Origin: Chondrosia reniformis
Taxonomy: Eukaryota > Porifera > Demospongiae > Chondrillida > Chondrillidae
Assembly (NCBI GenBank): GCA_947172415.1
Contig: OX359189.1
Coordinates: 5,656,501 to 5,720,500 of the forward strand
Direction: 5' to 3'
Length of the DNA: 64,000 bases
A model generated the notes under the pieces. It was not told the origin of the DNA and did no database searches. It worked only from the letters and a program-made list of their open reading frames with translations. Of this stretch, positions 1 to 64,000 are shown one piece after another (positions within the stretch are counted from its first letter, which is position 1; each line of letters begins with the position of its first letter). A program made the translations under genes and the position numbers.

Positions 1-585
1 ATTTATGGGATAAACACATTTATTTTTACCATAATCAGCAATACTATATTAATATAATTAAAACAAGTTATTTAAATAAAAAAATTCAAGGATTCCCTGG
101 GTTTGTCTGTCTTAAATCACTTGCATCCAAACTGTAGCAAAATGTATTCTTCTATATTACTCTATAGTTAATGGCCATGGGTAATAATAATAAGGGATGT
201 CTTTTAAGTCAACATACGTATACTTATAGATCTCAAGTAGTATTTATATACGTAGAATAACATATAGATAATAGGAAGTCCTAAATAATAATTAGAACAT
301 CTACGTATGTAATAATAAGTAGTATTCAAAATTTAAAAGGATTTTGACATAAATAACCCACAAAGTAAGGAACATACGTATAAAGTGGTTATGAAAATTT
401 ATACTTGATGGCTTACACGTTTTCTTGTGATAGGAGCAGTATTTCCCAAGTTTTCCTGAATAATAGATATAGGCAAAACAGTTGACACATACATACATTA
501 TGAAATGGTATGGATTGTTTATTGCGATCATATTAGTAAAGGGATTCAGATGAGTCTCAGCAACACAATTGTTTTATCAAATTTG

Positions 586-613
586 GACGTTTCCACCTGA
601 AGGTCTTCATCAG
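586..613 (-). other. Hammerhead-ribozyme-like core (Penelope/retrozyme relic)
   Basis: On the minus strand the sequence reads CTGATGA, a short hairpin (ACC-TTCA-GGT, one mismatch at its base), then GAAACGTC. This is the order of the hammerhead catalytic core, with a very short ACGT stem III and the GTC cleavage triplet. Such minimal type I hammerheads are known from Penelope-like elements and retrozymes. The same motif with related 3' flanks occurs at 22203-22230 and 47125-47153. I did not find a convincing stem I, so activity is uncertain. The rest of 1-800 shows no gene I can defend; it may hold a BRWD intron. Confidence 0.45.
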
Positions 614-880
614 CAATGAGGACATACATTATGTACATACTTATATACGTAGCTACAAGATCCCCTTTGAATTTGATACTTTTCTGTATTGTGAGTGCTG
701 TACAAAAACATTTGCTATATATTACACTACAGCTAAAAGACATAATGTGTATTTATGGAGCTCTCATGTATAAACAGTAAGTCTACCAATCTAACAACAA
801 ACTTAAATAAAAAAAATAAAAATAAAAAACCTTTGAAACAAAATTACTATATGAATAAGTAATCCTAATTTACATATTAC

Positions 881-12654
<11,774 letters not shown>

Positions 12655-12703
12655 CCCTATATTTTTCGGTTCCTGTCACGACCTGTTGCGCAATATTAGC
12701 AAA
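12655..12703. promoter_or_regulatory. Head-to-head BRWD/MRPS9 bidirectional promoter core
   Basis: Only 49 bp separate the BRWD start codon (12654, minus) from the MRPS9 start codon (12704, plus). Both starts are supported by family motifs in the first two exons, so both 5' UTRs and the shared promoter must fit into or overlap this interval and the first exons. There is no clear TATA box. The interval includes CACGACCTGTTGCGCAAT, with a TTGCGCAA palindrome (12683-12690). The promoter role is inferred from geometry. Confidence 0.65.
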
Positions 12704-15700
12704 ATGGCTTCACGAATTTCTAGTTTTTGCAGATATTTAAATGTTTGGCGCAGGATAAGGCAACAATCATTTTCTCAGGTAAAACAAACGGGGTTCTCAA
12801 TATTGTGATTACCTGTTTGTGAATATCAAATGTGTGCATGTTTGACTAAGTGCGATTGTATTATGGTGTGCTTATTTAGCTTATTAAACGTTTTTATTTC
12901 AGGCAAGAAGAGTGAAAACGTTAACTGAATCAATCCAATCTAAAATAAAAGGCGATAAAATGGTTTCTCCTTTGGCTGTAGATGATATGCAAGGTATTGG
13001 TAAGCGGAAGACTCTGTACCCACTGTTTGATTATTATTTCACAGTTATCGTCTGTCTGGTGTACTTTCTGTATCACATGTAGTGCGTGTCAACAGGAGTA
13101 AATTACTTATTTTACTTGGGAAAGCTACTAGTTGATTTAGTTACTACTAAACCACCCAAAAAGCAGTTTTTTCTTCAGTTATTGTGTTGATGATTGCACA
13201 AGTGGCAATGGGTGGCTTCATATAACCAAACAGTAGGGCAGGGCAATGTGGTCGACCATTATGTAATAGGAGTTTTTGATGATAATGTATCCAAGTACTG
13301 TCACAGAATTAGTTTAGAAGCAGTTAGGTCAATATTGAGTCTTTTTATTTGTTTTTCTATATTGACTGGGATTAAATGGAAGAGTTCTATCATTCTATTT
13401 AGACCCAAAGATGCAGGAGGAGATTGAACAGTATTATTTAAGTCGAAGGAAGCTGGCAGAAATGATGGGGATGAATGCTGACGAGATGACTGACCTGGAT
13501 GTTGAAGTGTGTGGCTGGTTCAATATATATGTATATGTTCTTTTTCCCATTTTGTTGATCATCATCGTCATCAATTTTAATTTGTAGTCAGGGTAGTCCC
13601 TTCAGTTCAAATTGGCTGATCTGCCAGGGAGTCCTGAAAGTACCGTACATATACATAAGATGATAGTTTGTGTGTACAATTAGTCTGTAAAAAGCCTATA
13701 GAAACTAAACCTGGAGAGTTAGAGCTTTGGATGAAGATTTAGGAGTTCTCTTTTTCTGGTCTGTTTGGCCATATGTACTTCAATTTTTGTAGAAAGCACT
13801 TCGCTACCTGTTGCCTACTAAACTTTCAGCCCGTGAAGCAAGACCATTTCTTAAGGTATTATGCTGTATATAAATATAATATGTATATATCATTCATTTA
13901 GGTGGATGTATGACTACTTAGTAGCCATTTAAAGTATTGATATGTGGTTTGGTTAAATAAATAAAGGTTTATATATAAGAAGTTCAGAACTTTGAAAAGG
14001 TTCATTTTCTGATCCCTTTGAACATCTAAAGACACAGGTTTCAGTGTAATTTCTTGGTAGGCATTTCGACCCTTGGGGTCTATTTCAGCAACCAATGGTT
14101 GGTAATTTATTGCCCCTTTTATAGACAATTTCTCCTGTCATTTTCTATCATGTGAGTACTCGGCAGGAAGGTAAGAAGGAGAAATGTAATATTTCTTCTT
14201 GGTCTGATGTAATATTATTCCTTGATCAAGGCTCATTCTTACTTGGCATTTCTGGATCCTAATGGCTTCTTGGCTACGAGATGATTAAACTATGTAATGG
14301 TGCCCTGTTCAAAGAGAGTGTCAGATGAACCCTTTCAAAGATAGGTTCAATACAGATAGACAAACCCCTATCATATCAAGTTTAAACACTTTTATAGGTT
14401 TTCAATATTGTTTAACTACGTATGTATGTAGCTTTTGATATACTCTACAGATGTACTGGAGATGTAAGTGTTGATCTTATTTAAATATGAGATAGAAGCT
14501 GCCCAAAGGAACTAAAAATCCTATAGGCACTCATTTATATGTATGTATGTTATAGAGTATAGCAGTGAATGTACGTATTTATTGTGATTTAAAGGTACGT
14601 ACGTATGTTGAAGGAGAGTGTATCTTCTGTCTCATTTTTCCGGTTTTCATTGATTTGTAGAATCCATTGCAGATATATCCTAAGAGAAAAGGCAAGCCAG
14701 CTACATATATTATGATAAATATTCCTTTACCTAGAAGTAGTTCTTATATTTTTCCTCCTCATTATTGTGTGTTATGTACCTGCTTATGTGAAATTCATCA
14801 ATGTTCCATTTAGTTTAATATAAAATTGTTCTCTTTGAATGCTAGAGTCTGAGTTTGATAAAGATGGTCGTCCCTTAGATGCAGCCTTCTACACTGGTAG
14901 TCCCAGATATCACAACCTTTTACATGTTAGTTTATATTGTAATGCAAGAACTATCGCTATCACAGATTGTGTTACAAACAGTTGGGTGTTTAATTATTAT
15001 TTTTACATCATATAATATTTCTGGAGTTAAATATTTGACTTGTTAAATTATTCCAGGAACTTCTTGCAATTAATCATGAGATTAGTGAAATAAAGACAAT
15101 AGAAGAGTAGGCTGAGTTGCTATATTATTGTATGTCTTTGCTGTCTTTTTGACATTTTTTATGATGCTCCTACATACATACGTATGTACAAATATATCTA
15201 CGAATAATTTCATACCCATCTGCAGTGCTGACATTGGGTCCCTGACTAAAGTAGCTAAAGATGACTCAATGGATGTAGCTACTATTAGAGAGAGTATAGG
15301 TGACATTCCTGTTAAAAGTGAGGTCAGTACCTCAGAGCATGAAGACGAAGATGGGTATATGATGTCTAATGAAGAAGATGTAAAAGTAAAAAAACCTTCA
15401 TCTTTGGAGGGATTGGACAGTGACTTGCTGAATTATGAAGAAATTAAAGTTAAAGAAAGTGGTGACTCAGAGATGATACTTATACCATCTGACCAAGGTG
15501 AAGTAGATGTGAACGAGGTTGTGTTGGAATCAGAATCAACGTACAGCACTCCAATGAGGTGGATAACGAAAGTTGAATTGGAGGACTTTATACAAGAAAG
15601 CTTGAGTGATGCAAAATATGAAAATCTGATGTCAAAGATTAAAGTGGTAGCACAGCATTCAAGGGCTGCAGACTATGTGGAGTTTTTATCTAGATTCAGG

Positions 15701-17461
15701 AGGCCCATTGTTTCTCTGGCAGCTAAACGTAATATACCTCCAGTAAGTCAAAATTTCATAACCTTGACGTTGTACTTATCAATTGTATTTAGTAGCACTT
15801 AAGGGCTTTTACATATATGATTTTTAGGTAGATAAAAGTGGAAGAGCCTTGGCTGTTGGTCGCCGAAAAACATCTGTGGCTGTAGTTTGGTTAAAGAGGG
15901 GGGATGGATGTATCACTGTTAATCACAGGCCATTCATTGAATACTTCCCTAGACTTGAAGACAGGTGAGTAATATTAAGCTGTAATGAATTATCTTATTT
16001 TCTCAAACGCTGCCTATTACGTACATATGTATTGGTCAGAGTGGTGCCTGTTTTCTTTTTTGTTTTGCAGGGATCAGATAATCTATCCATTCAGAGTGGT
16101 AAATGAGCTTGGCAACTATGATGTCACTGCTAAAGTCAGGGGTGGTGGCATTTCTGGTAGGTAGAGTACTTCCTCAGTTATCTGAACACCTTTGTAAACC
16201 ACTTCACTCAAGTCTGTTCATCACCACGATCAGATAAGTGAATTAGTCCAGATAAGTGAAATAGCATGCATCGAGTAAGCGAAAGAGGAACGTTTTAAAC
16301 ATTGTGCAGAAGTAAATATTGTGGTTAAAAGAATGCGAGATAAAGCTTAGGTGTACGGGAGTGTATATGAAATTGCTGAGGTGTCAAATAAATACCGTCA
16401 AAACTCGCAATTCGCATTCTTTTGACACACGCATTCAATTCCCGATATACGGTTTTTCGCTAGTGCCGTCACAAATAAAATGGCTGATTTTCCCATCTCC
16501 ATCCGGATAATCGAGGCATGGATAACCGAGGAAGTACTGTAATTTGGCCTTCACTACTGTAAATATGACACCGTCATTCCACCGTTTACTTTCAAATTAG
16601 TCTTTCAATACTCACTTTTAGTGCAATTCCTCAACTTTGTACATGCATGCATCCCTACATATGTAAATGTTTCTATTCTGTCATTGTATTACATTGGAGA
16701 GCACATACGTATATACGTACGTATGTCTACATTATACTTAATAGTTTTATAGACTTTTCTGAGTTTTTTTATATTCATCATGTAGGTCAAACAGGTGCTC
16801 TAAGATTGGGAATTAGTAGAGCATTGCTATCCTTTTCCTCAGATTTTCAAACTCCTCTAATGAAAGGTTGTTACAAATTTTCCATATATGTAGTGATACC
16901 ATAATTTGGTTATGTTTATAGACAAGACCCTAACAGCCACTGTGTTCTATTGTTAATTCCTTAAGGCTGCAGAAAAGTTTCACTTATTACCATTGACAAT
17001 ATTTCATGAGTACCATGTATGATATGTCAAGGTGGTTTAGTGGATTGTTACTCTTTGTAGTACATAGAAAATTATAGATACCCTTAACTTAGTAATACGT
17101 AAATTCAATTTTCTCTGATAGAGGGATTACTTATCCAAGATATTCGTATAGTAGAACGGAAGAAGCCAGGACAGAAGAAAGCTAGGAAGAAGTTTGCTTG
17201 GTATGTTATTGCTAATCCATCGTAATGGACCATATATGGATTCCTGTGTCACTTGTATACTTGTCCTAGGGCATGGTAAATGTGTTATACTATGTACCGC
17301 ATATAATGGCCCTACGTATATGAGAAGGTGTTCTTTACACAATCTGTAGTAACAGCAATTGTATGAAAATGTATTTAGCCTGTTCATATGTTATATTCAT
17401 ATTGAGAGGTTGGATATTCAAATATTCTTTAAATGTGTTACTATGCAGGGTTAAGAGATGA
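12704..17461 (+). CDS. MRPS9: Mitochondrial small ribosomal subunit protein uS9m
   Basis: uS9m is a protein of the mitochondrial 28S subunit; its basic C-terminal tail reaches the decoding region. Thirteen exons: 12704-12778, 12903-12999, 13403-13506, 13793-13855, 14661-14691, 14846-14925, 15057-15106, 15226-15742, 15828-15964, 16071-16156, 16786-16866, 17122-17200, 17449-17461; phases agree and give 470 residues. The N-terminus is basic and Ser/Gln-rich, as expected for mitochondrial import. The ribosomal S9 core is at about residues 340-470: [29 protein letters not shown]-type strand, [20 protein letters not shown] and the terminal [12 protein letters not shown]. The middle block FPKRK-like/EFDKDGRP...FYTG matches the animal mitochondrial family. 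Exon 8 adds an unusually long acidic stretch. Intron 5 starts with GC. The gene is longer than the ~396-residue human protein mainly because of exon 8. Confidence 0.95.
14061..14088 (-). other. Degenerate hammerhead-like hairpin in MRPS9 intron 4
   Basis: The minus strand reads CTGAAAT-A-GACCC-CAA-GGGTC-GAAATGC. The 5-bp stem II hairpin and the GAAA follow hammerhead order, but the first box departs from CTGANGA and the GTC triplet is missing. It resembles the other hammerhead-like copies in this window and is most likely a decayed retroelement tail. The rest of this 805-bp intron holds nothing I can name. Confidence 0.3.
14692..14693 (+). other. Non-canonical GC splice donor of MRPS9 intron 5
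   Basis: Exon 14661-14691 is followed by GCAAGC, not GT. Joining AAAAG to the exon at 14846 restores the frame and the family's [13 protein letters not shown] block. AG|GCAAG is the usual context of rare GC-AG introns. No GT nearby keeps the frame. Confidence 0.8.
16164..16539. mobile_element. Pogo-like MITE in MRPS9 intron 10
   Basis: Inverted ends: GAGTACTTCCTCAGTTATCTG at the left and ATGGATAACCGAGGAAGTACTG at the right, each next to TA. Further imperfect inverted sequence lies inside (GGTTAAAAGAATGCGAG against CTCGCAATTCGCATTCTTTTGAC). The TA target and the TTATC/GATAA TIR core fit pogo/Tigger-type derivatives. No complete transposase frame is present. It starts 7 bp after the intron 10 splice donor. 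Confidence 0.6.
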
Positions 17462-18412
17462 AGTAAGAACAGAGGTGTACCTAAACTTTTGACCTGAAAT
17501 TTTATATTTAATCTTTAAACATACTTTAATATTTTGAATCATTGAAAATTGCGTTTACGTACTAATAACTGTGATGTGATTCAGCATGCTGTGCAGTATT
17601 ATACCTTGAGTGGTTAAATTACTGTTTGCCTTGTGCAAATCCAAGGTAAATTAAATAAAGGAGTAATAATTAACAAGTGGACTGCCCAGGTTTTATCTTG
17701 GCTAAGAGGCTGAAGTTTGTGATAACTTTTTGGTCATCCTAAATATCAAAGAACCTCACAGACTGTAGTTTTACCTACCTTGGATTATCACTGTGTGGCA
17801 CTTTGGTGTTGATTTTTGAGTATTGCATGCCTTCACCTTTAGCACTCTGCCTTGTTTTGACTGCAGTCTCTCTTATTTTGAAAACACAGGTGTTTTACTT
17901 AAGACTGTTTTTAAAATCTCACAGTCCTGATGTGACTTCTGTCAACTGATTGGTCACATGTAGCACCACATTCTTTTGTATAGTTATATCATGAAGGTAT
18001 ACAATTTCGGTTTTGCCTAATACATTTTGAAATAGTGATGTTCAATGAGTACAATCTTGAGGTGAAAGAAAGAATTTAATTGGCCTATGTTTGCTTTCAG
18101 TAGGATTTGGTAATGCAATTGGTGACGTAACTATACGTACAATTTCATTTTCATTCACTAAGTTTTGCTATTGGATCTGACACACTCATTGCTATATATA
18201 CAAGTAAATAAAAAACATTTACAAAAATGATGTTAGAAGTAGGAATGGCAGTGTTCACTAATACATCTGCAAAAAGTATCGAAATAAGACACTGACACTA
18301 AACTCAGGCAACTAATCTTCAATAAAGAGAACCAACTGTTATATTACTAACTACTTACTATATATCTATATATAAATATATTGTAATATTGCCATTTTAT
18401 TATTAAAATATA
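17462..18412. other. MRPS9 3' flank, no gene seen
   Basis: AT-rich sequence after the MRPS9 stop. AATAAA at 17654-17659 is a plausible polyadenylation signal for MRPS9, about 195 nt past the stop. Short minus-strand frames here could hold further THAP-gene exons, but I could not show one with matching splice phase. Confidence 0.5.
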
Positions 18413-18634
18413 CTAAGAAAAAACAAGACACTGATTATATGCCTCAACAAAATGATCAGAGCAAATTCGGTCCCCTGTGGATGGACACCAAGACTTACCA
18501 TCTGGATTCATCCGACGCACAGCAGCTATCCATCGTTCCCTTCGATCTTCTTTCGCTGGAAAGCGGTAAAAATGACGAGTGGAATCCTTCGAGTGACGAT
18601 TGGTACAACCAACAAAGCAACAAGACGTCGGCAT
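18413..18634 (-). CDS. THAP-type zinc-finger exon
   Basis: The THAP domain is a C2CH zinc finger that binds DNA, found in animal transcription factors and P-element-type transposases. The 73-residue frame starts MPTSCCFVGCTNR and continues with FYRFP, the conserved tryptophan (RRERWIAAVRR), W-C-P and the RICSDHF motif that completes the C2CH ligands. The usual AVPTIF-type end of the domain is missing, so either the domain is truncated or a second exon follows to the left; I found no sure partner. The start codon is the first ATG and sits just before the family's first cysteine. The gene is divergent from the fucosyltransferase-like gene. Whether it is a host gene or a transposon remnant is open. 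Confidence 0.65.
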   Translation of the reverse strand: MPTSCCFVGCTNRHSKDSTRHFYRFPAKEDRRERWIAAVRRMNPDGKSWCPSTGDRICSDHFVEAYNQCLVFS

Positions 18635-18852
18635 CGGCGTCGATTCGAAGTACCATAATACGTACTGAGTACATATGTATGGAGCGCCAAAGTGGACAAA
18701 AACGAAGATCGATGTCGATATCTAAGAGAGCGATGACTATGTATACCATGTGGACTTTGCCTACCATTGCACGGCTTAGGGAATTTCCGTTTCCTAGGCG
18801 ACAGCATAATTACATTTTTTAGCAAACAAAAGTTTTTTTAATTATAGCAAAA

Positions 18853-18966
18853 ATGATATTTGTCAGAGGGATGGTTTCTATGCTGAGAAGCATGCTCTTC
18901 TTATTATTCCTAGTTTGTGCGTGTCTGGAGTTGATAGTGTTGTATAACTCTGAAACTATACAATGA
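18853..18966 (+). CDS. Short frame with signal-anchor, in phase with the downstream enzyme
   Basis: A 37-codon frame starting at ATG 18853 encodes a hydrophobic segment (MLFLLFLVCACLELIVLY) typical of a type II Golgi membrane anchor. It ends at TGA 18964-18966. The reading frame is the same as that of the 18976-20262 frame, only three codons downstream. It therefore looks like the missing N-terminus of that enzyme, cut off by one stop. Other possibilities are a sequencing error, a polymorphism, readthrough, or a very short intron spanning the stop. As it stands it could also act as an upstream ORF. Confidence 0.5.
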   Translation: MIFVRGMVSMLRSMLFLLFLVCACLELIVLYNSETIQ

Positions 18967-18975
18967 TGGCAATCG

Positions 18976-20262
18976 ATGGACGAATATGCAAAGAATTCTT
19001 TGCTCAAAGTAGCACCAGCTTTGAAAGTGACACCTGAAGCGTCAGACTCGGACCTAACTGATACGTATATGTCCCTTTTTAGAGCGGATACTCTATGCAA
19101 AACTGTAGACAGATCTAGATCTAGAAAGCAGCTCGAAGAGACTAGAGAACCAATGCATTCGCTCATTGAATATGCTAAATGGCACGAGAAGGAACGAGGG
19201 AAGTTACTGTCAAAAGTCCCCATGGAGATTAAAGATCTCAGAACGTTAATTTGGCATTTTAAAGAATATCCAATATCGGTCGGACTAGCTGACAAAGTCA
19301 GAGCAACTTTTGTTGCCCTGATGTTGGCCATTTTGTCGGAGCGACTACTTTTCATTCAATGGAGCAGCCAGCCCTTCCGAACCTCTAGACAGAGAAATAT
19401 CTTTGAACCTAATTATATAAACTGGGACATTGATGAAGAGATTTTAACGATTATTGGCAAGAATGCCACAATCAACAAACCTGAACTGGAGGCTACGTTA
19501 ATTTGGGAGGGAAAACAAAACCCTGGAGTACCTGGACCCTCTGATGAAATACGAAACATTTTCAGCTGTAAAGTAGAAAAGCAACACTTATTTCTTCAAA
19601 CTACCACCATTCCCTTTCGAAGTATACTGAATTTTTTGAGAACACACGAGGACCCTAAAATGCAGAAGTGTTTCAGTAACTCTGAATTGACTCATAAAAC
19701 TGGTGTTATGAATTGGACTTTAACAAGCCAGTCTTTTCGTCTAGTTAGTGGACAATTCAGCCGCTACTTGTTCAAATTTAGCGAAGAGGTTCTTACTAGG
19801 GCGTCTGATGAACTAAAGAAGATAGGCATAAGAGCAGATCAAAACTACAGCGTAGTTCATATAAGGACCGGATTTTATGGATTATACAATGAAACAGCTC
19901 CACTCACAAGATGGAGTAAATTTAATCCCCTTAGTGAGGGAACTTGGGAGAGATTAATTAATAAAACTATTGCAAGAAGTGAAACGTCAATTGGACCTCG
20001 TGCTCCTATTTTAGTATTGACAGATTCAGACCTGGTGAAGGAGTGGGTGAGGAGGAAGTACAATGGTTCTGTCAAGGTTACCGAAGGTACAGTTAGACAC
20101 ATTGGTCATGCTAAAGAATTAAGGAAGATCAATAAAGTGGAGGAAATAGAACATCAGACTGGTGCTGAGCTGACCATCATGGCGCACTCTAAAATACTTA
20201 CTACAAGTGTTGGTGGATTTGGGCAGCTTGCAAGTAATATGTGTTTACATCCACCAAGCTGA
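18976..20262 (+). CDS. Fucosyltransferase-like glycosyltransferase (GT-B type)
   Basis: An intronless frame of 428 residues. The second half carries motifs shared by alpha-1,2-, alpha-1,6- and protein O-fucosyltransferases: YSVVHIRTGFYG (position of the HxRxGD-type GDP-fucose site, ~residue 295), PILVLTDSDLVKEWV (Rossmann strand with acidic residues) and GAELTIMAHSKILTTSVGGF near the C-terminus, the conserved 'S-x-S-x-FG' end motif. The N-terminal half is poorly conserved. Such enzymes are normally type II Golgi proteins, but from ATG 18976 the protein has no anchor; an in-phase anchor lies just upstream behind a TGA. Acceptor and exact family cannot be given. If the TGA is real in all alleles, the gene may be a recent pseudogene, although the 428-codon frame is fully open. 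Confidence 0.7.
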   Translation: MDEYAKNSLLKVAPALKVTPEASDSDLTDTYMSLFRADTLCKTVDRSRSRKQLEETREPMHSLIEYAKWHEKERGKLLSKVPMEIKDLRTLIWHFKEYPISVGLADKVRATFVALMLAILSERLLFIQWSSQPFRTSRQRNIFEPNYINWDIDEEILTIIGKNATINKPELEATLIWEGKQNPGVPGPSDEIRNIFSCKVEKQHLFLQTTTIPFRSILNFLRTHEDPKMQKCFSNSELTHKTGVMNWTLTSQSFRLVSGQFSRYLFKFSEEVLTRASDELKKIGIRADQNYSVVHIRTGFYGLYNETAPLTRWSKFNPLSEGTWERLINKTIARSETSIGPRAPILVLTDSDLVKEWVRRKYNGSVKVTEGTVRHIGHAKELRKINKVEEIEHQTGAELTIMAHSKILTTSVGGFGQLASNMCLHPPS

Positions 20263-20600
20263 TGATACTTAAATCTGTTATTCATGCAGTTGATCATGAA
20301 TTCGAATGTGTAAAGAAAAACTATTATAGTTATGGGAAAGAACTAAACAATATTTGACAACTATACATATGTATATATATATATATATATAATTATTTAA
20401 TTATATTATTAGTATATTGTAACTTGCACTGTATATATCAATGAAATTTTGATGGAACTTAAAATTTGCCATATCACACTCACCTAACATTTGTATATAC
20501 AGAGTTTAACCTACAATATATATAAAACAATTTTGGAGCTGCATTTCCTTTCAAAACATTATTTAGCTTATTTTATCAATACATCATCCTCTCTTGAGTT
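20263..20600. other. Intergenic, low-complexity TA run
   Basis: Contains a (TA)n run near 20373-20390 and AT-rich sequence. I see no coding or RNA feature. Confidence 0.5.
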
Positions 20601-20624
20601 AGGAATGAGACTTAGAATGCAGCC

Positions 20625-21560
20625 GGATCGATCAGAGACATTAATATCGTACTAGCGATAAATATCGGACCTCGCACTATCTCTAGTTTTTTGTATCGTG
20701 AAAAGTCGCTCTCTTCCCTCCACCAAGACACATACAGGCTTTAATCCATTTGCCACAGTTTTGAGATGTATTGAAAATACTGCGTATGTGTGTAAAATTG
20801 CTTGGAACGATTCACTGGTGTGGAATTAAAGTGGAATAAATTGACGATTTCTCGAAAATAATTGGGATCAGAAAAGTCGTTCTCCTCGGCCCATCAAGAC
20901 ACTTACAGGATTTGTTCGATTTTCCCAGTTTTCAGATGAACCACTAATACTGACTATGTCTTTAAACTTGCTTGGAACAATTCACTGATCTGGAAATAAC
21001 GAGAAACATATTAAAAAAGGTCCCAACCACAACCGTTTTCTTTGGACAAAACTTCATATAAATAGAAGCGAAAAACCTTATATAGTAGGCCTACCTGGAC
21101 ACATCTCTATGGTGGTTGCGGTTCCCATAGAGGTTGGTAGCGATTAGACTCTGAAGCTGTCTCCTAATCGGTTGGTGCCATAGAGACGTGCTCACCAATA
21201 ATCCGGATTTCGGGGGGGTTCCACGTAATGTGGGATTGGCATCTGATATCTTTAAGGATTCATATGAGTCGGCCATATCGAGAAGAGCTGGTTCTTCTCA
21301 CGCGAGTGACACCCAATGCTCAACTCGGCAGTAATTTGCTTCGGCAGATTCGATTGAACGTTACCAACGATCCCGGCCTATGAGCGTCGTGGATGGTAGC
21401 GTTCGGTATGGTCCACCTTTTTTTCTTTGGAGTTTCGTTGGCTGTCGATTGACGAAATTTCACTTTAACGAGATCCATATAAAATATATGGATAGATAGT
21501 ACTTCCATAACATTCAAGTATTACACAGTGCATAGCCATATGTATAAAAAATTGGAAAGT
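20625..21560. repeat. ~0.9-kb interspersed repeat R1, copy 1
   Basis: Nearly identical to 28785-29710 in the same orientation. It has higher GC and a different texture from its surroundings (e.g. GATTTCGGGGGGGTTCCACG). A 61-codon minus-strand frame (21091-21276) is kept in both copies with one residue changed, but recent duplication alone explains this. Both copies are followed by the ~170-bp satellite. It may be the non-coding or gag-like part of a mobile element. Confidence 0.75.
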
Positions 21561-21649
21561 ATTCTAGATTTTCAGATATAGTATGGAATTTTTGTCATTA
21601 TTATAATAATACCTTCTAACGGTCGGCCATATATACTATTACGCAATTT

Positions 21650-21960
21650 CTCTAACAAAACAGTACATTAACTTTTAGTTCTGTAACTCTATCAAATGGT
21701 GAGATATGAAGCTAAATGTTTGTGTCAGCATTCACAGACATCTATAGAGCATGTCCAATGGGTTTTTGAAATTTTGATGAAACTTAAAATTTGCCCTATC
21801 TCTCACTATACATTAACTTTGTATACCAGAATTTAATGTACATTGATTGCTGTAACGGAGAGATATGAGGCTAAAACCTTGTGTCAGCATTCACAGACAT
21901 CTATAGAGCATGTCTAATGGGTTTTTGAAAATGGCTATAACTCCATCTGCACAGGTTAGA
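21650..21960. repeat. ~170-bp satellite, about two units
   Basis: Units are recognised by the anchor CATTCACAGACATCTATAG (about 21730 and 21888) and by CATTAACTTTGTATACCAGA. The same units form longer arrays at 27852-28770 and 29830-30890. Confidence 0.8.
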
Positions 21961-22142
21961 TGGAGTTGGGAGGCAGTCTATGCTGGTTCTGACAATAAAG
22001 GAAAGTTGGCCTGATGGGAGTCCATTGAGGATTCTCTTCCACACTGGATTGGCCTCTTCTAAAGTGATGGTTTGTAGATGGTTTGTATTACATATACATA
22101 GACATTCACTATGAGTAATTTCGTTATGAGATTCTACTGTAT
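21960..22142 (-). mobile_element. LINE 3'-region fragment joined to a TIR-like end
   Basis: Reverse complement of 30888-31090, so it belongs to the same composite repeat in the opposite orientation. It includes the end of the reverse-transcriptase region, whose minus-strand translation resembles LSFMTRASIDCLPTPSNL. It is followed by a TIR-like block, TTCGTTATGAGATTCTACTG. Both copies share this junction, so the composite moved or was duplicated as one piece. Confidence 0.6.
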
Positions 22143-22202
22143 GTACACATGGATAAGAATAAAGTCTTGTTGAACATCAGTAACATAAATTTACTAATTC
22201 TG

Positions 22203-22230
22203 GACGTTTCAACCCGGAGGTCTTCATCAG
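22203..22230 (-). other. Hammerhead-ribozyme-like core
   Basis: The minus strand reads CTGATGA, stem-loop GACC-TCCG-GGTT (4 bp with one G-U), then GAAACGTC. All invariant core residues of a hammerhead are present, with a minimal ACGT stem III and the GTC cleavage triplet. The downstream flank (AATTAGTAAAT...CTTTATTCT) matches the copy at 47154-47200, which shows a dispersed family. A CTG...CAG pairing could give part of stem I, but I could not confirm it. Confidence 0.55.
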
Positions 22231-22239
22231 TATTACAGG

Positions 22240-23614
22240 AATAGGAATATCAATTAGGACCAATTGATAAGTATTATTAATATAATCCTTGGTTTCAATA
22301 TAAATGTTCTATAGCTTTTCTATAGTCCAATGGCATTTTATATGCAGATTTTGTCCTCCGTTTTCTACCAAACGGAGACCTAAACAAAAAATCCTTAATT
22401 TAGAATGAGTTGTATACCCTAAACGTTATGATACTATGCCCACTATGTTTGTAGGTCCTTTCTTGGAGCTATATGAATTTTTAATTATAGCATTTATTTT
22501 TTTATTTATTTAGATTACCTTATAGTATATTGTAACTTGTACTGTATATATATATACAATATAATACATCATGCTACAGAGCTTACTTGTATTACATTTA
22601 AAGCCATATGAAGTTATCTCCACTGTTTAGTCCTAGACCCGCCATTATTGTCATGGTGAAAATGGGTCTACCTCAAAACATATGCATGGCACTGAATACA
22701 AATAACAGCTTAACTAATTGATCACAAAATACATTTCATGTTGCAAATGCCTTAGGATAAGTACAATGTAATTAATAATTGTTATTATGAATTGTAAAGC
22801 TGGATTTGAGCTGCAAGGTAACATTGATAGCATGTTTCTTTCAGTGACAGGTTATCTAAAGAATTACAGCTATTGCAACCACTGGGATGAAAACTGCTGT
22901 AAGCTTGAATGCATTGGTAACTGAACTGGCAGCATTTCCACCTAATGTCAAAATTCAAGCAAGGTATCATATTAACATACATACTGTATGTTTTCACTGT
23001 ACTAGGAAATTGTGAAGGTATGGTGCATTTAGTTTACTAAGTGTTTGAGACCTAACCACACCACACCAATGATATACATCAAAGGAGAAGGGAACATTTT
23101 AAGGAACATCTCTATTATTGTATACCTGCCAATATGTACCTACTTATATATGTAAAAAGTCCATACATGTATATTAAAATTTTGGATGAAAATACGTATA
23201 ATACACATATCTTTTACAATGCTCGGATGTACATACCTATATGCATATATGTACATACATACGTACATGCGTACGTACCTGAATTCAGAGATTGGTAGCA
23301 TAAAAATTTTCACTGTACCTTTAGATTTTGAAAATATTTTGACTGCTGAGGAGCTTTTCACTATAATGCATGTAGTCACAATGTAAAATATAGCTTTCAT
23401 TGCTGGGGATATAGAACTTTATGCATGCTGCTATTAATATATTTTGTATATAAATACAGTGTATATAAAAACATATGTATGGACAAATGTTAAGTTGGAA
23501 AATATGTAAGTCATGTATAAAGTGAACAGACTGTTTTGATGGAATGGATGCCAAACAGGTTACAACATCCAATTCTGAGTGTCCAAATGATAGATTGTAA
23601 ATACAGGTACTTAA
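22240..23614. other. Intergenic spacer left of the DOMON cluster
   Basis: AT-rich DNA with TA and TACGTA-rich patches (22540-22562, 23205-23282). No gene, RNA or repeat copy recognised. Confidence 0.5.
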
Positions 23615-23958
23615 CACTTAATTAAGCACTGGCTAATATATTTACTGTAAAAAGCAACTGTTGATTGTAAGTAATTTTAAAATTAAATATTTTCACATTT
23701 TAGTTACTAGTGAGAGGAAAGTAACTTAGGATAAAGTTAAGAATTCGTACTTATGACATCAATTGACTAAACTTAATGCTGCTCTTCTTTATGGCTGGTA
23801 ATATTGTTCCTTTTAGCTAAACATGGTAGCATGTTTGCAAATATACCACTACTATGACCAATAAGGTTAAACTGATATATAAACGCCACATATGAACTAC
23901 AGAAGTATTTTTGAATATATTGGCTTCAATTGAAAGAATATAATGCAAATAGATGTAC

Positions 23959-24142
23959 CTTTAATTGGTATAGCTGCATAAGTAGATACTATGTACCATG
24001 ATCCTACACTGATAACTTCCTCCTTGCTGCTGTAGTCTTCTGTTTTAGAAGTTTTGGTTGGAGATAGTTGCATTTTGCATTTTGCATTTATCAGGGCAAT
24101 TATTATCAGCCATGTGAATATGATTAAGTATACTTTATTCAT
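23959..24142 (-). CDS. Putative exon for a small secreted peptide (duplicated)
   Basis: A 61-codon stretch starts MNKVYLIIFTWLIIIALINA, a good signal-peptide-like segment, and ends at a possible donor (K|GTACAT). The copy in the duplication (32243-32426) differs at four or five residues, so protein-level constraint is not evident. No partner exon was found. It could be a small secreted protein gene or chance. Confidence 0.25.
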
Positions 24143-24948
24143 AACTTGGTGTTTATATACAGATATCATATAAATTTCTAAAAGTTAGGAAAAGCAATCT
24201 CCAATACTCCTACAAAAATAAGCTAGTACTCATCGCTTTATCACTGTTACAATAAAGTATGTATGTACAACCTAACAACTAATTTATATGTAAGACTGTT
24301 TCCTTTTTAACTCCCAAATTGACAAAGAGACAGACAAAACAATACTGCCATAATGATTGGATGGCTATGATAAAGGACTCAAGCTTGGGTGTGCACCATA
24401 TTTGGCATATTACAGTTTATAGTCACCAGTGCCCTTTCTACTAAGCTTTAATGGCTAAAGCTATGCCCCATTTTTCTAGGTCTCAGACAATGTACAGTAT
24501 TCTTAAGTAATCTAGTCATCTCTAAGACATAATTGATTAACCTGAACAATTTCAATTGACTGTCCACATTATACAGGCACTACTGTTTCTATATATATGA
24601 CTGACATCAATCGTTTGTCCATTATTTAAGAAATGATGTGTTTCAGACATATGCAGTGAGTAGTATTGATTACCTGTCCATGTGAATGGAAATTCCAAAA
24701 ATGCATAAACTGAGTTTCTTCATTAAAAACATGATGCACATTATAAGACATAATATCAGCATATTATGTAAACAAAGCGAAGCAGCAATACTATTATATG
24801 TCCATGATTATAGTGATTGTAAGAGTAAGTTTGTGTTACATGTTTGCACCCTATTTACGTATGAATATATATGTTGTATGTATATTGCTTATGAATACTA
24901 GAGATTTAGAAGCAGTTCGCTTTAACTTTCTGACATTCCTAAGATTTA

Positions 24949-27524
24949 TCAGCATTGCCAAGTGCAGTAGGGGGATGCAGCACAAGCATCTCGTGTACGA
25001 TAGTAGTGTTGACAGTAATAGCCATAAGTTCTCCTGTAGCGATTGCCTGTCTTTTTCTGACAGCAGTTTGACTGAGGGCTTGAGTGGCAACGTCCCCCAT
25101 ACCAACTACACACACATATATACAAAAAGTAGTAAGACCTTATTTGTATATGCATTTATATTCATATATACACGTATGTACAAAAGAATTGAAATTTTTA
25201 AAAGCTGTTCTTTGACTTACTAGCATCTTATTCCATAACGCTGCTGTGCCCAGTAGCAATGACTTGAGTAGTAATATGATTGGCATGACGGCCTAGGTCT
25301 GGCCTTACACTGACATCTATTTCTATCCAGAATTTCATGAGGTGCACATTTCCTACTGCATTGACATCTACAGGAATCCTGACTGTAAGTATAGCCAGTG
25401 GAGCATCTATGTGATTGATAGCGATAACTATACCAATAGGGACATCTACATTTGCAAGTGTACTTGCTGAAGTACTTCGGGTAGGGACAAGAAATTACTC
25501 TTGGACATTTAGGTGGTTTGGTAGGTGGTCTAATGGTTGGTTTAGTAGTGGCAGTAGGCGGCTCTGTTGTGCTTGGAGTGTTGGTGGTTGCTGTAGTAGG
25601 TGGGGGAGTTCCTGTAGTAGGTGGGGGAGTTCCTGTAGTAGGTGGGGGAGTTCCTGTAGTAGTTGGAGTGTTTTGTGTGGTTGGAGTTGTTGGAGGAGTT
25701 GTTGGAGGAGTTGTCGGAGGAGTTGTCGGAGGAGTTGTTGGAGGAGTTGTCGGAGGAGTTGTCGGAGGAGTTGTCGGTGTAGTTGGTGGCTGGGTAGTTA
25801 TAGCCTGAAGTATATAAAAGGAAAAGTATATAGCAATTTCTTATTTACAGTCTTACAGTAGCACATATGTAGTGTTATTTAAACTTTTATATTAATGAGT
25901 ATCTTTAGTACATTACCTCTGCTAGAAGTATTGATGTTGAACCTCGGGTTGTGTGTTGCAAAATTGGAAGTGGATCAGCGTCATTCCAGGCAAAACAGAC
26001 AAACACTGATTGACCCTGTAGTACACAGTATATGGCATGCAATATATGGCAAAATGTAAATAGAGTCACTTTGTAAGTAATAATTATAAGTCTTTACTAT
26101 AAAGTCTTGAGTGGCTAGGAAAGCTCATGTTGAAATTCGATCACTCATAAATGCTAGCCAACGTGAAATGGTTCTCTCAAATGTTTTGACAACCTATGGC
26201 TGCCTTCATCAGTAATGACAAGTAAACAAACACTACGTACTGTATATATAAGTACAAAAAGCAGACAGATAGCGATAGGTCATGTGAGATACAACAGAGT
26301 GTAAAACAGGAAGTACAAGTCAACAATATGTACATTGAACCTTAATACATAAAGTGACAAGTTGGCAAATTCAAATACAGATTGATATTCCTTAATCCAG
26401 AATATTCCTTTATGTGTTATGCGATTAAGTGAGGCCCACTGTAATAGTAAGTAGATTGTGATATCAGTCCAATAGGGTGGCATAGATTCCAGGCATTGGG
26501 CCCCTTCCCCTATTGAGAGGGGCTTGCTCATGTTGGATATGCCAGGACTCCAACAAACAACAGGTCTGTGTGTGGGGGTGGGAATCTATCTATTAGGCTT
26601 TGGACAAGTCCATCTGGTGATCTATAAGACGATCACATGTTTAGCAAGTGCTGAGGTTCAATGTACATATTGTCGACTTGTACTCCCTGTTTTACACTCT
26701 TTTGTATCTCATGTGACCTATCGCTATCTGTCTGCTTTTTGTACTTATACAGTAGTGTTTGTTTACTTGTCATTACTGATGAAGGCAGCCGTAGGTTGTT
26801 GAAACATTTGAGAGAACCATTTCATGTCAGCTAGCGTTTATGAGTGATTGAATTAATAAGTCTTTATTCTGTACATTTCTGATCTGCTATATCTCTATTT
26901 TGGGGTCTGTGTTTATATCTGTGTTCGTAAATATTGCTGTTTCTATATACCTGTACACACAAGCATATATCCGAGATGCAATATTCTACTAACCCTTGGG
27001 ATGGGTAAGTCCTCAGATGTATCACCTGTTTCAAGAAACCTCCAAAATCTAATAATAGTAAATCCATTATTTTCTTCACCACTAATGAGATTCCAACCAT
27101 TAGGAATTGTATCAAAAACAGGAATTATCCGAGCAGGAGCAAAACGATCCTATGAAGGAGGAGAACCACTTATTAATATCTATATATGTACGTATACTAT
27201 AATTAACCAACTTACACTAAAAGCCACTGATCCCCCATCTACCCAGGCAAAAGCAATGTCAGACCCAGGCATCATTCCGTTTGGCGATATTCCAAAAGCA
27301 ACCCATCCAGTGGTTTCTACTCTAACTGCAAAACTGGCATTATCTGCACTGTCTACTGACCAATACAGTTCATATCCAGTAGTAAGCTCTTCAAAATTGT
27401 CAAATTGGGACAGCAGAGTAGGATCTTGAGACAATATTGTTTTTAGATTTAGAAAAAGCACTATACATAGTAACAGCTTCATGGTGAGAGCTGTCAGTGA
27501 GTTGAAGTGGAGTTTAGAAAGCAT
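24949..27524 (-). CDS. DomA: secreted DOMON / Thr-Pro linker / Cys-rich protein
   Basis: Five exons: 27524-27216, 27149-26994, 26015-25917, 25804-25221, 25105-24949; 434 residues. Introns are phase 0 except the last (phase 2). Start: ATG 27524 or, with a cleaner signal peptide (MKLLLCIVLFLNLKTILSQ), ATG 27482. Exons 1-3 encode a DOMON domain (~34-188): YELYWSVDS, GWVAFGISPNGMMPGSDIA, the RFWRFLETGD strand and VFVCFAWNDADP. DOMON domains bind haem or sugar in many secreted or membrane redox proteins; the ligand here is unknown. Residues 189-287 are a Thr/Pro mucin-like linker made of TTPP and TTTGTPPP repeats. The rest is cysteine-rich, with CXC pairs such as YTCKCRC and DSCRCQCSRKC, and the last exon adds a cap ending YCTWQC. 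The frame of exon 4 reads TAG at the donor, so the cap appears only after splicing. DomA is a near twin of DomB. Confidence 0.85.
26133..26854. mobile_element. ~720-bp foldback element in DomA intron 2
   Basis: Two ~200-bp arms (26133-26342 and 26653-26854) are inverted copies, with a ~310-bp centre. Each arm carries CTGATGAAGGCAGCC followed by a paired strand and AAAC (26776-26805 on plus, 26183-26212 on minus), which again resembles the hammerhead CTGATGA...GAAAC order. Penelope-like elements and retrozymes are known to leave such inverted copies. No protein frame is recognisable. The element is also in the DomB intron (34502-35140), so it predates the duplication. Confidence 0.7.
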
Positions 27525-27851
27525 TTTCCTTCTTATAGTGGCAAATTGCTAACGTCAGCATCACTGGTGTCACTTCCTGGGTAGGGCTTATGTTGGTATA
27601 CACTTTGTCAGGATATTTAATAACTTCAGCGTTAGTCTGTCACCTATATAGCCACTAGTATAAATTGTTTTTTAATTGCTTGTACTAATCCTTGTTAATG
27701 AGGACCTGTCATGACCAAGCCCATGGACTGCTTGCTAACATGTGTTTGCAAAGTCTTTTAGCTTGTATGGCTGCATTCCTTAATGACAGATGGATTTTCC
27801 AACACAGACCTGCCAATATTTAAGATTTGTTTGCAGACTGAACGTATTATG

Positions 27852-28770
27852 ACATCTATAGAGCACGTCTAATGTGATTTTGAAATTTTGATGGAACTTA
27901 AAATTTGCCCTATCTCTCACCATACATTAACTTTGTATTGCAGAATTTAATGTACATTGATGGCTGTAACTCTATCAAATGGAGAGATATGAAGCCAACA
28001 CTATGTGTCAGCATTCACAGACATCTATAGAGCATGATAAGTAAAATATTCACTGGAAAAATATTACGCCAAATCAGCCAAGTGACCGAAGTATAATCTT
28101 GGCTGGGGGACCGAAGTCCTATTAAAAATGGCAACCAGTGACCGCCTCCCAGTCATCCAAATTTGCCTATCTCTCACCATATGTTAACTTTGTATACCAG
28201 AATTTAATGTACATTGATAGCTGTAACTCTATCAAATGGAGAGATATGAAGCTTGTTAACACTATGCTTCAGCATTCACAGACATCTCTAGAGCATGTCT
28301 AATGGGGTTTAGAAATTTTGATGGAACTAAAAATTTGCCCTATCTCTCACCATACATTAACTTTGTGTACCAGAATTTAATGAATAATCGATGTGATAAT
28401 CAAACCACAAGTAATAATCACTCAAACATCATAAAGAGGGAAAAACACGAAAGAAGCAATTGCTGGGAATTGAACCCAGGACAGCTGGTTATGACCACCA
28501 GTTGCTCTGCCACTGAGCTACAACTGCCACAGCAATACCCCCCTCATGCTCTCCCTCTTAAGCTAACTACAACTAATATTTGGTGTACATTCTTAATCAG
28601 TGGTGATTCTCTTCATCAGTACAAGCTGATAATCAAGACCCAGCCCATTTCCAGTGCGAGGGGCCATCTTAACCAATGTACATTGAGGGCTGTTACTCTA
28701 TCAAATGGAGAGATATGAAGCTAAATCTTTGTGTAAGCATTCACAGACATCTAATAAACCGGTCTAGTCG
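27852..28770. repeat. ~170-bp satellite, broken array with inserts
   Basis: Satellite anchors (GACATCTATAG or GACATCTCTAG) occur near 27852, 28018, 28280 and 28743. Between units lie unrelated inserts, among them a tRNA-like sequence (28456-28527). No gene. Confidence 0.75.
28456..28527 (-). tRNA. tRNA-like sequence (pseudo-tRNA or SINE head)
   Basis: The 72-nt minus-strand sequence folds as a tRNA. The acceptor stem GCAGTTG/CAATTGC pairs over 7 bp with one G-U. The D arm is GCTC-AGTGGCA-GAGC, the anticodon stem CTGGT/ACCAG, and the T arm CTGGG-TTCAATT-CCCAG. A-box (TAGCTCAGTGG) and B-box (GGTTCAATTCC) promoters are intact, and a T5 run follows about 10 nt downstream. The anticodon loop GGTCATA lacks the universal U33: a strict fold gives TCA and a shifted one gives CAT. 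It is therefore more likely a tRNA pseudogene or SINE head than a working tRNA, and it sits inside satellite DNA. Confidence 0.6.
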
Positions 28771-28784
28771 AAATATTGACCATA

Positions 28785-29710
28785 GACATTATTATCGTAC
28801 AGGCGATAAATATTGGACCTCTCACTATATTTAGTTTTCTGTATCATGAAAAGTCAATCTCCTCCCTCCACCAAGACACATACAGGCTTTTATCCATTTG
28901 CCACAGTTTTGAGATGTATTGGAAATACTACGTATGCGTGTAAAATTGCTTGGAACGATTCACTGGTCTGGAATTAAAGTGAAATAAATTGACGATTTCT
29001 CGAAAATAATTGGGATCAGAAAAGTCGTTCTCCTCGGCCCATCAAGACACTTACAGGATTTGTTCGCTTTTCCCAGTTTTCAGGTGAACCACTAATACTG
29101 CCTATGTCTTTAAACTTGCTTGAAACAATTCACTGATCTGGAAATAACAGGAAATATATTAAAAAAGGTCCCAACCACAACCGTTTTCTTTGGACAAAAC
29201 TTCATATAAATAGAAGCGAAAAACCTTATATAGTAGGCCTACCTGGACACATCTCTATGGTGGTTGCGGTTCCCATAGAGGTTGGTAGCGCTTAGACTCT
29301 GAAGCTGTCTCCTAATCGGTTGGTGCCATAGAGACGTGCTCACCAATAATCCGGATTTCGGGGGGGTTCCACGTAATGTGGGATTGGCATCTGATATCTT
29401 TAAGGATTCATATGAGTCGGCCATATCGAGAAGAGCTGGTTCTTCTCACGCAAATGACACCCAATGCTCAACTCGGCAGTAATTTGCTTCGGCAGATGAA
29501 CGTTACCAACGATCCCGGCCTATGAGCGTCGTGGATGGTAGCGTTCGGTATGGTCCAACTTTTTTTCTTTGGAGTTTCGATGGCTGTCGATTGACGATAT
29601 TTCACTTTAACGAGATCCATATAAAATATATGGATAGATAGTACTTCCATAACAATCAAGTACTACACAGTGCATATCCATATGTATAAAAAATTGGAAA
29701 GTATTCTAGA
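28785..29710. repeat. ~0.9-kb interspersed repeat R1, copy 2
   Basis: Second copy of the 20625-21560 repeat in the same orientation, with scattered substitutions and a few small indels (for example near 29498). Like copy 1, it is followed by ~170-bp satellite units, so R1 and satellite may form one larger repeat. Confidence 0.75.
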
Positions 29711-29829
29711 TTTTCAGATATAGTATGGAATTGTTCTCTTTATTATAATATTATACCTTCTGACGGTCGGCCATATATACTATTACGCAATTTTCTCTAA
29801 CCAAACAGTACATTACAAAACAGTACATT

Positions 29830-30890
29830 AACTGTAGTTCTGTAACTCTATCAAATGGCGAGATATGAAGCTAAGTCTTTGTGTCAGCATTCACAGACAT
29901 CTATAGAGCATGTCCAATGAGTTTTTGAAATTTTGATGGAACTTAAAATTTGCCTTATCTTCTCACCATACATTAACTTTGTATACTAGAATTTAATGTA
30001 CATTGATGGCTGCAACTCTATCAACTGGAGTGATATGAAGCTAACACTTTGTGTCAGCATTCACAGACATCTATAGAGCATGTTTAATGGGTTTTTGAAA
30101 TTTTGATGGAACTTAAAATTTGCCTTATCTTCTCACCATACATTAACTTTGTATACTAGAATTTAATGTACATTGATGGCTGCAACTCTATCAACTGGAG
30201 TGATATGAAGCTAACACTTTGTGTCAGCATTCACAGACATCTATAGAGCATGTTTAATGGGTTTTTGAAATTTTGATGGAACTTAAAATTTGCCTTATCT
30301 CTCACCATACATTAACTTTGTATACTAGAATTTAATGTACATTGATGGCTGCAACTCTATCAAATAGAGAGATATGAAGCTAACACTATGCCTCAGCATT
30401 CACAGACATCTATGGAGCACGTTTAATGGGTTTTTGAAATGTTAATGGAACTTAAATTTGCCTATCTCTCACTATATTAACTTTGAATACTAGAATTTAA
30501 TGTACATTGATGGCTGTAACTCTATCAACTGGAGAGATATGAAGCTAAGCCTAAGTGTCAGCATTCACAGACATCTCTAGAGCATGTATAATGGGGTTTA
30601 GAAATTTTGATGGAACTTAAAATTTGCCGTATCTCTCACCATACATTAACTTTGTATACCAGAATTTGATGTTCATTGAGGGTTGTCACTCCATCAAATG
30701 GAGAGATATAAAGCTAAATCTTTCTGTCAACATTCACAGACATCTATAGAGCATGTCCAATGAGTTTTTGAAATTTTGATGAAACTTAAAATTTGCCCTA
30801 TCTCTCACCATACATTAACTTTGTATACCAGAATTTAATGTACATTGATGGCTGTCACTCTATCAAATGGAGAGATATGAAGCTAAATCT
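29830..30890. repeat. ~170-bp satellite tandem array, about six units
   Basis: The anchor CATTCACAGACATCTATAG recurs at about 29888, 30058, 30228, 30398, 30563 and 30733, a steady spacing of ~165-170 bp. Units differ by a few percent. Nucleosome-length spacing and AT-richness are typical of satellites. No coding potential. Confidence 0.85.
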
Positions 30891-30899
30891 CATAACGAA

Positions 30900-31700
30900 A
30901 TTGCTCATAATGAATGTCTATAAGTACATACAATACAAACAATCTACAAACCATCACTTTAGAAGAGGCCAATCCAGTGTGGAGAGAATCCTCAATGGAC
31001 TCCCATTAGGCTATCTTTCCTTTATGACCAGAGCCAGCATAGACTGCCTCCCAACTCCATCTAACCTGTGCAGATGGAGTTGTAAAGTCAGCTCCAAATG
31101 ACAACTGTGTCACGGACCACACTGCAACATCAAACATGTCCTAAATTGCTGTCCCACAGTTCTTACTCAGGGGCAGTACACCTGGAGACATGACAAAATT
31201 CTCCACCTCCTTTACCAATTTGTCAAAGATTCCAACCCCGATGCCACCATCTACTGTGATCTAGAGGGTCTCAGAGCAACTGATAACCCACCATCAACCA
31301 TCCCCCCAAGTCTCCTCTCCGCAACTGCCAGACCTGACCTCACACTCTTCTATGAAGACAAAGTTTACATAGTGGAGTTAACAGTTCCATGGAACTCAAC
31401 AGAGAACCTTGCTGGGGCCCGCCATCATAAAGAAACCAAAGAAAATTACCAAACTATGATGACAGATCTCCTAGGAACTGGCCATGGGTTACTACCCTGC
31501 CTGACAACAATTGAAATTGGAAGCCTAGGTCACCACAACCCTGACACCAAAGAAATTCACTCCCAGCTCCACCACAAAAGACAGGAGGAATACATTGCTG
31601 AAATTTGCCAAATCAGCAATCCAGAGCTCCAAAACTATATTCATGGCCCATGTAGCACCAACCTGGTGTCCAAACCAAACATGATTATATGTACATATTT
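30900..31700 (+). mobile_element. LINE fragment with REL-type endonuclease (pseudogene)
   Basis: Plus-strand reading gives the end of a reverse transcriptase (LSFMTRASIDCLPTPSNL), then a cysteine/histidine cluster (CQLC...HVLNC), QYTWRHDKILHLL, and RPDLTLFYEDKVYIVELTVPW, followed by a helix with repeated H/K and Q residues. A C-x2-C...H-x4-C finger followed by RPD...VEL is the signature of the restriction-like endonuclease at the C-terminus of R2/NeSL-type LINEs. A TGA interrupts the frame just before the first cysteine (near 31099), so it is inactive. The upstream junction is shared with the inverted copy at 21960-22142. Confidence 0.7.
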
Positions 31701-32242
31701 ACTGTTCAGTCACATATTTTATTATATTCTGTTATATTTAGTCTGTACTTACTAACATTTCCTTATGACTGCCTTGCCAGGTACATGTTTTTTTCACTCT
31801 AAAAAAACATTTTTTCCCTGTGTCCTAGGCATAATTTTTGTACCACTCATACAAATAATGAAGTGTTTCCCCCCTATATACTCATCCAAAGCTTTCACTT
31901 AATTAAGCACTGGCTAATATATTTACTGTAAAAAGCAACTGTTGATTGTAGGTAATTTAAAATTAAATATTTTCACATTTTAGTTACTAGTGAGAGGAAA
32001 GTAACTTAGGATAAAGTTAAGAATTCGTACTTATGACATCAATTGACTAAACTTAATGCTGCTCTTAATTCTTTATGGCTGGTAATATTGTTCCTTTTAG
32101 CTAAACATGGTAGCATGTTTGCAAATCTACCACTACTATGACCAATAAGGTTAAACTGATATATAAATGCCACATACGAACTACAGAAGTATTTTTGAAT
32201 ATATTGGCTTAAATTGAAAGAATATAATGCAAATAGATGTAC

Positions 32243-32426
32243 CTTTAATTGATATAGCTACATAAGTAGATACTATGTACCATGATCCTACACTGATAAC
32301 TTCCTCCTTGCTGCTGTAGCCTTCTGTTTTAGAAGTTTTGGTTGGAGATAGATACATTTTGCATTTTGCATTTATCAGGGCAATTATTATCAGCCATGTG
32401 AATATGATTAAGTATACTTTATTCAT
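32243..32426 (-). CDS. Putative small secreted peptide exon, second copy
   Basis: Duplicate of 23959-24142 with the same signal-peptide-like start and the same possible donor. The frame stays open, but residue changes exceed what a constrained protein would show between such recent copies. Function unknown. Confidence 0.25.
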
Positions 32427-33404
32427 AACTTGGTGTTTATATACAGATATCATATAAATTTCTAAAAGTTAGGAAAAGCAATCTCCAATACTCCTACAAA
32501 AATAAGCTAGTACTCATCGCTTTATCACTGTTACAATAAAGTATGTATGTACAACCTAACACTAATTTATATGTAAGACTGTTTCCTTTTTAACTCCCAA
32601 ATTGACAAAGAGATAGACAAAACAATGCTGCCATTTTTGAAAATGATTGGATGGCTATGATAAATTAAGGACTCAAGCTTGGGTGTGCACCATATTTGGC
32701 ATATTACAGTTTATAGTCACCAGTGCCCTTTCTACTAAGCTTTAATGGCTAAAGCTATGCCCCATTTTTCTAGGTCTCAGACAACGTACAATATTCTTAA
32801 GTAATCTAGTCATCTCTAAGACATAATTGATTAACCTGAACAATTTCAATCATTTGAAAAGTTGAAAACATTCAACCTCTCCAAGACCTAACGCTTAAAA
32901 GAACTTAAGATGAGCTAAAGAGAATTAGGATATTCTTGGTTAACATGAGTGGGCAGGGATAATATCCAGAATACAATGACGATGAATTAGGATATTCTTG
33001 ATTGATTTTGACTGTCCACATTATACAGGCACTACTGTTTCTATATATATGACTGACATCAATCGTTTGTCCATAATTTAAGAAATGATGTGTTTCAGAC
33101 ATATGCAGTGAGTAGTATTGATTACCTGTCCATGTGAATGGAAATTCCAAAAAATGCATGAACTGAGTTTCTTCATTAAAAACATGATGCACATTATAAG
33201 ACGTAGTATCAGCATATTATGTAAACAAAGCGAAGCAGCAATACTATTATATGGCCATGATTATAGTGATTGTAAGAGTAAGTTGTGTTACATGTTTGCA
33301 CCCTATTTACGTATGAATATATATGTTGTATATATGTATATTGCTTATGAATACTAGAGATTTAGAAGCAGTTCGCTTTAACTTTCTGACGTTCCTAAGA
33401 TTTA

Positions 33405-35821
33405 TCAGCATTGCCAAGTGCAGTAGGGGGATGCAGCACAAGCATCTCGTGTACGATAGTAGTGTTGACAGTAATAGCCATAAGTTCTCCTGTAGCGATT
33501 GCCTGTCTTTTTCTGACAGCAGTTTGACTGAGGGCTTGAGTGGCAACGTCCCCCATACCAACTACACACGCATATATACAAAAAGTAGTAAGACCTTATT
33601 TGTATATGCATTTATATTCATATATACATGTATGTACAAAAGAATTAAAAATTTTAAAGTTGTTCTTTGACTTACTAGCATCTTATTCCATAACGCTGCT
33701 GTGCCCAGTAGCAATGACTTGAGTAGTAATATGATTGGCATGACGGCCTAGGTCTGGCCTTACACTGACATCTATTTCTATCAAGAATTTCATGAGGTGC
33801 ACATTTCTTACTGCATTCACATCTACAGGAATCCTGACTGTAAGTATAGCCAGTGGAGCATCTATGTGATTGATAGCGATAACTATACCAATAGGGACAT
33901 CTACATTTGCAAGTGTACTTGCTGAAGTACTTCGGGTAGGGACAAGAATATACTCTTGGACATTTAGGTGGTTTGGTAGGTGGTCTAATGGTTGGTTTAG
34001 TAGTGGCAGTAGGCGGCTCTGTTGTGCTTGGAGTGTTGGTGGTTGCTGTAGTAGGTGGAGTGGTTTGTGTGGTTGGTGGAGTGGTTTGTGTAGTTGGTGG
34101 AGTGGTTTGTGTGGTTGGAGTTGTTGGAGGAGTTGTCGGAGGAGTTGTTGGTGTAGTTGGTGGCTGGGTAGTTATAGCCTGAAGTATATAAAAGGAAAAG
34201 TATATAGCAATTCCTTATTTACAGTCTTACAGTAGCACATATGTAGTGTTATTTAAACTTTTATACTAATGAGTATCTTTAGTACATTACCTCTGCTAGA
34301 AGTATTGATGTTGAACCTCGGGTTGTGTGTTGCAAAATTGGAAATGGATCAGCGTCATTCCAGGCAAAACAGACAAACACTGATTGGCCCTGTAGTACAC
34401 AGTATATAGCATGCAATATATGGCAAAATGTAAATAGAGTCACTTTGTAATTAATAAGTCTTCACTATAAAGTCTTGAGTGGCTAGGAAAGCTCATGTTG
34501 AAATTCGATCACTTGTAAACGCTAGCTGACATGAAATGGTTCTCTCAAATGTTTTGACAACCTACGGCTGCCTTCATCAGTAATGACAAGTAAACAAACA
34601 CTACTGTATATGTACAAAAAGCAGACAGATAGCGATAGGTCACATGAAATACAACAGAGTGTAAAACAGGAAGTATAAGTCAACAATACGTACATTGAAC
34701 CTTAATACATAAAGTGACAAGTGGGCAAATTCAAATAATAGTAAGTAAAGTGTGCTATCAGTCCAATAGGGTGGCATAGATTCCAGGCATTGGGCCCCTT
34801 CCCCTATTGAGGGGGACCTGCTCATGTTGGATATGCCAGGACTCCAACAAACAACAGGTCTGTGTGTGGGGGTGGGAATCTATCTACTAGGCTTTGGACA
34901 AGTCCATCTGGTGATCTGAGATGATTACATGTTCAGCAAGTGCTGAGGTTCAATGTATTGACTTGTACTACCTGTTTTTTCACTCTTTTGTATCTCATGT
35001 GACCTATCGCTATCTGTCTGCTTTTTGTACTTATACAGTAGTGTTTGTTTACTTGTCATTACTGATGAAGGCAGCCGTAGGTTGTCAAAACATTTGAGAG
35101 AACCATTTCATGTCAGCTAGCGTTTACGAGTGATTGAATTATAAGTCTTTATTCTATACATTTCTGATCTACTATATCTCTGTTTTGGGGTCTGAGTTTA
35201 TATCTGTGTACGTAAATATTGCTGTTTATTTCTATATACCTGTACACACAAGCATATATCCGAGATGCAATATTCTACTAACCCTTGGGATGGGTAAGTC
35301 CTCAGATGTATCACCTGTTTCAAGAAACCTCCAAAATCTAATAATAGTAAATCCATTATTTTCTTCACCACTAATGAGATTCCAACCATTAGGAATTGCA
35401 TCAATATCAGGAATTATCCGAGCAGGAGCAAAGCGATCCTATGAAGGAGGAGAACCACTTAGTAGTAAATCTATTAATATCTATATACATATACTATAAT
35501 TAACCAACTTACACTAAAATCCACTGATCCCCCATCTACCCAGGCAAAGGCAATGTCAGACCCAGGCATCATTCCATTTGGTGATATTCCAAAAGCAACC
35601 CATCCAGTGGTTTCTACTCTAACTGCAAAACTGGCATTATCTGCACTGTCTACTGACCAATACAGTTCATATCCAGTAGTAAGCTCTTCAAAATTGTCAA
35701 ATTGGGACAGCAGAGTAGGATCTTGAGACAATATTGTTTTTAGATTTAGAAAAAGCACTATACATAGTAACAGCTTCATGGTGAGAGCTGTCAGTGAGTT
35801 GAAGTGGAGTTTAGAAAACAT
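33405..35821 (-). CDS. DomB: secreted DOMON / Thr-Pro linker / Cys-rich protein
   Basis: Five exons: 35821-35513, 35438-35283, 34389-34291, 34178-33676, 33561-33405; 407 residues. It is a tandem twin of DomA: signal peptide, DOMON (GWVAFGISPNG, PGSDIAFAWVDGG), a Thr/Pro linker, CXC-rich region, and a cap exon ending YCTWQC. The linker is 27 codons shorter than in DomA (72 against 99 residues) because the short in-frame repeats differ in number and type; here they encode TPPTTQTT-like units. The first half of the second DOMON exon reads DRFAPARIIP-like sequence, where DomC and DomD have DRH. As in DomA, exon 4 runs into TAG at the donor. Both twins appear intact, with all splice sites kept. 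Confidence 0.85.
34502..35140. mobile_element. Foldback element in DomB intron 2
   Basis: Duplicate of 26133-26854 with a shortened left arm and centre. The hammerhead-like box is also present (CTGATGAAGGCAGCC at 35062), but the second box has decayed to CAAAAC. Confidence 0.7.
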
Positions 35822-36130
35822 TTTCCTTCTTATAGTGGCAAATTGCTAACGTCAGCATCACTGGTGTCACTTCCTGGGTAGGGCTTATGTTGGTATACAC
35901 TTTGTCAGGATATTTAATAACTTCAGCGTTCCACTAGTATAAATTGTTTTTTAATTGCTTGTACTAATCCTTGTTAATGAGGACCTGTCATGACCAAGCC
36001 CATGGATTGCTTGCTAACATGTGTTTGCAAAGTCTTTTAGCTTGTATGGCTACATTCCTTAATGACAGATGAATTTTCCAACACAGACCTGCCAATATTT
36101 AAGATTTGTTTGCAGACTGAACGTATTATG

Positions 36131-36790
36131 TACCCAACTTTAGTCATTCTTGTATTGCTTTTGTGTATATACATGGTATTCAGGGGATTATTAAAAGGTG
36201 CTTTTGTAAAATTACTAGACAGTATGATTTCGGATGGAATAACATGTATCTGTCCCTTATGTTACCTAATTATAAAACTAGGTAGATTCCGTAGATTTTT
36301 AAACAATCTTAATCTGTGTCTAATTGATTTCCATTATATTACAAGGAAAATTCCCCTATATTAAGTAGCACCTCCTAACTTTAGCTTGTGATGTGATGCA
36401 TGTATATTTCTCTGGAATTGTCTAATTTTTATTTCTATCTCCTGTCTTCTAACTTTGGGTTTGATTTCTCTGTCGTATATTATACTAGTTCACTGTGGCC
36501 AACCCATCAGGCTTTTGGAAATTGCAGGCTGAGGGAGGTTGAAGTGGTAGGCTTGCCGTTGCTGCTAACTCTTATAGAGATCCTGAGATCTGGTCAGATC
36601 TAATATATAGACATCCAGACCCTGGTTATTCAGAATTATGAGGAAATGACACCAGCGGTTGAAGAGGTGCATTAGGATCACTGTGCTCCATGTATTATGT
36701 CTCAAGAATTTTAGTAAATTGATCTGTTAAGCCCAATGAAAAGAATGTAAATCACCAAATAATTATTGCAATTGCAATTTACAAAGTTAT
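36131..36790. other. Intergenic, nothing recognised
   Basis: Unique-looking AT-rich sequence between duplication copy B and the LINE remnant. Short frames here have no recognisable features. Confidence 0.5.
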
Positions 36791-37650
36791 ATTTATAGTA
36801 AGGCCATGAAGGCCAGACTTGTCTATATTGGAGTGATGCAGTATTGGCAGGTGTGCGGGCTGCAAATTGGTGTACCAAGTCTTAGGCCTACTGCTATGTG
36901 AGTGGTCTTATCATCCATTTGTAGGCCTAAAATTGAGAGAGGTAATGCTTGTAAAATTCTTGAATAGCTAAGAGGGGTGCCTTGGATCTTGCGTTATGGG
37001 CTTGCTCCAGCAGCCTCTCTGCTGAGGCCTGGCAAGAAATCAGGTCCCAGATTCTTTGGAATTTTCCTGCTTCACCCTCAGGAGGGGGGAGATTATTGCC
37101 ACCTGACCAAGATGATAAGGTCTCATGGTAGTAGAGGGCATGTGGTTTGTGGAGCCGAAATGGAAGCATTTGATGAACACGGTTAGTGCAAGCGGATGAG
37201 GAGGAAAGGTAAGCTGATGGAGCCAGTTGCACCGCACTTCTAATCTCTAAGCCACCTAATTTAATTGGAAGAGTTGCTTGAGTCCAGGCCGCTTCCTGTC
37301 AGGCACCGATCACAAAACGGAAAAGGCGCTCCCAGCTCATTATTATTAGTAATATTTTCAAGGATGGAAGTAAACTTCTTTCAGTAATGCTCTCTAGAGG
37401 CCTTAGGATTCCTTTTCAGAATGTGAGTAGATGATTTCATAGACTGGAGCAATGGGGCTGGGTGGGGAGTATCTTGGTTTGTAACTGGAGCGGGTCCCGA
37501 CCCGGAACAACGGGCGCCACCTGGTCCGTGGACTCTGATTTTGTTATCCTTTCTCACAGGCATAGATCGTGAACAGACTGGGCAGATTCTGACATTAGGG
37601 GGAGAATTGGTATTGAAATTAGTATCTTGTTCGTTATTAGTCGCCATTTT
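36790..37650 (-). mobile_element. LINE remnant, internally deleted
   Basis: The minus strand encodes two pieces of one LINE protein. At 37647-37381 there is an N-terminal piece with a zinc-finger-like motif (ICPVCSRSMPV...HGPGGARC). At about 37280-36800 there is a piece of the region after the reverse-transcriptase core (LPIKLGGLEIRSAVQLAPSA, then ILGLQMDDKTTHIAVGLRLG after a frameshift). The core reverse transcriptase between them is gone. I know these motifs from LINE-like frames in invertebrates; the family is not certain. GC content is higher than nearby. Confidence 0.6.
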
Positions 37651-37992
37651 ATTAGTAGTGTTGAGTATTTTTGGCTCTTTAGAGTATATTATAGGCTGCA
37701 GGGAATACATTTGTGGATTCTTATCATGTAGCTATATCATGAAAGGTACTGCTGTATATGTATACGTATAAGTCACAAAGATTTAGTACACATCTATAAA
37801 AACAACTTAACTGGTATAGTACATCCTTTCATTAGAAGATTCACAAATGAATTAATGATATATATCAACTATTATAATTAAAAGAAAAATGCATTCTGAT
37901 TATAAAATTAATTCAAATCATGTACTTATCCTATGATTCTCTGTATGCTTGTGAAATGTGCATATGTTAAGTTAAATTATTCTTGTAATACT

Positions 37993-40900
37993 TCAACAAT
38001 GCCAAGAACAATAGGCTGATCTCCTACAGCCATCTTTGTTAAGACTACTGCACATGTATGTAGACCTCCGATCTTGGTGCAATCCATGGTGATTCATGTA
38101 CATAGGAATACAACAGGAAGGTGTGTGACATCTATTGTTATGCCATCTAAGTGTATATACAAGAAGAGAAATATACTATATAATATATATATTACAAATT
38201 GAATAGGCTCATGCACATTATACAAGAATTACATTTGTATTATCAAACCATACAGCTTGTACTGCAAGGAAAAATAAATAATACTTGCTAATGAGTGAAC
38301 AGCAAGTATATGTATCAAAAATGACCTATAATAAATATTGCCTTTTGAGGCTATGTGCCTAGTTAATTTGTTTACCTGCAAGGTCTTCCCCTGTAAAAAG
38401 TTGATTTACACTTCCAATGCTCCTGAATTGACCCACAGATGTTTGTGTTTCTGCATTTACATGTAGTGGCATCAAGGTATTCATCCGGGTCACACTTTCG
38501 ATTACAGGTACAGCCACAGGTCTCCTCATCATGGGTATATCCTTCCAAGCATTTATCATTTGGCTTTGGACATTCACAGGTACAGGTGTGGTAGTTTAAC
38601 ACTTTTCCTGTTGGACAATAGCCTATGTGGCAATTGCGAATGCAGTTACATTTTTCTTGATCCCATACGTAGCCAGGGGGACAGTATCTACGCTTGCATA
38701 GACATTCACATTTCTCTGTGTCCCAGATATATCCACTTGTGCATTTTTTCCATATACAATCACATTTACAGGTAAGTCTGTTCAACCTTTGTGAGTTTGG
38801 ACATTCTATTGAGGGACATTGACAACGACAAGTTTCATTATTCATAACCTTGCCAGTGGGACATTTATACCATCTTGGACATTCACAACCACAAGTGAAG
38901 GGATTAAAAATTTTGTTGTTCCTGTTATAGTAGCAATCCTTAGACCTTGATAACCAAGCATCCTCTGAAATGATGGCATTACAAACACACTTACATTGTA
39001 TTTCATCAAATGTGAAGCCAGCTTCACAGTCTTGTGAGTTCATGCAGCGACAGCTACAAGTGTTGGAATCAAACTCTTGGCTTCCACAACATTCAATCTT
39101 CCCATCACAAACACAGCTACAAGAGGTATCATTGAATGTCTGTCCAGCAGGACAGGTTGGTCTTGCTATACATGTACAACTACAGGTATTATTGTTAAAA
39201 TCCTGACCAGGTGGGCATTGTAGGATATCTGTACACTGACAGCTACAGGAGGTATCATTGAATGTCTGTCTAGGAGGACAGGTTGGTCTTGCTATACATG
39301 TACAATTACAGGTATTACTGTTAAAATCCTGACCAGGTGGGCATTGTAGGATATCTGTACACTGACAGCTACAGGAGGTATCATTGAATGTCTGCCTAGG
39401 AGGACAAGTCACACCACCACTGCACACACACTGACATATCTCAAAATTGAATTCATAGCCTGGTTGACAGTTGATACCTTCACCTGTGCATTGGCATTCA
39501 CAAGCAGTATTGTTAAATGTGTAACCCGGTTCACAAGTCACCTCTCTGCAAACACAGGCACATGCGTCAATGTCAAAGTCATATCCAGCCTGGCAGGTGA
39601 CAGCATCATTACAGGTGCAGTTACACACATCTGGTGATGAATCAAATATATATCCAGGTGGACAAGTTGTGTTTTCATTGCATTCACACAAGCATGTTAA
39701 ATTGTTAAATACCTGAGTAGAAGAAGACAGTTATGTACATACGCACGTATCAGAATGACTTGGTTGTTTACTGTACATACATCAGTAGAGAATATTAATT
39801 TTAAGGCAAAGCAATATATAGGCATGTTGAAGTTGGCCAAAGTCTACTAAAAGAGAATATACATTTATATATATACCTATGTACATGTTTTTGTCAGAAC
39901 ATTTTGTTATAATAGACTATAGCTTAATTAGTTTACGGAAATTCATACCATATTATATCTAGTTAAATGCATGATATCTTACCTCATTTGGCCCACAATT
40001 TAATACATTTGAACACACACATTCACATGTATCATCCATTAACTTCATTAAGTCAGGACAATCAGGTTGGGTACACTGGCAGCTACAAGAGGTATCATTG
40101 AATGTCTGCCTAGGAGGACAAGTCACATTACCACTGCATACACACTGACATATCTCAAAATTGAATTCATAGCCTGGTTGACAGTTGATACCTTCACCTG
40201 TGCATTGGCATTCACAAGCAGTATTGTTAAATGTGTAACCCGGTTCACAAGTCACCTCTCTGCAAACACAGGCACATGCGTCAATGTCAAAGTCATATCC
40301 AGCCTGGCAGGTGACAGCATCATTACAGGTGCAGTTACACACATCTGGCGATGAATCAAATATATATCCAGGTGGACAAGTTGTGTCTTCATTGCATTCA
40401 CACAAGCATGTTAAATTGTTAAATACCTGAGTAGAAGAAGACAGTTATGTAAGCACGTATCAGAATGACTTGGTTGTTTACATACATCAGGAGAGAATAT
40501 TAATTTTAAGGCAAAGCAATATATAGGCATTTGAAGTTGGCCAAAGTCTACTAAAAGAGAATATACATTTATATATATACCTATGTACATGTTTATATCA
40601 GAACATTTTGTTGTAATAGACTATAGCTTAATTAGTTTACGGAAATTCATACCATATTATATCTAGTTAAATGCATGATATCTTACCTCATTTGGCCCAC
40701 AATTTAATACATTTGAACACACACATTCACATGTATCATCCATTAACTTCATTAAGTCAGGACAATCAGGTTGGGTACACTGGCAGCTACAAGAGGTATC
40801 ATTGAATGTCTGCCTAGGAGGACAAGTCACATTACCACTGCATACACACTGACATATCTCAAAATTGAATTCATAGCCTGGTTGACAGTTGATACCTTCA

Positions 40901-43900
40901 CCTGTGCATTGGCATTCACAAGCAGTATTGTTAAATGTGTAACCCGGTTCACAAGTCACCTCTCTGCAAACACAGGCACATGCGTCAATGTCAAAGTCAT
41001 ATCCAGCCTGGCAGGTGACAGCATTATTACAGGTGCAGTTACACACATCTGGTGATGAATCAAATATATATCCAGGTGGACAAGTTGTGTTTTCATTGCA
41101 TTCACACAAGCATGTTAAATTGTTAAATACCTGAGTAGAAGAAGACAGTTATGTATGTACGCACGTATCAGAATGACTTGGTTGTTTACTGTACATACAT
41201 CAATAGAGAATATTAATTTTAAGGTAAAGCAATATATAGGCATGTTGAAGTTGGCCAAAGTCTACTAAAAGAGAATATACATTTATATATATACCTATGT
41301 ACATGTTTATATCAGAACATTTTGTTGTAATAGACTATAGCTTAATTAGTTTACGGAATATTCATATATAGCATATTGTATCCAGCTAAATGCATGACAT
41401 CTTACCTCATTTGGCCCACAATTTAATACATTTGAACACACACATTCGCATGTATCATCCTTTAACTTCATTAAGTCAGGACAATCAGGTTGGGTACACT
41501 GGCAGCTACATGAGGTATCATTGAATGTCTGCCTAGGAGGACAGGTTGGTCTTGCTATACATGTACAACTACAGGTATTACTGTTAAAATCCTGACCAGG
41601 TGGGCATGGTAGGATATCAGTACACTGACAGCTACAGGAGGTATCATTGAATGTCTGTCTAGGAGGACAGGTCACACCACCACTGCACACACACTGGCAT
41701 ATCTCAAAATTGAATTCATAGCCTGGTTGACAGTCGATATCTTCACCTGTGCATTGGCATTCACAAGCAGTGTTGTTAAATGTGTAACCCGGTTCACAAG
41801 TCACCTCTCTGCAAACACAGGCACATGCGTCAATGTCAAAGTCATATCCAGCCTGGCAGGTGACAGCATCATTACAGGTGCAGTTACACACATCTGGTGA
41901 TGAATCAAATATATATCCAGGTGGACAAGTTGTGTTTTCATTGCATTCACACAAGCATGTTAAATTGTTAAATACCTGAGTAGAAGAAGACAGTTATGTA
42001 AGCACGTATCAGAATGACTTGGTTGTTTACTGTACATACATCAGTAGAGAATATTAATTTTAAGGCAAAGCAATATATAGGCATGTTGAAGTTGGCCAAA
42101 GTCTACTAAAAGAGAATATACATTTATATATATACCTATGTACATGTTTATATCAGAACATTTTGTTGTAATAGACTATACCTTAATTAGTTTACAGAAT
42201 ATTCATAGCATATTATATCTAGTTAAATGCATGATATCTTACCTCATTTGGCCCACAATTTAATACATTTGAACACACACATTCACATGTATCATCCTTT
42301 AACTTCATTAAGTCAGGACAATCAGGTTGGGTACACTGGCAGCTACAGGAGGTATCATTGAATGTCTGCCTAGGAGGACAGGTCACATTACCACTGCATA
42401 CACACTGACATATCTCAAAATTGAATTCATAGCCTGGTTGACAGTTGATACCTTCACCTGTGCATTGGCATTCACAAGCAGTGTTGTTAAATGTGTAACC
42501 CGGTTCACAAGTCACCTCTCTGCAAACACAGGCACATGTGTCAATGTCAAAGTCATATCCAGCCTGGCAGGTGACAGCATCATTACAGGTGCAGTTACAC
42601 ACATCTGGTGATGAATCAAATATATATCCAGGTGGACAAGTTGTGTCTTCATTGCATTCACACAAGCATGTAGAATTGTTGTATATCTGATGAGTAATGT
42701 AATACAAAATTGACAATATGAAGTCAAATAGTTTCTTATATAATAAGTAGATAGAGTGTGGTTCATCTATAGACACCAGGCGGTGTGTTCAAACTTGGCA
42801 CTTAGGGCAGCCAGAAAATGTTTGTTCATATTCAAATGCAATTTCTGCATATTAATGTATAACAAACACTGCATAGCCTGAAAATTTGACGGCATTTAAA
42901 TTTGACCATTTGGCTTCAAACTGCATGGGTATATGTATTGGTGGAATTTAATTTGACAGTTTTTGCAGCTACTATGTTAAGTTTCAATGAATCCAATTTG
43001 TATATAGTGTATACAGGGAGTACTAAATATCAAGAAGAAGACAAAGATTCCCAGGGTCAATGATGAAGGGTAGAATTCCCAAAAACAGCTCTCTGGCCCA
43101 GTGAAGAAGAGAAAAAAGAAAAAAAATTCTTGTACCTATCCTCATTGAAAGCTCTCATTAGGTTTAGTTTCCCATAGGCCATTTACTCTAAAGTAGATGT
43201 AGTATGTAGGAAAATGGTATGTTAGATTATGCATTGTGACTAACCTCATTTAGGCTGCAATTACGATGGGCACACATACATTTACAGGTATCCTCATCAA
43301 ACTGCTGTAAACCAGGGCATTCAAAACCTGGCAGAATTGAGCTAGGAGGACAATCACACTTGCAGGTTATAAAATCTAATGACTTTGGCTCATTGCATTT
43401 TACATCACATATGTCAATGCACTGACAAGTGACTCGATCAAAGCGTTGTCCATTTGGACAATCAGTACTCTCTACTTCAGGACACTCTGGAGGAGCTTCA
43501 CACCGACAAAGGTTTTCGTTAAATTCCATGTTAATTCCACAGGGTTGAGGGAAGCACTCACATTCACAAGTAAAAGGGTTCAGGTCAGGCTAATGGTGAT
43601 ATGAATGACATATAATTATATAATCAAAAATATATGGAATCCAAAAATGTACATAAAAATTAATATGTAATGTACGTGCGTATGTATGCATATAGAAAAT
43701 AACTTGAATATGTACGTACATAAGTGCTACAGCAACTGTATTGCATTAATCACTGCTATAATACTGAAACTAACTGCTAATGGAAATATATAAAAACTTA
43801 CTTTTGTAGAATCATTGCATTGTATAGTAGAACAATTGCACCTGCATTCAGAAGTTAAAACCCCTGTTGAGCAAATAGACATCAGAATTTCACTGCAAAA

Positions 43901-45868
43901 GTTGTCTGTTGAACTGGGAGGGGAAGGGGTGGGTACTGGTGGCCCAGTGACTACGCTGGTTGATGGTAGGAATACGCTGGTTGATGGTAGGAATACGTTG
44001 GATGGCTCAGGTGAGAGACTAGGTGTAGTTTGTTCAACTGAGATGTCCTTGGAATGTAAACAACACAAATTACTCAAATAATATGAGTGCGTTATATATG
44101 TAGATTTATGTCAGGCATTTAATGCTTTCACTAAAACCACAATTACAGTAATTATTTTGCATTTTGGCAACACAGAAAACCGATACACAGTAAGAAAACA
44201 TACTTCAGCAAGCATGATCTGAAGTGATCCTCTCATTTGATGCAGATTGAAGGGTGGTGGATCATCATTATTCCAAGCATAGCATATAAACACTTGAGTT
44301 CCCTAAGGTGTATATTGCAAAGTTTTACAAAATTTATAACAACCAATTTTGAATGCCCATATATTGAACATGTACAAGGTACGTACAATGTACCTTGTAA
44401 CAATCAAATAAACTGAACAGAAACTAATGTAAGAGCAAGGTGGTATAAATAATCAAAGTCTTTGAATGTAATTACATACAGGTGTATGATATTTATAACC
44501 ATTTGATCAGAAATACATCACTGCAGGTATAGTAAATGCATGAGTATGTATATACGGTGACCACAGCATTACATTAGATTCCTATAGGTCCATCAAAATG
44601 TATGCTTTGAGGTAGATATTGCCACTGTATATAGATTTGAGTATCATGAGAAGGAACTACGTAGATATAGGACTATAAGGGTTCACAAGTATATATAGCA
44701 ACTGAATTATATCCACTATTTTGCATGTATATAAATTAAATATGAGGACACAAAACGAAAGCCTTACATATGCACCAATTGTCTTGTATTATATACATAG
44801 CTATGTAGGTATGTTTAACCAAACCAGCTTCTTTCCTGCTTTTGCAATTTATGGTGGTACATTCAGTTGATAGCAAACCATCAATATACACATATATACC
44901 TCATAATCATAAGCATTCTTATATAGGTTAGATAACCAAGTATATATATAGGAGAATGATGCTTTAGATTATTATTCATGTACATATATAAAAGAACTGC
45001 TATAAACAAACGTAAAGTCCATATGAAAACACAGTCTCCTTCATTTGCATGTGTTCCTGTGTATTGCAAATAATTACAACCCAAAGGAAAAACCTCATGC
45101 ATTATGTTTGAGTCTGATCAAAATGGTTCATAAGCCAAATACAATTACTTTATATTGAAGCAGGAAAGAAACTGGTTTGGTTACAAAATTATTCTTTTTA
45201 AGTGATTAGTAACAAAAGTCTAGATGCCAAAGCATATCAAACTCATAGAACCCCCCTTCTGACACCATATTCAAATTGGTGAAATTACTCCACATATTGG
45301 ATGCTTACCCTTTGGATAACTAAATCTTCAACTGAATCTCCGGTGTTAAGATACCTCCAAAACCTTATTGTCGTAAATCCATCCCGCTCTTCTCCACTGA
45401 TTAAATTCCAGTTAGATGTAGTGTCAATAATCGGTACTACACGAGTAACGGAATGTCGATCCTAGGGAAAGTAACATATCGGATATTTTTATGCAGACAT
45501 CCATAAAGAACAGACAGTAGATGGTACATTACTAAATGACTGCTTATACGACAACTTACTGAAAAAGACACTTCTCCAGAACCCCCATCTACCCATGCAA
45601 AGGCAATATCTGACCCGGGCATCAATCCATTTGGCGATATACCAAAGGCAACCCATCCAGTAGTTTGTACTCTGACGGCAAAGGTAGCATTGTCATCGCT
45701 GTCTACAGACCAATAAAGTTCGTATCTTCCGTCAGAGCCGTTGTAAAGTAATAGCGATTGATCAAATTCTGCCTGTAAAGTTGCATCTAGGCTCCCTTCG
45801 CCTTGAGAAACGTTAATTAACTTACAAACGAAGAAAAGTACAAGCGATAGCTTAACTAGTGAAAGCAT
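37993..45868 (-). CDS. DomC: large secreted DOMON / CXCXC-repeat protein
   Basis: Eleven exons: 45868-45560, 45461-45309, 44302-44204, 44047-43802, 43589-43245, 42686-42243, 41975-41406, 41130-40687, 40426-39983, 39712-38376, 38146-37993; 1514 residues. The signal peptide (MLSLVKLSLVLFFVCKLINV) is followed by DOMON (1-187) with GWVAFGISPNGLMPGSDIA and DRHS, a Ser/Thr/Pro linker (188-269, FLPSTSV repeats), and ~1200 residues of CXCXC repeats of the pattern C-P-x-G-x-x-F-(N/D)-x-x-x-C-x-C-x-C. Exons 6-9 and the first part of exon 10 are repeated modules that begin alike (CLCECNE). The last exon encodes RWHNNRCHTP...SAYCSWHC, the family cap. CXCXC repeats occur in Balbiani-ring proteins and the VEGF-C/D tail, where they are extracellular; a structural, adhesive or matrix role is plausible but not shown. 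Many NDT/NNT glycosylation sequons. Confidence 0.85.
39234..39485 (-). repeat. 126-bp coding repeat in DomC exon 10
   Basis: Two adjacent 42-residue units (CPPRQTFNDTSCSCQCTD...CSCTCIARPT) start at 39234 and 39360 with a spacing of exactly 126 bp. The same unit forms a longer array in DomD and occurs once in DomC exon 7. Confidence 0.85.
39712..42686 (-). repeat. Serial exon+intron duplication in DomC
   Basis: Exons 6, 7, 8, 9 and 10 start 711, 845, 704 and 714 bp apart. Exons 6, 8 and 9 are 444 bp and nearly identical; exon 7 is the same plus one 126-bp repeat unit. The introns between them are also near-identical (all contain CAGAATGACTTGGTTGTTTA). All these introns are phase 0, so any module can be skipped or added without breaking the frame. 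Confidence 0.95.
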
Positions 45869-47124
45869 GTTACTTTCTGTCTTGTCATTTAAAGCTAAAT
45901 GGTTTATATGTGTGATTGTATTAGCCTATATATATATAACAAATAAATATCAGTTGTAACAGTGACATTTTTTCTATGTTGGTAATCAGAAACCATTATA
46001 GTAGCCCATTATCTACTAATTAGATATGTAGAGACGATCTGATTGTATATATAGCAAACATTGCATACTTATATATAATTGCATTCTTTGTGTATCCAAT
46101 TAGTACACAGTTACAGTTAATGGTTTGCAATCATGTGTTGTATATAATTTAAGTGCACCATGTGCAAAATATATACACACTAGGCTATATACCTCATGCA
46201 ACACTAACCAAAAAGTTTGAAAATGAAAATAAAACCTTGTTGAATATATATATATAGCTATGTATAGCCTACCTAAACCTTATTAGGGTATGTAATATAA
46301 ACAGAATTGCTATAAATAACAGATAGTACACTTTATATTGTCAATCTCAATTAAATAAATTAAAACAAATTCATTCAAATGAGAAATTAAAAAAGGGGCA
46401 GGTTGGTGTTAATTATATGACCAAATCAATTCTATCACTGTATCTTAAGCACATAAATATAAAGCCATTGCCATATATACTTTGCCTATTGATTTGTGTA
46501 ATTTAGGTCATTTTATCCTGAAATTATTTATGGAGGAAGGATGTGCAAGAGAATTTCATGTGTCAGCTACTGTTCATTAGCCTAGGTCATAATGGGAAAA
46601 GGAATTAAGATCATTATATCTACACATGAAGGTATGACCTAAAACATCCTACTTATTGACACTAACTCCCAAAACAATGTCTCCTTTTGTTTGGACATTG
46701 GGACTTTGTTTCACAACACATCAGGTCATTGGAAAGTATTACATTTTCTGTAGCTGTTTCTTGTATATATGGTTATAGCATATTGTAAATATTGTTTGCA
46801 ATGTTTAATAGCAATTAAATTCCTTGAATAAGTAAAGCTTAGAGGTTTCATACTGAATTAAAACTGAAATAAATCCCTACGTCATTACTTACGGTATTAT
46901 TGGTGAACTTGTATAACTAAAGCCTTTGGTTATACCATTTTCTTTGAAGATAAATTCATAATTATCGCATATATATTATGCATATACAGCCACAATCCTC
47001 CAAGGTGAGCCAAAACAGAACAAGAAGGAAGCCATGCACATCAGAACCACATACACCTTAATCATATGCATTTTATCTTCATTAATTATTCGGTACATCT
47101 TTTAATACAACCAGATTTAACACC
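45869..47124. other. Intergenic between DomC and DomD, nothing coding
   Basis: Upstream flank of DomC, then AT-rich DNA with TA runs (45932-45946, 46243-46256). No gene recognised. Confidence 0.5.
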
Positions 47125-47153
47125 CTTGAAGAAGACCTCCGGGTCGAAACATC
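47125..47153 (+). other. Hammerhead-like core, degenerate
   Basis: Plus-strand CTTGAAGA, hairpin GACC-TCCG-GGTC, then GAAACATC. The stem II hairpin is perfect (4 bp), but the first box has an extra T and the cleavage triplet is ATC. The following sequence (AATTAGTAAATC...CTTTATTCTC) matches the 22203-22230 copy, confirming a shared origin. Confidence 0.45.
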
Positions 47154-47159
47154 CTAAAT

Positions 47160-47918
47160 TAGTAAATCACTGTTGTTGATCCATAAGGCTTTATTCTCAT
47201 TGTATATGTATGATATGTATTATGTATAGTTTTAGATCATATGCATTACATATATTCACTCTTATAAGTGATCACATAGCAGTCTTGGGTAACATATGTA
47301 TATAAACAGTGATTCAGAATAGAGGTAACCCCAAAATATTATATATATTGTTCACGTTTATGAGTTCTAGTATGGAAATGACAGGAATGCCACTTGGAGT
47401 CAGTAAAGAGAATTGTATAATAAGCCATCCAGATCAAGACCATTGGTGGTGGGCTGATGAACTTGTCAAGCAGCATACAACCACTAACCCAAAATATGGA
47501 ACTTGTACTCTTTCCACCCAAACAATTAAACTTATGTCCAATTTCATCATTACTATTCATAGTTGTAATTATTACATCTCTATATATTATCACATCATTA
47601 TTCTGTTATGTATAATATATACCTATTACATTCTTTCACCTTATTGTAACAGTATCAATTGAAATAGTTTTACACTTGAAAGGAAATTAATGCTTGCACA
47701 CTGCAACTACATGAATGTGTAAATTGATTGAAATTAAGGAATTCTATTTGTAGCCATATATAAATGATCAGATAAATTCAAAGATATAAGAAAGTATAAT
47801 GTTATGCATATATGTGGGTGTAAATGAAGATTTTCCAATTATTAACAAGGGAGTAATGTGACACTGAAATACATGTCTTGGCAAAGTGACAATATATATA
47901 TTTGCAGATGTTTCTTCT
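47160..47918. other. Downstream flank of DomD, no gene assigned
   Basis: A plus-strand frame at 47309-47662 contains a Trp/His-rich stretch (HPDQDHWWWADELVKQ) that looks protein-like, but it has no recognised family and ends in low-complexity Tyr/Ile sequence. It may be a degraded insertion. Confidence 0.35.
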
Positions 47919-50900
47919 TTAGCATATCCAAGAACAGTATCTAGAGTATGTTAAACATTTCTGTTGATTCTTCAGGTAACAACCATAAGTCCTTCTAGAA
48001 CGATGCCTTTGACGAGGCTCACAACAGATATTATAGCACTTTCCAGCTCTCCAACTGTATAGTACAAATAAGGTGCACACATCTCATATGAAGTAAAGAA
48101 CATTATGGACAATACAGACACAATTTCTTAGTTTCAAACTACACTGTTACATACATATATATACTCTTCTGTAGTTTCATCCTAATTTTACATAGAGCAC
48201 AGAATGACAATATAATATTCATGTACAATGGGATATATTATGTAAAACACTAGACTATATTTTAGGGCCTGGAGACTATGCTCAATAGAAATAATAATAA
48301 AACAGAAATATGTCTTTTAACCTACTAGCATTGTTGAGAGCCAAGGCATGTGTAGGCATGTCTTCTTTGTTTACAGTTGATCTGGACCCTTGGCTGTGGG
48401 ATACAGAGACAGTTGGTTCTATCCAAAATTTCATTATGACCACATCTACGGTTACATTCACACCGGCAAGAATCTTCATTATAACTGTATCCACTGGAGC
48501 AATGACGATTACCAGATCTTGGACATTCACAGGAACAGGTAGTTGGATTTAATTGTTTACCATTTGGACAATGATTCAGCTTACATGAGTGGTAACACCC
48601 GCACCTCTGTTGATCCCATGAGGTGCCATGTGGACACCGTCGTTGCTGACAGATGCACTGGCAGTTAGATTTATCTAAAGTATATCCACTAGAGCAATGT
48701 CGTTGACATCTACATTCACAGTGGTTCCTGTCGAAAGAATATCCTTGTGAACATTGCCTAGGCTGACAAATGCACCGACAAGTAGATTTATCTAAAGTAT
48801 ATCCACTAGAGCAATGTCGTTGACATCTACATTCACAGTGGTTCCTGTCGAAAGAATATCCTTGTGAACATTGCCTAGGCTGACAAATGCACCGACAAGT
48901 AGATTTATCTAAAGTATATCCATTTGGGCAAGATCTTTGACATTTACACCTACAATAACTGTTGTCAAAAGAATATCCTTTAGGGCATCTATAGGTTCTT
49001 GGACATTGACAAGAACACAAGTGCTTGTTGAATATTTGAGGAGGTCTGCAATTTAAATTTGCACATTGACAATGACAAGTTTCATTATTCATAACCTTGC
49101 CAGTGGGACACCTATACCATCTTGGACATTCACAACCACAAGTGAAGGGATTAAAAATTTTGTTGTTCCTGTTATAGTAGCAATCCTTAGACCTTGATAA
49201 CCAAGCATCCTCTGAAATGATGGCATTACAAACACACTTACATTGTATTTCATCAAATGTGAAGCCAGCTTCACAGTCTTGTGAGTTCATGCAGCGACAA
49301 CTACAAGTGTTAGGGTCAAACTCTTGACCTTCACAACACTCTATCTCTCCATCACAAACACAGCTACAAGAGGTATCATTGAATGTCTGTCCAGCAGGAC
49401 AGGTTGGTCTTGCTATACATGTACAACTACAGGTATTATTGTTAAAATCCTGACCAGGTGGGCATGGTAGGATATCTGTACACTGACAGCTACAGGAGGT
49501 ATCATTGAATGTCTGTCTAGGAGGACAGGTTGGTCTTGCTATACATGTACAACTACAGGTATTATTGTTAAAATCCTGACCAGGTGGGCATGGTAGGATA
49601 TCTGTACACTGACAGCTACAGGAGGTATCATTGAATGTCTGTCTAGGAGGACAGGTTGGTCTTGCTATACAAGTACAACTACAGGTATTACTGTTAAAAT
49701 CCTGACCAGGTGGGCATGGTAGGATATCTGTACACTGACAGCTACAGGAGGTATCATTGAATGTCTGTCTAGGAGGACAGGTTGGTCTTGCTATACAAGT
49801 ACAACTACAGGTATTACTGTTAAAATCCTGACCAGGTGGGCATGGTAGGATATCTGTACACTGACAGCTACAGGAGGTATCATTGAATGTCTGTCTAGGA
49901 GGACAGGTCACATTACCACTGCACACACACTGACATATCTCAAAATTGAATTCATAGCCTGGTTGGCAGTCGATATCTTCACCTGTGCATTGGCATTCAC
50001 AAGTATTGTTGTTAAATGTGTAACCCGGTTCACAAGTCACCTCTCTGCAAACACAGGCACATGCGTCAATGTCAAAATCATATCCAGCCTGGCAGGTGAC
50101 AGCATCATTACAGGTGCAGTTACATACATCTGGTGATGAATCAAATATATATCCAGGTGGACAAGGTGTGTTTTCATTGCATTCACACAAGCATGTTAAA
50201 TTGTTAAATAACTGCAATTTAAAAAGAAACCAACCTAATTTAGAATTAATGATGCAGGTTGCCATATAAGACAATTGGTAATGTATGTATGTATATAAGT
50301 GGAAGGGATCTTCTCAAATTTTAGGCATTTGGTATATACAAACATGTTAATGCTTTGAAGAGATACTATGTTATATGAATTAAAGCTGTATTGGTTATTG
50401 CATGTTAGTATTACAAAAATGTTACTATATAGCGTTTTATATAATAATGGAAAATTAATGTAATGTATATGCATTAGTACCTCATTTGGTTCACATGCTA
50501 TTTCATTTGGACATTTACAAAAGCAAGTTTCTTCATCAAAGACAAGTAATCCAGGACATTTGAGCTCACGTGGAATAGGAGATGGGGGACATTCACATTC
50601 ACAGCTTGTATAGTTCAGGAATTTTGGTGAGTCACACGTTATGTTGCAAATGTCTACACACTGACAACTGATTAGATCAAAGCGCTGACCAGTAGGGCAA
50701 GTTCTGTTCTCAACTTCAGGACACTCTGGTGGTGCTTCACACCGACAAATACTTTCAGTAAATACCATATTTATTCCACAGAACACAGGGAAACATTCAC
50801 ATTCACAAGAAAATGGATTTAGATCAGGCTGAGAAAAGAATTTTAATATGGAGACATAAAAACATGCATATATAACGCCTCAACAATAATTTATTTACAG

Positions 50901-52660
50901 ATGGAGGATTCTATTTAAGTATATGTGCTATATATACTTCTCAAGGTGCCTACCAATATTATGTATCATTGTGATATTAACGTATTTTGGTTGTAGTTTA
51001 GAACAGCTAATAAATTTCATTTCTCGTGCATGCTGCATGAAGACAGACTATGTATAAAACAATTTCTTCAGATTTTTCTATCATACTTCATTTAGATCAT
51101 GCAACTTACTTTTGATGTATCACTGCATTGCACTGAAGAACAGTTGCATGTACAGTCTGGAAGCAGGCTCCGTGTTGCACAAACATCCGCAGCACCAGGT
51201 GGACAAGTTATAGGATCAGGAGATGGTGTACCAGTTGGTGTACTGGTTGGTGTACTGGTTGGCTCCACAATGAGAGAACTGGATTCTGCTACACTTGAGA
51301 CACTGGTTGGCTCAACACTCGAAATAGAAGCAGTTACTGCCTATATATATTAAATTTTGTGCTGAAACTCTGTAAATATGAAGCTTAAACTTGCTCAGCA
51401 TTCACAGACATATATTGTACATTTCCAAAAAGTTTTAGATTTATATGTAAAATTTGCCCTATCTCTCTCTCCATACATTAAAACAAAATATTTCCCTGTG
51501 GTGGAGGAAAGAAAGTGTCCTGCTCCTTCTACTGAAGAAAGTGCTTTTATACCTTATATACATCCCAGAACCCTATATAGGTCTTTATTTCTGTCAATAC
51601 CTGTTTAATTATGATGTGCTTCAAAAATTAAAGCATTATATATATATATATATTGAGAATAAATGATGATTTACTTTAAACTTACAATGTTTTCTGCTAA
51701 CATAATCTGCATGGATCCTCTTTGTGTCCTGCCATGTGTATTAAAGGGTGGAGGATCACTATTACTCCAAGCATAGCAAATAAACACAGAACTTCCCTGG
51801 AGGAATTATATACAAATACAAATTGTATTATATAATGAATATACGTATAGGGAAATAGTATATTCCAATTTAACATTTGCCTGGCAAATGAACACAAGAC
51901 AATTTTGATCATGAATGAGCTATGAAATGCAAAGTATACGAATTTTATGGTAGATCTATGGCAATATATACATTTTAATATATAATGCATATAGATTATA
52001 GACATTCTAATCTCTAAAATACACGATTTATATAATATGTGTTATGTACAGCTTTACTGACCCTTGGAATAACTAAATCTTGTGAAGTATCACCAGTATC
52101 AAGAAGCCTCCAAAATTTTACTATTGTAAAACCATTTTCCTCTTTAGCACTGATTAATTTCCAACCATCATCGTCTCTGAGTCTATCTACAACAGGCACA
52201 GCGCGTGCTTCTGCATGGCGATCCTGCATAGAGAAGGTTCACGGAAATTAAACCGTATATAGATATACAATGCAAGTTACAAAATACAAAATACCGTAGT
52301 GTAATTAATTAATTAAATAAATAAATAATACAGATACCATGCAGAGGGGTCAAGTTTTAGGCGACTTACTGAAAAGGACACTTGTCCAGTACTCCCATCT
52401 ACCCATGCAAAGGCAATATCTGACCCGGTCATAAATCCATCTGGCGATATACCAAAGCCAACCCATCCAGTAGTGTTAACTTTAATAGCAAAGGTAGCAT
52501 TGTCAGTACTGTCTACAGACCAAAACAGTTCGTATCTTCCGTTAGAGCCATCAGCTAGTAACAGTGACTGATCAAATTCTGCTTCTAAAGTAGCATCCAA
52601 GCCACTCTGACATTTGGCCACGAAAATGCAAGCCAAAACTATTGCAGAAGTTAGCCACAT
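47919..52660 (-). CDS. DomD: large secreted DOMON / CXCXC-repeat protein
   Basis: Seven exons: 52660-52370, 52223-52062, 51796-51686, 51340-51110, 50828-50481, 50211-48326, 48054-47919; 1054 residues. A signal peptide (MWLTSAIVLACIFVAKCQSG) precedes DOMON (1-188; GWVGFGISPDG, DRHAEARAVP, VFICYAWSNSDPPP), a Ser/Thr/Pro linker (TSTPTSTPTGTPSP), a conserved CXCXC exon (SCECECPPSP), and one 1886-bp exon holding all repeats that DomC spreads over five exons. It contains four copies of the 126-bp unit and two of a 117-bp unit (CSQGYSFDRNHCECRCQRHC). The cap exon gives YWRAGKCYNICC...RYCSWIC. Exon 6 reads TAG exactly across the donor (TGC-TA|GTAGGT). The first exon is 18 bp shorter than in DomA-C. 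The gene is divergent from the DNAAF8-like gene. Confidence 0.85.
48684..48917 (-). repeat. 117-bp coding repeat in DomD exon 6
   Basis: Two tandem units with exact 117-bp spacing (ATCCACTAGAGCAATGTCGT at 48684 and 48801), each coding for 39 residues with six cysteines. A diverged third unit lies on the side toward the DOMON domain. The unit differs from the 126-bp repeat. Confidence 0.8.
49355..49905 (-). repeat. 126-bp coding repeat array in DomD exon 6
   Basis: The junction CACTGACAGCTACAGGAGG occurs at 49481, 49607, 49733 and 49859, exactly 126 bp apart; units are nearly identical at the DNA level, including silent positions. This indicates recent expansion or gene conversion. Each unit encodes 42 residues with NDTS sequons. 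Confidence 0.95.
51363..51485. repeat. Single degenerate ~170-bp satellite unit in DomD intron 3
   Basis: Contains GCATTCACAGACAT, ATTTGCCCTATCTCTC and CCATACATTAA in satellite order, with many changes. It shows that the satellite also occurs outside the arrays. Confidence 0.6.
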
Positions 52661-52847
52661 TATGCTATTTCAGGATTACTGATCATGTAAGCATATATCA
52701 GGCCGCTGTATTTATGACTTTAAATACTACTGTAATGCATCAATATGGCTTTGCTGAAGGGTGCAGGCGGGAGCTGGCTTTTGGGCGAAGTCGAAGCCCT
52801 TCAATGCACAGCTTCTGTATATTACGTATGAAGTAATTGGATTAAAA
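52661..52847. promoter_or_regulatory. Divergent promoter DomD / DNAAF8-like gene
   Basis: The two start codons are 187 bp apart and point away from each other. The interval is of mixed composition and has no clear TATA box. The shared promoter is inferred from position only. Confidence 0.5.
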
Positions 52848-55800
52848 ATGGCGAAAGATGGAGTAGAAGCCAAGTTGAAATACATGCTGCCGTCTGCAGA
52901 CTTCAACTTAGAAGACTCTGATGAGGTAAATGTGTTCCACTAAAACAGACACAAGTGTACCAATGGCAGTATATAGTCTTCTTGGCCTATGTCTCCATAC
53001 TTTGATTTAGTACCTGACAATTATGCGCTGAGGCCATAGTTGATTGATACACTATTTGGTATACTTTGAAGTTTCTCCTTAAAATTTTCAACTTTGTGAC
53101 TTCTTTGTGTATTATGATCCACACTAATAAAATATTACAAACAGTTTGATATAACTTTTTACAGGAAGAGTACGAAGACGCTCTGAACGACACCACTGTT
53201 ACTGCGGAAGATATCAGTGAAAGAAATCCTTCACAAAGCGATGAAATAAGTGTTGACACAACAGATCATTCATGTGACACTGCGAGAGAGAAACCATCCT
53301 TTAGCAAAGATGAGGATGAAGACTGGCAACAGTTTCAGTTGCAGTTTGAGAAACAGTTTTCAGAAGAGATTGATATCTCACTGAAAGAGCCAACTGTTGC
53401 TGTATCCGAGGAAGTGTTGCACAATCTGAAGCAGCAACTGTTAGCAGATCTACTGACCTGTTGGCATGATGCAAAGGCTTTGCCAAACGATGCTAAGGAA
53501 GAGGAGGGAGCAACTAACCCTCCAGAAGGGAAGCATGGATCGAAATTGTCTTTTTCTAAACTTAATGCTGTAGAAGATAAGATTGATGACTTGTTGACAA
53601 AGCAGCAAGAAGTGACGTCTGAACCACCCGGTGCTTCCTCCAATAGTGAATCCTTTCAGTGCTCTGCTTATGGGGAAGTATATTCAGCAGCCACATATAG
53701 CAAAGAAGTCATGAAACAACTTGTAGCTAAGTACCTCAAAGATCATCAGAAAACTCTGCCTTCAGAGGAAACGCCTACTTTACCAGTTACAACTTCTAAC
53801 CAAAAGTTTGATGGTAAGTTATAATCTGTTAGCTTGTGTTGAGCTTCTACTGTGGTTGTATAAAGGTTGATCTTAGGTATAAATCATTCATGTGAAGTTT
53901 AGTGGATGTCTTCGATGCAAATATGAATACATTCCAGAGGCGGTGGAACACTTTTTATTTATGGGGGGGTCAGGCTGGTAAGGTAATGACATACTGTGAC
54001 AGATGCAACTGGGGGATCTGGGGGCATGCATGCCCCCCACAGGAAATGCCGCCATCTTACCACTATTAGCCATTTATTTAAATGTGTCATAAAATGTCAT
54101 AAAAATGGTGGAAATGGTCTTGGTAGTTAAAATATTTCAATTTTTAACTTGTAAGAACACCATGCCCTTACTCCAAAGCATCTAAGTCAGTTTTCTGTCT
54201 TATTATCATGTATTCCATATTGTTATGACATACTACTACTACAGAATTTTAGGATTTTTTTTAGGAATAGGAATCTTATTTAATGTGGGAAGCCTTTAGC
54301 CAAGAGGCTACTCTTCCAGGCACCCACAATAGTACAAACAACATAACAACATAAACACAACATATAGTAAATCAGTCAGCAATAATCAGTTTGTTTATTG
54401 GGCAATATTTGTTGTCAAGAATGTTGGGGGGGGGGGAGCATTGCCCCCGCTTCATAAATTTTGAAGGGGCAAGTGCACCCCTCTTTCCCCCCTGGTTCTG
54501 CTGCCTATGCATTCATGCGTGGACTGATTCTTAAAATGAATGAGCAAGTGAGCATAGTATTATATCACTATCAGATGTATTCAAAGGAAGCCTTTGGTAT
54601 ACTTCTCATTCATGTGGGATTTGTGTATGGCCAAACAAGTAACCAAGGCTTAGCATTGCCCTCTGTGTATATACACTGTGTTTGATGACTTTTAATTAAT
54701 CCTCAATTTGGTGTTCCTCAATTGTTACTGTTACTAAATATGATCTGTTAGTTCATATATTGGAAAATGTTGATACTTGTTATTTAGTTTTGGCTTAACC
54801 TACGTATATTTATATGATAGGTTCAATATTCATTTACCCAACCGGATGTTACTCTTTTGCATAAATTGGTGTGATAGGTTTTGCAATATTTTAAGAGACA
54901 TTTACTATAACTGATGCCTGAAAAAACATTATAGCACTGTTAGGGAGCTGCAGTAATAGTAATGAAGCTTTTCTATCCCTACTCTAAGGTTTCAAGTAGA
55001 CCCTTATACTGGGTCACCCCTCCCCTTTGTTTAAGGAGAGACTGCTTTGTCTTCTGTTGACTGTTTTAGGTGTGTGCAGACTAATAGACAATTGTAGTTA
55101 ACAAACAGCCTATTCAGCTTCCCTGGAAGAAGTGAATAGCATTAACTTGTAGTAGTCCCTTTGCAGAGATGTACGTATATTGATATGGAGTTGTACTGCA
55201 CTAATTTGTTGGGAATTTTTGTTGGTTTTGTTAATTCATAATATATAATGGAACTCTATAATCTATAGACCGGGTTTGGCATATACGTAGATCCATTTCT
55301 GGTATCCTTATTTAGGGTATTTCAGTTATGGGAAGTTACAGTATAAGTACAGTATTTCCAATAAAATAAATAAAAACTAGAAACAGAATTTATGATATCG
55401 TACATCGATTTAATGAGTTACATTATACGTATATTTTGATTAATGATTCACTCTAATGATGATAACCAGCATTGTAAACACATACTAGCATCTCCAGCAA
55501 GTATTTCTGAGCTTTGTGACTTTTGAAACCATTTTAAGTAGCCTTATATGTATTTTAGACTGACTGTTAGAGATTTTGTATATAATTGCTGTACAAAGAC
55601 TAAAATTGGGATTTGCCCATTATTATACCTGCCTATCTTAAGGTGATGATCATTAAGCAAAGTGTTCCATACAACTACTACTTTGCAGGATCTGTTTCAA
55701 TTGTAATTTGTTGTAATTAAACTTAACCTGAACTTGAACCTTGAGTAGGCTTCATCTCTTTATATTCATCATATCTCATCATATCTCTTAAAATTTAAAC

Positions 55801-58800
55801 CTGCAAATGTGTATAGACATTGCATTATAGGAAATACAATGCATTTAGAAGGAACTCTTATTTATTGTTGTATGTATTATAGCTTACATCTATTAATAGA
55901 ACTCTTTCTCTAAACAGTTTGTAGTTCCCATAAGATGGTTTCATATGGTAGATCATCAATACAGTATATGAATGCTGTTCCTTATGAGATATTTAACTAC
56001 TGATTCAAATGTATTATCACGACATACCACCCCAGCATGCTCTATAGTGTTCAATATGACAAGATACATATTTCATGTTCACACCTTCTGAATCTTTTAT
56101 TTAGTAGCTTATTTTATATGCTCAGTGTTAGACTTTCACTTCATTATCCCTATTCAACTGTTTCTTTGATTATTGAGTGCTGGGAATCCTTCCATTGGCC
56201 CAGTAAGTATATTCATACAATGATAAGGAAACCACAAGTAGTCTCTTTAATGGCTCAGTAGTCATCTAAGTGGTAATAGCACTTATCAATAGAATGGTAA
56301 CACTAAGTGTAGATAGATTTTTTCAGTGTTCTTTATAGTAAGGAACTTGTTCAGCTGATGAACACACCAAAAACTTAAACCTTAATTCCTTTATTCTTTC
56401 ACTGTCTTTAGCAGTGAGTACATGAACATGTATGCACGTATATCTTGTAGTAAAGTGATTATACGTAGCTGTAGGGTATGTAGATCTCCACCCAGATGTA
56501 CGTATATGTACAGTATATATACGTATGTGTCTATCACCTGTCACCTGTAACATTTGGATTCTGTACAAATACTAACAACAGAAGCATTCCCATGTTAAGC
56601 TTAATTCTGATTGTTAGCCATGATTCAAATTGAATTTTATTATTTTAAAGGCTTTTATTAAGGATCCCCTCCTATTTTGCCATGCGCACCCTATCCACTA
56701 TACACACTTTTATATATGGTCTGTTTTTAGTCCAAAGGACTGCAATCAGTGAAAAGAGAGTAATGGATATTCATTTCATAATCACTTTTACAGGGTTAAG
56801 TGTAATCCTTAAAAGTATTATGTAGCAATATACCTAATTGGAATCCTTCTTTAAGGACATGAGAGGACCTCCTTGAATTGTGTATGGAATGCTTTGTACG
56901 TACCTAAAGTTGTAGGTGTGCATACATACATATATATGGTTATACAGAATGTATGTGATGTGTGAGGCTTCCGAATTTCTGTTTTAATTGCCTAATACAT
57001 AGTGTAAAATTGCAAACTATTTTATGAGCATACACAAGACACTAGTTGAATGTACATTTTTTGTGTACTTATCTTTACTAATTTGATTATTATAGAAGTG
57101 AATAAAATGAAATGAAACTACGTAAATAGTTTAAAGGAAATTGAAGCCGTGCAGGTGTGCATTTACATACAGGAAAACTAATCTAAATCACAGCTTTCCT
57201 GGACATACGTATGTTTAACCTTCATATACGTAAGGGTATGGAGACATACAGTATGAATAGACTTATTACTTATAGGGATAACCTTTAGAACTCTGGATAT
57301 GGATACAGTTTCTCTACTGGGCCAGATAGCTGATTCTGTGAATTTCACCAGTCATCAGTGATAATGGAAGTCTTAACTGCCATAATTGTTAGATCATGTT
57401 TCATCATTTTAACACAATTGTTATCACATTAGTGAATAACCATGAATTTCTATTAATTGAGCCCAGACAGCTAGTTTATAGCAGTCCTTAGCTACCACTG
57501 CACTATGTATATGCAATTTTTATACTAATGGGCTTCCCTCTAGTTCCTACCAACTATTAGTTTGTCATTGTTGTACATAGGTAATTGAATCATTTGGCTA
57601 TAGTCAGACACACTGGCTGGCTAGTGGTAGCCAAACCCAGTTTGCAGTAAGGAACGTTGGTTTGTCATTTTTGGTAATGTTGTGATTCTTGGTACCCCTT
57701 CTTAAAAGAGCAGATTGATAATATTTGTCCCATAACTGAAACACTCACTCTCTGCCCATTAATTTCAGTGCAGTGCAGCAGCTGACTATGAGTAATGAGT
57801 TGGTACATGATTCAGTTACTGTAATGTCTAAAATGCTTGAATGTCTCAAGTTTTGGGTTATGATATGAATGTTACCTTCCTTATAAGTATAACATGCTTT
57901 TTTAGTTTGTTGAATCTTAATTATCTCTTTTTAATACGTATATAAGTAACACCTCTGTGTGTCATGTATACTAAATACATAGGTAATAGGTAAATATATG
58001 TATATATATTATTATCGTATTTTGTAATCTGCACTGTATATACATAGTTGAACTAAAACAGTTACTGTTCTCCTTTCATAGCAACGATGAATGGATAGTA
58101 GATCTGAATGCCTAATATAATTATGTCTGTCACTTGCATTAGGAGATATTCTCTCACCCCTCCTTGTTGTCCCTCTTTATGGTAGGTGGTTATGGCACCC
58201 TTAAAGATGAAATCAATGAACCTCCCATTATCCTTGACCTAAGAGTACAGAGGAACACAAAGACCCAGCCCCAGCCACATAGGCCTGTGAAAGAAGTTGT
58301 ACCTCCAAAGGCTTCTGTATTCAGTAGCAAAGCACTAAAAATATTTTCTGGACGCTTTGGATCTCTCAGGTAACTGATTGCTACACACTAGATGAGCACT
58401 GTTATAATGCATGTGGTATGCACAAAGCCACCACACCTACCTTGATGCGACACACTGTTGTATATAGCTCTTCGGCTATGGAAGATATGTCATGTCATGC
58501 CCTACTTTTTATTAATATAACTTCACAGTTTAGCAACTTATTGTACCATTTGTAGAAATATTTCTCCTCTTTATTTACAGTCCTCAGGAATTGAGTGCAA
58601 GTGAAGGTGAAGGAGAAGATGAGAACCCATTGTCTTGGCAAACTGTAAGAAGTAGAAAGCAGAAGTATAATGTCACCAAAACTTCTGATAAGAATATGGA
58701 ACATCTGGAGACGCCTTCTCAACTACCACAGAAGCAGGAGGAGGCTCGTCCCAGTGCAACTGTCAGTGAGGAAGGTGCTAAATTGCAGATGCCCATTCCT

Positions 58801-61800
58801 AGAAAACATAAAAAGAAAAGCAAATCTCAGAAGAAGAAAGGCAGCAGTAATGCTCCTACTGAATCTGTTGAACGACAGTCATCCTCAGATGTTCTTGAAG
58901 ATCAGCAACTGACTGTCGCTGTCTCACCATCAAAAGCTAAAAAGAAGAAGCGAAAGAAAACAACTGGTAGCTCAAGTGATGATGGATTTTTAGGAGATGA
59001 AAAAGCTGAAGTAACACACAACAAAAGCAAGAACAAAAAAAAGAAGCCACAAAAGCTAAACCTCCTAGCTACCACTAGTAAGACTGAAGAGTCCAGCTCT
59101 GACAAAAGTATCAGCCCATCTAAGGAAAAAAGTTCACCAAAATTAAGCCCATCCTCCAAATCTTCAAGACTAAAAAGTTTTACTCCCTTGGAGATGGGTC
59201 CAGATGACGATCCTCTCTTTGGTTCATCTCCTACATTTTCTTTTCTCAGTGCTGCAGAGAGGGTTGAGAAAGTTAAGCAGTTCCTTTTGAGACAAATTGA
59301 AGGACGACAACATCTTTTATCTACTCCTTCTACAGATACTGCTTTTGACAATGAAGAATCTTTTGGCCCCTCCCTCTCTGTTCTCCCCCATGCCTCCCAA
59401 CTTCCAGAGGTAGTGTTAATCATTCCTCTTAGATCAGATGGTTTGTTCCTTTTACCACATCAAATTGAAGCTTTGCCCCAGTCTATCCACGAGAAGCTCC
59501 ACAATATTCTGGTTACATGGCTCATTACTTCAGTTGTAGAGGAGACTCCATTTGGTGCTAATACAATTGAGAGAAAGCGCTTGGGTAGTTCAATTTCAGA
59601 TTCAGAATTTACAGGAATCCTTTTGGAAGACTCTGTGCTTTCTGTTTCTTCAGGCAGTATGACATTTGCAATCAGTGGTTTTGTCCAGACTCTCTATGCT
59701 GGCAAGCCTGCCATTGTGTGTGCTCCAAGTGGACAGGATCCTGTTGAAGGCTATCTCAAAAGTGTTTCCTTTTCCAACCTACTTTCAGCATTGAGCATGC
59801 AAGAGGCAGTCCAGCACTTGCTAGAGAAACTCACTGATGAGAATTCACCAATTTTGTCCCTCCCTTTATTTGATATAATGGTCATATCAAATGACACTGG
59901 GCCACTGTCAAGACACATAGGCTTCCATTGGGATGCTATTCAGCCAAACACCACCAGCCCTTCAGGGGTCAGCTCTAGTGAGCCTGTTCAGAATACTGCA
60001 GTGGTTATACAGAGTCACAGTCTGTACAAAGGAAGTTTTATATTTCAGTTACTCAGTAGAATCTCAGCTGCAGCCTTGGATGTGTCTGGATTGCGCACAG
60101 CCTATTTATCTGATGGGAAGATTAGTGTAGCCTTAGCCATTCGAGGGGTAAATGCTGTCTCCACAATTGCAGACATAGTTGGCCCAGATGATCCCAGCCT
60201 TGCTGCCATCACAGATCCGCACTCCCTCAGTGCCAAATTTGGAAAGCCGGGAGAGGAGCTTGTCCAGTTCCCCCATGCACATTTTGGAGCTGGTGCTTCA
60301 ATTGCCAAATGGTTTGGTGGAAGGTGTAATTTGTTTGACAGAACTATAGTAGGAATGACTGATGCAGAAACTAAATTTGAGAGAAGAAAGCGTCAAAAAG
60401 TAAGATTTTCTGATACTCCAATCGAATGCCCTACATCTCCTGAGGAAGCTGTCATTCCCAGTCCAATGGTGATTTTACTGGTATATCCTGTTAGCAAGGT
60501 GCTGCTAGTCATTCCTCCTCATGTCTATCCCTCTTCTTATGGAACTGTGATTGAAACAGTTTCAAAATTAGGGTTTGCTGTTAGTGGAGTCCGGAGGGTA
60601 CGTCTTAATGCTAAACGGGCTAGCCTTCTTCAGATACCAAAGCAGTATATGGAGCTATATTTGCCAAGAGGTACCATTCTCATGTCAGGATCAGATGCTA
60701 TATCATCACCCACTTCTCCAACTATTCAACCTGCTCTGCCTAGTACTCCTCCAAGGCCATCTCTGATTTTAATTCTTGAAAAAGAAAATGCTATCAGGCA
60801 CCTAAGTATACTGGTACAGTCCATTTGCCATTCCCTGCAAAATTCTACCTCGGCAGTTTGTAGTCCAGGAGAGCCTTCTAGCTACTCTAGTACATACTGG
60901 ATACATGGAGTTGCATTGCCTGAGAAATTCAGTGATATTTTTGGGCCAGTTATTAATTCGCCTACTAAACCAGTACACGACTATGGAAATGATACTAAGC
61001 CTAACAAAAAGTGGGAGGAGGAGCTAGTTCTTGTTGGAATACCAGGAGGAAACAGCCTTGAGACTGTTGCAGGATTCTTACAGGATGCTCTAAATGCAAG
61101 TGCAACCCGCGTTATCTCAGAACCCCAACGTGGTTTTGATCTCCTTGGTATGAAGTGGTTAGTGGCCCTTTCAAGATATCAAGTGAAGCAGATGATCCCC
61201 AACCTCTTCACCGGAAGTACCTACAACGTGGAGAACTTAACTAATGTTCAAATGTTTTTCATAGCCCTTAAAGCCATTTCTGGACATAAAAGGCTTGAAA
61301 TGCAACTAAAAGATAATTCAAGCAAAACATTGTCCACCGTGAGAAAGATAATTCATTCGTTAGATTCTGGGGCAGCATATTCAATGATTTGCCTTCTATT
61401 TGATGAAAAGGAGCTCTTTTCAGATCCTACCAACTCCACTCTCACTCAATTCTTTCCTCCAATTATGCAGCACAGGCAGAATATTTTACAGAGCTACCTT
61501 GCTCCCAAACCTTGCCTAACCACTGTGATATCAGTGGATGTGGAGCAGTACAAGTCGTTTCTAAAAATACTGCATAAAATAGTGCGTTGCAATGCCATGC
61601 TGGTTGGGTGTACATCTATTAAAAAGAAAGGAGCTCAAATCTCAAAGGTAATCATTAAATTATTCATTTTTCAAAGAAAACGTGAAAGGGACCCTTGGCT
61701 AGAATATAGATTATATACTGTATACATAGTGCCTCTTTCTGTAACAAGTAATAATTGTTTTGAGGTACAGTAGAACCTCACTTATCCAATTCAAATGGGG

Positions 61801-63960
61801 CCAGACCATTGCCAGATAAGTGAATCACAATATTCTTAATACATTTTGCACAATAATAACGTTATTAATACAGTGTGCAAGTACTCGTCCGCACGTTTCT
61901 CTTGAGTTGCTCCGTCCTTCAGGCGGTCTAGTACTGCTACTTTATCCTCTGGGGTACGAACTACACACTTTCCTTTCCTGAAATTACTCTTGTCACTGCT
62001 CAAAGTAGCCATTTATTTGTTATGACTATGAAGGTCGGATAATCCGAGCAGCCGGTTAATTGGGGTGCGGATAAGTGAGGTTCTACTGTATGTAGTGTAC
62101 CAGATACAGCTACATACATACAATACATATATACATACATAATTGTGGACAAGCTTGCTGTTGTCCCTACAAGAATTCGTCTGTACATTGAGGGTGTACC
62201 CCTGAAAAGACTATCAATTTTCTTGTGCCTTAAATAGATTTTTATTTTGTCATTATATTAGTGATTGATCAGCATCCATCTTGTCTTCAGCTTACTTTTG
62301 CATTCTAGTTCATACACATATCTTCTACCATATGCATGGTGTTACATACAATATGTACTGATTCCTTATAAGAGTGATGGTTGTTTTCAGTTAATGGGTA
62401 TATTTACCTAAAATACTGTATTCTAAAGGTGTGCTTGTATTCTCTTATTTAGCATATCATTCTGGCAGTGCAAAGGGAAAATGCCATTTGGTATTTGAGC
62501 CAGGAATTGAAATATTTCCAGCAAGCCTCGCAAATTAGCTCAAATTCTGTGGAATGTAAGTTGATTACTTCCTTGTGTTTCATTGCTAAATTGGCTATTC
62601 AATTTTCTCTGTCCTCTTGGTCAGTAATAATTTTTGTTGGCTCAACCTAGCGCTCAGTATTACTGGACTTCAGTTGCGCCTCTCTCGATTGTTTAGTTTA
62701 GCACAAATTTTCAGCTGATTATCCATCTCACACTTGGCTTATATACATTAGTCCATCAGCTCTTAACTCCCATTTTCACACATACAGTACATACACTGTG
62801 TATATGCTATTATGAAAGACTGCATTTTGGTGCATCCAGGGTCTGACTCCTATGAAAGAGCCTGTGAGGATATTGATACATACTTCCCTAATGGACTCTG
62901 TTGTAGTCCTGATTCTGTCAGTTCAATGATGCTTACCTCTAAGGTAAGTTGATAATACTGGTTTCTTTTTAGATATGGCTTCATGGTTAATTTAAACTAG
63001 AATTAATAGCAACTGATTTACTCTTGTGAGTGTAGTGCAACTGATTATCTAAATATGTACTGCATGTGATTTCTGTTAGGAAAACTTTCCTTGTATTGAC
63101 CAACCAATGCTATACGATTCTGAGTGGTGCTTGTCAACTTCAGGAGAGTCACCACTTACTGAGACGACTTGTATCTTGATTCACCAAATGGCTTTCACTT
63201 CACTCCCAGAGTTGCTTGAGGGATTACAGGCATTGCGTTTTGTAGTGAAGCATCTTATGCTAATAATGCTGTCTTCTGACAGAGCCCGTTGCCTGGCTGT
63301 TGTTGCTGAGAAACCAGAGGTTTGTTCGAAACCACTTGATGTAAAATACATTCCCTCTTATGTTACTTTTGACATCAGCCTTTTGTAATTGGTATGGTGT
63401 TTGTGTTTACGAAGATGTTTACTATTTACAGAAAGCATCAAGTTTGACTGGTTTGTGTTTGGCTGTTGTCCTAAGAAGAGACAATGCTGCCTCCTGTTTC
63501 CATTCTTTAGTTCAAAGGTAAGGATATACCAAGTCAGCAGAGCTCTTGGTCTCAAACAGAGATCTGCTGATTTGGTATTACAATTTGCAATTTAGAATAT
63601 TTGCTTATTTGGCTGTGCTTCGGTACTGCATAGTGACAGGTGTATGCGTTCCACTGTTCCATAATGCATACAGTTAATATGGCATGCAAGGACACTATTG
63701 TAAAAAGGTTGTGTGAAATAATGGTTTTGTCTTTCATTTTTTCTGTAGTAATCAATCTTTGAGGGAACTCTTACAACATGTAACATTCCCTTCCAATTTA
63801 AAACAGGTATGTATGTCAGGATTACTTCACTTGGTATTACTGTGCTACAACTGGTAGCTGAGATAGTAATTAACGGCTTCATAATGTTTAATCATTCATT
63901 TATTTTAATGTCCCTCTTTTGCTTTAGGTCTCGACCTTCTTTGACACTTTGAAACAGTAA
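52848..63960 (+). CDS. DNAAF8: Multi-NDK-like-domain protein, probable DNAAF8 (C16orf71) orthologue
   Basis: Ten exons: 52848-52925, 53165-53813, 58186-58369, 58581-61647, 62453-62555, 62840-62943, 63080-63319, 63432-63517, 63749-63806, 63928-63960; phases agree and give 1533 residues. The first ~370 residues are acidic and probably disordered, with short helical motifs (AVEDKIDDLL, VMKQLVAKYL) and EPPIILDLR. A Lys/Ser-rich stretch follows (~375-460). From ~770 on there are several nucleoside-diphosphate-kinase-like modules: ALAIRGVNAVSTIADIVGPDDPSL...HFGAGAS, VILLVYPVSKVL...RRVRL, ILILEKENAIRHL, HIILAVQRENAIWYL and WSDSYERACEDIDTYFP. The first module has Phe where NDK has its catalytic His, so enzyme activity is unlikely. 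The order of the short motifs recalls vertebrate DNAAF8, a cytoplasmic factor for axonemal dynein assembly; this rests on memory of weak motifs. Another NDK-like ciliary protein is the main alternative. Confidence 0.6.
53814..58185 (+). other. 4.4-kb intron of the DNAAF8-like gene
   Basis: By far the longest intron in the window. Apart from a possible hAT-like element near its start, it holds AT-rich sequence with TACGTA patches (56435-56525) and no frame that resembles a protein. I see no nested gene. Confidence 0.6.
53935..54509. mobile_element. Possible hAT-like non-autonomous element
   Basis: Starts CAGAGGCGGTGGAAC and ends GTTCTGCTGCCTATG, which are imperfect inverted copies; G-runs and C-runs lie just inside each end (GGGGGGG, CCCCCC). 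A CAGAGG start is typical of hAT elements. A clear 8-bp target duplication is not visible, so the ends are provisional. Confidence 0.35.
61768..62088 (-). mobile_element. Pogo/Tigger-like TIR element with transposase remnant
   Basis: Perfect 20-bp terminal inverted repeats (CAGTAGAACCTCACTTATCC and its complement), both flanked by TA. The minus strand inside contains a short frame beginning MATLSSDK and including TPEDKVAVLDRLKDG, which resembles the N-terminal helix-turn-helix of pogo transposases. The rest of a transposase is missing. It lies in intron 4 of the DNAAF8-like gene. Confidence 0.75.
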
Positions 63961-64000
63961 TCTCTTGGGATCATTCTTTCTGTACTGTATGTAACAAGTC

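What the first reader, a model, noticed from the sequence alone, without database searches (positions are those of the whole stretch)
24949..52660. Four tandem secreted proteins with an unusual DOMON + mucin-like linker + CXCXC architecture
Seen: DomA-D share a signal peptide, a DOMON domain on three exons of nearly equal length (187-188 codons in all four), a Thr/Pro linker, a CXCXC-type cysteine array and a cysteine cap. Known: DOMON domains (DBH/MOXD, CDH, AIR12-like) bind haem or sugars; CXCXC repeats are known from Balbiani-ring proteins and the VEGF-C/D tail. I know of no described family that joins them. Inference: extracellular or matrix proteins whose cysteine stalk length varies from ~150 to ~1200 residues while the DOMON head stays constant.
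Basis: partly seen in the sequence, partly recalled or inferred. Interest (0 to 1): 0.8.

Follow-up and report, generated by a model that had tools for sequence, protein, structure and literature searches.

The report
Secreted DOMON-headed, cysteine-stalked protein family
Four neighbouring animal genes appear to encode secreted proteins that put a borrowed enzyme-type binding domain on a cysteine-rich stalk of very different lengths; they are probably building blocks of the material outside cells.

Summary
Four minus-strand genes (DomA-D: 420, 393, 1514, 1054 aa) splice with GT-AG introns, phase 0 except the last (phase 2), into leader + three-exon DOMON + S/T/P linker + CXCXC array + cysteine cap. 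Pfam DOMON is strong in the three scanned; CXCXC passes its cut-off in DomA and DomD. DomA/B have only two CxCxC motifs, but their tail matches DomD's.

Added here: (1) The head is the DBH-like monooxygenase type of DOMON; eight other DOMON loci in this genome carry the copper domain, none was seen with CXCXC. (2) Met and His, haem ligands in CDH-type DOMONs, are kept in all four; haem binding is untested. (3) A DOMON cysteine is present in 4 of 4 Dom heads, 0 of 6 paralogues. (4) About 300 array codons are nearly identical between DomC and DomD (dS about 0.1) although their DOMONs are old (dS 0.82): homogenisation. (5) CXCXC proteins without DOMON occur on contig C2.

Best reading: secreted, disulfide-built matrix stalks with a ligand-binding head (0.5). 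New combination of known parts, as far as searched.

The parts
24949..27482 (-). DomA gene, 5 exons (27482-27216, 27149-26994, 26015-25917, 25804-25221, 25105-24949), 420 aa; alternative in-frame ATG at 27524
   Evidence: GT-AG splice model without stops; Pfam DOMON and CXCXC
33405..35779 (-). DomB gene, 5 exons (35779-35513, 35438-35283, 34389-34291, 34178-33676, 33561-33405), 393 aa, recent duplicate of DomA
   Evidence: self-comparison of the window
37993..45868 (-). DomC gene, 11 exons, 1514 aa, 237 Cys, 52 CxCxC; exons 6-9 are near-identical copies of an array exon
47919..52660 (-). DomD gene, 7 exons, 1054 aa, 154 Cys, 31 CxCxC
25917..27482 (-). DomA leader and DOMON (exons 1-3)
   Evidence: Pfam PF03351 8.4e-24
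34291..35779 (-). DomB leader and DOMON (exons 1-3)
   Evidence: 10 nucleotide differences from DomA over 174 codons; not scanned with Pfam
44204..45868 (-). DomC leader and DOMON (exons 45868-45560, 45461-45309, 44302-44204)
   Evidence: Pfam PF03351 1.9e-25
51686..52660 (-). DomD leader and DOMON (exons 52660-52370, 52223-52062, 51796-51686)
   Evidence: Pfam PF03351 3.1e-26
25221..25804 (-). DomA exon 4: Thr/Pro linker (98 aa) and the two CxCxC units
33676..34178 (-). DomB exon 4: Thr/Pro linker (71 aa) and the two CxCxC units
43802..44047 (-). DomC exon 4: S/T/P linker (47 aa) and start of Cys region
51110..51340 (-). DomD exon 4: S/T/P linker (43 aa) and start of Cys region
38376..43589 (-). 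DomC array exons 5-10 (43589-43245, 42686-42243, 41975-41406, 41130-40687, 40426-39983, 39712-38376)
48326..50828 (-). DomD array exons 5-6 (50828-50481, 50211-48326)
38807..39712 (-). DomC exon 10 codons 1-302, nearly identical to DomD exon 6 codons 1-132 and 217-386 (dS 0.08 and 0.11)
24949..25105 (-). DomA cysteine cap exon
33405..33561 (-). DomB cysteine cap exon
37993..38146 (-). DomC cysteine cap exon with stop
47919..48054 (-). DomD cysteine cap exon with stop

Best explanation
DomA-D are secreted extracellular-matrix (or coat) proteins: a DOMON head of the DBH-like monooxygenase type, cut loose from its copper enzyme, sits on an O-glycosylatable linker and a rod of disulfide-bonded CXCXC units, closed by a cysteine cap. 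The head binds a ligand or partner (haem b is the leading candidate from the kept Met/His pair), the four-cysteine units fold into a stiff stalk, and cysteines left over in head and cap link chains to each other. Stalk length is set by unit and exon duplication and by recombination between the neighbouring genes. Shown by computation: open spliced models, domains, homology, residue conservation, average purifying selection on the head, array homogenisation. Inferred: splicing, secretion, glycosylation, disulfides, ligand, matrix location.
For: Three lineages (A/B, C, D) keep the order DOMON - linker - Cys - cap with the same intron phases. Leaders are hydrophobic and the proteins end with the cap (seen in the sequence; no predictor was run). 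DOMON dN/dS 0.13-0.31 over the six pairs, with dS near saturation (1.7-2.0) for A/B against C/D. CxCxC spacings of 19-23 residues: 47 of 51 in DomC, 26 of 30 in DomD. NxS/T sequons in the DomC post-linker part 36 against a shuffle mean of 15.2, max 27; DomD 16 against 8.5, max 18, so not beyond shuffles there; DomA/B none. The genome also has leader-bearing frames made almost wholly of such units: 907 aa with 37 CxCxC and 321 aa with 8 on contig C2, and an array gene with a cap-like end at C2:9.68 Mb. From papers: a DOMON protein 'similar to DBH-like monooxygenase protein 2-like' is in the skeletal proteome of the sponge Vaceletia (PMC4633127, passage); membrane-bound DOMON proteins of a settling coral are classed under ECM/cell adhesion (PMC3204972, passages); a CXCXC motif makes promiscuous inter-chain disulfides in mosquito CTL4/CTLMA2 (PMC6811590, passages).
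Against: No transcript, proteome or localisation data for these genes. Vaceletia's DOMON protein is not shown to carry CXCXC. The same anatomy suits a soluble adhesin. DomA/B have almost no stalk (two units), so a long rod cannot be essential to all members. The cap has no Pfam or PDB relative, so its cross-linking role is a guess; the array fold is unknown (no PDB match; structure prediction switched off).
Confidence: 0.5

Rival explanations
1. Secreted recognition molecule or adhesin: the DOMON head binds a glycan or microbial surface and the CXCXC part is a spacer and oligomeriser, as in the mannose-binding protein of Acanthamoeba.
For: Acanthamoeba MBP1 joins DUF4114, the proposed mannose site, to CXCXC repeats and a TM helix (PMC9692275, passages). 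Tandem duplication and homogenised arrays would also suit a recognition family (inference). DOMON-class domains include sugar binders (stated in PMC4846438, passages).
Against: Met and His are kept in all four heads, whereas sugar-binding DOMONs are reported to lack them (PMC10691727, passages). The proteins end with the cap, no TM helix seen. Average selection on the heads is purifying.
Confidence: 0.2
2. Extracellular haem protein: the DOMON is a b-type cytochrome that passes electrons or binds free haem, tethered in the matrix by the Cys stalk.
For: Met in 11 of 12 and His in 10 of 10 DOMONs of this genome that have the respective exon in the hand-spliced alignment; the Met falls on a Met of CDH 4qi3 in the profile alignment; the Met/His pair is the reported haem signature in CDH and CYBDOM (PMC10691727; PMC10784544; passages).
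Against: The CDH alignment is weak (E 0.39) and does not reach the His. The same two residues occur in the copper-monooxygenase paralogues, for which nothing read here shows haem. No electron-donor domain is present; the only cytochrome b561 match of the genome search is on contig C11.
Confidence: 0.15
3. Secreted protease inhibitor array of antistasin kind with an accessory DOMON.
For: A related CXCXC frame on C2 (L036) matches Pfam Antistasin at 4.7e-11.
Against: DomA, DomD and a 532-aa part of DomC give no Antistasin match at E up to 1 (A, D) or 10 (C part).
Confidence: 0.07
4. The DOMON exons and the Cys exons are separate neighbouring genes, and the joined architecture is a model artefact.
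For: No RNA evidence here. Read on without splicing, DomA exon 3 meets a stop four codons into the intron (sequence), so a DOMON-only product is possible; the second introns of DomA and DomC are about 1 kb.
Against: Same order and phases in three lineages with good splice sites; no leader-like start seen at the head of the Cys exons (by eye).
Confidence: 0.05

Closest known systems
DBH-like (DBH/MOXD) copper monooxygenases
   Same: DOMON with 45-49% identity to DomA for the five paralogues aligned; best solved relative is human DBH 4zel, 1.6e-8
   Different: Copper monooxygenase domains follow the DOMON (8 loci of this genome); the Dom genes have CXCXC + cap and no copper domain
DOMON-only DBH-like proteins of the sponge Halisarca dujardinii (PMC12665527, passages)
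   Same: Secretory signal, DOMON without copper domains
   Different: Described as terminated after the DOMON; no cysteine array is mentioned in the passages read. They could be undetected relatives
Acanthamoeba mannose-binding protein MBP1 (PMC9692275, passages)
   Same: Extracellular head domain joined to CXCXC repeats
   Different: Head is DUF4114, TM and cytosolic tail present, protist; analogy, no homology of the head shown
CDH cytochrome domain and CYBDOM proteins (PMC10691727, PMC10784544, passages)
   Same: DOMON class with Met and His ligand positions
   Different: CYBDOMs have a cytochrome b561 partner, absent here; Pfam CDH-cyt is below cut-off (20.1 against 27 bits in DomA)
Balbiani-ring proteins and VEGF-C/D tail
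   Same: CXCXC repeats
   Different: No DOMON (recalled); not compared by sequence here

Membership tests
DOMON domain (Pfam PF03351) | Score above the curated cut-off over nearly the whole model | tested here: met
   84.6 (DomA), 92.4 (DomD) and 89.9 (DomC part) bits against 32.7; model positions 2/3-123 of 124; DomB not scanned
CXCXC repeat proteins (Pfam PF03128) | Score above the curated cut-off, repeated units | tested here: met
   DomD 32.2 bits, 7 stretches; DomA 18.1 bits, 1 stretch (cut-off 15). The DomC part tested scored 12.4, below cut-off; DomB not scanned
DBH-like copper monooxygenase | Cu2_monooxygen N and C domains after the DOMON | tested here: not met
   No such match in DomA, DomD or the DomC part; the genome's 16 Cu2_monooxygen matches lie in 9 loci, none in the window
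CYBDOM | Cytochrome b561 domain with the DOMON | tested here: not met
   Single PF03188 match in the genome search, on C11; none in DomA, DomD or the DomC part
Haem-binding DOMON | Met and His at the axial-ligand positions | tested here: met
   Present in all four by alignment; Met position supported by the weak CDH alignment, His position only by the family alignment
Haem-binding DOMON | Bound haem b | not testable with these tools
   Needs protein
Antistasin | Pfam PF02822 match | tested here: not met
   None in DomA, DomD or the DomC part
Acanthamoeba MBP type | DUF4114 head and TM helix | tested here: not met
   No DUF4114 match in DomA, DomD or the DomC part; no TM helix seen after the array (by eye, no predictor)

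The most novel reading that the evidence does not exclude
A haem-bearing matrix: the enzyme-derived DOMON was recruited as an extracellular cytochrome on a disulfide rod, so that the animal's matrix is redox-active, and haem chemistry in the head drives or senses disulfide cross-linking of the cysteine stalks, whose length is tuned by gene conversion between tandem genes.
Probability: 0.1. Interest if true: 0.75.

Novelty: new variant of a known kind. Interest (0 to 1): 0.45.

Why it matters
It shows an N-terminal domain of DBH-like monooxygenase type moved onto a structural cysteine array, a combination for which the literature searches here found no description. It offers a clean case of how an animal can build proteins of very different length with a constant head, by exon duplication and inter-gene homogenisation, and it makes the open question of what DOMON heads bind testable in a small protein (DomB, 393 aa).

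Tried and rejected
Pfam CXCXC against the whole genome gave nothing: the model is 13 positions long and the answer itself says that this shows no absence; protein queries were used instead. A genome search with DomD's cap found only DomD's own cap and array end, not even the caps of DomA-C, so it says nothing about caps elsewhere. Cytochrome b561 next to Dom: none. Antistasin reading: only in a C2 relative. Silicatein test for sponge identity: 6 of 43 papain-family matches were read and all have the catalytic Cys, which decides nothing. PDB search of the array profile (E up to 0.1) and cap profile (E up to 10): no match. The cap relation to the C2:6.46 Mb proteins is only a resemblance of cysteine spacing: the cap profile did not find them at E up to 1. 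The C2:9.68 Mb cap matched only at E 0.74, no better than chance matches in the same list; it is taken as likely because it ends at the same last residue, after an array. SCREP and rusticalin papers were looked at for parallels (outline and passages) and dropped. The tree of 12 DOMONs used hand-spliced paralogues; two rows (L018a, L018b) lack exon 3, one (L016) is long-branched, and the Dom clade (92/96) is below the tool's star threshold of 95/80.

Not done: other sponge genomes (no collection held), RNA-seq, structure prediction (switched off), metagenome scans (none allowed), scans of the viral and prokaryote contig collections (not tried), signal-peptide or TM predictors (none offered).

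Full report
Gene structure. On the minus strand between 52660 and 24949 four genes can be spliced with GT-AG introns. DomA has 5 exons and 420 aa, DomB 5 exons and 393 aa, DomC 11 exons and 1514 aa, DomD 7 exons and 1054 aa. Every intron is phase 0 except the last, before the cap exon, which is phase 2 in all four. Each starts with a hydrophobic leader and ends with the cap (read from the sequence, no predictor run). DOMON exons 1-3 make 187 codons in DomC, 188 in DomD, and 174 or 188 in DomA/B according to the start codon.

Domains. Pfam gives DOMON 8.4e-24 for DomA, 3.1e-26 for DomD and 1.9e-25 for the first 532 aa of DomC; CXCXC passes its cut-off of 15 bits in DomA (18.1) and DomD (32.2) but not in the DomC part tested (12.4). 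DomB was not scanned; it differs from DomA by 10 nucleotides in 174 DOMON codons. CxCxC counts are 52 in DomC and 31 in DomD, beyond all 1000 shuffles; the 2 in DomA and DomB are not beyond chance by count, but the DomA tail aligns with the DomD tail through the last units and the cap (38% over 143 aa, 7e-34 against one sequence with composition correction off), and a DomD array query found it over the whole genome (9.8e-9). The cap has 13 invariant columns in three different sequences and no match in Pfam at E up to 10 or in the PDB. A genome search with DomD's cap found only DomD itself, so that search was too weak to tell where else caps occur.

Where the head comes from. The genome (117 Mb, 15 contigs, unnamed) has 75 DOMON matches, counts being lower bounds. 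Sixteen Cu2_monooxygen matches fall in 9 loci, and 8 of these lie within about 4 kb of a DOMON match: C1 at 7.980, 7.992, 8.002, 8.010, 8.063 and 5.960 Mb, C6 at 4.982 Mb and C10 at 5.483 Mb; copper-domain exons were read at L012, L014, L016 and L022, six pieces of which three score below the curated cut-off. Exon ends of these DOMONs appear to fall where those of Dom do (open frames read, not spliced exactly). In a tree of 12 hand-spliced DOMONs the four Dom heads group together (support 92/96) apart from six of the paralogues. So the Dom head is a DOMON of DBH-like monooxygenase type without its enzyme. No CXCXC array was seen in the twenty 10-kb stretches fetched around other DOMON matches, which cover only part of the 75, and array matches of two genome-wide queries lie only in this window, at C2:6.45-6.47 Mb and C2:9.68 Mb, with single weak places on C4, C6 and C8 that are not near a DOMON match. 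The join of DOMON and CXCXC was thus seen at this locus only, within the sensitivity of these searches.

Ligand residues. Met in 'NGxM' is present in 11 of 12 DOMONs aligned and His before 'RG' in 10 of 10 that have exon 3; both are invariant in the 8-row alignment A2. In the profile search the Met falls on a Met of CDH 4qi3, at a weak E of 0.39; DBH (1.6e-8) has Leu there. PMC10691727 states that Met and His are haem ligands in CDH, are kept in CYBDOMs, and are missing in sugar-binding DOMONs and in DBH (passages); PMC4846438 states that the pocket of the DBH DOMON has no typical haem ligands (passages). Haem is therefore the leading candidate, not a result; since the copper-enzyme paralogues share the residues, the pair may also serve something else.

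Cysteines. A Cys in the strand 'VF[VI]C[FY]AW' is in 4 of 4 Dom heads and in 0 of 6 paralogues that have exon 3, where the column is a gap in the hand-cut alignment. It is the only Cys of the head between leader and linker; the post-linker part has 22 Cys in DomA/B, 235 in DomC and 151 in DomD. The sum is odd in A/B (23) and even in C (236) and D (152), which would leave at least one cysteine for an inter-chain or small-molecule partner in A/B; this is arithmetic plus inference. A CXCXC motif forms promiscuous inter-chain disulfides in mosquito lectins (PMC6811590, passages).

How the stalk changes length. DomA and DomB lie in duplicated DNA whose aligned pieces are 92.7-96.8% identical. DomC exons 6-9 are near-identical array exons (dS 0.01-0.09). 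Between DomC exon 10 and DomD exon 6, codons 1-302 of DomC match DomD codons 1-132 and 217-386 at dS 0.08 and 0.11; the seven 40-codon bins over codons 1-280 are 90.8-100% identical, one of them perfect. The DOMON exons have dS 0.82, exons 1-5 are 63-80% identical, the caps 60%, and the array end is saturated, where the alignment of repeats is unsure. The head is old, this part of the array is young: conversion or unequal exchange between the neighbours keeps it alike. Average dN/dS of the heads is 0.13-0.31, with dS near saturation for the wider pairs.

Relatives without head. C2:9.68 Mb encodes an exon-5-like stretch, an array and a cap-like end; the DOMON search lists nothing on C2, and no DOMON was noticed in the open frames (45 aa or more, plus strand) of the 4900 bases read upstream, where a carbon-nitrogen hydrolase gene lies; its first exons were not resolved. 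C2:6.46 Mb encodes leader-bearing frames of up to 37 CxCxC in 907 aa. Head and stalk thus exist apart in this genome.

Function. The best-supported reading is a secreted matrix or coat stalk with a ligand-binding head (0.5). In its favour: anatomy, sequon enrichment in DomC (36 against a shuffle maximum of 27; DomD not beyond shuffles, DomA/B none), array relatives without head, and a DBH-like DOMON protein in the skeleton of the sponge Vaceletia (PMC4633127, passage). Rivals are an adhesin like Acanthamoeba MBP (0.2), a haem redox protein (0.15), a protease inhibitor (0.07) and a gene-model artefact (0.05).

Novelty. No paper in the held open-access library was found to carry both DOMON and CXCXC; subscription papers and protein databases were not searched. 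The parts are known, the combination appears to be new: a new variant of a known kind.

Noticed in passing
L034:178-2898 (-) and L036:1303-2265 (-), contig C2 near 6.46-6.47 Mb: Cluster of leader-bearing frames made almost wholly of CXCXC units (37 in one 907-aa frame), some with CC...C...C.W modules that resemble the Dom cap in cysteine spacing only.
   Followed up: partly
L031:223-2816 (+) and L049:4373-4612 (+), contig C2 near 9.68 Mb: CXCXC gene with exon-5-like part and cap-like end but no DOMON found; a possible DOMON-less relative of DomC/D.
   Followed up: partly
38807-39712 against 49054-50211: Part of the DomC and DomD arrays nearly identical although both ends of the genes are old: gene conversion or unequal exchange; the match stops within 3 bases of the exon start.
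   Followed up: yes
genome C5:1073181-1085414 and C13:6759453-6762778: Matches to the C-terminal half of DOMON at regular spacing of about 1.0 kb (13 and 4 in a row): long tandem DOMON proteins or gene arrays.
   Followed up: no
L025:2431-3423 (+), contig C8 near 5.279 Mb: DOMON match within one open frame of 331 codons that ends in a long Asp/His-rich tail.
   Followed up: no
20627-21930 against 28775-30100; 29840-30890: A 1.3-kb match (93% identical) at about the same offset (8.1-8.5 kb) as DomA/DomB, so probably part of the same tandem duplication; an internal tandem array lies in the second copy.
   Followed up: no
58534-61773 (+): 1079-aa open frame with only a sub-threshold NDK match in Pfam (18.8 bits, cut-off 27).
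   Followed up: no
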